In this document: piece by piece, positions 1 to 64,000 of the stretch
Position numbering within the stretch: the stretch's first letter is position 1
How the letters are laid out: every line of letters begins with the position of its first letter
Assembly (NCBI GenBank): GCA_022414725.1
Contig: CM039462.1
Location: 130,659,262 to 130,723,261 of the forward strand
Direction: 5' to 3'
DNA: 64,000 nt
Source: Microglena sp. YARC
Taxonomy: Eukaryota > Chlorophyta > Chlorophyceae > Chlamydomonadales > Chlamydomonadaceae
Made by a program: the position numbers and the translations under genes
The notes under the pieces: model-generated
Seen by the model: the letters and a program-made list of their open reading frames with translations, nothing else
What the model was told of the DNA's origin: nothing
Database searches by the model: none

Positions 1-139
1 NNNNNNNNNNNNNNNNNNNNNNNNNNNNNNNNNNNNNNNNNNNNNNNNNNNNNNNNNNNNNNNNNNNNNNNNNNNNNNNNNNNNNNNNNNNNNNNNNNNN
101 NNNNNNNNNNNNNNNNNNNNNNNNNNNNNNNNNNNNNNN
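1..139. other. assembly gap
   Basis: Run of undetermined bases (N). The window starts in a scaffold gap, so anything upstream of base 140 is unknown. Confidence 1.
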
Positions 140-2026
140 GGATTCTATGATTTCAGTCTCGTCACATGTGGTCACCACTATATTTCGAACCTGGTGTCAG
201 TTGTTAATTATTTCATATACTTGGTCAACATCTTCCACCATTGTCGTTACTCAGAGCCAGGGCTTTTCCCGCTATCACTATAGGCGACCTCCTCATACGT
301 CCTGCTTAGAGGTTAATGACCACAAATCCAAAGTTGACTGCATGGTTCTCAGCCGTTTTGGAAATATCGGCATAGATTTGGTCTGAGCATCCGAGTTTGT
401 GCAGGATTACATGAGACCAGTGAACGCTAGAGCCTCAAACATTTTGCATCCTAAGCAAATTGCTGACAGCAGCCATAGGTCCAATTAGGACCTTTCAAAG
501 CACTCCTACTCTTACCCCAATGCGTAGTGTTTCTAATTGTTCGCAGCTAATGCATGTTGGACCAAAAGCTTCTTACGCTTATAGCCTACATAGTGTGTCG
601 CCTTATCATCCAGTGTTCCTAGCCTTGGCTCAAACTGATTCATCATACTTCTAATCATCCTATACTGGCCAATGTCGGTAATGGTGCGTTCTACGCTCAT
701 AGCACGCCTAACTTCGAATTGGTGTGGAGACGCGCATTTCCTGCTTTCCGTAGCATCATAGGTGCTCGCCATCACGTCACTGTGTCCTAATGCACCTTGC
801 AACTCGAGTTCATCATAACTTCCATCGCTTGCACGTATGGTAACTGGGTCTGCACTCAGCACCGCCTTATGCTTCAAGGTGAGAGAGTTGTATCGCGGTG
901 GAAGGCTCTCGCTAATGCGAGGTGTGTCTCAAGGTGCTTGCCCAAGCTCTTCGCATATTCATACAACTCATTTGCATGCACATTGGTAATCGGTGTAATA
1001 GATTGCATACGCCAACACGCTATACACTCCATCAATACCTCATACAGTCTAAGGTGATGATGCTTGTCAAACGTAGAAGGGTTAATGATTCATGGTTGTC
1101 TCTTAGGTGACTCGCAAGACTAATTCATAACTTCATAGGCACGTCCGCGCTTCAATTCGGTGTCTGGCTCACCATTCACGATTCGACATCGCTATGAGGT
1201 GCGAGAGTTGTTACGTCACGAAGGTGTGCATTGTGTGCAATAAAAGGGCCTATTTATAGCAACTGATCTACTCCAATCATACTTCAATGCAATGCCAGTT
1301 CGAGATATTAATGCGTGTCCTGCATAGCACGCTATAGCTAAGGTGGAGAGTTGTTCTAGCGATAATGATGAGGTGTCCGCATGTTGGTCCAGGATTTCTA
1401 GCCCACACTGATACTTATTAGTTGCATCACAGTACTCTCTCCATTGATGCAGTGGTTATGGAGCTACTGTATCATAGTTTCGATTATAATCCATGCACAT
1501 CCCATGCAGATTGTTGCCCGATCATCACCGCTACGATTTATCATCGTCGAGTAGGGTCGCTTTGCATGCTTGGTCATTGTGTAGGGCGGTGCAAATGGAT
1601 TCAATATGTCTTGGTACCATAGTTGTTTGGTGGGAGTGTAGATATATACAGGGCGCTATGAGATGGAACAGCTTTCTTGAGTAATAACAAAGAGATGGGT
1701 GGCACATTCATCAATGTCAAGTCCAAGATGCGTCATAAAGGATTAATAACTTCATGCGAAGTGGTTAATTGGCCTTGTCTGTATCTGTGTGCTAATTTGC
1801 GAAAAATGTTCCTCTATTTATATATTCTACTCATATATATGTTTATTTTTTAATTTATTGGTGGCTTATTCGATGGTGTCTGTATGTGTGTCTATAATTT
1901 TAGGTGTTCACTTCATTGGCTGCCTAATTGTATGCCAGTGCTGTTATATTATTGAAGGTGGAAAAAGTCCCTCTCAATTCTCATGTATACATCATTTGTG
2001 TGCATCGATGTTCAAGGTCGGCAGAC
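140..2026. other. intergenic, no recognisable gene
   Basis: Only short open frames are present and none matches a family I recognise. The longest is a 114-codon minus-strand frame at 533-877 that starts at a non-ATG codon and has a stop just upstream. I saw no clear repeats, RNA gene or splice-supported exon chain. It could hold decayed transposon sequence, but nothing in the bases proves that. Confidence 0.5.
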
Positions 2027-2340
2027 AGATTCATCAAAATATAAATAAACGAATTGATAAATTGATTGCAAACAAGGTTGCAACAGTCCTCATAAAATAA
2101 TTAATTGCAAAACTGTTGGGAACGGTTGCAAACAGGATCATAAAATAAACGAATTGGATCAGATTGCAAACGGTGCAACAGATTCATAAATGAACGAATT
2201 GATCAGATTGCAACGGTTGCAAACAGATTCCATAAAATAATTCATTGCAAACTGTTGCATAACGGTTGCAACAGATTCATAAAATAAACGATTGATCAGA
2301 TTGCAAACGTTGCAACAGATTTCATAAAATAAATTAAGCC
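2027..2340. repeat. AT-rich tandem repeat, about 45-50 bp unit
   Basis: Repeated blocks combine CAGATTCATAAAATAAACGA, then AATTGATCAGATTGCAA and ACGGTTGCAA. About five or six degenerate copies are visible. The units differ by small indels and substitutions, so this is an old minisatellite. No coding frame spans it. Confidence 0.75.
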
Positions 2341-2435
2341 GAATTGGATCAAGATCAAGGGGGAACTCATGCTCATCAAATATGGCAGGGAAATTGGTTA
2401 AAACAGATAATCCGGGAGGAGAAAAAAAGGATAGG

Positions 2436-3080
2436 TCACACATGACTAAAAAACCTGGGCAGGGCTGACGCCCTCCCCCCCTTGCTTAAATTATAAATAA
2501 CTCCCTTTTTGAAAAACTTAGATATGGATTCTGGGGGGTTACAGTATGGAACAAGCATAATGGCATCCTGCGGAATTCCCACAAGAGTTGTGTGATAGTC
2601 AAAAATCAGTTCTTGCACCCGCTCTGGGTTTGCCCAGTACCTTGGGTGGTTGGGTTGGTTGGTTGGGGGGGAGGGGGGGGGCTGGGGATTTCCTCCGCCA
2701 CCCCCACCCATTACCACCCATGGTCATTCCGCTGGGACGCCACCCATTCACCACCCATACTCACCCATATTACCTACCCATTCACCACCCAATATAATAA
2801 CCCATACGCCAGCCATTCAACCACCACTCATACTCTGGATGGGCTGGGATTTGGGGGGTGGGGTGGGGGGGGGGGGAGGTAAATACTTTTTTTGCACGTG
2901 GTTCCAAAGTTGGTGCAAGAATGGAACTACCCATGTTACCGTCCCCATTCACCACGACCATATTATCACACATAGCCAGCCATTCACCCCACTCATACTC
3001 CTGGGCTGGGCTGGGGGGTTGGGGGTGGTGGGGGTGGGGGTAAGTAACTTATTGCACGAGGTCCAAAGTGGTGCGCAATA
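2436..3080. repeat. G-run and CCCATTCACC low-complexity block
   Basis: Two diverged halves repeat the same order: a GGGTTGG/GGGGG-rich tract, then TTGCACG with 'gttccaaagt' or 'gtccaaagt', and CCCATTCACCACCC motifs. The open frames here are Gly/Trp- or His/Pro-rich by-products of the repeat. The G-runs on the plus strand near 2666-2682 and 2862-2880 could form G-quadruplexes (inference). Confidence 0.65.
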
Positions 3081-6000
3081 GACTACGCCTTACCTCAGGC
3101 CTACTTATGGGTGGTCTCAGAATGTCATTGGAGGTCTGAGATAAAAAGTTAGCAAAAAAAATGAGGGCTGACCCCGCCCCTTCCCCGCCCATCCCCCCCC
3201 CTAAATGCGGTGGGCTCAGTAATGACCTGAAAAAAGTAACTTCTAAATATCGCCATGATACATGCGATATTACAGCCTGTTCTCATGAAAAAAAACGATC
3301 GGGCCATGAACTGGAACATTTTGAAGGCCTGGGCTCCTCAACTGGATACATCTATTGTTTTTTTTTATAATGCTAACTGTTTTTTGTATTGAAGCTTAAA
3401 AAGGCTTCCTTGCAAGGTTATGCCCTATATTTATCTTCATTTATGATTTCTTCGTGTAAACTTTTCCCATTGGCAATCATTTTACTGCCGAAGAACGGCG
3501 AGCAGCCTTAATTTCTGGCTGGGGCTATGTAACGCAACGTTAAGTTCAAGTGTCTAATAGCGGCTTCTATTTTGTTTCATGCCATGGCTCTTATCCCTGT
3601 CCACACATGCAACACGGGTCCGCTACTGGCGTGTGATGGTCAACCTCTTCAACCAACGCTCTCACTTTGCCCACCCGCCCATACAGCACCTACCCACCAT
3701 CCCATGCCATGCATGCATCCATAATCCACCAATCAACACGGTCTTACTGGCTGTGAGGTCAACCCTCTTCAACCAACTCATCATTCACATGCTCCCCCGC
3801 CCATTTGCACCTATCCACCATCCCTATGCCATCCTCATCCACACAATTCCATGCTTCCGACAGGTCTACTGCTTGTGTATTTAAAGCCACCTTCGCGTTC
3901 ACATGCTTCGCAACGCCCATGCACCTATCCACCATCCCATGTTTGTCCAAGGTCCTATTGCTCTTGGCATTCAATAAACCACCTCCCGTGCTACATCTCA
4001 CCCGCTCAGCGCGTATTTGGACGCCAGCACATTGTATGTGATGACTCTCAAGGAATGCTTCCTGGGTCCTGCTGCTGCTTTGGCCTGGGCGCATACGCGG
4101 ACGGCGGGGAAAGCCCTAGCCCACCCCATTTGCGGCCTCGAGCTAGTTTGGTTTAACGCGGGGGTGTTATGATGGAGAGGGGAGCAAGGTGATGGTGTGA
4201 TTGTTAACTTGATATTGGTCACATAATTCTTGCTTAGTCGCGGTTCGAGCCGTAAGGCGACAGGACGAAAACGAGGTGGAAAAAAAGAATATGCGACGGC
4301 CAGGAGGCGGTGGCCTTTCGGAGGTCGGATTTTGGGTGGGGGCGTAAAGCGCAACACGGAAATATGGCACGGCGGAGCATTTTCGGGTTCTGGCAAGCCG
4401 CTGCTAGCACAGGTGGGGGTGGGGACAAGTTCTAAGAGCGTGTCTCATCGACACGGAGACAACGCTTTAGCAGTGCCACCGGCAGGGAGTTTTTTCGAAG
4501 TGTTGGAGAAAGTTAAGCTTACTGCGTAGCGGAATAAAGCTACAAAACATTTGAACAACTTATTTGCGAAGGGGATTTTGAAAACCGTTGCAACTGCTTG
4601 ATAAACTCTAGTTCATGTGCGCACGGTACAACTATGAAGCCAAAATGTTTGGGTGCGGTGGTGCCCGGGATCGTTCAAACGCCTGGTCACTGAGTCACGG
4701 AGAGACGGAGAGCGATCACGAATCGGGGTGGAACCAGAGGGGGCTTTAGCCCCGGGACCTCTGGCCATGGGGGGTCCAGAGGGGGCTAAAGCGAAAGGCG
4801 AATTCATGGCTTGGCTTTGATTTGATGATATTCGCCTAACTAAGGTGGGACTAAGGCTTAGGCTAGTAGGTGGTAGGGGTCCAGCCACCATGGGTCACCT
4901 ACGGGCTATCCATCTAAGACGTGGCCTGAGGGAGGGTTATTTTAACAATCGGAGCAACTAAAGAAATTGAATATAGAGGGAAGAGCGCCTATGCATCTTA
5001 TATATGCTGGATCAGAGCAGTGTATACATCGAACAATGTGTGCTGTGGCAAGCTGTATTAGATCAAGGATGGGGTGTGGGTATATTTTGCTGGGCTTGGA
5101 TACCACTTGCATAGGCTCTATCCAAGGTTTTTGGGGTGTGGCTCTAGGGAGGACAGGGTTGGGGGGTTAGGGAAGGCGTTGGTCTGGGTTGATTAACTTA
5201 TCAACATGGTTAAAGAACCTGGAGTCGCTGGACCATTTATGATCAGTGAAGTAAAAAATTTTATGATCAGAGTAAAAAATTTATGAAATCAGAAGTAAAA
5301 AATGGTTCGCAGCCAAACAGCAATGATGAGAATGGGCTTGATTCCGCTTTACATCCGCCTTAGCATAAGCAGGATCAGATTCGTTCTAATGCACAGTTTA
5401 GAAATGGGTTCCCTAATTGGCTGAACACAGAAAGAATGAGGGTGGGTGGATAGAGCAAGCACACATCGCCTGCGCTCAAATGAGACAACTGTCAAATGTG
5501 TGGGTGGTCCAAAAACCTGAGGGATGGAAAATGCATATCGTTTGAGTGCCCTTTTTATCCATGAATATTCGCCTCGCCGCTAAACCGAGAAGCTGTTTAC
5601 AGATATTTATACATGGGCATGTCCATGAGGATAAACGCAAACTTAAGCCGTCCTGGAAATGTTGGATTCTGCGATTCACATTCAAGAACCTTTTATGATG
5701 GAAATGGCACTCAAAAGTCTTTTTGGACAAACCTAGCCGACTTATCTTTCTAGCTTGTTAAAGAAGAGCAAGACTAAAGGAAGCCCAGGCTGGCCTTAGT
5801 GGCAAACGTAATTTATCATGCCCTTTTTTTTCTTCTTTCTTGTGACTTCTCATTTGTTAGCTTCCTTTACCTCCGCCAACTTGTAAGTTGGTTGAGATCT
5901 GGTCCGGCTCTAAGGGGTTTTAATCCTAGCGCACCCAAAACGGTGGTTGGAGTTTTGGTTTGTTTGTCCTCGCACACCCCTGTCTGATGTAATGGGGTTT

Positions 6001-6559
6001 TTTTTGGCTTTGTGGGTGCTTTTTTCTTTTTGTTTTAAAGCACAGAGTCTCATACACCACCGTCTCGCGGTGTCAAGTAGACTTTAACGATGTAATGTAA
6101 TGTAATGTAAGAAGTGGCAATGCGACAGAGGTCCGAATAGGAACCGATTATAAAGGCTAACAGCCGGCTGTGACCCTTCCTTAAGCCATCCAGGTGCTTC
6201 CTGGCTATTGTCGTTTGCATGCTTGACAAGCCAAGCCAAAACCCTTTTACTACCCCATGACTGTAGCCACAGGGTAGACACACGCGTTGCACCCTCTGCG
6301 TGTGCAAGGGACGTGCACAAGATAAAAACGAGTACATCACGACCTGTATAAGAGATGTTATAGCATTCCAAGCAGAAATCTCTGCATTCAAAGTAATCGA
6401 CAGTGGCAATAGGTGGTCCCGCCCCGGGTGGTCCTTAAGGACAGACGACAATTCGAATTACGATTTGCAATAAATATTGCTGGACCCTGATGGTGGATAG
6501 GTGCAACATGGACATAGCGAAATATACTTCACTAAACCGCGGCGCGCCTGCGCTGCCCG
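3081..6559. other. intergenic, minor local repeats only
   Basis: No supported gene. A degenerate direct duplication lies at about 3638-3960, built on 'gtcaaCCTCTTCAACCAAC' plus 'cccgcccat..caccta(c/t)ccaccatccc'. A short triplicated motif, 'TTTATGA..TCAG..AGTAAAAAAT', lies at about 5234-5302. A 133-codon minus-strand frame at 6050-6451 has an ATG but no domain I recognise. The rest looks like unique non-coding DNA. Confidence 0.5.
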
Positions 6560-7164
6560 CCTATCGAGACAGCTATCTCTGTCGAAACATATTCACAGTC
6601 CGACCACAACACCAAGAATCCTGTCCAAAACTCGCAATCGAAGATCAAGGACATCCAATCGAATGTAAGATGGAATACGGGCGGTGCGCACCAGAGCAGA
6701 TACCACCCGCCCACCCAGCCAGCAGGTGATGGTGACTCAGTGGAAACAGAGCAAAGGAGGCTCGAGGCCGAAAGGTGAGCACACTGATGAATGGTGTCGA
6801 TGGCCGAGGAGACGAAAAACAAATAATAACTCAAATGAGACAACCGAGATGAACGGAGAATCAGGTCCAAACACATCAGCAGCTCCAGTTTTCACCTCAG
6901 ATGATCTGACAAGTGCACACTTTACCAGATCCACTGCTCTGATGTCGTCTCATGGATTACTTTCCTTGCTTGCTTGCCTCTGATGTCTTCATGGACTGCT
7001 TTCCTTGCTTGCTTGACTCGAATACAACCCAACCCCCACTCTATCTCTGCATGCAGGTCAGCAGCACTTGGTTCGACAAGCTTAGCAGAGGCGTCTCATT
7101 CAGCATCCACCAGGGATCACAGAGCTTTAGCACATACAGGCAGCCAGGGTGTTTACCTGTAGCT
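6560..7164 (+). promoter_or_regulatory. 5' flank of ARM-RING gene 1, conserved with paralogue
   Basis: This block aligns by eye with 14616-15143, the 5' flank of the second ARM gene. Shared stretches include 'gacaagtgcaca', 'atccactgctct', 'ctatctctgcatgcaggtcagcagcactt' and 'cattcagcatcca'. A donor-like site is conserved at 6775 (AAAG|GTGAGCACACTG) and in the paralogue (CGAG|GTGAGAAAACTG). An acceptor-like CTGCATGCAG is conserved at about 7047-7056. A 5' leader exon plus an intron before the start codon is therefore likely. No TATA-like element can be assigned. Confidence 0.5.
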
Positions 7165-8095
7165 ATGTCAGCAGATGAGACTTGTACAATCGACTTTTAC
7201 TTGATGAATGCTGCTGCTGGAACCTGAACAGCAATTGCTCTTCAAAAACATTGTTGCAACAACCCTAGCCGAAAACATCCGAGGGGCAAGGTGCCATCGC
7301 AAGATGCCATCCCTCCCATGGTGTGGCGCTGTTGTCAGCCAGCACTCCAGCACGTGAACAAGAGCAGGCAGCAAAATCTCTTGCAGATCTAGTTGCCGAC
7401 AACAGTGAAAACCAGGACACAGTGGCATCTGCCGGCGCCATCCCCCCCTTGGTTGCTTTGTTGTCGGCCAGCACTCCAGCGCATGTTCAGCAGCAGGCAG
7501 CAGGCGCCCTTGCATATCTGGTTCTCAACAACCCCGACAACCAGGGCACGGTGGCATTCATGGGTGCCATCCCCCCCTTGGTTGCATTGTTGTCGGCCAG
7601 CACTCCAGCGCATGTGCAGGGACAGGCAGCATGCGCTCTTACAAATCTAGTTGATGACAACCCCGACAACCCTAGGGCATCGCGGCAAATCTGCTTGGTG
7701 CCATCCCCTGTTAGTTGCATTGTATAAGTTCGGCCAGCACTTCAGCGGCTATGGTGCAATGCAAAGCAGCAAGCGCTCTTGGCTCTTTAGTTCTCAACAA
7801 CCCTGACGGCCAGGGCATTGCGGCATCTGCCGGTGCCATTCCATTTCTGGTGGCATCATTTTCAGCTGGCACTTCAGCGCAGTGTTGCAGTTCAAAGCAG
7901 CAAGCGCTCTTGTCTATTCTAGTTTGCGAGCAACCCCTGGCTACAAGGACATTGCGGCATCTACCGGAGCCATTTCCATTGTTTGGTGGCATTATTGTAG
8001 CTGGCACTGTCAGCGGGTGTACAGGAAGAAGCAGCAAGCGTTTCTTAGCCATCTTTGTTTGCGACAACCTGGCAACCAGGGATTGCGGTCATCTG
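7165..8095 (+). other. frameshift-broken 5' part of ARM-RING gene 1
   Basis: ARM repeats can be read here only by switching frame. Repeats at 7323-7670 are in one frame, at about 7735-7885 in a second, and from about 8090 onward in a third. Compared with intact repeats there are small indels near 7177, 7675-7730, 7880, 7990-8020 and 8090. In the second ARM gene the equivalent stretch (15144 onward) is open. Indels this dense over 0.9 kb, next to a clean 2-kb frame, suggest either local consensus errors or loss of constraint on the N-terminal repeats. Confidence 0.7.
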
Positions 8096-11000
8096 CCGGT
8101 GCCATTCCATTGTTGCTAGCATTGTTGTCAGCTGGCACTTCAGCGGGTGTGCAAGACATAGCAGCAATCGCTCTTGGCTATCTAATTATGGAGAACCCAG
8201 ACAACCAGGGCATTGCGGCATCTGCCGGTGCCATTCCATTGTTGGTGGCATTGTTGTCAGCTGGCACTCCAGCGAATGTGCAGTGCAAAGCAGCAAGTGT
8301 TCTTAGCCTCCTAGTTCACGACAACTCTGATAACCGGAGCATTGCGGAATCTGCCGGTGCCATTCCATTGTTGGTGGCATTACTGTCCGATGGCACTTCA
8401 GCGGATGTACAGGGCGAAGCAGCACGCGCTCTTGGCTATCTAGTTTGCGACAACCCGGACAACCAGGGCATTGCGGCATCTGCCGGTGCCATTCCATTGT
8501 TGGTGGAATTGTTTTCAACTGGCACTTCAGTGAATGTACAGGGCAAGGCAGCACGCGCTCTTGGCTATCTAGTTTGTGACAACCCTGACAACCAGGGCAT
8601 TGCAGGATCTGCTGGTGCCATTCCATTGATGGTGGCATTGTTGTCAACTTGCACTTCAGCGGATGTTCAGGGCGAAGCAGCACGCACTCTTGGCTATCTA
8701 GTTTGTGACAACCTGGACAACCAGGGCATTTCGGCATCTGTCGGTGCCATTCCATTGTTGGTGGCATTGTTGTCAACTGGCACTCCAGCGGATGTACAGG
8801 GCGAAGCAGCTTTCGCTCTTGGCTATCTAGTTTTCAACAATCCTGGCAACCAGGACATTGCGGCATCTGCCGGTGCCATTCCATTGCTGGTGGCATTATT
8901 GTCAAGTGGCACAGCGGATGTGCAAGGCAAAGCAGCAAGCGCTCTTGATACTCTAGTTTACGACAACCCTGACAACCAGGGCATCGTGGCATCTGCTGGC
9001 GCCATCCCCCTGTTAGTTGCATTGTTGTCGGCCAGCACTTCAGCGGATGTGCAGTGCAAAGCAGCAAGCGCTCTTGGGTCTTCAGTTCTCGACAACCCTG
9101 ACAACCAGGGCATTGCGGCATCTGCCGGTGCCATCCCATTGCTGGTGGCATTCTTTTCAGCTGGCACTTCAGCGGGTGTGCAGTTCAAAGCAGCATTTGC
9201 TCTTGGATATTTAGTTTGCGACAACCCTGGCAACCAGGGCATTGCAGCATCTGCCGGTGCCATTCCATTGTTGGTGGCATTACTGTCAGCTGGCACTTCA
9301 GCGGGTGTGCAGGGCGAAGCAGCACTTGTTCTTTGCTATCTAGTTTGCGACAACCCTGACCACACGAGCATCGCGGCATCTGCCGGTGCCATCCCAGTCC
9401 TGGGGGCGCTGATGTCCGCCAGCACTCCAGAGCATGTCCAGCAGGTGGCAGCAAGGGCTCTTGTGTATCTTGTTCGCGGCAACCCCACCAATTGTGCTAT
9501 CCCTGTCTTGGTGGCATTGTTGTCAGCCAGCAATCCAGTGGATGTGCAGAACCAAGCAGTACTCGCTCTTGCAGCTGTAGTTGTCAATAATTGTGACAAT
9601 CAGGTCATTGCGGCATCTGCAGGCGCAATCCCCCCCCTGGTGGCGTTGTTGTCCGCCGAAACTTCACCACTCAAGGAGGTAGTGGAATATCTTATGGAGA
9701 TATCAGCCTGCAGTACTCACAACAGGAAATCTGTTGCTGCTGCCGATGCCATCCCTCCCTTGGTGGGAAGGATGACAAATACCTCAATGGCAGCTCCTGC
9801 ATTTTCGACCGCATCATCGATTATCACGACATTGTTGTCTGATCCTCTTGTAAGCGTTATGTTCACATCTGCAACTCCCTTTCTCCCCTTGATTACATTA
9901 TTGGAAGTCAATTCTCCGGAGCATGTGCTGGTTGGGACGGCAAGTGTTTTAAGTCACCTTGCTTCTAGTGGTCCTTGCATCAGGAGAGAGCTGGCTGCGG
10001 CTGGTATCATTCCTCCTCTTATGGCAGTCCGGGCTGCTAAAAGCTACCCACCAAAGGTGCAGGAGCACCTGGACAGGCTCCATGCGTCGTTGCAGGACGT
10101 GTGCTCTTGCCAGGATTGTATACCCAGTAGTAAGCGTATAAATGCACAGACTTCACGTGAGGGCAGTTCAGCATCTGTGCTTGGGCATGCTGGGGCCACC
10201 ACCTCTGTTGCGGAGCCTGTGGACTCAGACAAGCTTATGCAGGTGAGAGAATGATTGTGTGTCTTTGGCATGGTGATGCATAGAGTGGTTGGTGAGGAGG
10301 GTGATGAGAGCGGGCGTGAAAATTGTGTGGTAATGGTGGGGTATGACAACAATGATGGTGGTGATGGTGTCTTCATAAGCCCCGATGGTGCAGAAAACTA
10401 AGGCACCTATCAAGCTTTTCCATATCTTTCGCCTTCCACACTGGGATATTTGGGAGTTCAGGTTTCAAACTTACTGCGCTACGCATCAGCTTTCTCTAAT
10501 ACCTGAGCTAGGTCCAGTAGAAGAGTTGTTATTTTTGATCTAAACAGGCGGCTTTGGCCGTTTTTATGTTTCACCGCTTTCCAGTCCCCGCTGGCTTGTG
10601 AGATTCAGGTGTTACCCTTGTGGTTGGTAAACTAGACTGATGTTGCATGCACATGATACACCCATTCAGATCTGAACTGTCCCTTGGGGTTGGGGTTCCA
10701 TGCAAGGTGCCAGGGCTAGATTTGGTCATGTTGATATCACTTGCAAATCATTACTCTGGTTAGGCGTAGAAAATGGCTGATAAAAAGAAATGTACGCAAA
10801 CATATACAGAAGGAAGAAGGAAATAAAGAAACTCATCCACTCATGCTTTCACCCCAGGAATTGTTGGAGGAGGAGGAGATGGAGAAGGCTGCGAAGGAGG
10901 CCAAGGCTGTAGCCAAGAAGGAGAAGAAGCAGAGGCAGAAGGAGAAGAAGAAGGGCAAAGAGAAGGAGAAGAGCAAAGAAGTACAGGTGACGGCTGATGA

Positions 11001-12273
11001 GGTGCCGGAAGGTGTGGACAAGGACGCAGAGAAGCATCTGATGCAGCAGCAACCTGCAGGGGAGGGTGGTGCAAGTAGTAGTGGTGGCGTGGAGCCAAGT
11101 GGGAATGACACAGTTATTCTGGCAGGGGATAGGGAATGTTTTCTCGCTCCCTGTGTACCCAGGTCCACAGGATCCTGTGCTCCTGGTTCTCCTCCTGGTA
11201 TTGCAGACGGCTCTGTCGCTGCTACTCTGCGTGCTGCTGCCGCGGGTGCTGCAGGTATGTCTGCTGCTGTTACCGTTAGTGGCACTGATACCGTTACACG
11301 TGTTACATCTGCTGCTGATGCTCCCATCCCTGCTGCCTCCTCTACTGCTGCTGCTGCTTATGGAGCTGAGCTGGAAGCGCCTGTTGTTGATGTTGCTGCT
11401 AGTGCTGCGGCAGCCACAGTAGCTTCTGCTTGTGCACACACACACACTTCAAACCAGCAGCAATGGCAGCACCAGCATCCCATTCTGCAGGTCATCATGT
11501 CACGTACAGCAATTCCAAACCTTGAACAGCCTCTGCGCATTGCTCAGCCTCAGATGATTCAGTCTCAGCACATTGTGCAGCCTCACTTTGTACAACTGGG
11601 CATCCCCTCAACCCCTCTGGGGGGGGACATTGCCCTCACCTTGGGTGGTGCAGCCCAGACATCTACCTCGACCCTACCTGCTTACCTCCCTACAGCTCGA
11701 TCCCAAGCCGCCCCTATCGGAGCATACAACCCCTTGAGGCGACAGCCTCCCTCCACCTCAGCAGCCACCTCCTCTACTGTACCACACTACACTGCCATAG
11801 CCCCCTACACCGCTGCAGCCACCTCCATAGGGCCCCCCAACACTAACCCAGTGCGACGTACCTCGTATCCACCTCCTCCACTTGCTGCACATGGTGCCCG
11901 GCCTGTGGTGGCAGGCCACACCATTGCCACGCAGCCTGCAATCTACCCTGCTCACATTCAGCGGCTGGGACATGCTGCTCTGGCCTCTGTCAGTCTTGCA
12001 TCCACGCCTATTCCCTCTGCCGTGTCGTCTGCCCTAACTGGGACCCTCTTACATGAGGGCCGGGGAGCTGTTGGTGCAACGGCTGCAGGTGCACAGGATG
12101 ATGATGATGATGAGCTGATGTGTGTTGTGTGTATGGAGAGGGAGAGGAATGTGTTCTTGCAGCCTTGTAGCCATGTCATCCTGTGCTCCCACTGCTGTGA
12201 TGAGGTGTTGGCGAAGTCATCCCTATGCCCCATTTGTCGCACCCAGGTGTTGGAGCATGCGATACTAGAGTAA
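7165..12273 (+). CDS. ARM-repeat protein with C-terminal RING finger, gene 1
   Basis: Putative ubiquitin ligase; the activity is inferred from the RING alone. Exon 1 ends at 10242 (CAG|GTGAGA) and exon 2 runs 10858-12273 (CCCCAG|GAATTG). Both junctions are phase 0, giving ...KLMQ|ELLEEEE. Exon 1 encodes armadillo repeats of 43 aa each, with consensus GAIPLLVALLSAGTSADVQG followed by an EAARALGYLV..NPDNQGIAAS stretch. At least a dozen clean units lie in the open stretch from about 8100 to 9650, followed by two or three degenerate units. Exon 2 encodes a Glu/Lys-rich helix, an Ala/Ser/Gln-rich low-complexity region, an Asp run, and a RING of CVVC..PCSHVILCSHC..CPIC pattern in the last ~50 residues. 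That spacing matches the IAP/MUL1-type C3HC4 class. The likely start is ATG 7165, by analogy with ATG 15144 of the paralogue, but several 1-2-base indels break the frame between 7165 and about 8090. Either the 5' end is decayed or the assembly has errors there. Confidence 0.75.
10243..10857 (+). other. intron of ARM-RING gene 1
   Basis: 615-bp phase-0 GT-AG intron. The donor is CAG|GTGAGA and the acceptor tract is TGCTTTCACCCCAG. The same intron position and phase occur in both tandem paralogous copies (17695-18401 and 22044-22741), which supports the model. A frame from 10741 runs open into exon 2 but is intronic by this comparison. Confidence 0.8.
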
Positions 12274-12518
12274 TGAGAAGTGAGAAAGTCTATCATGCAT
12301 GCCTCAACTACCATACGCTACGTGTTGGGCTGCTGGCACTCAGAGCTGCTTAGCTAGGATAGTACCCCCCACCCCCCCCCCACCCCCCCTCCCCACCCCA
12401 CCCCGTCTCCTGACAGGCAATTGAGGATTGGAGCTTGCGGTACCAGTATAAGGAGAGGGGGGAGTTTTTTACTGGGCTAGGTTTGGGATGCATTTACTTC
12501 GGTTGAACCTCGTTGCTT
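12274..12518. other. 3' flank of ARM-RING gene 1 with C-rich tract
   Basis: Region after the TAA stop of gene 1. A C-rich tract with scattered A and T lies at 12366-12406. The end of the second tandem paralogue has a long C-run in the equivalent place (about 23951-23983), so the tract is probably an ancestral part of the gene 3' flank. No poly(A) signal is clear. Confidence 0.6.
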
Positions 12519-12679
12519 TGACCAACCTAAAAAAAGATAACGCCTGGAGGGGCGTGGTGTTAAGGGGACCCTCCTGTACGCCGCAGCTGGGGAAAGTCAC
12601 CATGGCAGACACAGGAAGTGTCACCCTCCAGGCGGTAGGGACTCCTTCATGCGAAGTGTGGTAAGAATGACCAACCTAA
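12519..12679 (-). mobile_element. SINE-like element copy with 12-bp target duplication
   Basis: A perfect 12-bp direct repeat TGACCAACCTAA (12519-12530 and 12668-12679) flanks a body containing GATAACGCCTGG and GGGGCGTGGTGTTAAGGGGA. Reverse-complemented, that body matches the 3' tail of the element at 28348-28555. An A-run follows the left repeat, consistent with the oligo-A or T end of a minus-strand insertion. This copy lacks a clear pol III promoter head and is probably 5'-truncated. Confidence 0.7.
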
Positions 12680-14615
12680 GTAGTTGCATATAGCTTGGAA
12701 TGACCTCGACACAGTCCATTATTCAAAAGTGTGTTTGAATTCAAATTAAGCTTGTAGCACTGGTTATTGTCCAGGCTGTCAAGATCCAATTTCCTCAGCT
12801 CAGCAGGGTATTATTAATATGTATGATTAACCCCTAATTAGGCCACGTTGGAGCCCTCCCCATTCTCCTCAAGGGGTGGCCTAGCCTTGCTCCAAGCTTG
12901 CAAGTTTGGGGCAGTTATAGCTCAGATTGTCAAGAGTTGTTTTCAATGAACCCCTCCTGCTAATCTCGGGTTGGCCTTGATTATTCCATGTTGGGCAATT
13001 CCATTTAACCTGCAGGCTACTTGTTTTGTAGTATGCTTCTCAAGGGACTGCAAGGACTTGGTAGATGCTCGCAGTATGTTACATGTGATAAGATAAGGTC
13101 GGAGATCAATGCTCCACAATCAAGTAGAAGAGCATCTCAAGAGCAGTACACGCCAACAGTACATATGACTAGCGTGGGCACAATGGCTAGTAGCCTCTAG
13201 CCGACAGGACACGCAACTTCGCGTGACACATGGTACGACCTATGTGTCGTACCATAACAACTTGAAGTATGCTTCTCCTACGTAGGACTTGGTTACCTAG
13301 CTCCAGCCTTCAACTTTGGTCTTGATTTGGTTTAATTACACAATATGTCAGCAGGGGAATGGCAATATGAGATCATATGCTGTTGGCAGTCTGTGAAGGC
13401 TAAAGTTACAATTTATTTATTTTATCGTATGATACAGTTTGTATGATATCATACTCACCTTTGGTCAACATCGTATGATATGCCGGTCCCTATTTATCAG
13501 CCCTTGGGCTGCTCACCGCCTGGGGGCAGAGTTAACATGGGCAGTGTACCGCATACGCTACTACACCAACATTGTATAAAATGCTATTGCACAGGTTAGA
13601 CAGTTTAAAGAGTTGTCCAGCCTGTATGGCTGTTCGTTGTCTTTGGCTCTTTAGCCTACTGGCTAGTGGCTACTCCTGGACTGTAACGTACATACATTTA
13701 GGTTTGTTTTGAAGAATAATCGATTGGCGCAGTCCGATATGAAGTGGGGCAATGAGGGGGATTTACTAACTTCTTGTACCTCAAAATCAGAATCACGAGC
13801 TGAGCTCATACCGCATAGGTAGCATATGGAGTCATGTTGCATCATGCAGGACCATGTCTAAATTATCTGCACTTTTCTCCACTTCGCATGAGTGAAGGTC
13901 TGTCAAGAAGCATCTAGAGATATCTGCGCATTGCTTCCTGATAAGATGGGGGAAGGACCAAATCCATTGTCCAACCGTCCTGTAGTTCTGCGATGAAGAG
14001 CAGCTAAGAGTTCGGAATCGTGGATTCTGAAACTGCTAATATGGTAGAAGGAGAAGTGTTGGAAATATCTGATCAAATAAATTGTACGGAAAGAAAATTA
14101 TATAATCATCTGTAATCATCATTATACATTTTAACATTTATATTGTCATAGACTCATAGACAGGCCATAGATAAAACAAAGCGAGCCCGCTCCACAAAAT
14201 TCAGAGAGGTCTCTCAAGTTCCAACCATCCTCAAAATCACAGGGTCCATGCCCTGGAGTCACTCCAGGGCCCTCTGCTCGAGGGGCGTGGTAAGTCACGA
14301 AGTCGGCTTGGCCCGGAACTAACAGGTTTAGGAGACCCGCACCCCGTTATCAATTATGTTACGTGCATCTTGCATAAGTGTCCACTTAATTTCATCGCTT
14401 TCAACCGAGTTTTTTAGCTATCTCTAGCATAGAAACTAATTATCTGTCATTCCGATCCCTTTTGATTTTCAACCTGACAGTGGCCATCACACAGATCCCT
14501 GACCCCAGTGCCTCCCGCGAATACTCGCGAATCGCCCAAGTTAGTCTTGGCCGTAGGCAGGGGCTTGGTTGGGGCTCTGCTGCATTGAGGGTCGTAAATA
14601 AACTCAACAAGAGCG
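12680..14615. other. intergenic between the ARM genes
   Basis: No supported gene. It contains one dispersed repeat (13427-13495, listed separately) and otherwise unique AT-balanced DNA. Short frames such as 13663-13845 on the minus strand have no recognisable features. Confidence 0.55.
13427..13495 (+). repeat. dispersed repeat with GTATGATATCATAC palindrome
   Basis: The sequence around GTATGATATCATAC, then 'ggtcaacatcgta(t/c)gat' and 'ccggtccct', recurs at about 53017-53078 inside the large kinase gene. The two copies match over about 65 bp with few changes. The family is unidentified; the palindromic core might be a terminal or internal hairpin of a small element. Confidence 0.6.
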
Positions 14616-15143
14616 CTCGCGCCTGCGGTCGAGACAGCAAACTTTGACAGACATCTTCAAGCCAGTCGCGACCACGACCAAGAACGCCGTCCAAAACTCT
14701 CCGTCGAATTGTGGTAAATGAGGGCGGTGCCATCCCAGAACCAGAGGCCACCCACCCTACCAAGCCCTCAGCTGATGGTGAATGTGTGAAGACCGAACGA
14801 AGGAATCCCTAGGTCGCGAGGTGAGAAAACTGACGAATTGCATCGGAGTGGCCTAAGTGACGAAAATAATAAAAAATGCGAATGAGCCGGGACAAGCCCA
14901 ACCAGAAGCAGTTGCAGGCCTCGACCTAAGATGATCTAACAAGTGCACATTTACCTAATCCACTGCTCTCATGTCTTCATGGATCCCCTGCTTTCCTTGC
15001 TTCCATGCCTCATATACAACCCAGCCCCCATTCTATCTCTGCATGCAGGTCAGCAGCACTTGGGTTGACAAGGTTGGCTGAGGTTTCTCATTCAGCATCC
15101 AACAAGGGATCACAGAATTTAGCACATACAGGCAACCAGAGCT
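14616..15143 (+). promoter_or_regulatory. 5' flank of second ARM gene, conserved with gene 1
   Basis: Homologous to 6560-7164 as described there. It holds the conserved donor-like CGAG|GTGAGAAAACTG near 14820, the acceptor-like TCTGCATGCAG near 15048, and then the first ATG at 15144. Conservation of this block between paralogues is higher than random intergenic DNA would show. It probably contains the promoter and a leader exon. Confidence 0.45.
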
Positions 15144-18100
15144 ATGTCAGCAGATGATGACTTGTACAATCGACCAGGCGACCATAAATGCTTGCTGGAA
15201 CCGGCAGCCGTTTTTCTCGAAAACGTTGCTGCTAACAACCCTGACAACCAGGGCAAGGTGCCATCTGCAGATGCAATCTCTCCCTTGGTATCGCTGTTGT
15301 CCATGAGCACTCCAGCATCTGAACAAGAGCAGGCAGCACAATCTCTTGCAGATCTAGTTGCCAATAATCCTCGAAACCAGGACACTGTGGCATCTGCCGG
15401 CGCCATCCCCCTCTTGGTTGCATTGTTGTCGGCCAGCACTCCAGCGCATGTGCAGTGCAAAGCAGCAAACGCTCTTGGCTCTTTAGTTCTCGACAACCCT
15501 GACAACCAGGGCATTGCAGCATCTGCCGGTGCCATTCCATTGTTGACGGCATTACTGTCAGCTGGCAATGCTGCGGATGTACATAAAGGAGCAGCAGCCG
15601 CTCTTGGATCTTTGGTTCTCGGGAACCCTGACGACCAGAGCATTGTAGAATCTGCTGGTGCCATTCCATTGTTGGTGGCATTGTTGTCAACTGGCACTTC
15701 AGCGGATGTACAGGGCGAAGCAGCACTTGCTCTTGACTATCTAGTTCTCGGAAACTCTGAAAACCAGGGCATTGCGGCATCTGCCGGTGCCATTCCATCG
15801 TTGTTGGCATTGTTGTCAGCTGGCACTCCAGCATATGTACAGGGCGAAGCAGCACGCGCTCTTGGCTCTCTAGTTTGCGACAACCCTGACAACCAGGGCA
15901 TTGCGGCATCTGCCGGTGCCGCTCCATTGTTGGTGGCATTGTTGTCAGCTGGCACTTCAGCGGATGTACAGGGCGAAGCAGCATGCGCTCTTGGCTGTCT
16001 TGTTCTCGAGAACCCTGACAATCAGGGCATTGCAGGATCTGCCGGTGCCATTCCATTGTTGGTGGCATTGTTGTCAGCTGGCACTTCAGCGGATGTGCAG
16101 TGCGAAGCAGCACTTGCTCTTCGCCATGTAGTTTACGACAACCCTGACAACCAGGGCATCGCGGCATCTGCTGGCGCCATCCCCCTGTTGGTTGCATTGT
16201 TGCCGGCCAGCTCTCCAGAGGATGTGCAGGGCGGTGCAGCAAGTGCTCTTGGCTCTCTTGTTATTGAGAACCCTGAAAATCAGGGCATTGCAGCATCTGC
16301 CGGTGCCATCCCTGTCTTGGTGGCACTGTTGTCCGCCAGCACTCCAGCGAATGTCCAGCAGGAGGCAGCAAGGACTCTTGTGTATCTTGTTGCAGAAGAC
16401 CCCACCAATCAGGGAGAAGTGATATCTGCTGGTGCCATTCCCCCCCTGGTGGCATTGTTCTCAGCCAGCACTCCAGCAGATGTGCAGGAACAGGCAGCAA
16501 TTCTTCTTGCGCATCTAGTTGATGATAACCCCGACAACCAGGGCGAGATGGCATTCATGAGTGCCATTCCCCCCTTGGTGGAATTGTTGTCTGCCAGCAC
16601 TCCAGCGCATGTGCTGCAGAATGCAGCAGACGCTCTTGCACATCTAGTTTACAACAACCCTAACAACCAGGGCATTGCGGCATCTGCCGGTGCCATTCCA
16701 TTGTTGGTGGCATAACTGTCAGCTGGCACTTCAGCAGGTGTGCAGGAAGAAGCAGCAGACACCCTTGCATCTCTAGTTTTCAAGAACCCTCACAACCAGG
16801 GCATTGCAGCATCTGCTGGTGCCATCCCCCTGTTGGTTGCATTGTTGTCGGCCAACACTTCAGCGGTTATGCAGGGCAAAGCAGCAAGCGCTCTTGATGC
16901 TCTAGTTTATGACAACCCTGACAACCAGGACATCGCGGCATCTGCTGGCGCCATCCCCATGTTGGTTGCATTGTTGTCGGCCAGCACTTCAGCGGTTATG
17001 CAGGGCGGTGCAGTAAGAGCTCTTTGCTCTCTAGTTCTTGGGAATCCTGTCAACAAGGGCATTGCGACATCTGTCGGTACCATTCCTGGCTTGGTGGCGC
17101 TGTTGTCCGCCGAAACTTCACCCCTCAAGGAGGTAGTGGAATATCTTATGGATGTATTAGCCTGCAGTATTCTCAACAGGAAAATTGTTGCTGCTGCCGG
17201 TGCCATCCCTCCCTTGGTGGGAGGGATGACAAATACCTCAACGGCAGCTCCTGTATTTTCGACCGCATCATCGATTATCACGACATTGTTGGCTGATCCT
17301 CATGTTAGCGTTATGGTCACATCTGCAACTCCCTTTCTCCCATTAATTAAATTGTTGGAAGTCAATTCTCCGGAGCATGTGCTGGTTGGGACGGCAAGTG
17401 TTTTTAAGCCATCTTGCTTCCAGTGGTCCTTGCATCAGGAGAGAGCTGGCTGCGGCAGGTATCATTCCTCCTCTTATGGCAGTCCGGGCTGCTAAAAGCT
17501 ACCTACCAAAGGTGCAGGAGCAGCTGGACAGGCTCCATGCGTCGTTGCGGGACGTGTGCTCGTGCCGGTATTGTACATCCAAGAGTAAGCGTGTAAATGC
17601 ACAGACTTCACGTGAGGGCAGTTCAACATCTGCGCTTGAGCATCCCGAGGCCACCACCTCTGCGGAGCCTGTGGACCCAGACAAGCTTATGCAGGTGAGA
17701 TCTGGTGGCTATTTGATGGTGTGGGTGGGCATGGGGGTTGATGAGGGCGAGCGTATCAATGCTTATAGTGATGGTAACAATATTGGTGGTAGTGGTTGGG
17801 GGGGGGGGGGGGGGGGGGGGGGACAACAATGCTGGTGATAGTGGTAGTGGTGGTGGTGGTGTGTGTGTGGGGGGGTGATGGTGACAACAATGATGATGGT
17901 CGAAGTGGTTGTGATGGGGTTGTGGACCTGGATGTGGATGAAGGGCTGTAGCTATCAGGAGGGCCTAACATGATGTATGCCTTCATTTGGGACTGATCCT
18001 GATGGTATCACAAATAAAGCATCCCTCTGGTAAGGCGTAGGAAAGCGCTGATTAAGAGATGTACACGCACCTGCATGCAGAAGGAAGAAGGGTGGTTGCT

Positions 18101-18743
18101 TAGACGACGACAGCTATTTAGCCAGCAAAACAAGCAATCAATCAAGACAGGGCATTTTACGAGGCATCGATCACGGCAAAGGAAGGGGGGGGTGGGGGGG
18201 TGGGGGGGGTAGAAGAAGCAAAGCAGAACACCGCAACGATAGTCACTAGGAATCAACTCTAGACACTAGGCATGGACAGGGGATAGCAGCACCGCGCAAA
18301 GTCGCGTACCTGTTTTAGTCTTGGGCGATGGTCGTATACACGTATACATGCAGAGGGAAGAAGAAAGTGGAAAAACTTGTCTGCACACACTTTTACCTCA
18401 GGAGCTGTTGGAAGAGGAGGAGAGGGAGAAAGCTGCGAAGGAGGCCAAGGCTACAACTAAGAAGGAGAAGAAGCAGAGGCAGAAGGAGAAGAAGAAGGGG
18501 AAGGAGAGGAGCAAAGATGAGCAAGTGGCAGCTGATCAGGTATCAGGGGGTGTAGACAAGGATGCAGAGAAGCATCTGATGCAGCAGCAACCTGCAGGGG
18601 AGGGTGGTGCAAGTGGTAGTAGTGGTGGAATGGAGCCAAGTGGTAGTGGCTCAGTGGTTCGGGCAGGGGATAGGGAGCTTGTACTCGCCCCCTCTGAACC
18701 TGCAGGCACACGATCCACGCGGTATCCACAATATTTTCCTTGA
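15144..18743 (+). pseudogene. ARM-RING paralogue, tandem copy A: 5' end present, RING lost
   Basis: Starts at ATG 15144 (first residues MSADDDLYN) and encodes eleven 43-aa ARM units up to an in-frame TAA at 16713-16715. Sister repeats have TTA (Leu) at this position (GTGGCATTACTG versus GTGGCATAACTG), so it is a single-base nonsense change. The ARM frame continues at once after the stop for four more units. It is then shifted by an extra T in a T-run at about 17400; copy B has one T fewer. The exon ends at 17694 (CAG|GTGAGA), the intron is 17695-18401, and the next exon starts at 18402 with ELLEEEE and the Lys-rich helix. Homology to copy B ends near 18717, and a TGA follows at 18741-18743. 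The low-complexity region and RING are missing. An expressed 523-aa ARM-only protein remains possible. Confidence 0.7.
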
Positions 18744-19775
18744 TAACTCTACATATAACTCATTGGTGTATACACCCCTGAGGATTATCACTACGCCTTC
18801 CTCATGTGTGTGTAGGTATGTATGTGTGTGTGTGTTTGAGTGTGTGTGTGCGTTTGTGTGTGTGTTGTGTGTAGTGTGTTGTGTGTCAACATATACTGGA
18901 CCTACTTGGAGCCCCTGATTTGGGCTGAGGATAATCACCACGCCTTCCTCATGTGCGTGTGTCGTGTGTTGTGCGTGTAAGTTTTTGTGTGTGTTGAGTG
19001 TGCTTGTGTCAACATATACTGGACCTACTTGGAGCCCCTGATTTTGGGGGTGGGTCTACTGGTAGCGGGCACTCCGAGAAGCGCACTGTCCTCTGTTCAA
19101 TGGGGCGGAACATGGCCTCGCGATAGAACAACGCAACGCCTTCCGGCTCTCCCACCATTTCTCCACTCTGCAGCCACGGGTGCACAATGACATGATTTTA
19201 TGACATTAAATGACATGATTATATGACAGTAAATGACATGATTATATGACATTGAATGACATGATTATATGACATGATTATATGACATTAAATGACATGA
19301 TTACATCATATCAAATGATTACATGATATCACATGATTACATGATATCATATAATACCATTAAACGTCGTGACTTGACATTACATCATAGGCAGGCCAGT
19401 GTTGACCCAAGACAATCCTACACCGCTGTCCTCTGTTCAATGGGGCGGAAAATGGCCTCGCGATGAAACAACGCAACGCCCTCCGGCTCTCCCACCATTT
19501 CACCACTCTGCAGCCACGGTGGCACAATTACATTAAATTACACGATTTCATCATATCACATGATTACATTATATCAGATAAGATAAAACAACCCAACGCC
19601 CTCCGGCTCTCACACAATCTTCTGAAGCATTCCGGCTCTCACACATTCCGGCTCACACATTCCGGCTCTCACACATTCCGGCTCTCACACATTCTTCCAA
19701 AGTATACCACCACAACCGCACCCACCCTCTCACACCACCTACATTCTGTAAACAATCACTAGCACCACACATTAG
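18718..19775. repeat. repeat-rich spacer between tandem ARM copies
   Basis: This 1,058-bp stretch joins copy A to copy B. It holds a duplicated block of about 125 bp ('caacatatactggacctactt' near 18888 and 19009) separated by TG microsatellite. It also has a direct repeat ('ctgtcctctgttcaatggggcggaa' near 19088 and 19426), a tandem 'gacatgattatatgacatta' array at about 19195-19365, and a (CTCACACATTCCGG)n block at 19639-19695. No transposon ends or target duplication were seen at either junction. Confidence 0.7.
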
Positions 19776-22700
19776 TTGTCCATGAGCACTCCAGCATCTG
19801 AACAAGAGCAGGCAGCACAATCTCTTGCAGATCTAGTTGCCAATAATCCTCGAAACCAGGACACTGTGGCATCTGCCGGCGCCATCCCCCTCTTGGTTGC
19901 ATTGTTGTCGGCCAGCACTCCAGCGCATGTGGAGTGCAAAGCAGCAAACGCTCTTGGCTCTTTAGTTCTCGACAACCCTGACAACCAGGGCATTGCAGCA
20001 TCTGCCGGTGCCATTCCATTGTTGACGGCATTACTGTCAGCTGGCAATGCTGCGGATGTACATAAAGGAGCAGCAGCCGCTCTTGGATCTTTGGTTCTCG
20101 GGAACCCTGACGACCAGAGCATTGTAGAATCTGCTGGTGCCATTCCATTGTTGGTGGCATTGTTGTCAACTGGCACTTCAGCGGATGTACAGGGCGAAGC
20201 AGCACTTGCTCTTGACTATCTAGTTCTCGGAAACTCTGAAAACCAGGGCATTGCGGCATCTGCCGGTGCCATTCCATCGTTGTTGGCATTGTTGTCAGCT
20301 GGCACTCCAGCATATGTACAGGGCGAAGCAGCATGCGCTCTTGGCTGTCTAGTTCTCGAGAACCCTGACAATCAGGGCATTGCAGGATCTGCCGGTGCCA
20401 TTCCATTGTTGGTGGCATTGTTGTCAGCTGGCACTTCAGCGGATGTGCAGTGCAAAGCAGCACTTGCTCTTCGCCATGTAGTTTACGACAACCCTGACAA
20501 CCAGGGCATCGCGGCATCTGCTGGCGCCATCCCCCTGTTGGTTGCATTGTTGCCGGCCAGCTCTCCAGAGGATGTGCAGGGCGGTGCAGCAAGTGCTCTT
20601 GGCTCTCTTGTTATTGAGAACCCTGAAAATCAGGGCATTGCAGCATCTGCCGGTGCCATCCCTGTCTTGGTGGCACTGTTGTCCGCCAGCACTCCAGCGA
20701 ATGTCCAGCAGGAGGCAGCAAGGACTCTTGTGTATCTTGTTGCAGAAGACCCCACCAATCAGGGAGAAGTGATATCTGCTGGTGCCATTCCCCCCCTGGT
20801 GGCATTGTTCTCAGCCAGCACTCCAGCAGATGTGCAGGAACAGGCAGCAATTCTTCTTGCGCATCTAGTTGATGATAACCCCGACAACCAGGGCGAGATG
20901 GCATTCATGAGTGCCATTCCCCCCTTGGTGGAATTGTTGTCTGCCAGCACTCCAGCGCATGTGCTGCAGAATGCAGCAGACGCTCTTGCACATCTAGTTT
21001 ACAACAACCCTAACAACCAGGGCATTGCGGCATCTGCCGGTGCCATTCCATTGTTGGTGGCATAACTGTCAGCTGGCACTTCAGCAGGTGTGCAGGAAGA
21101 AGCAGCAGACACCCTTGCATCTCTAGTTTTCAAGAACCCTCACAACCAGGGCATTGCAGCATCTGCTGGTGCCATCCCCCTGTTGGTTGCATTGTTGTCG
21201 GCCAACACTTCAGCGGTTATGCAGGGCAAAGCAGCAAGCGCTCTTGATGCTCTAGTTTATGACAACCCTGACAACCAGGACATTGCGGCATCTGCTGGCG
21301 CCATCCCCATGTTGGTTGCATTGTTGTCGGCCAGCACTTCAGCGGTTATGCAGGGCGGTGCAGTAAGAGCTCTTTGCTCTCTAGTTCTTGGGAATCCTGT
21401 CAACAAGGGCATTGCGACATCTGTCGGTACCATTCCTGGCTTGGTGGCGCTGTTGTCCGCCGAAACTTCACCCCTCAAGGAGGTAGTGGAATATCTTATG
21501 GATGTATTAGCCTGCAGTATTCTCAACAGGAAAATTGTTGCTGCTGCCGGTGCCATCCCTCCCTTGGTGGGGAGGATGACAAATACCTCAACGGCAGCTC
21601 CTGTATTTTCGACCGCATCATCGATTATCACGACATTGTTGGCTGATCCTCATGTTAGCGTTATGGTCACATCTGCAACTCCCTTTCTCCCATTAATTAA
21701 ATTGTTGGAAGTCAATTCTCCGGAGCATGTGCTGGTTGGGACGGCAAGTGTTTTAAGCCATCTTGCTTCCAGTGGTCCTTGCATCAGGAGAGAGCTGGCT
21801 GCGGCAGGTATCATTCCTCCTCTTATGGCAGTCCGGGCTGCTAAAAGCTACCTACCAAAGGTGCAGGAGCAGCTGGACAGGCTCCATGCGTCGTTGCGGG
21901 ACGTGTGCTCGTGCCGGTATTGTACATCCAAGAGTAAGCGTGTAAATGCACAGACTTCACGTGACGGCAGTTCAACATCTGCGCTTGAGCATCCCGAGGC
22001 CACCACCTCTGCGGAGCCTGTGGACCCAGACAAGCTTATGCAGGTGAGATCTGGTGGCTATTTGATGGTGTGGGTGGGCATGGGGTTGATGAGGGCGAGC
22101 GTATCAATGCTTATAGTGATGGTAACAATATTGGTGGTAGTGGTTGGGGGGGGGGGGGGGGGGGGGGGGGACAACAATGCTGGTGATAGTGGTAGTGGTG
22201 GTGGTGGTGTGTGTTTGGGGGGTGATGGTGACAACAATGATGATGGTCGAAGTGGTTGTGATGGGGTTGTGGACCTGGATGTGGATGAAGGGCTGTAGCT
22301 ATCAGGAGGGCCTAACATGATGTATGCCTTCATTTGGGACTGATCCTGATGGTATCACAAATAAAGCATCCCTCTGGTAAGGCGTAGGAAAGCGCTGATT
22401 AAGAGATGTACACGCACCTGCATGCAGAAGGAAGAAGGGTGGTCGCTTAGACGACGACAGCTATTTAGCCAGCAAAACAAGCAATCAATCAAGACAGGGC
22501 ATTTTACGAGGCATCGATCACGGCAAAGGAAGGGGGGGGGGGGGGGGGGTAGAAGAAGCAAAGCAGAACACCGCAACGATAGTCACTAGGAATCAACTCT
22601 AGACACTAGGCATGGACAGGGGATAGCAGCGCCGCGCAAAGTCGCGCACCTGTTTTAGTCTTGGGCGATGGTCGTATACACGTATACATGCAGAGGGAAG

Positions 22701-23860
22701 AAGAAAGTGGAAAAACTTGTCTGCACACACTTTTACCTCAGGAGCTGTTGGAAGAGGAGGAGAGGGAGAAAGCTGCGAAGGAGGCCAAGGCTACAACTAA
22801 GAAGGAGAAGAAGCAGAGGCAGAAGGAGAAGAAGAAGGGGAAGGAGAGGAGCAAAGATGAGCAAGTGGCAGCTGATCAGGTATCAGGGGGTGTAGACAAG
22901 GATGCAGAGAAGCATCTGATGCAGCAGCAACCTGCAGGGGAGGGTGGTGCAAGTGGTAGTAGTGGTGGAATGGAGCCAAGTGGTAGTGGCTCAGTGGTTC
23001 GGGCAGGGGATAGGGAGCTTGTACTCGCCCCCTCTGAACCTGCAGGCACACGATCCCCTGCTCCTGGTTCTTCTGCTAGTAGATCTGTCACCCCTGCTCT
23101 GCATGCTGCTGTTGCTGGTACTTCATATACATCTGCTACTGCTACCACTCCTATTGCCCCCGCTGATGATGCTACCACCCCTATGGCTTCCTCTCCTGCT
23201 GCTGCTGCTGCTGCCAGTGCTGAGGCAGCGCCTGTTGTTGATGTTGCTGCTAGTACTGCTGCAGCCACAGCAGCTTGTGCTAGGGCACCTAGTCCCACAT
23301 CAAACCAGCAGCAGCAGCGGCACCCCATTCTGCAGGTCATTTGGCAGTTCATTATTCTGTTCATTCGGCAGGTCATTCGGCAGATCATGTCACGTACAGC
23401 ATTTCCTAGCCATGAACAGCCGCAGCGCACGGTGCAGCCTCAGCTTGCACAACCAGGCAGCATCTCAGCCCCTCTGGGTGAGGACGTGGCCCGAACCTTG
23501 GGTGGTGAAGCCCAAACATCTAACTCAGCTCCCCCTACTTACCTCACTACACCTCCATCCCCAGCTGCCCCTGTTGGAGCATACCAACCGTTGAGGCATC
23601 AGCCCATTGCCATATCGTCTGCCCTCCCTAGGACCCCCTTACAGCAGGGCCAGGGAGCTGTTGGTGGGATGGCAGCAGGGGCACATGATGATGATGATGA
23701 GCATCTGTGTTGCGTGTGTTTGTACAGGGAGCGGAATGTGTTTTTGGAGCCTTGCGGCCATGTTGTCCTGTGCTCCCATTGCTGCGATGAGGTGCTGGCA
23801 AAGTCATCCAAATGCCCCATTTGTCGTACCCAGGTGTTGGAGCATGTGGTACTAGAATAG
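19776..23860 (+). pseudogene. ARM-RING paralogue, tandem copy B: RING present, 5' end missing
   Basis: Near-identical to copy A from TTGTCCATGAGCAC (19776) to about 23056, then continues to a normal RING end. The first ATG is at 19782, so the true N terminus and 5' flank are absent. The same Leu-to-TAA change is present at 21063-21065. After it the frame stays open to the exon end at 22043 (CAG|GTGAGA). The second exon is 22742-23860. Copy B lacks exactly one 129-bp ARM unit relative to copy A, after the AYVQGEA unit, but does not have copy A's extra T. The RING is of pattern CCVC..PCGHVVLCSHC..CPIC, with all zinc ligands intact. Without stop readthrough, only a protein starting inside the array (for example ATG 21219) could carry the RING. 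Confidence 0.65.
22742..23860 (+). CDS. C-terminal exon of ARM-RING copy B (helix, low complexity, RING)
   Basis: 372 codons to TAG, entered in phase 0 behind the acceptor CTTTTACCTCAG. It begins ELLEEEEREKAAKEAK and continues with a Lys-rich KKEKKQRQKEKKKG stretch, probably a charged helix or nuclear-type basic patch. An Ala/Pro/Ser-rich linker, an Asp run (HDDDDEHLC) and the RING follow. Relative to gene 1 it has an extra in-frame 'cattcggcag'-type insertion of about 48 bases near 23337-23385. This exon is under visible coding constraint even though the upstream ARM frame carries a stop. Confidence 0.65.
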   Translation, partial: ELLEEEEREKAAKEAKATTKKEKKQRQKEKKKGKERSKDEQVAADQVSGGVDKDAEKHLMQQQPAGEGGASGSSGGMEPSGSGSVVRAGDRELVLAPSEPAGTRSPAPGSSASRSVTPALHAAVAGTSYTSATATTPIAPADDATTPMASSPAAAAAASAEAAPVVDVAASTAAATAACARAPSPTSNQQQQRHPILQVIWQFIILFIRQVIRQIMSRTAFPSHEQPQRTVQPQLAQPGSISAPLGEDVARTLGGEAQTSNSAPPTYLTTPPSPAAPVGAYQPLRHQPIAISSALPRTPLQQGQGAVGGMAAGAHDDDDEHLCCVCLYRERNVFLEPCGHVVLCSHCCDEVLAKSSKCPICRTQVLEHVVLE

Positions 23861-23950
23861 TGAGGAGTGAGTGAGACTTCCATGCATGTCCTAACTAGCT
23901 AGCCTACATGTTGCACTGGTCAGCTCTGAGCTACCCAGGGGTATAAACAG

Positions 23951-23983
<33 letters not shown>

Positions 23984-24994
23984 AGGATCTGGGAGTGAAT
24001 GCAGTTCTAGTGTAGCTAGGCTAGATATCGGCTTCAGGGTACTACTAAGCGCTGTGCCGCGGTGCGTTTCTAAGCCCCTTTGCGCATTTCGCGCAGTTTT
24101 TCCAACTCCCTGTGGGCGCAGCGCGCAGTTTTTGCGCTTTATGGACTAAAAAGCGCTGACCAATTTGACGTTCGTGCGCTTGAGGCGCTGACCAATTAGG
24201 CAAGAAGTAGTACCCTGATCGGCGTACAGAACCTCTGCTTACCGATTGAAGCTCTAAAAACAGCAAGTCATTTGCGCTTGCGTAATTTCTTTGCTGTTTT
24301 ATCTGCTCTGCTGCTCATTTGTTGCTTCATTTATGCATGGTAGCCTAGCTGCAGTGGATGCAGGGCTCTTGCTAGGGTTTTTATCATTCAATCAACTGCC
24401 AGCATGGGCCTGGGTTGAAATATGGTAGACAACAGTTAGCCTTCAGGCTCAGTCTGGTATGGAGTCGTGAATTGCATGAGGTCATCGTACGTCCACCTTT
24501 ACCAACATCACCAATTCACCTCCCGACCATAAAAACCTAGTTAATAGGCAAGAAAATTGCCTATGCACTGTATGCAGTATGCACTGGTTGTCTGGGGCCC
24601 AACATTGTGCCGTCCGTGTGCCAGGGTAGTACATGAGTACATGACGCACGCTATTGCGCGCTAGCGCGCAAGGTTTTGGAGCCCGACTGCGCGATTGACG
24701 CAATGTTTCTAACACCCTCTGGGTGCAGCGCGCAGATTTCCGCTACAGATCTCAGCTACTCAGCTACTGCAACCATTGCCATGATGTCAGCTACTTAGCT
24801 CCTGCAATGAATGCAATGATCTCAGCCACTCAGCTACTGCAATGGATGCAATGATCTCAGCTACTACACCTCTCTTCAGTTGAACCTAACAATGCAATGA
24901 TCTCAACAACTACATGAAGGTGTTTTTACAGACAATCCTTAAAGCTGAAGTGTTGGCAAAAGTAGAGGTGTCAGCTGGTCCCCTGGTTCTGCTA
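23861..24994. other. intergenic with C-run, GCGC motifs and small tandem repeat
   Basis: A C homopolymer of more than 30 bases lies at 23951-23983. GCGC-rich motifs 'gggcgcagcgcgcagtttttgcgc' (near 24113) and 'gggtgcagcgcgcagatttccgc' (near 24720) are related copies. TTGCGCGCTAGCGCGCAA at 24654-24671 is a perfect 18-bp palindrome. 'atctcagctactcagctactgcaatg' repeats three or four times at about 24750-24865. No gene was found. Confidence 0.6.
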
Positions 24995-26120
24995 ACCACG
25001 ATATATCTAGGCTTCGGCCTATAGGGCTACCGGTGGACAAAAATAGCCCTAATAGGGCTATTAGCAATGTTAGCCCTAATAGTGCACAACTAATTTAGCC
25101 AAACCTAGCCAAACCTAGCCAAACTTAGCCAAAAGAACCCAGAAAAAGTGCCATGTGTCAATGATAGTGTTGCCATGCATTATGCTAACCTTTTTTGGCA
25201 ATTGGGTATGATCTGCCCATCATGAGTTCATAATGAAGTACGTCATTACTGCGGAAGTAAACGAAGACAGCTGTTTTATCATATCAAAGCTTTACATTGG
25301 AGGGAAATAATTATACAAGTACATAATAACATAACAGAATATGGCAAAATCCTGGATGGCTCTGTCCAAACTCTAGACCATTGTTCATTTTTTTGCTATG
25401 TAGGGTAGCTTCCTACCAGCTCCATCATGTATTCATGTATTGATGTCAGCCTTTTTTGGTCACGTCTGAATGCGTATTGTAGGACGCCATGGGGTTGGCA
25501 GGGCTGAATACCCGAGTGCACTTCGTGCAATAGACGACACACTGCTCCGTGACCCCATCCGCGTCCAGCCCATCTTCAGAACCTTGCATCTCAGGTCATA
25601 AGAGCTTCTTCCACTTTTCCTCCACGCTATTCAGCCGTGAAAAAAGCTGGTTAGGCGTCAGCTGCGCACTCATGAACGTCTGTTTGCCGTTTTTCACAAA
25701 CCAAGACTTGGGCGGACTGTTAGCGGTTGCGGTTGCCATTCGCGAATGAATTTACTGAGCGACACAATGCAAAAATTAATGAACGATTAATTCAGGGGCT
25801 TATACTACGACACTTGCGAAGGACAGGAGATCACCTGTACTGCCACTTGTCGCTGCCAGCGCACTGTCAACGCACTGCCGGCGCACTGTTCCTGCCAGCC
25901 TGGCTGAGCCTGGAGGACCTGGTGCTCGTACCCTCATTCTGTGTCACCGTCGCGTTGCGTTTCCAGCCACGCTGACCAGCCACGACGGCGTCCTATTTCT
26001 CTTCTCTTCACCTTCACGTAGCGCTAAATTTCCGGGATTTATTTTAGGGTAGTAGCGCTAATAGTACGTAACCACTATACGCCCCCGGCCTAACCCTAGA
26101 TATATCGGATTACCACGATA
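24995..26120. mobile_element. possible TIR element with 9-bp flanking repeat
   Basis: A 9-bp direct repeat ACCACGATA lies at 24995-25003 and 26112-26120. Just inside are inverted ends: CGATATATCTAGG at the left, and CCTAGATATATCG at the right, whose complement is the same 13 bases, followed by GC-rich 'ggcc' on both sides. The 1.1-kb interior has no transposase-like frame, so it would be non-autonomous. The inverted ends overlap the direct repeat at the left side, so the exact boundaries are uncertain. Confidence 0.35.
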
Positions 26121-27741
26121 ATAAATGTTCCTAGGGTCAGGTCTGAGAAATGTTCACGGATTCTGAAACGTTTGCTGGAGCGTCGTGCGCGTCCGATTTG
26201 AAATGTTTCCGAGTGACCGGTGGCTTGGCTGAAGCGTCAGTAAGCTCAAAACTAAATGGTTCGGACGACGCAGACTGCAGGCTTAGGCATCGTGCCCCAC
26301 ATGCATGAGGTCATAGCTGGGCCAGATCACCAGGGTGGCAGGATGACAGTTGACAGTGTGTCAGGTTCAGACTATGGTTCACTCTAGGAGGAAGTGAAAT
26401 TGTATCATTGAAGCCATTCCAAGAAAGGCCGGAAAGTGTTGGCCTAGGTTGAGGCCAACACACACAGGAGGCCCATTGCAGACAATAGGATTACGCCCAT
26501 AGAAGTTAGGATATCGAACCTTGGTGCTTTAGCCTGGTGTTTAGCTTGGGTTACGTTTTGGGGGGCCTGGGGCCCTTGACCACTTGGGGTACTGTGTTTA
26601 TTCAGGTTGATAGTTTCCTAGTGCCTCTTACCATATATAATTTGGGCAATGGCCCACTGATATTGAAGCTATCCACTGCCATTTTTTGCCATTGACAGGT
26701 CAGGCCAGTCAGCCATTGCCTTTGACAATTTGGTATTGTGTTGATCTCCTAGTGCCTCTTACCATTTATAAATTGGACCATGGACCACTAAAAGTGTGGA
26801 CCTGGACAAGTGATTAAACTTTCTTATCCACTAAACGTGAGGACTAGGGAAAGTCAAGAGGACTAGGGACCTGTCAAATCCACTGAAAGTAAGGCTGTCC
26901 ACTGCCATTGACTTTTGAGGTCTAGATCAGATGGGTTCGATACATGAGTTTTTGAATACAAGAATTTACAAGAATGTAGGGGAAATATTCAGTCCGATTG
27001 TAAACGTTTTCATTTCACCAAATCGCAGACTGGGGTATCAGCCCCCCTCATTCTAAAAGTTTCGGTCAAAAACTTGGCAGAAACACTGTGGTCACTGTTC
27101 CTTAGGTACCGACTAGGGTTGTTCACGGGGGAGGGGGGGGGGGGGGGGGGGATCTGCTTCCTGGGGCGAAACTGGTTTCAAATTTCAAAATCTGACAGCG
27201 ATAGCTGTATTACTGCCTTCTGTCCTTTGACTGTCCGGTGTCTACCGGGTGACCGTTCTCTATGGCAGGTCTTCGCTTGACCCTATACCCTAGAACTCTG
27301 ACAGACGACGGCGTCACGTAAGGCGTCTCACCCCTTTCTGTAATTGTCTCGTTGCTCTAAGCTTCCTCCCGTGTCTCGATCTCTATTTGTTCTCTTCCGC
27401 AAGCAAAATCTGTGAACGTCAGCTGTACGGCGGCGAATCTGCAGGATTGAGCAGTATAGTCAATGACTGCCAGGGCAGAAAGGAAAAGGAACACTAAAAT
27501 GAGCAAGAAAATAGACGAATAGTAGTCAGCACTTCGCAGTACCATGGTTAATCTACTCGATATAGTGGATGAACGCAAGTCTGCAAAACTACGAAGAATA
27601 ACTACTGCTCCCTGGTGTCTACTTCAGGCAGGCCCTCTGTAGAACTTAAACTAGGTTCTACTGTGCTTCTTAATAGCTGACCTCTCTACTTAACGTTATC
27701 CTCTATCTGATTCACAGTTCTACATCATTCGATGAGAGTAT
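26121..27741. other. intergenic, no supported gene
   Basis: Includes local duplications such as 'ccactgccattgac' and 'cctagtgcctcttaccat.tataa' near 26618 and 26747. A G-run lies at 27129-27150. A segment around 27415-27590 has a diverged direct copy at about 28045-28190 (shared 'gcaggattgagcagt', 'gactgccagg' and 'aaagga.cattaaaa'-type stretches). No coding features are recognisable. Confidence 0.5.
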
Positions 27742-27935
27742 GGCGGAGCCCCTCATTTTGGGGGCGGGAGCCCCCAGGGTTACCCCATTGACCGATTGTC
27801 TGCGACCGCCCCCCATAGACGAAGCCTGACACGTCAGCCAACGGTCTTGTAACCAACTCGCTTCCGTTGCCACCTGTCGCTCCGTCTCTCCACCATTTTT
27901 AACGTCGTATGTGTCGCTGCAAAGAAGTTAAACAA
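27742..27935 (+). repeat. dispersed repeat family 2, copy 1
   Basis: Shares 'gacgaagcctgacacgtcag', then 'taac.aactcgctt.cgttg' and 'ccacctgtc.ctccgt' with copies at 41262-41442, 45958-46182, 53766-53960 (inverted) and, partially, 29033-29138. Copies end in 'gcgacgctg' plus a short tail. The family is unidentified; the size of about 180-220 bp and lack of coding suggest a non-autonomous element. Confidence 0.6.
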
Positions 27936-28333
27936 GTCGTGAACTTCTTGCCGTATTTGAGAAAAACTGTCACAGAAAGTGTAACAGTAAGAAACGGAGG
28001 GAGAAGATACCGGTAAACACGATATCTTGAAAAAATAAGTTACTCAGCAGTACGACGGCAAATCTGCCCGATCGAGCAGTTGGGACGACAACTGCCAGGC
28101 AAAAAAGAAGGGACATTAAAACGAATTCTATAGCAAGTCTACCTGATTTGGGTGGATGAGCCAGTGTCTGCCGAAGTACAAAAAAAAGAGGAAGGCAGTA
28201 ATAATCAACTTAGCTATAACAAGAAACGGAAATAGAGGCGGTAAAGGACAGTAGTACAGTACTCTTATTCACGAAAACTGCCCATAGATAGATTATAACA
28301 AATGCAAAGCTATCAACTTTCAAAAGGCTAAGA

Positions 28334-28569
28334 TACCAGTATAAGAAAGCCTCTTCCAGTGATATACATTGGTCTAGTGGTAGACTAAGTCACTTTAAGA
28401 ATGAAGAGTCGGGGGTTAGACTCCCCCTTCAGTCGCTCTTGGCGTTGCGGGTCGTTGTCAACCGCGATGGTAGCTTGTCCAGTTGAGGTAGGAGACCGCT
28501 CCCCACCCGCGTACGACGGGCTCCCTTAACACCACGCCCCACCAGGCGTTATCATTACCAGTATAAGAA
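28334..28569 (+). mobile_element. tRNA-derived SINE with 14-bp target-site duplication
   Basis: A perfect 14-bp direct repeat TACCAGTATAAGAA (28334-28347 and 28556-28569) brackets a 208-bp insert. The 5' part has an A-box-like TGGTCTAGTGGTAGAC (28370-28385) and a B-box-like GGGGGTTAGACTCCCCC (28411-28427), which folds as a 5-bp T-arm with a 7-nt loop. This is the layout of an internal pol III promoter. The acceptor-stem halves do not pair, so it is not a working tRNA. The 3' tail 'cccttaacaccacgcccc.ccaggcgttatc' is shared with copies at 12519-12679 and 31808-31920. Confidence 0.75.
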
Positions 28570-30520
28570 GGTAAGCAACCAAAATGCTGCCAACAAAGAA
28601 TAAAGGGACGAAAATGTTTATACTATAAACAGTCAAATATTCAAGAAGAAGCTAAAGGTTGGGAAAGCTACAGAAAACTAGCAGATCAGGTATTTGATCT
28701 GAGTTATGGCGTGGCCTCCTGGAGGTAGGTTGTGGGTAGATTTGTGGTGTATCATACGGATATAACCATAAGACTCCCCAATCGGACAACACGTTTTCCT
28801 CATACACCACATGTACCAAGTCAAGAATGCTGGTCAGCTCAAGGTGGGGAGGGCTTCCTCTTCGTCCTGGATGTTAAGGTGTAGGATTGCAGGGGTGCCA
28901 GGTGCTCGGGATCTTTCAGTCCATGCGCAACTTTGACCTGCCGATTCAGAATTTCGCTGAATCCCAAAACAGCGCGAGGTCGTTATAATTGCCAACTAGG
29001 GCTGAGCTTTCTGGCCCTGTCAAGACTCCGTTATGAGGCTGGCTTCGGTCCGCTCAATTCCGTTGCCACCTGTCGCTTCGATAATCCGACTCTCCGCCAT
29101 TTTTCCGCGTCGCTTGCGACGCTGCCTTGGACTTGTCAAACTCTACTTTTCTTTCATCTCCCCCGTTAATTTTCAAAGTCGCTCATGGCATCCTATTTAC
29201 TGCCTCTAGGCCCAGAGCTCTCATTGCGCTCCGCTTATCTGGCAATGTCTTGGCCCCCACCACAATTGGAGCTGTGCTCCCGTACCCAAGCTGGTGTCGT
29301 GACCTGACATGTTCTTTGCGCCGCGCTCCCTTGCGCTGCTCTACTGAAGTCGGTGTCGTTTTCAATCTGTGTTGGGCAGCGGCGTGCTGAAGGGAGTGCG
29401 GAGCGGTACGACGGGCTCACCCGGGCTCACCCAGAGCCTCTGGGCTCACCCTCACCTGGGGCTGGGGATCATGGCGGATCTTGGATCTCTGCCCTAGCTC
29501 TCTTCATGTCGGAAGCTGCTGTGCCGACCTGTCGTTCCGCAGGTTCGCGAAAGTGCCAGATCACCGACATTTGGCCTCCCCATTGTGGCGGGCCATTGCC
29601 GAGGTGGGCGGTTAGTTGCGCTCCTTCCTACATGCCCCCTCCCCCTCTCCACGCATACAGACATCGCTAACACAATCGGCGATAGTCAGCTCCGGCTAAG
29701 CTCGAAAGCTTTTTCCCTCATCACTACCGATACCAGATCCTAACTGGTTCGGTTCCTACCTCCTCAGCTTCCCATCCACTATCCACTGCTCCCGGATTCG
29801 TCTTGCGCCGATTTCGCGACAGGTATGCATTAAAGCAACAGGCAGCTTGCGATAAATAGGTCAATGCAGAGATGCTGGCACTGTGCTACGTGCAAGAGTA
29901 ATTGATGGCATCATGTCCACGTCACGCCTCGGGTTTCACAACATCGATAATTTGCACCAGGAGTTGTCAGGAGCAGCTCGGAATATCCTTTGACTCCTCG
30001 AAACTGTGCTCGCAGGTACATCCATTCACGCAAAAGAGATGCTGGCTCTCAAAAGCTCCGTTCGCTATGCGCAAGGAACTCTAGGTAGGTCGCTACCTGA
30101 ACACTTTTTCCTTTCGGCGTATAACCTTTCAGCCTGTTGACGGGCAGTTAACCGCTGCAGTTTCTTTCTCCCCATTGTCATTCTCCCTACGCGTAGACCT
30201 ACGCCCGAAGAAACCAGAATTGGTTGCATCCATTTACATGCAGCATCTACATGCAGTATCCCAGAACCAGATTGACGGCCTCGATTTGTGCGCAATAATG
30301 CCTCGTATGTGTGCTATTTTCATCACTCGGAATACAATACCCAACGATACAAGCGAGCTCTAGAAATTGACAAACGCGCACTAGCATCAACTCATAGCAC
30401 TATCGGAATATTTACCTAGGCTGGGCATTGCGTTCTCGGCGATCGATTCGTTTCTTCACCCCTTACAGTTTCCATTCGCATTTCATTATTCCCCGCAACG
30501 CCTGTTTAACTTACATCGCT
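28570..30520. other. intergenic upstream of kinase 1
   Basis: No supported gene, apart from a partial family-2 repeat at 29033-29138. Short frames at 28933-29670 have no recognisable domain. This region should contain the promoter of the kinase gene that starts at 30521, but no specific element can be named. Confidence 0.5.
29033..29138 (+). repeat. dispersed repeat family 2, partial copy
   Basis: Matches the 3' half of the family: 'ccgttgccacctgtcgcttcg', 'tctccgccatttttccgcgt', then 'cgcttgcgacgctg' and 'ggacttgtc'. The 5' half seen in other copies (the 'gaagcctgacacgtcag' part) is missing. Confidence 0.55.
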
Positions 30521-33500
30521 ATGCCCCTGTCGTCCCCTTGCCCTGGTTGCGTAGACTCCAACGATGGATTGAAGCCACACACCAAGGATGGACTGTCTCT
30601 GTTGGATCTGAGTAGCAGCAGTGGTAGCAGTGCCTATGGGAGCTTGGGAGATGGAAGTGGTGAGTGGGACATGGGTTGGGTAGGTTTGGCCCTGGGGCTG
30701 CACATAGTTATGCGTGTGTGGTTGTGGGTAGGCTACGTTGTAGTTGTTGTTTTTGTTCCTTACTTCACATATTCCAGTTGTAGAATTGTTACAATGAGCA
30801 GGAAGGAACAAAGGTGATAGAACTTGAAAACAAGAGGTGGTACTGGCATCGGCGAGCTGCCCAATAGAGCAGTGGAGTCGAGGGCCGCTTAGATACCTTA
30901 GAAAACAACTTCTTCGGCTACTGTCCTTACTTCACATATGGCCTGTAGCCCTCAAGCCACAGCTTTTATTTCAGCTACGAAATAATAGCTTATAGCTAAT
31001 AGCTTATGGGCAGCTACCCTGACTGGCTATTGAGCCAAACCAAATACAACATAGTGCTCCTTGAAGCAGACAAATCAGCTGTTAAGAACTGCTGACATAT
31101 TTGGCTGGCTGGCTCAGGGAGCTGCCTAGAAGCTGCTAATGAAAGTTGCAAAAAATACAATGCCTCAGGCTCAAGCCATTTAAGGTGAAAAATCAAGCTG
31201 CTCTGGTGGTTGTGGTCAGGTGGGGTGGATGGGCCTGGCGAATACTGAAGGGGGCTGTAGGACAATCAGAGACAGATTCCATGTACTATAAGGTGCTCAT
31301 GAGGCGTTGGGTCATAGAAAAGTGAGGAAAGGAGGATGGGAAAGGAAGGCATGAGGGCGGGAAAGAAGGAAGAAGGAAGGAAAATGAAGGCAGGAGGGGA
31401 GGAACAGAGTGAGGTACAGAGGGAGGGAAGGGAGGGAGGGAGGAAATTTAGGAAGGAAGGAAGCAAGGTGAAGGAAAGAGAGAGGGACAGAGTCAGCCAG
31501 TCTAAACCAAGCCCTACCTTAATTTCCAAAGGGCGCACTTGCACACTACCATAGTTTTTCTTTTCAGCAACAAGCAGCAGCTCCCTTACTCAGCCACTTG
31601 GCTAAGCCTCAAGATTTCAATATTTCTGGACAGTGGATTCTGTCAGCTTGCAGACATGCTAGGCTGCGCCAGTTTGGCTGAATAACCAGTTAGGGTAGCT
31701 GCCTAGAAGCTCCTGCTTGTAGCTGGAAAAGAAAAACACTGCACATTATGACTCGATTTAATCTGATTAAATTCCCCTTTTTATTTTATATATTCCTGTT
31801 AAAAAAATAATGAGAATGCCTGGTAGGGCGTGGTATTAAGGGAGCCCCGTCTTACGGCATTAGGGAACGGGCAACTACTTTACCTGGACAAAGCTACCAT
31901 GGCGGTTGACAGCTGTTTCAGGTTCAGCTCTTTCATTTGACTGTCTCACCTTGTTGCCAACCCCTTATTCTGCAGTTCATGTCACAACCATGGGCCCCAA
32001 GACCCCCACCTCCATTCAACGCAAGTTCGCTGACCTATTGAGCCCCTTTCTGGGTGGGAGCAAGACCAAGCAGTACGAATCCAAGAACGGCACTCACTCT
32101 GGCCAGCGATCCAGCCCTCAAGAGGGGAAGAAGAGCAAGGAAGAGTATTATGAGGGCAAGTCCAGATCAGTCTTGTCGGGCTTCTTCTGCGCCTCCTCCA
32201 GGTGTGAATGGGGTCGTGGATTATATTGGATTGGATTGTTACTTGGATTGTAACTTGGGTTTTCATCCAACCATGGGCTTGTTACCATGCAGGCAAGTCC
32301 AGATCAGTCTTGTCTGGCTTCTTCTGTGCCTCTTACAGGTGTGAACGGGGTCGTGGATTAGATTGGATTGGATTGTTACTTGGATTGTAACTTGGGTTTT
32401 CATCCAACTATGGGCTTGTTACCATGCGGGCAAGTCCAGATCAGTCTTGTCTGGCTTCTTCTGTGCCTCTTTCAGGAGAGAAGGGGGTCATGGATTGGAT
32501 TGGATTGTTACATCTTGTTTTAGCCAGCTTTGGACTCCAAGACTTGGTTGTGAGTATTTCATTGTCTGGCTTCTTTTACGCTTGCACCAGGTGAGGATAA
32601 GGCAGTGTTGTGCTAACTTTTGCGTGTGCCCAGGCATCTTTTTTGTTTGGTATAACATTTTTGCTCCGTATAACTTATCCTTATCCATATAAACACACCT
32701 AGACACACACCCATATACACACCCAGACACACACATGCACCTCATGATTGTTAGCACGGGCTTACTTAACGACTGCCAATGCATGCGTACACACATACAC
32801 AAACGCTGAAGCACACTTGCATACATACACAGGCAACTCTAAACCTCAAACCCTCAAACAAACTCTCACTCTCTAACTCTAACTCTCTAACTCTAACTCT
32901 CTAACAAACTCTAACTCTCAAACGAACCTCCATGTGCAGAAAAGGAAAGAAGGATCCAAACGCTGATGTAGTGAGCCCTATGGAGCTGCCCGGCAACTAC
33001 ATGAACAGCCAATCGCCATCCCTGATATTCCCCAGCTTGGATCGCCTCCTTCAGGCAGCAGAGAGCTGCAACTTACCACCCTCCCCACGCTTTCCCGAGC
33101 CCGGCACTCCCAACTACCCCACCATAATGCTCGGCCTGTCCAACTCACTGCCTCAGAGGATGCAGCGCCATAAGTGGTGCCTCAATGATTACACTATCAC
33201 GGAGAAGCTGTACAAAGGTAAGCACAGCGGATTCTTGCGTTTATGGCAGTGGTTATGGTGTCTGCACTGTGTGTTGTGGGGTGGGGGATTCTTGTGTGTT
33301 TAGGATGCAGCGCCATAAGTGGTGCTTGCATGATTACACTATCACGGAGAAGCTGTACAAAGGTAAGCACAGCGGATTCTTGCGTTTATGGCAGTGGTTA
33401 TGGTGTCTGCACTGTGTGTTGTGGGGTGAGGGATTCTTGTGTGTTTAGGAGGCAGCGCCATACGTGGTGCTTGCATGATTACACTATCACGGAGAAGCTG

Positions 33501-35361
33501 TACAAAGGTAAGCACAGCGGATTCTTGCGTTTATGGCAGTGGTTATGGTGTCTGCACTGTGTGTTATGGGGTGGGGGATTCTTGTGTGTTTAGGAGGCAG
33601 CGCCATAAGTGGTGCTTGCATGATTACACTATCACGGAGAAGCTGTACAAAGGTAAGCACAGCGGATTCTTGCGTTTATGGCAGTGGTTATGGTGTCTGC
33701 ACTGTGTGTTATGGGGTGGGGGATTCTTGTGTGTTTAGGATGCAGCGCCATAAGTGGTGCTTGCATGATTACACTATCACGGAGAAGCTGTACAAAGGTA
33801 AGCACAGCGGATTCTTGCGTTCATGGCAGTGGTTATGGTGTCTGCACTGTGTGTTGTGGGGTGAGGGATTCTTGTGTGTTTAGGAGGCAGCGCCATACGT
33901 GGTGCTTGCATGATTACACTATCACCGAGAAGCTGTACAAAGTTAGGCGCAGTTGATTCTTGCGTTCATGCCATGGCAGTGGTTATGGTGTATGCATCGT
34001 GTGTTATGGGGTGGAGGATTCTCATGTAGAGGGTGTTCATGTGTTAAGGATGCAGCGCCATAACTGGTGCTTGCATGATTACACTATCACAGAGAAGCTG
34101 TACAAAGGTAGGCACGTAAGATGGAACCTATAGATTTTAGGGTGATCAGGTTTTGAGTTTAGAATGCGGCGCCTCCATACCCACCCACCCACCCATAAGC
34201 CCCCCCTCCCCTCCCACCCATCCATAACCCACCACCACTCACCCATCCATAACCCACCACCATCCACCCATCCCATTACCCACTGCAGGCTACGCATCAA
34301 CAGTGTACAAAGGCATCTGCCGTACCTCAGGAGACACAATCGTGTTGAAGGTGTACACCCTCGAAGCCGTGTGTGACTTGTACAAGTACCAGATATACAG
34401 AGAGGTGCAGACGCACTCAGCCCTGCAGCACGAGAACATAGTCCACCTGTATGCTTCATTCCAGGAGGGAGACAAGGTTGTGCTGGTCCAGGAGTACGCG
34501 GGTGGCAGTGACCTCTTCCACATCATGCATAAGTTTGGGGGCAAGGTGAATGAGAGGCTAGCTGTTCAGATGGTGCTGGAGCCCTTCCTCAAGGTCCTGA
34601 ATTTCCTACACAGCAAGGGAATCGTCCACCGGGACATCAAGCCTGAGAACATCATGTTCAGCTCGGACATGGTCCTCAAGCTCGGAGACTTTGGCTTGGC
34701 CATCGACCTGCGCAAAGAGCGACCTGTGACACGAGCAGGCACCTTGGACTACATGGCACCTGAGGTGCTCCGCTGCCCCTTCAAATCGCGCCCCGAGGAG
34801 AACAAAGACAACGCCTCCCTGCACTATGGCCCACGGGTCGATTCATGGGCGCTGGGAGTGCTGACCTACGAGATGCTGGTTGGCTTTCCCCCCTTCTTCG
34901 ACCACCATCGTAAGAACACGGAGGAGAGGATTCACAATACCACACCCAGCTATCCCGCCAGCCTGAGCGAGGATGCAAGGACCTTCTTGGTAAAATCCCT
35001 CAGCAAGAATGTAGCAGAGCGCCCGACCATCCACGAGATGCTCCACCACCCTTGGGTTGAGACCTACTGCTCAAGGCGTTCCTTTGCCCAAGTCCCCCTA
35101 GTCAACGGCGTAGCATCCCCCAGGACTCCTGAGCTCCACTCTCAACCTCCCCCCCTCCAGCATCAGCAGCTCAGTAACCTGACACCTACCAGGTCGACCC
35201 AGTCTCCCTCAGATGCCACGCAACAGATGCTTCACCAGATGCTCCAGCCCCAAGCCTCCTACAGAAGCCAACCAAAGCAACGTGCTGTCTTGTCGGCGTC
35301 TACCAGCCTGCAAAACCCCCGAGCTGGAGGGACACGTCGAAACCCTAAACCCAACCCCTAA
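30521..35361 (+). CDS. Ser/Thr protein kinase, Aurora/AGC-CAMK-like, four exons (kinase 1)
   Basis: Exons are 30521-30659, 31976-32201, 32940-33217 and 34289-35361. All junctions are GT-AG and the phases match, giving about 571 aa. The first ~200 residues are a Ser/Pro-rich, probably disordered region. The kinase domain begins at about residue 205. Visible motifs are the nucleotide loop LYKGYASTVYKG split by the last intron, the Lys of TIVLK (~235), the helix-C Glu of YREV (~253), HRDIKPEN (Asp ~330), DFG (~348), and DYMAPE (~371). The ending is HHPWV. The catalytic residues are all present, so it should be active. The last ~90 residues are Ser/Gln/Pro-rich. The group assignment (Aurora-like from GTLDYMAPE and the HPWV end) is tentative. 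Introns 2 and 3 are filled with copies of the preceding exon ends; intron 1 holds MITE- and SINE-like elements. Confidence 0.85.
30960..31165 (-). mobile_element. MITE-like inverted-repeat element, diverged copy 1
   Basis: Related to the element at 63127-63320: 'cagctttta.ttcagctac' end, 'gccaaacc.aa..caacatagtgc' interior, and 'ggctggctcagggagctgcctagaagctgct' near the right end. The right terminus has lost the usual GAAAAGAAAAGC. It lies inside intron 1 of kinase 1. Confidence 0.55.
31318..31490 (+). repeat. purine-rich GGAAGGAA tract
   Basis: Almost pure A/G stretch of GGAAGG, GGGAGG and GAAGGA steps within intron 1 of kinase 1. The open frames it creates on both strands (Lys/Glu/Arg-rich and Ser/Leu-rich) are composition artefacts. 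It may form triplex (H-DNA) structure in supercoiled DNA (inference). Confidence 0.6.
31555..31737 (+). mobile_element. MITE-like inverted-repeat element, copy 2
   Basis: Left end TTTTTCTTTTCAGCAACAAG, right end 'agaagctcctgcttgtagct' followed by 'ggaaaagaaaaa'; these are inverted copies of each other. The interior 'tcagccacttggctaagcct' and 'tgtcagcttgcagacatgct' parallel copy 3 at 41443-41634. Located in intron 1 of kinase 1. Confidence 0.6.
31808..31920 (-). mobile_element. SINE-like element, partial copy
   Basis: Reads GAATGCCTGGTAGGGCGTGG, then 'tattaagggagcccc.gtcttacgg' and 'agctaccatggcggttgacag'. This is the reverse complement of the SINE body at 28440-28555. An A-run precedes it. 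It sits in intron 1 of kinase 1 just before the second exon. No clear target duplication was found. Confidence 0.55.
32202..32600 (+). repeat. copies of kinase 1 exon-2 end inside intron 2
   Basis: The last ~47 bases of exon 2 ('ggcaagtccagatcagtctt' through 'gcctcctccag') recur at about 32292-32339 and 32430-32477, and as a shorter relic at 32560-32590. Each is followed by a donor-like sequence (GTGTGA, GAGAGA, GTGAGG), and the first copies bring a downstream 'ggattggattgttacttgga' intron stretch along. The unit is about 138 bp. Only the first donor (32202) matches the phase of the next exon. Confidence 0.8.
33218..34110 (+). repeat. 145-bp array copying kinase 1 exon-3 end plus intron start
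   Basis: Six or more tandem units, each holding 59 bases of exon 3 ('gatgcagcgccataagtggt' to 'gctgtacaaag'), a donor GTAAGC, and about 86 bases of intron ending in GTGTGTTTAG. The middle copies are nearly identical; the last (about 34050-34110) is diverged and has GTAGGC. Joining the first donor at 33218 to the acceptor at 34288 gives a perfect kinase loop, so the others are decoys. Each decoy mini-exon is 59 nt and would shift the frame. Confidence 0.9.
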
Positions 35362-36304
35362 ACCCAAGCTGTCCTGAGTCTACGTTCTACAGTCTGGAGG
35401 GTAGCCAGATAGGCTAGCAGGGATTTCTCAGCCCAGTAGATGAGAGAGAGGCCCTAGCTTTTTGAATCTAGCCACCTTTTTACCTCGTCAGTCTTACTTA
35501 GGTAAAGCTGCTGGAGGAATTGTACCATTACTGGTCTTCGTGGCTTTCTGCTTGCTTACACCCTTCACACTTACACCCTTACACCCTGCGTGCGCCTTCC
35601 TGTCTTGGGTATGATGATGGTATGACTCTTGTAGAAGTGGCATACTGGCAACGGCATTCGAACTGAATCCTCGGTGTCGCTGGTTTGTGTCGGGAGACCC
35701 ACCTCCTGGGGTGAAAATCCTTTCACACAAAAAATTATAACAGACTTGAGATTCCTGTGGGTGTTGCTAAAAACTGCTCGTGTGTTTGCTGCGTGGCATG
35801 CATGGCAGCAGTGGCAACAGCTCTAGCCATACCTGAAAACCCTGTACGTGTGTGTTTATATATTACAGTCCATGGGTAGCCAAGTGGGACCTAGTGGACT
35901 GTAGATGTGCCTGCTTCTTCATTCCCCTCTTGTTGAGTTGTACCACAAAGCTGTCCACAATTGATTGTTAGTATGGATGCTTGTTGCACCTACATTCCTA
36001 GTTTACTTCCTTAGTTTTCACAACCAAGTTTGGATTGTTTAGGGTTAGGTCGCGGTGGTTTGCTAGCTCAAATAAAACTGCAAGACACATTGATTATTCT
36101 TTTGCTTGACTGTCCTGTGTATATATCATTTGTATACTCCCTCGAGGCTCATGACCATCCCATTGCAGTTTATTCTTACATTCTTTTCCCCTGTTGTGTG
36201 GCCTTCTAATCTCACTTGTGTGCGTTGTGTATCCGAGATCGCGAGTAGCAAGTTGCCGTGGCGAATTAAAGCAGGCTGCTTCCCTTTAATTTTACACACA
36301 CTTA

Positions 36305-36715
36305 TGTAAAAACAATTCTTGAACTTTAACTTCAACTTGAACACATAGCTTCAGCCAGCAATTTTGCTGCTCGCCGTCTCCGGCAGGAAACTAATCTACC
36401 GACCAATCTTCGGCAGTACAAACAATTATACTGAAAAAAAAAACTTTTACTAAAACTTCTTTACAAGGCTGCAGCCTGAAGGCTGCTCACAGCCGATCAC
36501 TCTGTCTCTGTATACATAGTAACTTGAACTTGAACTTGGTTACATAGCTTCAGCCAGCAATTTGGCTGCTCGCCATCTTCGGCATTATTTTTTCACCAGG
36601 AAACTGTAAACGTGAACAAATCACTTTTCCATTTTTTGTAACTTGAACTTCGTCACAAGGCTCCAGCCAGATAGCAAGTTGGCTGCTCGCCGCTTTCGGC
36701 AGTACCACAACAATT
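36305..36715 (+). repeat. dispersed repeat family 3, three tandem copies
   Basis: Three diverged copies share AACTTGAACTTGGTTACATAGC or close variants, then 'ttcagccagcaattt.gctgctcgcc.tctTCGGCA', at about 36313, 36527 and 36642. Further copies occur at 62287 (partial) and 63838-63910. No coding potential. The 'ggctgctcgcc..ttcggca' end is conserved. The family is unidentified and could be the end of a larger element. Confidence 0.6.
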
Positions 36716-37727
36716 CAAAGCAAAGCGTTCTTATCAACATAACGTGTATTTGATTCTATGTCTCCATACATGAATTGATAGGCACAGGCAACTTCGCACC
36801 ATCCACTTCTATACTGGGTTGTTTATCGAGCAAACCCACAGGTGGATCGAACCACAGGCCAGACAGGTAATGGAGAGCAGTCGAGGCGCACAAGCCTCTC
36901 GGGCTGTATATGTATAAAAGCAGCGCAATCGGATGCGGATCGGATGGCTCGATTGTTTTCTCACGCGATGTTTTCCTCCACAGTGACTCGGGAGGAGATG
37001 TAGACAAGCAGCACTTCGAGGGAGCTCCTGCCACAGGTAGGATTGGTTGCAAACGCTGAGCTCCGTGTCGGCTCCCCCCATGCACCCAGAAAGGGAGAAG
37101 CATGAAGTGGGCGTGATTGCGACCTTGTCAGACACACTCTTGGCTTTCACCTAAGTAAATCTGCCGTGAGATTCGACCTTCTATTTGCATATGTCTGGTA
37201 TTTGCATAAGTGGCTCTGTAGTCCGTGTCTTTCAGACATTTATTTTAGGCCGTCCCTGAACCTCGAATCTCCTCGAATCCCTGCCTTGTCATCATATCAT
37301 ACCGTATCCGGCCTTGCGTCGCGAGGGGTCTGAAATTTTGAATCCTCCAATGGTGTGTCGAGACGGCAGGGACAAGCAACATTCCTTAACCACGTTATAT
37401 AAGCACCCACATGTCGTCACGTGGGTTCTCACGGATTTGTTGTTGCGCATGTGGAGTTGGTTTGATTTAGTAGTCTGTTAGTCCCCATGCTGGTCATTGT
37501 CTGTGGGCTGAGTAAACATGGTGGTGTTATCACTTCTACACCAGACTAAAGCGCAGGCAGTGCAGAATGAAGACATGATGCATAATAATAGAACACGCTG
37601 CGGTTGGAAATGAGTGTCAGAAGGTGAATGCTGTTGATAATAACCCACTTCATTGAGGTAATTTAACAAGACTACTGGTAACAAGAAGCTTCTGAGTACA
37701 GAGGTTAATCATATGGGTGCAGAAGAG

Positions 37728-37815
37728 CTAGTCCCCCCCCCCCCCCCCACCCCCCCACCCCCCCACCCCACCCCACCCCACCCCACCCCACCCCACAAAC
37801 ACACACACACATACA
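37728..37815 (+). repeat. C-run, (CCCCA)n and CA microsatellite
   Basis: A C-run interrupted by A, then CCCCACCCCACC steps and ACACACACAC. It ends just before the polypyrimidine tract and acceptor (AG at 37858-37859) of the first recognised exon of kinase 2. The minus-strand Gly/Trp-rich frames here are artefacts. Confidence 0.8.
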
Positions 37816-37859
37816 CGCTCTTACCAACCATCTTCCTGTCCGCCTGCTTGCCGCAACAG

Positions 37860-40800
37860 CCAAGGGAAATGGTGAGGAGTTCCAAACTGACACACGGTTC
37901 CAGGCTTCCGACCAGCCGACAGCCATCTCTTCCAAACAAGCTGGCCCAATTAGTTTTCCTAATCACATAACCTCCCGACTGCACCCCAACTTTGTGGCCA
38001 GTGAGAGCTACCCAATCGCCAGCACTGATGCATTAGAGAAGGTAGCTGATGACTGCAGAAGCACAAGTCATGAGTGCGCGGTACACATAGTGGATGAGTT
38101 GGAACATGCGGTACGTGAGGGCAAGCTCAACGGGGCACTACCAGCAGTACTCAGCGGGGCACTACCAGCAGTACTCAATGGGACACTGCCAGCAGTAATC
38201 AACAAGGCACTACCAGCAGTACTCAACAAGGCACTACCAGCAGTACTCAACAAGGCACTACCAGCAGTACTCAACGGGACACAGCCAGCATTGCTAAACG
38301 GGACGCTACCAGCAGTACTCGAAGGGGCACTGCCAACATTGCTAAACGGGACGCTACCAGCAGTGCCTCTCTGCCTTGGCGGAGCCTTTGGCAGTGTGGC
38401 CATTGGTCCTGAGACTAGCTCTGTGTTAGGTTCGGAGTCAACAGGGTTTGAGTCTACAAGTCAGAATTATTTGGTCAATCTATGTCCTAGTGAAATGGAT
38501 CTGGTCCGTTCCCTGGAGGCTCTCCCCCCCCATGCAAAGACCCGTATCTCCCCGACCTCTCTTCCCCCATGCACTCATAGCAACGAGCTGATGTACACAC
38601 TAAGCAGTATGGAAATGCCCCCCCCGCTTCCTGTAGAGGACTCCTTCCCTCCCTCCCTCCTCGCCTCCACCGTCGAACCCATTACTACCATCGACTGGCA
38701 GGACCCGAGCAAGCGCGCCCATCCCAGGACCGACCGTGACCCACAAGCAGAGTCTTCCCATGGCAACAGTGTAGCCTTCACCCACAACAGCACGGGGGGG
38801 ACCACGGCCCCTCCCTTTTCCTTCCAGCTGTTGGCTGGAGAAACTTACCCAGGCTTTGCAGCTAGAAGTTCGCCTAGTGCTCCTCTCCTTAAAGTGGAGC
38901 CTGGTATCTTCGCTGCGTTCTCTGACGTAAGTATTCCTGCAAACGCTGACACAATAGGGCAGAAGACCAATGCAATGCTGGGGATGAGGGAGTGAGATAA
39001 AGTGTGACAGATTTACCCAACCCAACCCATCCCAGTCCAACCCAACCCAACCTGACCCAACCCGACCCAACCCAACCCAACCCAACCAAACCCAACCAAA
39101 ACCCAATCCAATCCAATCCAACCCAGCCCAGCCCAACCCAACCCAACCCAACCCAACCAACCCAACCCAACCCAACCCAACCCAACCCAAACCCAACCCA
39201 ACCCAACCCAAACCCAACCCAAACCCAACCCAACCCAAACCCAACCCAACCCAACCCAACCCAACCCAATCCAACCCAACCCAACCCAAACCCAACCCAA
39301 ACCCAACCAACAACCCAACCCAACCCAACCCAACCCAACCCAACCCAACCCAACCCAACCCAGCCCAACCCAACCCCAACCCACCCCGACCTGACCCAAC
39401 CCACCCCGACCTGACCCAACCCAACCCAACCCAACCCTAACCAATCCAACTCAACCCTACCCAACCCAACCCAACCCATCCAACCATCCCTGTCTGCAGC
39501 TAACATCAGATAAGGAACAAGCCAGCGCCCTCCTCCAGGGAAGACAGCGCCCCCCCTGCTCCTGCTAGCCCCAGAGCCATCAGGAAGTCCTTCTCACTAA
39601 ACCACCGCCCCGCCTCCCTGTGCGCGAGGGCTTCCATGCCGACAATATCAGAGGGTCGACAGCAGGCTGCCCTCCAGCCACCACAGCTTGCTATGGTCGG
39701 GAGCCAAGGTGATCAGGATCGCCCAAGCGTGGATTTGGTGACAAGCCAGGATAGCAATGCGAGTTCAGGGGGGAATTGCATCATGTCCTCGCCCCCGCCA
39801 GTCGATGAGCCTGCCAACGCTTCAGAGGCCATGCGGGTCGAGCTGATGATTGACACTGACGACCAGAGACTGAAAACGATTTCCCAGTCGCTGCAAGGCA
39901 TTAGCAGCTTGATGAAGGAGACAAACAGGCTAGAAATGAGCAGAGATGCATCGGGCGCGTGAGTATATATATGTTGTATTTATTATAGATAGATAGATAT
40001 AGATAGATATCTCTCTCTATATGTTATATTTATTATATATATTATATGTATATATTTGTTTTACATTGTTTTGATGATGAAGTGAAGCTGAGTGAATGGG
40101 GGAGGGGGCAGAGGTATAGAGAGTATCACTGTCTCAGCATCACAAGTTGCCAACATCCAGTCCCTTTTTTCCTTTCAGAATGTGTATCAACCAGTATGTG
40201 GTAGTGAAGTGCAGCTGAGTGAATGGGGAGAACGGGGGCAGGGGGTCTAGAGAGAGTATCACTGTCTCTGCATTGCAAAGTTTTCCAACATCCAGTCCCT
40301 TTTTTCCTTTCAGAATGTGTATCAATCCAGTACGTGGTGGCCTCACAATACCGAAGTGAATGCTGAGTGAATGGGGAGGGGGCAGGTGGTCTAGAGAGTA
40401 TCACTGTCTCTGCATCGCAAGTTGCCAACATCCAGTCCCTTCTTTCCTTGCAGAACGTGTATCAACCAGTATGTGGTGGTGAAGTCGATCGGTCGAGGTA
40501 GCTTTGGAAAGGTAAAGCTGTGCCTCAACACCATGGATGGCAAGATGTATGCTGTTAAGGTAGGTGGTAATTTGTCTTGGGTCTACACTGGCCTGCCTAG
40601 GACAATGTAATGTAATGTCAACACTGGCCACATGCCTGCCTATCACACTGTAATGCAATGTCAACACTGAAGCTTTGCTTCAACACCGTGGACGGCAAGA
40701 TGTATGCTGTTAAGGTAGGTGGTAATTTGTCTTCACTGGCCTGCCTAGGACAATGTAGTGTAATGTCAACACTGGCCACATGCCTGCCTATCACACTGTA

Positions 40801-43800
40801 ATGTAATGTCAACACTGAAGCTTTGCCTCAATACCATGGATGGCAAGATGTATGCTGCTAAGGTAGGTGGAAATTTGTCTTAGGTCAACACTGGCCTGCC
40901 TAGGACACTGTAATGTAATGAAATGTAATGTAATGTAATGTAATGTAATGTAATGTAATGTAATGTAATGTAATGTAATGTATGCTGTTAACGTAGGTGG
41001 TTATTTGTCTTAGGTGAATACTGGCCTGCCTAGGACAGTGTAATACATGGTAATGTAATGTAATACATGCTGAAAAGGTAAGTGGCAATTCGTCTTGGGT
41101 CAACACTGACCTGCCTATGACAATGTAATATAATGTGATGTACTTTACTGTACTGTACTGTGATGTCATGTGTGCTGTTAAGGTAGGGTCAAGGGGTTAA
41201 AGCCACTTGCTCGCTCGTCACCACTTCTGGTCTGTTGTACCAAGCCCAATCTGTCCAGCTTTTTGGCGCAGCCTCCCCAGAGGGGTTACCCCTTGTCCGT
41301 TTGTGCGACCGCCCCCCCGAGACGAAGCCTGACGCGTCAGCCAATGGTCTCGTAACTAACTCGCTTTCGTTGCCACCTGTCACTCCGTCGCGAACACTGG
41401 CCGCCAATTTTTAGCGTCAAATGCGACGCTGCATAGAACTTGTCTTTTCAGCTACAAGAAGCAGCTTCTAGGTAGCTCCCTGAGCCAGCCACTGGGCTAA
41501 GCCCCAAGCTTTCAATTTTACTGGAAAGCTGATTGTATCAGCTTCTAGATGCACTATGTTGCTATAGGTTTGGCTGGGTAGCAAGCCAGGGGAGCTGCCT
41601 AGAAGCTGCTGCTGCTGTAGCTGAAAAGAAAAGCTATGCCGATCTGTGTAGTCCAAGGGAGTCACTCATTAGAGTTTTGTAAAGTGCGCTGCCTCTACGT
41701 CGACGGCCCACACAAGTGCCCCCCCCCCCCCCCCCCCCCCCCTCCATCCCCCCCCCCCTTACCCCCCCTCCATCCACAGCCCTCCCCCCCCTCCTCCCCC
41801 CCCCACCCCCCACCCCCCAACACACACACACCACCACCACTCCATAGGCCTCTCCAGTGGAGCCTATCCACCATCACCCGCCCACCATCCCCACGCCACC
41901 ATCAACCCCCACCCTCCCCTATCCCAGATGATGAATTGTAGTTTTCATCGTCAAGCAGCTGCAACAGCCCCCGAGAGCTCTGCGCCGAAGAATCACGAGA
42001 GGAAACTTGACTCCATCTTAAACCCACCCATCACCCCTTCCACCATCTCCCCCCCACCCACCCCCAGCACCACCACACACACACACACACAGGCACACAC
42101 CCTACCCCCTATTCCCCCACCCTCCCACCCACCGTTGCTCAGATGCTGAATCATATTTTTCATCGTCAAGCAACTACAAAAGCCCAAGAGAGCGATGCGC
42201 AGAAGAATCACGAGAGGAAACTTGACTCCATCCTAAACTCCCCCATCACCTCCCCCCCCCCCCACCACCACCCACCCTAATCCCCCCACCCTCCCACCCA
42301 CCGTTGCTCAGATGCTGGATCGCAGTTTCATCGTCAAGCAACTCCAAAAAGCCCCAGAGATCGCTGCGCCGAAGAATCACGAGAGGAACCTCAACGCCGT
42401 CATTGCCCTCCTCTGCCCGACCATCAATTGATGTGTCTGGGTCCCCCACCTTCCCATTATCTCGCAAGGAAATCGATTTCCCGATGGCTAGCTGCATAGC
42501 AGGGGAAAAACACAACAGGGTCAGTTCAGACAGTACAATCGCTGGTGGGACAGGATCGCCAGGGATGCAAAGCACAAGGATGTCGATGTCAGTGGAGACC
42601 AACCCGTTAGAAGGTGAAGTATAGTATTTTTCATGTTAGAAGGTAGGTTGGATAGTATTTCACCTGTTTAAAGGTAGGGTGAATAGTATTTCACCTGTTT
42701 AAATGTAGGGTGTACAGTATTTCACCTGTTTAAATGTAGGGTGTATAGTATTTCACCTGTTTAAATGTAGGGTGTACAGTATTTCACCTGTTTAAATGTA
42801 GGGTGTATAGTATTTCACCTGTTTAAATGTAGGGTGTGTAGTATTTCACATGTTTAAATGTAGGGTGTATAGTATTTCACATGTTTAAATGTAGGGTGTA
42901 TAGTATTTCACCTGTTTAAATGTAGGGTGTATAGTATTTCACCTGTTTAAATGTAGGGTGTGTAGTATTTCACCTGTTTAAAGGTAGGGTGTATAGTATT
43001 TCACCTGTTTAAATGTAGGGTGTATAGTATTTCACATGTTTAAATGTAGGGTGTATAGTATTTCACCTGTTTAAATGTAGGGTGTATAGTATTTCACCTG
43101 TTTAAATGTAGGGTGTACAGTATTTCACCTGTTTAAATGTAGGGTGTATAGTATTTCACCTGTTTAAATGTAGGGTGTATAGTATTTCACCTGTTTAAAT
43201 GTAGGGTGTATAGTATTTCACCTGTTTAAATGTAGGGTGTATAGTATTTCACCTGTTTAAATGTAGGGTGTGTAGTATTTCACCTGTTTAAAGGTAGGGT
43301 GTATAGTATTTCACCTGTTTAAATGTAGGGTGTGTAGTATTTCACCTGTTTAAAGGTAGGGTGTACAGTATTTCACCTGTTTAAATGTAGGGTGTATAGT
43401 ATTTCACCTGTTTAAATGTAGGTTGTACATTATTTCACCTGTTTAAATGTAGGGTGTATAGTATTTCACCTGTTTAAATGTAGGGTGTATAGTATTTCAC
43501 CTGTTTAAATGTAGGGTTTGTAGTATTTCACCTGTTTAAAGGTAGGGTGTATAGTATTTCACATGTTTAAATGTAGGGTGTATAGTATTTCACCTGTTTA
43601 AATGTAAGGTGTATAGTATTTCACATGTTTAAATGTAGGGTGTATAGTATTTCACCTGTTTAAATGTAGGGTGTGTAGTATGTCACCTGTTTAAATGTAG
43701 GGTGTGTAGTATTTCACCTGTTTAAAGGTAGGGTGTATAGTATTTCACCTGTTTAAATGTAAGGTGTATAGTATTTCACCTGTTTAAATGTAGGGTGTAT

Positions 43801-45136
43801 AGTATTTCACCTGTTTAAATGTAGGGTGTATAGTATTTCACCTGTTTAAATATAGGGTGTATAGTATTTCACATGTTAAAATGTAGGGTATAAAGTGTTT
43901 CACATTTTAGAAGATAGAGTTTATGTGTATTTGACCAACCTGGTAGAGGGTAGGGTGTATAGTATTTCACACGATAGAAGGTACGGTGTATAGTTTTTCA
44001 CCTGTTAGAAGATAGGGCTTATGTGTATTTGACCAACCCAGTAGGAGGTAGGGTGTTGTGCAGAGATTTGTTTTCCCGATATATATATAGCTTTCGCTAC
44101 TTTTTACCCCGTTTTGGCCCAAATTGCTGCTTTTGCAAACCCAAATCTATGGCCCCAAATGGCCCTTAAAAGCTACAGAAAGCTATAAGAATGCTGCCCC
44201 TGGAGCAGGCCTAAACCCATAAAGCTATACAAAGAACACTTTCTGAACTGAAAAAAGCCCTGGTGTTGTATTTCTTGGTCGGTAGTCGAGAGGACAGTCC
44301 AGGCAGTCCGACAGCTGATATAAAAGCACCATTAGGGGTGCAAAAGGCAAGTACGTCGATGCCGATTGAGACCAACCCATTGGAAGTTTGGTTGTATTTG
44401 TATTTCACCCGTTACAAAACAGGGTTTATGTGTAGTTGACCAAGCTGTTAGAAAATAGGGTTTATGTGTAGTTGACCAAGCTGTTAGAAAATAGGGTTTA
44501 TGTGTAGTTGACCAAGCTGTTAGAAAACAGGGTTTATGTGTAGTTGACCAAGCTGTTAGAAAAGAGGGTTTATGCGTAGTTGACCAAGCTGTTAGAAAAC
44601 AGGGGTTATGTGTAGTTGACCAAGCTGTTAGAAAATAGGGTTTATGTGTAGTTGACTAAGCTGTTAGAAAACAGGGTTTATGTGTAGTTGACCAAGCTGT
44701 TAGAAAAGAGGGTTTATGTGTAGTTGACCAAGCTGTTAGAAAACAGGGTTTATGTGTAGTTGACCAACCTGTTCGAAAAGAGGGTTTATGTGTAGTTGAC
44801 CAAGCTGTTAGAAAACAGGGTTTATGTGTAGTTGACCAAGCTGTTAGAAAACAGGGTTTATGTGTAGTTGACCAAGCTGTTAGAAAACAGGGTTTATGTG
44901 TAGTTGACCAACCTTTTAGAAAATAGGGTTTATGTGTAGTTGACCAAGCTGTTACAAAATAGGGTTTATGTGTTGTTGACCAACCCGTTAGAAGCCCCCC
45001 CTCCCCCACCCCCCCTCCCCCTCCTCCTCCCCACTCAAAGACCCTCATCCAACCCCGTCCCCCTCCAGATATTATGCGTGAGGTAGCAGTGCTAAAGAAG
45101 CTGAACCTCCCCAACATAGTGCGGCTCCATGAATGT

Positions 45137-45182
<46 letters not shown>

Positions 45183-48100
45183 TGGTGTAATATTATCTTG
45201 CGTCTACAAATATGTGAAAAGGATCAAATTTACAAATCCTGACAACTTTGCTCCTTTTTTTATATGTATCTGTATGCATCTGTATGCATCTGCATGTATC
45301 CTTTTGTGTGTGTACGTTTCAGTCCAGGGGTGGGCCCAATAGGCTAAATAGGCTTATCCCTTGCTCCTCTTCAGATATTATGCGTGAGATAGCGGTGCTG
45401 AAGAAGCTGGACCACCCCAACATCGTGCGACTGCTGGAGGTGATCAACCCACCCAAATCGTCGTACATCATGATGGTCATGGAGTACATGGAAAGGGGCG
45501 TGGTTTTGGAGACCAAAGGACAATCTGGATTTGCAAGGTGGGATGTCAGCTCCAGGTCCAACCTACTTGTCTGCCTACTTACATGCCTGCCTCCCTGCCC
45601 TGCCCTGCCCTGCTCTGCCCTGCCCCCACCCACCCACCCACCCACCCACCCATCCAAGTCGTCGTACATCATGATGGTCATGGAGTACATGGAAAAGGGC
45701 GTAGTTCTGGAGACCGAAGGTCAATCTGGCAAGGTGGGATGTCACCTCAGCTCAAGTCCAACCTACTTGTCTGCCTACTTACACGCCTGCCTGCCCTGCC
45801 CCCCCCCCCCCCCCCCCCCCCTCTACCCACCTACCTACCTACCTACCTACCTACCTACCTACCTACCAACTGTCTGACAGACCCACCAACGAACTGCCTG
45901 AACCGCATCCTCAAATACAGTCACCTCTTTCTATGGAATGAAGTGACTGTTTTTTTTGCGAAGCCCCCCCCTTCTGGGGGACGGGATCCACCTTATTTAC
46001 CCCGTTTTTCCGTCAGAAGATCCGACCGTCCGACCGACGACCGAGGCGAAGCCTGACACGTCAGACAACTGTCTCATAACTAACTCGCTTCTGCCAGCTC
46101 CATTGTCGCCACCTGTCGTTCCGTTGCCAACACTTCCAGCCAATTTTCTGCGCCGCTTGCGACGCTGTGCAGGACTTGTTTCTTTTAGTTTTTCTTTTTC
46201 TGCCCTCGACTGCATCCTCAAGCCCAGTCACCTCTTTTCAATGGAATGAGGTAAGTGCGTTTTTCTTCTTTTTCTTTTTCTTTTCTCAACCGCATCCTCA
46301 AACACAGTCACCTCTTTTCAATGGAATGCAGTAAGCGCTTTTTCCTTCTTTTTCTTTTCTCAAACGCATCTTCAAACGCAGCCACCTCTTTCTATGGAAT
46401 GAAGTTAGTGCGTTTTTCTTCCTTTTCTTTTTTTATTCCTTTTCTTTTCCTTTTCTTATTCTTTTTCTTTTCTCAACCACATCCTCAAATGCAGGCACCT
46501 CTTTCCATTAGGTATGAGGTAAGTTTTTTTTCCTTTTTTTTCTTTTTTTTTCTTTTTCTATTCTCAATCGCATCCTCAAACGCGTTCACCTCTTTCCACG
46601 GAATGCAGGCTCCCAGAAGGAGTCGCCTTGGAATATTTTCGGCAGGTGTGCTCAGGCCTCGACTACCTCCACTTCCACGGTATTAAGCATGGGGACCTCA
46701 AACCTGAGAATTTGTTGCTAGCTAGCGACAACCAGGTCAAAATTGGCGACTTTGGTTCCTGCAGGTGAGAACCACTTGATGCTGGGCCAGAGGCCTTCTA
46801 CACCCCTCTAGTGTCATCCCCACCCCACCCCACCCCACCCCACCCCAAGTAAACTGGCCTTAGATGAGAGCGGTTTGTCTATCTAGCCACAGTCGAGTCA
46901 TAAATAGTGCGCCTCATGACAAGGTGAGAGGTGAAGAGGGAGCACTCAATGCCCCCCCCTGCCATCCGCCAACCCCTTGGTCCCCTCATGGCTGCCGCTC
47001 CTGCCCAATCGGACCCCTCTCAAACCATCCAGGGTAGGGGCAAAGTCCTGCTGGACGAGTTTGCTTACATCGTGGGTCCAGCAATGGCGGACTACTGTAA
47101 GATGCTGCAGGACCAGCTAGCATCCATGTACCCTAATGAGGGTAAAGGGGACTTCTCCACCGACACTCCTGCCACTCTCATGATGAGACTAAGAGCGTCC
47201 CTGGCCAAGTCCCTCCCTTGGCAGCCAGATGCTGTAATGGCTGAGTACTACAAGGTGTAGTACTCAGCCATTACAGCATCTGGCTGCCAAGGGAGGGACT
47301 TGGCCAGGGACGCTCTTAGTCTCATCATGAGAGTGGCAGGAGTGTCGGTGGAGAAGTCCCCTTTACCCTCATTAGGGTACATGGATGCTAGCTGGTCCTG
47401 CCGTTTGCACTGGGGCCAGCCACCGTTTATAAACAAATAGTCCAGCGACAATCAGGACGACAATCGAGTATTAAATAGTACGCCTTATTGCGAGGTGTGA
47501 GGTTGAGGGGGCCATCCTGTTTGTACTGGGGCCATCCTGTTTGTACTGGGGCCATCCTGTTTGTACTGGGGCCATCCTGTTTGTACTGGGGCCATCCTGT
47601 TTGTACTGGGGCCAACAACTAAAAACAAAAAATTCCAGGAACAATTAGTTCAGGTCAAGGTTGGTGATTTCGGATCTTGCAGGAGAGAACCATTTGAGGT
47701 TGGGCCAGAGGCCTCCTACACCCCACCCCGAACCCTCAAATACCCACCCCAAGTCAACTGGCCTTTGATGAGGTTGAGGGGACCAGCCCGTTTGCACTGG
47801 GGCCAACCACAATTAATACATAAATACTCCAGCGACAATCAGTACGACAATCGAGTTATATATAGTATGCCTTATTGCGAGGCGTGAGGTTGCGGGGGCC
47901 AGCCCGTGTGCACTGGGGCCAACGACAGAACAAAAAGTCCAGCAGCAATCAGGTCAAGATTGGTGACTTTGGTTCCCGCATGTGAGAACCATTTGAGTTT
48001 GGGCTAGTCCAATCAGCCTAATTAGCTACCCCCTTGAATGTAATACACATACTTGCATACTTAACCAATTCACCCCCCCCACCCCCACCCCACCCCCCAC

Positions 48101-51100
48101 CCCCACCTCCAGTGTCATCACTGACACAACCATCTCCAGGAATATATCTCGCACCCCAGCTTTCCAAGCTCCGGAGTGCATCGACAAGTCAACCATCTCC
48201 AGCAATATATCTTGCTTCACACCCCACCCCACCCCAACCCAACCCAACCCAACCCAACCCAACCCAACCCAACCCAACCCAACCCAACCCAACCCAACTC
48301 TAGTGTCATCACCGACCCAACTATCTCCAACAAGATTTCTTGCACCCCACCCCACCTCACCCCACCCCCATCTCACCCCACTCCACCTCACCCCACCCCA
48401 CTTCACCCCACCTCCAGTGTCATCACCGACCCAACCATCTCCAGCAATACATCTTGCACCCCACCCCACCCCAACCCCCACCCCACTTCACCCCACCTCC
48501 AGTGTCATCACCAACCCAACCATCTCCAGCAAGATTTCTTGCACGCCAGCTTTTCAAGCTCCGGAGTGCATCGACAAGTCATCCAGCTTTGATGAGAGCG
48601 GTTGGCCCAAACACAGCTCAAACCAGGTTTTACTCGCCTCCGACATCTGGGCCCTAGGTGAGCAACTCTAAAGTAGTGCCAATTAAAAAATCTGCCCCCC
48701 CCCCCACACACACACCCCCCCACACACACACACACACCCACACACACCCACACACACCCACACCCACACACCGTGATATGACCCCCCACCCCAAATTGCC
48801 CCCTTGCTACACAAACACTCACGCACACAAAAATCACAGTGATATTCCCCCCCACACCCACCACCCACCCACCCACCCCTCCCCACCTCCACCCCACCCT
48901 CACCCCACCCTCACCTCACCCTCACCCCACCCTCACCCCACCCTCACCCCACCCTCACCCCACCTCACCCCACCTCACCTCACCCTCACCTCACCCCACC
49001 TCACCCCACCCTCACCCCACCCCACCCTCACCCCATCCTCACCCCACCCCACCCTCACCCCACTCTCACCCCATCCTCACCCCACCCCACCCTCACCCCA
49101 CCCCACCCCACCCCACCCCACCCCACCCCACCCTCACCCCACCCCACCCCAACCACCCACAACTAGGTGTCTGCCTATTCTGCCTTGTCTTTGGCCGCCT
49201 GCCCTTCGCTGGCTCATGTGTGCTGAACATGAACCACGAGATTTTGAAGGGCGTAGTTGACTATAGTCTGAACACGTCAGTGTCGCCGCTGCTCATTGAT
49301 CTGCTGAAAAGTATTTTTGTGGCTGACCCTCATGCTCGAATCAGCCTCCAGGTACGTGTAATGTTACCTTTGGGTTCAGTTCAGTTAGGTTAGGTTAGGC
49401 TAGGGTGAGATTGAGATTGAGTTGGGTGTCGCCGCTGCTCATCGATCTGCTGGGAGGATTGTTTTTCTTCATTTTTTTTCTTCTTTCATTCATGAGCGAA
49501 TCACCCTCTAGTTATGGGTAAGGGTAGCTTATGGTCCGGTTCTGTTCAGTTAGGCTAGGGTGAGATTGAGTTGGGTGTCGCCGCTGCTCATCGATCTGCT
49601 GGGAAGATTGTTTTTCTTCATTTTTTTCTTCTTTCATTCATGAGCGAATCACCCTCCAGTTATGGGTAAAGGCAGCTTATGGTCCGGTTCTGTTCAGTTA
49701 GGCTAGGTTAGGCTAGGGTGAGATTGAGTTTGGAATAGTCAGTGTCGCCGCTGCTCATCGATCTGCTGCAAAAACAAATTGTGGCTGACCCTCATGCTCA
49801 AATCACCCTCCAGGTTCTGTTCAGTTAGGCTAGGTTAGGCTAGGGTGAGATTGAGTTTGGAATAGTCAGTGTCGCCGCTGCTCATCGATCTGCTGCAAAA
49901 CATTTGTGTGGCCGACCCTCAAGAACGAATCACCCTCCAGGCATGTGTAATGTTAACTTTGGGTTCAGTTCAGTTAGGTAAGATTAGGTTAGGTTAGGCT
50001 AGGGTGAGATTGAGATTGGGTTGTGTTTGGTGTCGCCGCTGCTCATCGATCTCCTGCGAAGCGTTTTTTGGCTGACCCTCATGCTCGAACCACCCTCCAG
50101 GTATGGGTTAGGTTAACTGAAGGTTCAGTTCAGTAAGGCTAGGGTTAGGTTGGGTTGGGTTGGGTGTCACCGCTGATCATCGATCTGCTGCAAAACATTT
50201 GTGTGGCCGACCCTCATGCTCGGACCACCCTCCAGGTATGGGTTAGGTTAACTGAAGGTTCAGTTCAGTAAGGCTAGGGTTAGGTTGGGTTGGGTTGGGT
50301 GTCACCGCTGATCATCGATCTGCTGCAAAACATTTTTGTGGCCGACCCTTATGCTCGGACCACCCTCCAGGTATGGGTTAGGTTAACTGAAGGTGCAGTT
50401 CAGTAAGGCTAGGGTTAGGTTGGGTTGGGTTGGGTGTCACCGCTGATCATCGATCTGCTGCAAAACATTTTTGTGGCCGACCCTTATGCTCGGACCACCC
50501 TCCAGGTATGGGTTAGGTTAACTGAAGGTGCAGTTCAGTAAGGCTAGGGTTAGGTTGGGTTGGGTTGGGTGTCACCGCTGATCATCGATCTGCTGCAAAA
50601 CATTTTTGTGGCCGACCCTTATGCTCGGACCACCCTCCAGGTATGGGTTAGGTTAACTGAAGGTGCAGTTCAGTAAGGCTAGGGTTAGGTTGGGTTGGGT
50701 TGGGTGTCACCGCTGATCATCGATCTGCTGCAAAACATTTTTGTGGCCGACCCTTATGCTCGGACCTCCCTCCAGGTATGGGTTAGTGTAACTGAAGGTG
50801 CAGTTCAGTAAGGCTAGGGTTAGGTTGGGTTGGGTTGGGTGTCACCGCTGATCATCGATCTGCTGCAAAACATTTTTGTGGCCGACCCTTATGCTCGGAC
50901 CACCCTCCAGGTATGGGTTAGGTTAACTGAAAGTGCAGTTCAGTAAGGCTAGGGTTAGGTTGGGTTGGGTTGGGTGTCACCGCTGATCATCGATCTGCTG
51001 CAAAACATTTTTGTGGCCAACCCTCATGCTTGAACCAACCTCCAGGTAAGGTTTGTAGGTGATCTGAGGGTTCAGTTCAGTTAGGCTAGGTTAGGCTAGG

Positions 51101-54100
51101 GTGAGATTGCGTTGGGTTGTGTGTCACTGCTGCTTATCGATCTGCTGCGACGCATTTTCGTGGCTGACCCTCATGCTCAAATCACCCTCCAGGTTTTGTT
51201 CAGCTAGGTTAGGTTAGGCTAGGGTGAGATTTCGTTGGGTTGTGTGTCACTGCTGCTTATCGATCTGCTGCGACGCATTTTCGTGGCTGACCCTCATGCT
51301 CAAATCACCCTCCAGGTTTTGTTCAGCTAGGTTAGGTTTGGCTAGGGTGAGATTTCGTTGGGTTGTGTGTCACTGCTGCTTATCGATCTGCTGCGACGCA
51401 TTTTCGTGGCTGACCCTCATGCTCAAATCACCCTCCAGGTTTTGTTCAGTTAGGCTAGGTTAGGCTAGGGTGAGATTGCGTTGGGTTGTGTGTCACTGCT
51501 GCTTATCGATCTGCTGCGACGCATTTTCGTGGCTGACCCTCATGGGCACAGCACCCTTCAAGTAAGGGTTGTAGGTGATCTGAGAGTTTGGTTCAGTTAG
51601 GCTAAGCTAGGGTGCGGTTGGGACGGGTTGGATAATGCTAGGTTGGAGTTAGGTTACGTTTCGGGATAAGGTTAGATTAGGTCATGTGAAGGGTGTGGTG
51701 GACTACCGTTTGGACACGTGGGTGTCACCGCTGCTCAATACCCAACCTGCCAACCAGCCAACATCCAACCCTGCAACCACTTCTCTCAATGCCCAGGGCA
51801 TCATGTCCCACCCTGGGTTTGCACCTCTGGCGAGGCCTCCTTCATCAGCGTCTTCTCCTTACCCGACCAAGTCCCCGCGCACATCAGCATCTCCCCCCCC
51901 CCCCCCCCCCCCCCCCTCCCACCCACCCACCCAATCTCCATACCAACTCCCATCCAACCCTGCTTCCACTCCTCTCAATGCCCAGGGTATCATGTCGCAC
52001 CCCTAAATATCCCCCCCCCCCCCCCCCCCCCCCTCCCCCCCCCCCCACCCCCACACAACCCTGCTTCCACTCATCTATATACAGGGCATCATGTCGCACC
52101 CTGAAGTCTCAAGCTCTCCCCCACACACACACACCCCCCCCCCACACACACACACACTCACACTCACACAACCCTGCTTTCACTCCTCTAAATGCCCAGG
52201 GCATCATGTCCCACCCCTGGGTTTGCTCCTCTGGTGAGGCCCCCCTCATCAGCGTGTTCTCCTTGCCCGACCAAGTCCCTGCGCACATCAGCGTCTCCGC
52301 CGAGGAGGAGCAGAACGCCATCGCGCAGCCGTCACTCGCGTCTCTCATCCGGGCCAAGCTGAAAGAAAAGCAATACGAGGATGGGCGCATCATTTTCACG
52401 GAAGGGGACGAAGCCCACTGTATCTATATGATCATGTCTGGTGTGGTGGAGTTGATTACTCACACACGCACAAGCGACGCCGGCGAAGCAGGCAGGGCTC
52501 TGGAGGAACTGTGCTCCATCAAAGACAGGGGATCCATTGGATCGCTCACAGGTGGGTCACATGCATAACTGCATAACCTCACATATTTGCATATATCTAG
52601 GGACGGCCATATGATATGATGCAACAATGGCGGAGCAGGTAGGGCTCTGGAAGGACTGTGCCCGAGAAAGGACAGGGGATCCATTGGATCGCTCACAGGT
52701 GGGTCACATGCATCATTGCGTAACAGCATATATTTTCTTATATCCAGGAACCTGCATATCATATGATGTTGACCAAAGCCGAGTATGATATGATGTGACG
52801 ATGGCGTGGCAGGCAGGGCTCTGGAGGGACTGTGCTCCACTAAGGGCATGGGATCTATTGGATCTCTCACAGTCGGGTCACATGTATCATTGCATAACAG
52901 TATATATTTGCGTATACCTAGGGAACGGCAATATGATATCATATGATCTCATACAATTTCATATGATTCCGGCAGTCTGAATATTTTAAGGTACCATTTA
53001 GATACAATATCATATGATGCAATTTGTATGATATCATACTCGCCTTGGGTCAACATCGTACGATTTCCCGGTCCCTTTGTAAATCCCACTGAAGGAAATG
53101 AAGTTTACCGTATCCCAAGCTTTTCTTTCCAGCGGGGAGTAGCAGCTTCTAGGCAGCTCCCTGAGCCAGTCACTGGTTGTTGTCATGAGCAGCAGCTTCT
53201 AGGCAGCTCCCTGAGCCAGTCACTGGTTGTTGTCATGAGCAGCAGCTTCTACGCAGCTCCCTGAGCCAGACACTGGTTGTTGTCATGAGCAGCAGCTTCT
53301 AGGCAGCTCCCTGAGCCAGACACTGGTTGTTATCATGAGCAGCAGCCTCTAGGCAGCTCCCTGAGCCAGTCACTGGTTGTTGTCATGAGCAGCAGCTTCT
53401 TGGCAGCTCCCTGAGCCAGTCACTGGTTGTTGTCATGAGCAGCAGCTTCTAGGCAGCTCCCTGAGCCAGACACTGGTTGTTGTCATGAGCAGCAGCTTCT
53501 AGGCAGCTCCCTGAGTCAGACACTGGTTGTTGTCATGAGCAGCAGCTTCTAGGCAGCTCCCTGAGCCAGTCACTGGTTGTTGTCATGAGCAGTAGCTTCT
53601 AGGCAGCTTCCTGAGCCAGTCACCAGTTGAAGTCCCAAGATTTCAACACTATTACTGGAAAGCTGAGCCTGTCAGCTTCCAGATGCAATACTTTGCTTTG
53701 GGTTTGGCTGGGTAGCAAGTCAGGGGATCTGCCTAGAAGCTGCTGCTCGTAGCCTAAAAGAACAATTCCTATGCAGCGTCGCAAGCGACGTGAAAAATTG
53801 GCAGAGAGTGTTGGCTATCGGAACGACTGGTGGCAGGAGGATGGAGCGGACCGAAGCCAGTTAGTCAAGAAACAGTTGGCTGACGTGTTTGGCTTTGTCT
53901 CGGTCGTCGGTCGGACGGTCGGACGGGAAATGGGGTGAATCTGGGGGCTCCGCCCAAAATCTATTCTGTTTCTGCGTGCTTAGAACTCTTCCAACAAAAT
54001 CGTGACCCCTTTATGGATTTCTGCTGCTGTATGTGAGACTGTGTATGCATAAGCAGCTGGGTAAGCTGCACTTGACCTTTGTAACATCGATTATACCCTT

Positions 54101-57100
54101 TTGCCTTGTTGCAATTGTCACCTCTCTTGATAGGCTGTCAATGCAGACCGTGGGAGCGATCTCCTCCATCATTCGAACCTGACTGGCTCCTACATGATAC
54201 TGCGCAACTCAATATGTGAGGCAACTGTTTGTGAGACACACAGTGCATGTGAGGCAGCTGTATGCCCTGACGATTTCTGCTGCTGGCATTAATTACCCCT
54301 TCAACCAACTCTTTATCTTTTTATCGATTTTTGCAGTTGGCCTAGATGACTATTTCAACTATAACTCACAACCGATTTCTGCATGTGGCATATTCTGCAG
54401 TTGACATATTCTGCAGTCAACATATATGATATATGATTCTTTCAACTAATCCCTGGACTAAACATCCCCCCTTCGGGGTTAGCGAGTCCCGCCTATTGGT
54501 GGTACAAGCTTAGGGCGGTACTCGCAAAGCCCGACAGCGAAAAAGAGGACATCCACCAAGTCAGTAACCGTCAAACGGACATCCTGGCGTATCACACTCC
54601 GACCTCTGAATTGATTTATGCAGTGGACCTAGACGACTCTTTCAAATAATCCGTGACCTCTGAATTGATTTATGCAGTGGACCTAGACATCTCTTTTAAC
54701 TAACATCTGACATTTTAATCGATTTCATGCAGTGGACCTAGACGACTCATTTACCTAACCCCTGACGTCTTCATCGATTTCTGCAGCCGACATTAACGGC
54801 TCCTTCAAATAATCCCTGACCTCTAAATTGATTTATGTAGTGGACCTAGACGACTCTCAACAAACTCCTGACCTCTGAATTGATTTCTGCAGTGGACTTT
54901 GACGATTCTTCTAACTAACTCCTGACCTCTAAATCGATTTCTGCAGTGGACCTAGACGACTCTTTCAAATAATCCCTGACCTCTGAATTGATTTATGTAG
55001 TGGACCTAGACGACTCTCAACTAACTCCTGACCTCTGAATTGATTTCTGCAGTGGACTTTGACGATTCTTTTAACTAACTCCTGACCTCTAAATCGATTT
55101 CTGCAGTGGACCTAGACGACTCTTTCAAATAATCCCTGACCTCTAAATCGATTTCTGCAGTGGACCTAGACGACTCTTTCGACTCATTCCTGACCTCTGA
55201 ATTGATTTATGTAGTGGACCTAGATGACTCTCAACTAACTCCTGACCTCTGAATCGATTTCTGCAGTGGACTTAGACGATTCTTTTAACTAACTCCTGAC
55301 CTCTAAATTGATTTCTGCAGTTGACCTAGACATCTCTTTTAACCAACTCCTGACATCTGGATTGATTTTCAGACATTTGAGGCTCCTTCAACTTACTCTG
55401 ACATTTGAGGCTCCTTCAACTTACTTATTAATGCAGTGGACCTAGACGACTCTGAACTAACTCCTGACGTCTGAATTGATTTCTGCAGTGGACCCACACG
55501 ACGTTCAACTAACTCCTGACGTCTGAATTTATTTATTCAGCAGACATTTGAGGCTCCTCCAACTTACTCTTGACATTTTTTATTTATGCAGTGGACCTAG
55601 ACGACTCTCAACTAACTCCTGACGTCTGAATTTATTTATTCAGCAGACATTTGAGGCTCCTCCAACTTACTCTTGACATTTTTTATTTATGCAGTGGACC
55701 TAGACGACTCTCGACTAACTCCTGACGTCTGAATTGATTTCTGCAGTGGACTTACACGACTCTCAACTAACTCCTGACGTCTGAATTTATTTATTCAGCA
55801 GATATTTGAGGCTCCTTCAACTTACTCTTGAACTTTTTTATTTATGCAGTGGACCTAGACGACTCTTTCAACTTGGAGAATGAAACTGCTGAAGAGACAG
55901 GCGTGGTACCGTCGGAATCGGATGGGAAACTGCACATCAGTCGGGAAAGGGTAAGACACGCTAAATCCATTTAAATATAATCTAATATACAAATAGCAAT
56001 ATAGTAATTTAGAGTTTTATATTATTATGAATTTATCCGATCATAATATATTCAGATATTTTTGTTAATTTTCAATTACATTGTAAACTGACTAACTATT
56101 TGTCTTTCAACTTGGATAATGAAGCTGCTGAACAGACAGGGGTGACACTGCTGGTATTAGATGGGAAACTGCATATCAGCCACAAAAGGGTAAGACATGC
56201 TGTGTATGCTATGTATTTGGTGCTTGGCCCCATTGGAAGCAAACAGGCTGGCCCCCTAACCCCCAGGAATTGTAATAAGGTGTATTATTTATGTATGCTT
56301 TATTTATGGGATGTATGTATGCGTGCTGAAATACTGAAGGGACAGACGTAGCACCGTTAGTATTGGATGGGCAACTACATATCAGCCGGGATAGGGTTAG
56401 ACATGCTAAATCCATTTAAATGTATTATAATAAACAAATACAAATATAGATATTTATATTATTATGTATTTATTATGAAATTCCTTTTTTTTCAAATGGA
56501 TATTTGATTTTCAACTTGAAGGATAAAGCTGCTGAAGAAACATGCATGACACAGTTGGTATTGTATGGGCAACTGCACATCAATCGGGGAAAGGTTTAGG
56601 CATGCTGAATCCATTTCAATATGTCATAATATACATAGGCTGATGAACTGAGGAAGTCCTATTTGGCCTACCCCTGGACTGTAACATACATACATACATA
56701 CATACATACATACATACATACACTGTTGATCCCATCCCGCCCAACCACGCCACAGACTGATGGACCAAGGAAGTCCTATTTGGCCTACCCCTGGACTGGA
56801 ACATACATACATACATACATACATACGTACATACACTGTCAATCCCATCCCGTTCAACCACACCACAGGCTGATGGACTGAGGAAGTCCTCTTTGGCCTA
56901 CCCCTGGACTGTAACATACATACACTGCTAATCCCATCCCGTCCAGCCACACCACAGGCTGATAGACTGAGGAATTGTTGGGAAGTTTTTCATTATACAC
57001 TGACAATACCATTCCAATACCATCTCATGACAATCTCAATCTCCATCCCAATCCCCATCCCAATCCCCATCCCAATCCCCATCCCATGAAAATCCCAATC

Positions 57101-58736
57101 CTAATCCCTATCCCTATCCCTATCCCTATCCCTATCCCAATTCCATCCCATGCCAATCCCGTTCAAATACACCAGAGGCTGACGAACTGAGAAAGCAGAG
57201 GGCAAAGCTTATGTTTGGTGAATGCGGGTACACGGAGTACGTGGTGGAGGTGAATAAGGGTACACGGAGTACGTGGTGGAGGTGAATACGGGTACACGGA
57301 GTACGTGGTGGAGGTGAATACGGGTACACGGAGTACTTGGTGGAGGTGAATACGGGTACACGGAGTACTTGGTGGAGGTGAATACGGGTACACGGAGTAC
57401 TTGGTGGAGGTGAAAGGGCCAGGCAATCCCAACCCCATCCCATGAAAATCCAGTGGCAATCCCAATCCCAATCCCATCCCATGAAAATCCCAATCCCGTC
57501 CCATGGCGATCCTGTCCATCTACACCACAGGCTGACGAACTGAGAAAGCGAAGGAAAAAGCTAATGTTTGGTGACTACACGGAGTACGTGGTGGAGGTGA
57601 AAGGGCCTGGCCAAATGTGTGGAGAGGTATCACTGGACAGAAGCTTTGGTACACAAGAGGACAGCCGACCAGTAGAGGTGTCTCTTCACAAGCACTCAGC
57701 TCGCTGCAAAGGGCCTGTCACAGTGGTGACGCTTACAGAGGCGAACTTCCTTACAGCATTGTTGCAGGTACGCGTGCAAATTATATACATAAAAAAGTAT
57801 ACAACAAATTATATATAAAAATGTCTAAACAAGAAAAGCAAACTTTCTGACAGCGTTGTTGCAGGTACGCGTGAAAATTGTATATATACAAAAGTATACA
57901 ACAAATTATATATACAAATGTCTAAACAAGAAAGGCAAACTTCCTGGCAGCGTTGATGCAGCTGTGCGTGAAAATTTCATATATAAAAATGTATTAAAAA
58001 TATTATTAAAACGTAAATATAAAAATAAAAGCACTAAACAATAAACACAAACTTCCTGGGGGGTTGGAAACGTGTTCTTAGTCCACTAGAAGCTTGTATA
58101 ACGTTGTCACTCCACAAGCACTCAGCTTGCTGAAAAGGGCTGCTCATAGTGTTGACGCTTACAGAGGCAAACTTCCTGACAGCGTTTATGCAGGTGCGTT
58201 TGAAAATGTGTTGTTAGTCCACTAGAAGCGTTTGCAAAAACTGTTACTTCACTAGAGAGAATAGAGTATCTGTAATGTGGCATTTTGTAATTTTTGTAAT
58301 TTTTAATGTCCTTGGTAGCAACCCTGTCTGTGCGCAGGTGCATGGTGAGAACCACAACAGCTCCGAAGCCAAGCCACATCTAAGCCATAAATCAGCATCC
58401 ATGCTTTTGATGCAAGAGCTTCAGTCAACAAGCAGTCAGTCCACTTCTTTCACCCCTACCCTCTACCCCTACCCCAACCCTCACCCTCACCCCCACCCTT
58501 TCTGTGCGCAGGTGCATGGTGGGAACCGCAACAGCTCTGAAGCCAAGCCTTGCCTAAGCCACGAATCAGCATCCATGCTTTTGATGCAAGAGCTGAAGTC
58601 AACAAGAAGGCAATCCACCACTCTCAGCCGTCCCACAAGTCCAGGGCTCATTCACCACACCCTGAGCAGTCCTCCCAAAACAATGTCTCCTCGCCACCTT
58701 CAAGCTGCCCCTACCTCCTCTACACTTTACTTATGA
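37860..58736 (+). CDS. CaMKK/LKB1-like kinase fused to cyclic-nucleotide-binding domain (kinase 2)
   Basis: Exons: 37860-38926, 39510-39958, 40454-40559, 42312-42613, 45375-45537, 46609-46764, 48503-48657, 49167-49351, 52200-52551, 54147-54215, 55850-55950, 57531-57767 and 58512-58736 (TGA). That is about 1,190 codons; a first exon with the ATG is missing. All introns are GT-AG with matching phases. Catalytic motifs: GRGSFGKV and YAVK (Lys codon 40557), helix-C Glu 45386 in IMREIAVLKKLDHPNIV, HGDLKPENLL (46688; Gly replaces the Arg of HRD), DFG (46748), PAFQAPE (48558), SDIWALG, and the domain end SHPWV. This fits upstream AMPK/SnRK1-activating kinases. A cNMP-binding fold follows: GRIIFTEGDEAHCIYMIMSG (exon 9), then CGEVSL and a conserved Arg (exon 12, codon 57666) of the phosphate-binding cassette. 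Exon 4 needs a 1-base correction near 42350 to stay open. Confidence 0.8.
38128..38365 (+). other. octapeptide repeat region in kinase 2 N terminus
   Basis: About ten 24-bp units encode ALPAVLNG/ALPAVLNK-type octapeptides in the first recognised exon. Central units are almost identical, so the tract is young or homogenised. The hydrophobic-small periodicity suggests a short solenoid or flexible linker; the function is unknown. Codon phase is kept in all units, which supports coding. Confidence 0.75.
38927..39509 (+). repeat. intron of kinase 2 made of (CCCAA)n
   Basis: The donor is GAC|GTAAGT at 38927. From about 39015 to 39482 the intron is nearly pure CCCAA pentamers, with occasional CCCAAA, CCAAT or CCCGA variants. 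The acceptor best fitting phase 0 is CATCAG at 39504-39509; an upstream CTGCAG would meet a stop. The template strand is (GGGTT)n and could form G-quadruplexes. The pentamer is not a known algal telomere repeat, so this is an intronic satellite. Confidence 0.85.
39959..40453 (+). repeat. kinase 2 intron with two decoy copies of exon-3 acceptor
   Basis: Donor GC|GTGAGT. The segment 'caacatccagtccctttttt.cctttcag' plus 'aatgtgtatcaaccagtatg' occurs at acceptors ending 40178 and 40313, before the true acceptor ending 40453. Each copy carries the first 20-30 bases of exon 3 and then 'ctgagtgaatggggag'-type filler. The unit is about 137 bp. TA-rich microsatellite lies at 39963-40060. Confidence 0.85.
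40560..41185 (+). repeat. decoy copies of exon-3 donor in kinase 2 intron, with (TAATG)n
   Basis: The exon-3 end 'gctttgcctcaacaccatgg' to 'atgctgttaag' followed by GTAGGTGG recurs near 40673-40720 and 40815-40868. Progressively shorter relics occur near 40980, 41072 and 41175. TAATG/TGTAA pentamers fill the gaps, with a pure block at about 40911-40980. The true donor is at 40560. Confidence 0.85.
41262..41442 (+). repeat. dispersed repeat family 2, copy 3
   Basis: Full-length-looking copy: 'ggttaccccttgtccg', 'gacgaagcctgacgcgtcag', 'ctcgctttcgttgccacctg', 'gcgacgctgcatagaacttgt'. It directly abuts a MITE-like element at 41443, an arrangement repeated in mirror image at 53760. Confidence 0.65.
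41443..41634 (+). mobile_element. MITE-like inverted-repeat element, copy 3 (best-formed)
   Basis: Ends are inverted copies: left CTTTTCAGCTACAAGAAGC with 'agcttctaggtagctccctg', right 'cagggga.gctgcctagaagc' with GTAGCTGAAAAGAAAAGC. The 192-bp body has no reading frame. The interior 'cactgggctaagccccaagc' and 'tgtatcagcttctagatgca' is shared, inverted, with 63127-63320. The family matches the MITE type of non-autonomous DNA transposon; the superfamily is unknown. Confidence 0.7.
41720..42311 (+). repeat. C-rich tract and two decoy copies of kinase 2 exon-4 start
   Basis: Poly-C/CCCAC tracts at about 41719-41820, 42040-42140 and 42240-42300 separate three versions of the exon-4 start. Decoys at about 41927-42020 and 42137-42235 carry 'ttttcatcgtcaagca.ct' and 'gaatcacgagaggaaacttga'. 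The true exon follows TTGCTCAG at 42311. The decoys contain stops soon after the start. Confidence 0.8.
42602..44060 (+). repeat. 31-bp tandem array seeded at the kinase 2 exon-4 donor
   Basis: About 45 units of consensus TTTAAATGTAGGGTGTATAG followed by TATTTCACCTG. The first units read TTAGAAGGTGAAG and TTAGAAGGTAGG, i.e. the last exon bases (gttagaag) plus the donor GTGAAG. So the array looks like serial duplication across the splice junction that then drifted (TTAGAAG to TTTAAAG to TTTAAAT). It fills over half of the first part of the intron. Confidence 0.9.
44281..44396 (+). repeat. diverged copy of kinase 2 exon-4 end in the intron
   Basis: 'ggtcggtagtcgagaggaca' then 'caggcagtccgacagctgat' and 'gatgccgattgagaccaacc' followed by 'cattggaag' resemble exon 4 bases 42520-42613 ('gtcagttcagacagtacaat' to 'gagaccaacccgttagaag'). 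The following bases TTTGGT replace the donor GTGAAG, so the splice site is lost. It lies between the 31-bp and 36-bp arrays. Confidence 0.65.
44395..44995 (+). repeat. 36-bp tandem array in kinase 2 intron
   Basis: About 16 units of GTTAGAAAACAGGGTTTATG followed by TGTAGTTGACCAAGCT. Transitional units near 43910-44050 mix this monomer with the 31-bp one, so the two arrays are related. The 166-codon minus-strand frame with THKP repeats is a by-product of the 36-bp (divisible by three) period. Confidence 0.9.
44996..45374 (+). repeat. decoy copy of kinase 2 exon-5 start plus CA/TA microsatellite
   Basis: CCCTCCAG|ATATTATGCGTGAGGTAGCA at 45069 begins a diverged copy of exon 5 (about 65 bases, to 'gcggctccatgaatg'), then (CA)n(TA)n at 45133-45182. 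The true exon 5 starts at 45375 after CTCTTCAG. In the decoy, 'aacctccccaac' replaces 'gaccaccccaac' (Leu-Pro for Asp-His). Confidence 0.85.
45538..45957 (+). repeat. decoy copy of kinase 2 exon-5 end with C/A-rich tracts
   Basis: 45656-45735 repeats the last ~85 bases of exon 5 ('tcgtcgtacatcatgatggt' onwards) and a donor AAG|GTGGGATG. The two copies differ by a 5-base difference in 'ggatttgcaag' versus 'ggcaag'. Only the first donor (45538) keeps the frame into exon 6. CCCACC and CTACCTAC tracts flank both copies. Confidence 0.85.
45958..46182 (+). repeat. dispersed repeat family 2, copy 4
   Basis: 'cgaagcccccccc' start, 'gaccgtccgaccgacgaccg', 'aggcgaagcctgacacgtca', then 'cattgtcgccacctgtcgtt' and 'cgccgcttgcgacgctgtgc'. 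Inserted within the tandem array that precedes exon 6 of kinase 2. Confidence 0.65.
46183..46608 (+). repeat. tandem intron-end array before kinase 2 exon 6
   Basis: Units of about 75-110 bp made of a T-rich tract (CTTTTTCTTTTTCTTTTCTC), then 'aaccgcatcctcaaacacag' and 'tcacctctttccatggaatg', occur at about 46207, 46285, 46362, 46475 and the true one at 46566. An isolated earlier relic sits at 45900. In contrast to other arrays the copied unit is mostly intronic, ending at or just before the acceptor; only the last copy reads GAATGCAG|GCTCCC. Confidence 0.8.
46931..47260 (+). other. open frame of unknown origin within kinase 2 intron
   Basis: 109-codon frame from an ATG-like start, with a protein-like composition ('LLDEFAYIVGPAMADYCKML' and 'MMRLRASLAKSLPWQPDAV'). 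It does not match the decoy exon pattern nor a family I recognise. Its 3' half forms the left arm of the perfect palindrome, so it may be a piece of a mobile element or of another gene copied here. Confidence 0.35.
47107..47401. repeat. perfect 146-bp palindrome with 3-nt spacer
   Basis: Bases 47107-47252 and 47256-47401 are exact reverse complements over 146 positions, separated by AGG at 47253-47255. I checked the arms base by base: left GCAGGACCAGCTAGC..., right ...GCTAGCTGGTCCTGC. Such a structure would extrude as a cruciform or fold as a long RNA hairpin. It could be a real fold-back duplication or an inverted chimera in the assembly. Confidence 0.95.
48026..48502 (+). repeat. three decoy copies of kinase 2 exon-7 start among CCCAA/CCCCA tracts
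   Basis: Acceptor plus exon start (CCTCCAG|TGTCATCAC, then 'acccaaccatctccagcaa') occurs at about 48114, 48303 and 48418 before the true one at 48503. The first decoy carries about 70 further exon bases ('ccagctttccaagctccgga'). Copies are separated by (CCCAA)n at 48235-48297 and CACCCC tracts. Confidence 0.9.
48658..49166 (+). repeat. kinase 2 intron of CA and (CACCCCACCCT)n
   Basis: Donor GTGAGC at 48658 and acceptor AACTAG at 49166. Between them are CACACACACC at 48705-48775 and a CACCCCACCCTCACCCC array at about 48895-49150. No decoy exon copies are seen here. The long Pro/His/Thr frames on the plus strand and Gly/Val frames on the minus strand are artefacts. Confidence 0.85.
49352..51660 (+). 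repeat. array of about 16 decoy copies of kinase 2 exon-8 end
   Basis: Each unit of 120-150 bp holds the last ~75 bases of exon 8 ('gtcgccgctgctcatcgatc', 'tgctgcaaaacatttttgtg', 'accctccag'), then GTATGGGTTAGG or GTTTTGTTCAG and 'cagttaggctaggttaggct'. Copies at about 50160-51000 (134-bp period) are almost identical; outer copies are diverged. Most keep AG|GT at the former splice site. The phase-0 join to exon 9 requires the first donor at 49352. Confidence 0.95.
51661..52199 (+). repeat. relic of exon 8 and three decoy copies of kinase 2 exon-9 start
   Basis: 51684-51737 copies the middle of exon 8 ('gtgaagggtgtggtggacta'). Copies of the exon-9 start ('cag|ggcatcatgtcccaccc') lie at 51798, 51988 and 52086; the first extends through 'tacccgaccaagtccccgcg' and 'cacatcagcatctcc'. 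Poly-C tracts separate them. The true acceptor is AATGCCCAG at 52199. Confidence 0.9.
52552..52990 (+). repeat. two decoy copies of kinase 2 exon-9 end
   Basis: 'gcagggctctgga.gaactg' through 'ggatccattggatcgctcac' then AG|GTGGGTCAC recurs at about 52632-52710 and 52810-52885. The second has AG|TCGGGTCAC, so its donor is lost. CATATGATATGATG-rich spacers come along with each copy. The unit is about 165 bp. Confidence 0.9.
53005..53080 (+). repeat. second copy of GTATGATATCATAC dispersed repeat
   Basis: Matches 13427-13495: 'ttgtatgatatcatactcgc' then 'gggtcaacatcgtacgattt' and 'cccggtccct'. Located in a kinase 2 intron. Confidence 0.6.
53119..53765 (+). mobile_element. MITE-like element copy 4, expanded by a 50-bp internal tandem repeat
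   Basis: Left end AGCTTTTCTTTCCAGC, right end 'ctagaagctgctgctcgtag' with CTAAAAGAAC. Near the left end ten units of 50 bp (AGCAGCTTCTAGGCAGCTCC, CTGAGCCAGTCACTGGTTGT, TGTCATGAGC) run exactly head to tail at 53141-53640. Other copies have one such unit, so the array grew inside the element. Confidence 0.75.
53766..53960 (-). repeat. dispersed repeat family 2, copy 5, inverted
   Basis: Reverse complement of the family: 'gcagcgtcgcaagcgacgtg', 'aacgactggtggcaggagga', 'ctgacgtgtttggctttgtc', 'cggtcgtcggtcggacggtc'. It adjoins the MITE end exactly as the copy at 41262 does, but in the opposite orientation. Confidence 0.65.
54280..55849 (+). repeat. array of more than 20 decoy acceptors before kinase 2 exon 11
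   Basis: Units of roughly 60-70 bp carry 'tcctgacctctgaattgatt' plus TTCTGCAG or TTATGCAG, then TGGACCTAGACGACTCTTTC, i.e. the branch/pyrimidine region, the acceptor and the first ~20 bases of exon 11. The last one, at 55849, is the true acceptor (TTTATGCAG). Copies at 55360-55830 alternate with 'cagacatttgaggctccttc' relatives, so at least two unit subtypes exist. Confidence 0.9.
54462..54600. other. hairpin-bearing insertion inside the acceptor array
   Basis: The array is interrupted by a foreign stretch with two predicted hairpins: CCCCCCTTCGGGG at 54466-54478, and GCGAGTCCCGCC (54482-54493) pairing with GGCGGTACTCGC (54514-54525) with one mismatch. It has no resemblance to neighbouring units. 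Origin unknown. Confidence 0.5.
55951..56615 (+). repeat. three decoy copies of kinase 2 exon-11 end
   Basis: 'tcaacttggataatgaagct' with 'gatgggaaactgcatatcag' and AAAGG|GTAAGACATG recurs at about 56105-56196. A second copy is at 56318-56402 (AGG|GTTAGA, 5' part degraded) and a third at 56510-56602 (AAAGG|TTTAGG, donor lost). Splice sites decay with distance from the exon. Confidence 0.9.
56616..57530 (+). repeat. decoy copies of kinase 2 exon-12 start, CATA and AATCCC tracts
   Basis: The exon-12 start ('ccacag|gctgacgaactgaga') has diverged copies near 56637, 56755, 56869, 56957 and a long one at 57177-57250. The long copy expands into six tandem units of GGTACACGGAGTACGTGGTG plus GAGGTGAATAC (57229-57420). 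(CATA)n tracts at 56688-56722 and 56800-56835 and AATCCC/TATCCC tracts at 57040-57135 lie between. The true acceptor is CACCACAG at 57530. Confidence 0.85.
57768..58337 (+). repeat. decoy copies of kinase 2 exon-12 end
   Basis: 'ttctgacagcgttgttgcag|gtacgcgtg' at about 57842-57872, 'ttcctggcagcgttgatgca' with lost donor at 57938-57965, and a longer copy at 58097-58192 beginning 'ccacaagcactcagcttgct'. The last ends in ATGCAG|GTGCGT. The true donor is 57768. Confidence 0.85.
58338..58511 (+). repeat. duplicate of kinase 2 last-exon start, in frame
   Basis: CTGTGCGCAG|GTGCATGG occurs at 58337/58338 and again at 58511/58512, each followed by about 100 similar bases (encoding VHGGNRNSSEAKPCLSHES-like sequence). 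Both acceptors are phase 0 and the stretch between them is open. The last exon could therefore start at either site, giving proteins differing by 58 residues. Confidence 0.75.
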
Positions 58737-59735
58737 GGAGCCCTTACACTGCTGGTATAGGCCCCAAGAGGGAATGAGGGGAGTGGGTGTGGTGAGCCTC
58801 GTATCAATTTATATTTTTTCTCCGCCTTGCCACGGGGCGTGAAGTTGAAGGAACCTTCCCGTTCGCTTGCGCTGGAGAAGGTTACTGTGGGTTTTCCTTT
58901 TGCAGACCGCTACTATGCTCGAGCTTGGACTACTGAAAGCACTTGCTTCTGAACTCTGCTCTCCGACGGGTTTGGCGGGCAGCGCGTTGCAATGGGGTCG
59001 CACCGAGTCGCCCAATGTGTGAAGCGTCGCACAAAAAAAAGACATTAATGAGGTGCAGCTTGCAGTCAGGCAGATAGCACCATGCATGGGTCGGAAGTCA
59101 CCTTTTTCATTCAAGGAGCTCTGCCACTGAGCCATTCTTTGAAACGGGGATTCCAAACAAAATGCACTAATGAGGTGCAGCTTGCAGTTAGTTAGTCAGG
59201 TAGTGCCACACATGGATAGGGAGTCATGCGGGGATTTCTTGACCAGTGTTTTTTATTTCAGATTTCTGTAGTCCTGGTTGAGTAGCTACTTGGGCTACTC
59301 AACCCTGATTTCAGGATAGTTGCGTAGCCATCGCATGGCAGAGAGCGAAGCGCGGAGCCGGGGAGGGTTGGGGGGCAGCGCGTCCCGATATCGGGGGGTC
59401 TGGGGGGTGTAGCATTCTATGGAATGGCGACGGACCGGCGACGCGTTGTCAGAAAAGCAAACACTGTTCTTGACAAGTGCTAAATTATGTACCTTGGTGT
59501 CTAGAGGGTGCTGTGTTTAGAGGGTGCTACTTTGAGGTCTTTTGGGGTTGCTTTGGGGGTCAAAACAAGCTGCTATTAGCACCCCAAAGGCTACTAGGAC
59601 CTCATGACTGATATCCTCATGATTAAGTCGTGACTTATGACTTGGTCATGAAGCTATCAGTCCCCACTGTGTCAGCTTGGGCAACTTGCCATCTTTTTCT
59701 ACAGTGCGCCTTGTGGCTTCTCTTCTGGGAGGTCA
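58737..59735. other. intergenic downstream of kinase 2
   Basis: No gene recognised. A family-4 repeat lies at about 58825-58885 ('ccttgccacggggcgtgaag'). A direct repeat of about 120-bp spacing ('taatgaggtgcagcttgcag') lies at 59047 and 59168. The rest is unique, with G-rich patches near 59360-59410. Confidence 0.5.
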
Positions 59736-59737
59736 TC

Positions 59738-61020
59738 CTGGGCCCCAGGATATCTTTTGGCCCCAGAATATTGTATATGATAGCATCGGGGTATCTGCAG
59801 GCCCCAGGATATCTAGCATCAGGATATCTTCAGGCCCCAGGATATCGTATATGATAGCATCGGTGTATCTGCAGGCCCCAGGATTTCTAGCATCGGGGTA
59901 TCTTCAGGCCCCATGATATCTTATATAATAGCATCGGGGTATCCTCAGGCCCCATGATATCTAGCATCGGGGTATCTTCAGGCCCCAGGATATCTAGCAT
60001 CAGGGTATCTTCAGGCCCCAGGATATCTAGCATCAGGATATCTATGGCCCCATGATATCAAGCATCGGGATATCTATCTAGCATCGGGATATCTAGCATC
60101 GGGGTATCCAGCATCGGGGCATCTTCAGGCCCCATGATATCTAGCATCGGGATATCTTTTTGCCCCACAATATCTAGCATGGGGGTATGTTCAAGCCCCA
60201 TGATATCTAGCATCGGGATAGCTTTTTGCCCCATGATATCTAGCATCGGGGTTTCTTCAGGCCCCAGGATATCTGCCATCGTTATATCTTTCGGCCCTAT
60301 GATATCTAGTGCCCACAGCTTGACAGAGCCAAGGAGGGCTTATGAACATTATACCCCATTGCCCCTCCCTCCCCCCCCCCCAAAAAAAACATTTATGCAA
60401 CCGTACCATTTACTCACCAGACTTATGAATATCATGCACCACCACCACCACCACCACCAAAAAAAGGGAGCACTATATTATCCAACCGTACTCTCCAGAG
60501 GCGACCTCATTTTTCTGGAATCGAGTACGGATACGGATTTTGGGTGTGTACTGGCCGTACTTCACAACCCTGCCCCCAGGATATCTTCTGGCCCCAAAAT
60601 ATCCTGGCCCGCAGGATATCTTCTCGTCCGCAGGATATCAGTTGGTCCCAGGATATCTTCTGGTCACAGAATATCCTGGGCCGCAGGATATCTTCTGGCC
60701 TCAGGATAATTTGGCCCCAGGATATCTTCTGGTCCCAGAATATCCTGGCCCACAAGATGTCTTCTGGCCTCAGGATGAATTTTGGCCCCATGATATCCTC
60801 TGGCCTCAGGATATATTTTAGCCCCAGGATGTCTTCTGGCCTCAGGATATACTTTAGCCCCAGGATATCTTCTGGCCTCGGGATGTATTTTGGCCCCAGG
60901 ACATCCTCTGGCCTCATGATATATTTTAGCTCTAGGATATCTTCTGGACTCAGCATATATTTTGGCCCGAGGATATCTTTCGGCCGAGGATATCTTATGG
61001 CCCCAGGAGATCTTTTCTTT
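59738..61020 (+). repeat. GATATC-rich tandem arrays
   Basis: Two subtypes. At 59738-60310 the unit is about 33 bp: 'ccccaggatatctagcatcg' plus 'gggtatcttcagg'. At 60575-61015 it is about 20-40 bp: 'ccccaggatatcttctggcc' with 'tcaggatatattttag'. A non-array stretch (60311-60574, with a CACCACCACC tract) separates them. Periodic GATATC palindromes occur every 20-35 bases. Open frames (LASGYLQAPG-like) are by-products. Confidence 0.85.
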
Positions 61021-61021
61021 T

Positions 61022-61096
61022 CATAGCTTTTCTTTTTGTCCAGAACCTTAACCCCTGCCTAGAAGCTGCTGCTAATAGCTGAAAAGAAAAGCCATG
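61022..61096 (+). mobile_element. MITE-like element, short internally deleted copy
   Basis: AGCTTTTCTTTTTGTCCAG at the left and CTAATAGCTGAAAAGAAAAGC at the right form inverted ends around only about 35 bases, including 'gcctagaagctgctg'. It lacks most of the interior of the 190-bp copies. Confidence 0.5.
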
Positions 61097-61454
61097 CCAT
61101 GCCTTAGCTTGTTATCCGGGGTTCAAATTTAATATATACCGGTATGTATATGTATACATATAGAGATTTGAATAATATATTAGTTGCATGTTTTTCAGCC
61201 CTCTTTACCAATTGCTTGAAGTCCCCCCTGCGATACCCGCAGAAAAGGCGTTTTTAGGCTATTTGGGGCTGTCCCAGGCTATTCATTAATCCTTGCGCGT
61301 TCCTTGCATGATACTTTCACGATACTTGGGGTCGGTCTTATGTCTTCGTAATTGGATTGAATGGAACAGTTACTTGGTTCTTCAGCCAACCATGTGCTGC
61401 TCAACCTCAACCAATTGCTGGAAGTCCCCTTCCCCCCTGCGATACCCACCAAAT

Positions 61455-62215
61455 ACCACGTACTTGGGTAAATACCACGTACATTGGTAAATACGGGGTA
61501 AATATCACGTACTTGGGTAAATACCATGTACATTGGTAAATATGGGGTAAATATCACGTACATGGGTAAATACCACGTACATGGGTAAATACCACAACAT
61601 GGGTAAATACCACGTACATGGGTAAATACCACGTACATGGGTAAATACCACGTACATGGGTAAATACCACAACATGGGTAAATACCACGTACATGGGTAA
61701 ATACCACAACATGGGTAAATACCACGTACATGGGTAAATACCACGTACATGGGTAAATACCACAACATGGGTAAATACCACAACATGGGTAAATACCACA
61801 ACATTGGGTAACTATCACGTACATCTGCGTTCTTGGGTAAATACCACGTACATGGTAAAATATCACGTACATCTGCGTTCTTGGGTACATACCACGTACA
61901 TGGGTAAATACCACGTACATGGGTAAATATCATGTACATCTGCGTTCTTGGGTACATACCACGTACAAGGGTAAGTATCATAAGGGGGATAAATATCACA
62001 TACATGGTTATTACGGGGGTAAATACCACGTGCATGGGTAAATATCACAATGGGTTATAAATATCATGTGCGTGATATTTATAACCCATTGTGATGTACA
62101 CATGGGTAAATACCACGTGCATGGGTAAATATCACAATGGGTTATAAATACCACGTACACGTGCAAATGCCACGTGCATGGGTAAATAATACATGCATGG
62201 GTTAATACATCAATG
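61455..62215 (+). repeat. 19-bp tandem array GGGTAAATACCACGTACAT
   Basis: About 35 units of GGGTAAATACCACGTACAT, with variants lacking 'cgt' (ACCACAACAT) and insertions of 'ctgcgttcttgggta'. A near-perfect 25-bp inverted repeat around 62045-62094 (ATCACAATGGGTTATAAATATCA and its complement) lies near the right end. The minus-strand 'YVVFTHVRGIYPCT' frames come from the 57-base superperiod. Confidence 0.85.
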
Positions 62216-63126
62216 TTACGCCTTATGACGAGGTGTGAGGATAATGAGGGGCAGAATATTCGCTTGCGCTGGAGGCAACCGACAATGAACTTGAACTTGG
62301 TTACATAGCTTCAGCCAGCAACACCACCGCTAATATACTACGGGGTTCCATGGATTGTATTTCTTGCATGGATTGCTCGAGTTGCCCAATAGCCCGAGAG
62401 CTTGAAGGCAAGAATTGGAATTTGACGTGTTACATGTTTTTCAGCCAACTCTGGGCTGCTCATCGCCTTCCAAATCCAAGTCCCTCTGTGCGGTACCCAC
62501 AGAAAACAGGGAGCACAATTAGCGGATTATACAGTTTAAAAACTTGCTTGATGGCAAGGATGTCCGTTTCGCATACAAGTGCCAAATTAGTCATATTTTA
62601 TATTATATTATTGCATAATTTTATATTTGTGTGTTATATTTGTGAACTTGGTTACATGTCTCTAAATTAGTTGTTTGCACCTAATCATATAACTTCCGGT
62701 TGAACACAATTGTTGTCAGGCTACGCCTGATCTCGCACCCTCCAATGTTTTTAAACAATTCGTTTGGGGCATCGGGACTAGTCCAATGAGTGGTTATGTG
62801 TTCATGTATTGTGATACTGGGCACATCCTAATCGTTTTGAAATGGCTAGTTGGTAGTAAATAGATCAATAGAAAGCCTTATTACGAGGCGAGAGGTTGAG
62901 GGGGCCAGCCCTTTTGCTTGCATTGGGGCCAACCACCTTATCTTGATAAAAAGTAGACTGATAAAATATTTTGATCTTGGTATTTGAGGGTGGCTCAAGT
63001 CCCTGAAGTATATTTGGCTTCCCCTGAACTGTACTCGTATAAAGTACACACGTTGCTCATGAGTTGTGACTATTTTAGCCAGTTGCTCTGTGAAATTTGT
63101 GGACTTCACTCATTAGCTGAATCATT
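62216..63126. other. dispersed repeat families 4 and 3, no gene
   Basis: Family 4 ('cgccttatgacgaggtgtga' or 'cttattacgaggcgagaggt', then 'ttgagggggccagccc.tttgc.tgc..tggggccaac') lies at 62218-62280 and 62872-62935. Family 3 starts ('acttgaacttggttacatag') are at 62287 and as a relic at 62643. No supported coding region. Confidence 0.55.
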
Positions 63127-63320
63127 CCTTTTCTTTTCAGCTACCATAGCAGCTTCTAGGCAGCTCCCCTGGCTTGCTACCCAGCCAAACCTAAAGCAAC
63201 ATAGTGCATCTAGAAGCTGATGCAATCATGTTTCCAGTACTAATAAAAGCTTGGGGCTTAGCCCAGTGGCTGGCTCAGGGAGCTGCCTAGAAGCTGCTTC
63301 TTGTAGCTGAAAAGAAAAGC
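63127..63320 (-). mobile_element. MITE-like inverted-repeat element, copy 6 (well preserved)
   Basis: Left end CCTTTTCTTTTCAGCTAC, right end GTAGCTGAAAAGAAAAGC; these are inverted over 17 of 18 bases. The interior is the reverse complement of 41443-41634. 194 bp, no reading frame. Its similarity to copy 3 indicates recent amplification. Confidence 0.7.
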
Positions 63321-64000
63321 TACAAGCTAATTGAATTTATCACATGTCCGGGATTGTTCAGGACGCTGCGTCCTCCGTCGCAGACGCAATGTCGGAGGGT
63401 CTGTTGCGTAGCAGGACGCAGGCTATACAATTGGTTATGTATCAGGCAGCAGACCTTGGGGTCCTCAAGTACCACATGGTATATCAGCCCTCATGTTGCT
63501 CATCGTATGTGGGCGGAGTAAACATGGGTATCATAAACAATTCATGAACTTGGTTATATGGTGTTGGTCACCGTTTTGAAGTTGGTAGCAGAAACTCTGC
63601 TACACCACACTCCCAATCTCTAGTGCTCTCTTTCTGTAGGTGGAGCGGGCATGGAAGGCATTCGATATATTGAAATTGAAATTGTTACATCCGTGTAGAA
63701 CCGTTACTCACAGGACGTGAAGTTAAGGACACCATAGCGTGGCATTCGATATATATATATATTCGGAACTTATACATCTTGGTAACTTGTAACCCCCCAA
63801 TATTCCCCTCAATTTCCTCCTCCTCCTCCTCCTCCATGCTTGAACTTAAACTTCATTACATGGCTACAGCCAACAATCTTATTGCACACCATCTTCGGCA
63901 GTTACATCAACAATTCAAATCAAAATCCGTGTGTACCTCCTAAAGCAGGGCATTCTGCGCATTTTGGGTCAGTTAAGGCCCATTGCTTTTTCAAGAATGC
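63321..64000. other. window end, no recognised gene
   Basis: A 67-codon frame at 63344-63547 has an ATG but no known features. A family-3 repeat lies at 63838-63915 ('cttgaacttaaacttcatta', 'atcttcggcagttacatcaa'). A CTC trinucleotide tract lies at 63816-63835. Confidence 0.5.

Follow-up and report, generated by a model that had tools for sequence, protein, structure and literature searches.

In two protein kinase genes of Microglena sp. YARC, many exon boundaries are accompanied by tandem copies of themselves in the adjacent intron, which raises the question of how such arrays arise and how the genes that carry them can still be spliced. The genes lie in a stretch of 64,000 nucleotides (C1:130659262-130723261, hereafter the window) of a genome of 568,105,699 bases in 2,390 contigs. 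A preliminary description of the window had claimed tandem copies at about 19 exon boundaries. It was verified that the observation is real, as 18 of 30 junctions were found to have such copies, and that junction copies recur beyond the window at other loci of the genome.

The Two Kinase Genes and Their Outermost Splice Sites

Gene models were built by joining the outermost GT-AG sites, and frame and phase were checked. Both array-bearing genes are on the + strand:

30521..35361, + strand: kinase 1, 4 exons, 571 aa (30521-30659, 31976-32201, 32940-33217, 34289-35361)
36985?..58736, + strand: kinase 2, CaMKK-like kinase with a cNMP-binding domain, 13 exons, start of the first exon uncertain
36985?-37036, 37860-38926, 39510-39958, 40454-40559, 42312-42613, + strand: kinase 2 E1-E5, frame break inside E5
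45375-45537, 46609-46764, 48503-48657, 49167-49351, + strand: kinase 2 E6-E9, outermost sites
52200-52551, 55850-55950, 57531-57767, 58512-58736, + strand: kinase 2 E10-E13, outermost sites

The frame of kinase 1 was open and its phases agreed when the outermost sites were joined. It had a Pfam Pkinase match with E=7e-60, and its closest named relatives were chlorophyte kinases, some of them called Aurora or Aurora-like; the named near relatives were chlorophytes, for the most part Chlamydomonadales. The phases of kinase 2 agreed at all outermost joins, and the frame was broken only once, inside exon 5, in a region through which the homologs P0002 and P0003 continue, as judged by eye. A Pfam search yielded a kinase and a cyclic-nucleotide-binding domain for kinase 2. 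The best PDB match, obtained with a query without E5, was human CaMKK2, and this alignment crossed the junctions from E6/E7 to E9/E10 with junction gaps of at most 3 residues.

EukProt models, i.e., annotation proteins matching the genome at 92-100%, agreed with the outermost sites in kinase 1 from within exon 1 (P0121, identical from there onward, with a different N-terminus) and in kinase 2 over E6-E13 minus E8 (P0001, which starts in E6). The exon 8 of P0001 is derived from a decoy (48111-48203), and the true exon 8 stretch of kinase 2, which includes the kinase motif D-x-W, is missing from it. The claim that an intact protein requires joining of the outermost sites turned out to be nearly, though not strictly, correct. 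Among the 82 decoys that keep GT or AG, 18 were in frame, and two of these (E8 start and E13 start) were in frame and also free of stops; at the kinase 2 E5 end the stop criterion is uninformative.

Tandem Copies Span the Exon-Intron Junctions

An 80-nt junction query was compared with the adjacent intron, and a copy was counted as spanning when it took in 8 nt or more of both the exon side and the intron side. Using this definition, it was confirmed that the copies consist of an exon end plus the start of the intron, or of an intron end plus the start of the exon. The fraction of junctions with a spanning copy in their own intron (2/6 in kinase 1, 16/24 in kinase 2) was unchanged at scores of 18, 24, and 30, while the same junctions compared with other introns gave 12, 3, and 1 of 420, respectively. 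At the low threshold, the two genes contained 92 spanning copies. The arrays were as follows:

32155..32607, + strand: kinase 1 exon 2 end, 3 copies, 2 with GT, unit 137 bp
33157..34115, + strand: kinase 1 exon 3 end, 6 copies, 5 with GT, unit 145 bp; 4 copies share the 9-nt core of the true donor
40078..40485, + strand: kinase 2 E4 start, 2 decoy acceptors, unit ~135 bp
40515..41142, + strand: kinase 2 E4 end, 4 decoy donors, unit 148 bp, shorter afterwards
41885..42400, + strand: kinase 2 E5 start, 2 decoy acceptors
42597..44993, + strand: kinase 2 E5 end, arrays of 31 bp x 44.6 and 36 bp x 16.2, longer exon copy near 44348-44417
45054..45432, + strand: kinase 2 E6 start, 1 decoy acceptor (45054-45107)
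45447..45783, + strand: kinase 2 E6 end, 1 decoy donor
45897..46608, + strand: kinase 2 E7 start, array stopping at the last base of intron 6, without exon 7 and so not counted as spanning
46724..48007, + strand: kinase 2 E7 end, 2 copies, 1 with GT
48072..48588, + strand: kinase 2 E8 start, 3-4 decoy acceptors
49245..51737, + strand: kinase 2 E9 end, 14-16 copies depending on the threshold, 11 of 14 with GT, unit ~123-160 bp
51740..52296, + strand: kinase 2 E10 start, 3 decoy acceptors
52476..52967, + strand: kinase 2 E10 end, 2 copies, 1 with GT, unit 147 bp
54271..55950, + strand: kinase 2 E11 start, 15-19 decoy acceptors, unit ~54 bp
56103..56635, + strand: kinase 2 E11 end, 3 copies, 2 with GT
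56611..57610, + strand: kinase 2 E12 start, 5 decoy acceptors (score 18), 32-bp sub-array at 57217-57414 in one exon copy
57679..58198, + strand: kinase 2 E12 end, 3 copies, 2 with GT, unit 97 bp
58321..58618, + strand: kinase 2 E13 start, 1 decoy acceptor

At the kinase 2 E5 end, both minisatellites and the exon 5 donor were grouped in a single similarity cluster, and 17 spanning copies were counted at score 18 and 10 at score 24 with a longer query. The pair at the E6 start was spanning in the junction search; the cluster analysis described below found the pair and did not flag it as spanning. A single match at the kinase 2 E3 start (identity 0.71) was judged to be of low complexity and was dropped. 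Dispersed repeats are also present in the kinase introns, e.g., a 50-bp array at 53137-53623, the core of which occurs elsewhere in the window.

TRF rows and similarity clusters revealed that the copies are local, on the same strand, and arranged head to tail, and thus they represent tandem repeat arrays (minisatellites). The single copy previously noticed at the exon 13 start was found again, and the roughly 16 copies ascribed to an exon 8 end probably correspond to those at the E9 end in the present models. The array at the exon 11 start is indeed large, but slightly fewer copies were counted than the more than 20 that had been given. A decay of the copies with distance from the junction was seen, but it was uneven: in arrays of at least 3 copies, 9 of 10 correlations were negative, only three of them were below -0.7, and the remaining one was +0.75. 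The identity of the copies to the true junction ranged from about 0.68 to 0.98. Together with the side rule and the other loci described below, these identities support the view that repeated tandem duplication has enlarged existing introns.

The Copies Obey a Side Rule

The 17 exons of the window were searched against both flanks. Of 56 exon-part copies, 48 reached the exon terminus that faces the respective flank, and the other 8 came from exon interiors (E6, E9, and the E12 sub-array). A wrong terminus was seen in none of the 56 copies, and no opposite-strand copy of the 17 exons was found in either flank. The notion that decoy donors always lie downstream of the true donor and decoy acceptors always upstream of the true acceptor is therefore upheld as geometry, but it can be explained by the harmlessness of copies at these sides, without any targeting step. 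The same explanation can account for the protein being intact almost solely at the outermost joins.

Weighted by array, the mismatch rates between copies and exon were 0.105 (first codon position), 0.106 (second), and 0.190 (third). This mild third-position excess fits a constrained outer exon with drifting copies; it is too mild for the idea, which was rejected, that the copies are themselves constrained coding exons. Together with the scarcity of decoys that join in frame and free of stops, it indicates that most copies do not code for protein. Sites at which all copies agree and yet differ from the exon numbered 4, 10, and 18 at the three codon positions, and where the difference was confined to some of the copies the numbers were 50, 30, and 66. 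Such a third-position lean among the copies is not predicted by fully unconstrained copies alone, and changes of the exon between successive duplications could account for it.

Junctions Compared With Intron Interiors

Random positions in the introns of the two genes were duplicated about as often as junctions, at 0.50-0.60 in a one-way search and 0.64-0.71 in a two-way search, since these introns are filled by the arrays. This result counts against the preliminary claim and against a special role of junctions. The idea that junctions are covered more than intron interiors was given up; coverage was equal, and junctions are favoured only when independent arrays are counted, a comparison that depends on hand-estimated intron lengths. 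Similarity clusters of the two kinase genes that were intronic or junctional numbered 21, and 18 of these spanned a junction, a tally in which two merged clusters, joined through short exons, count as two each and the E6 start is taken from the junction search (17/21 without the E6 start). A single exon-only duplication cluster was present in these genes, an in-frame 24-bp repeat.

With random placement in the present introns, collapsed to hand-estimated lengths, the expected spanning share was 0.16-0.48, and the binomial chance of 18/21 ranged from 4e-4 (180-bp units) to 3e-12 (60-bp units). This excess favours the view that in this algal lineage duplication is drawn to exon edges, so that a boundary-directed mutational process would continually lay down the decoys, would drive the growth of introns and genome, and would be survivable only via exon-based splicing. 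This view is rather unlikely. That the pattern is mutational, with duplication directed to junctions by a process coupled to transcription or splicing (an R-loop, a break, or a template switch at the exon/intron composition step), draws on the same excess and is doubtful as well. The expectation depends strongly on intron length. If the ancestral introns were 150-200 bp long and the units at least 100 bp, the expected share would rise to 0.63-1.00, which speaks against directed duplication. The observed 18/21 would be unremarkable (>0.2) only if shorter ancestral introns are assumed, namely of 150 bp with units of at least 100 bp, of 200 bp with units of at least 140 bp, or of 280 bp with units of 180 bp.

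Decoy Sites and the Choice of the True Site

In 16 of the 92 copies the core was identical to the true site. A crude consensus score, which disregards whether the GT is intact, was equal to or better than that of the true site for 34/92 copies, and at least one such copy was present at 15 of 18 junctions. Therefore, the local sequence is not always enough to tell true from decoy sites, and site strength alone was rejected as an explanation of the choice. Yet 58/92 copies scored below the true site, above all at the E9 end and the E11 start, and thus site strength may contribute. In all seven kinase 2 introns with both kinds of copies, the donor copies precede all acceptor copies, and therefore no decoy acceptor-donor pair encloses a pseudo-exon.

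Among the aligned copies, 39 of 49 donors had retained the GT and 30 of 30 acceptors the AG. This could be a hint of constraint, but the alignments had been selected for spanning the site. Together with the identical cores, this retention is what would be expected of functional copies, serving as a splicing buffer, in the tuning of expression via nonsense-mediated decay, or in recursive splicing. Such a function is improbable, as the exon parts have just a mild third-position excess, the copy numbers in corresponding introns of kinase 2 and its paralog (see below) are unequal, and most tested junctions outside of the kinase 2 genes are devoid of copies.

Junction Copies at Other Loci of the Genome

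Pkinase matches were used to sample 20 stretches of 10 kb, and partial matches, which probably belong to multi-exon genes, were chosen. Homology defined 39 coding pieces in these loci, 11 of which had same-strand partial copies within 2.5 kb, while opposite-strand copies were found for none of the 39 exons. The latter served as the control, as the exon-copy cross control (17/195) was inflated because some of the loci hold paralogous kinases. The side rule was obeyed by 33 of 35 copies (downstream 29/30 with the exon end, upstream 4/5 with the exon start), and none of the 35 carried the wrong terminus.

At homology-defined junctions (16 introns, 13 loci), copies were found for 8/32, compared to 1/480 in mismatched introns; introns at the loci L014, L015, L017, and L025 and the acceptor of L022 look doubtful, and wrong sites lower the count. 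At L022 copies were seen by eye at all four edges of two exons, of which the automatic test took two and credited one, and thus 8/32 may be an underestimate. Models of the genome's own annotation (L001, L005, L013, and L026, of which L013 and L026 overlap with the 32-junction set) had copies at 3 of 18 junctions, and none were found at the six junctions of three armadillo-repeat gene introns tested in the window. The density of kinase 2 is hence atypical. Kinase 2 is an extreme gene, and very roughly between one sixth and one quarter of the junctions have copies in the other kinases that were sampled; all junction rates outside of the window stem from kinase genes.

The 20 loci contained 97 similarity clusters, one of which was exon-only. 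Arrays away from known exons were common, and 11 of the 97 clusters touched a known exon end, with many exon ends undefined there, which is a further point against duplication directed to junctions. Internal protein repeats were considered as a genome-wide proxy and were not used, as low complexity is too common (54 of 226 other matches were flagged). Among proteins of the same annotation, 5/14 were flagged for internal repeats, and two (P0008 and P0198) were judged to be clear cases.

As a second protein family, kinesins were sampled with a profile search that gives coordinates only. The 128 pieces included 12 overlapping pairs within 2.5 kb, of which 8 obey the side rule and 2 are undecidable; the script marked 2 further pairs as violations, but in each of them both members are copies of the same exon, compared with each other. 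The kinesin matches show the same geometry as the kinases. The side rule at many loci and in two protein families, and the complete lack of opposite-strand copies in the searches described above, make it very improbable that noisy long reads were collapsed or mis-joined during assembly. The frame break in kinase 2 exon 5 does suggest residual indel errors, and the window starts with 139 N, but the copies differ from one another in both substitutions and indels, and nothing in the assembly procedure would make it stop at the edges of exons.

A Kinase 2 Paralog Has Its Own Arrays

A diverged paralog of kinase 2, EukProt gene20276 (P0008), is encoded at C2:15570710-15588023 (DNA stretches L035 and L036), and P0008 showed 45-58% identity to four stretches of kinase 2. 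Copies were found at 9 of 13 splice junctions of the paralog, and the cross control yielded 1/152. The affected junctions had 2, 6, 5, 33, 3, 4, 9, 5, and 1 copies, respectively. Cross controls this low, here and in the two sets above, show that the copies are nearly private to their own intron. One sequence dispersed over many unrelated introns was not found, and it is thus hardly credible that introner-like or transposable elements carrying splice sites by chance account for the copies, even though dispersed repeats such as the 50-bp array do occur in introns.

As judged by eye, kinase 2 and the paralog have arrays at apparently matching positions, namely E6 start and end, E8 start, E9 end, E10 start, and E11 start. 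The translated copies of the paralog resemble, again by eye, the paralog's own exons, and because of this the arrays look independent, i.e., they appear to have formed, or to have been homogenised, after the split of the genes. Apparently independent arrays at apparently the same intron positions are in favour of duplication directed to junctions. The exons E8/E9 and E11/E12, which are separate in kinase 2, are continuous in the paralog matches, and intron loss or gain at these positions is possible.

Downstream of the paralog, in its 3' flank, 4 tandem copies were found that span its stop codon and the beginning of that flank; the copies also carry the last coding residues, and the stop lies in sequence resembling a dispersed repeat of the window. 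This array has no splice site and thus argues against duplication directed to junctions. No stop-spanning copies were found at the three other stops tested (kinase 1, kinase 2, and ARM1), so that such an array was present at one of four, and no copies across the start codon of kinase 1, the one start tested, were detected.

Discussion

The favoured explanation, to which a probability of roughly two thirds is assigned, combines frequent local tandem duplication with a selection filter and with outermost sites picked by exon definition. The arrays that were observed suggest that local tandem duplications, mostly with units of ~50-200 bp, are frequent and repeated in this genome; the molecular step might be slippage, unequal exchange, or template switching. 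Duplications within exons would be purged by selection. Duplications crossing a boundary would survive, because the extra copy would lie on the noncoding side and leave the original edge intact. The copies, which would be neutral under this explanation, have diverged, apparently under little coding constraint, and would be copied again, and through repeated copying the introns would lengthen by kilobases.

In the affected introns, a true donor is consequently followed at once by decoy donors, and a true acceptor is directly preceded by decoy acceptors. A correct mRNA would require the outermost pair, and exon definition would select exactly these sites, as no other site lies closer to its partner on the far side of the exon. 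The architecture would thus be tolerable under exon definition, while it would fail under simple intron definition or under scanning for the first AG. The side rule and the stop-codon array are both predicted by a selection filter at the coding/noncoding edge, and the latter is not predicted by a splice-specific process. Several points count against this explanation. A pure filter predicts that interior arrays are about as common per base as spanning arrays, and yet most clusters span a junction. In addition, the stop-codon array was found at a single stop, and it lies in a sequence similar to a dispersed repeat. The departure of the annotation protein P0001 at E8, the lower score of most copies, the retained GT and AG, and the third-position lean among the copies count against it as well.

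PMC4974935 describes Rogers' model of intron gain by tandem duplication, to which the preliminary description had likened the arrays, and the case of ATP2A1/ATP2A2 (Hellsten et al., 2011). The likeness is only partial. It extends to the local tandem duplication that adds splice sites and to the peptide, which remains unchanged via outer sites (PMC4974935); in the algal genes, open frames (broken once, in kinase 2 exon 5), matching phases, and homology suggest that the peptide is unaltered at the outer joins. The likeness does not extend to the unit. In the Rogers-type case an exonic segment containing AGGT gives rise to a new intron, while the algal unit spans an existing junction, holds real splice sites and intron sequence (with 60 nt of intron included in the comparison, the longest intron part per junction was 17-60 nt), and enlarges the intron. 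A number of up to 33 copies per junction in the alga is a further difference.

Further cases are mentioned in the same text (PMC4974935). In the potato RdRp gene an intron was gained via a duplication that, as in the alga, crosses the intron-exon boundary; it was one duplication yielding a new intron, whereas in the alga many junctions of existing introns have many copies. In fission yeast a 24-bp exonic sequence with AGGT was duplicated in multiple copies, and an intron extends across four duplicates (Zhu and Niu, 2013b, in PMC4974935). One intron swallowing several tandem copies is a common trait, but the unit is exonic and two genes are concerned, while the algal pattern extends over many genes. 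For Drosophila, novel introns by tandem duplication are reported in PMC2891723.

The algal arrays resemble intronic minisatellites in being arranged head to tail with units of tens to hundreds of bp, but their unit includes a piece of a coding exon and the array is anchored at the exon edge. Human introns have reportedly originated from tandem arrays (described by Zhuo and colleagues in 2007), and the two ends of one intron are said to match each other. The intron boundaries lie in tandem direct repeats in both systems, while in the alga each end is repeated with itself. Among the titles and abstract openings listed in searches of the openly accessible literature, no description of junction-spanning arrays at a comparable scale was found. 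To our knowledge, junction-crossing tandem duplications have been known only as isolated cases.

The public gene model P0001, with an exon built from a decoy, is a warning for the annotation of such genes. Spliced aligners are reported to produce spurious junctions between repeats (PMC10632439). The near-equal sites in a row make the choice of splice sites by exon definition testable for the spliceosome of a unicellular alga. Taken together, the recurrence of junction copies at many loci of one genome, with the high copy numbers reached at single junctions, offers a direct view of intron growth.

Junction arrays and gene models

The biggest array of junction copies, i.e., tandem copies that span an exon/intron edge, was observed at the exon 8 acceptor of a diverged paralog of kinase 2, where the copies are spread along 3.8 kb.

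L035-L036 (paralog DNA), joined coordinates 3480-7279: exon 8 acceptor array, 33 tandem copies

The public EukProt gene model P0001, which matches kinase 2, used a decoy copy as exon and left out the true exon 8. Tandemly repeated pieces were also present within the models P0008 (the paralog) and P0198 of the same annotation.

Junction copies were absent from the tested introns of the armadillo-repeat genes in the window, which include a tandem pair with 95.6% identity over 3,298 aligned positions and a third, more diverged gene at about 7.3-12.3 kb.

Window 15421-18716 and 19770-23056: armadillo-repeat gene pair, in tandem

Other repeats

The search of kinase 1 and kinase 2 revealed a sole exon-only duplication cluster, ten units of a 24-bp repeat in kinase 2 exon 2 (window 38126-38364), which keep the reading frame. 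In exon 5 (42312-42613) the frame is interrupted within the exon, which may be either a sequencing error or a real allele. Intron 7 holds a near-perfect palindrome of 295 bp (47107-47401; 98.98% identity to its own reverse complement), which may represent either a mobile element or a fold-back artefact. Within intron 10 a dispersed repeat has grown into an array of 9.7 units of 50 bp. The stop codon of the paralog sits in sequence resembling this repeat.

Window 31109-31137, 41460-41488, 41590-41610, 53141-53619, 53724-53744, 63148-63168 and 63270-63298, both strands: dispersed repeat, core AGCAGCTTCTAGGCAGCTCCCTGAGCCAG

Clusters at exon edges

Further clusters contain no exon sequence and end at an exon edge or a few bases away.

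Window 45897-46608: cluster without exon sequence
L026 (10-kb kinase-locus stretch elsewhere in the genome), 4416-4794 and 6805-7401: clusters without exon sequence

Possibly, these clusters are eroded junction arrays, or they reflect a breakpoint preference.
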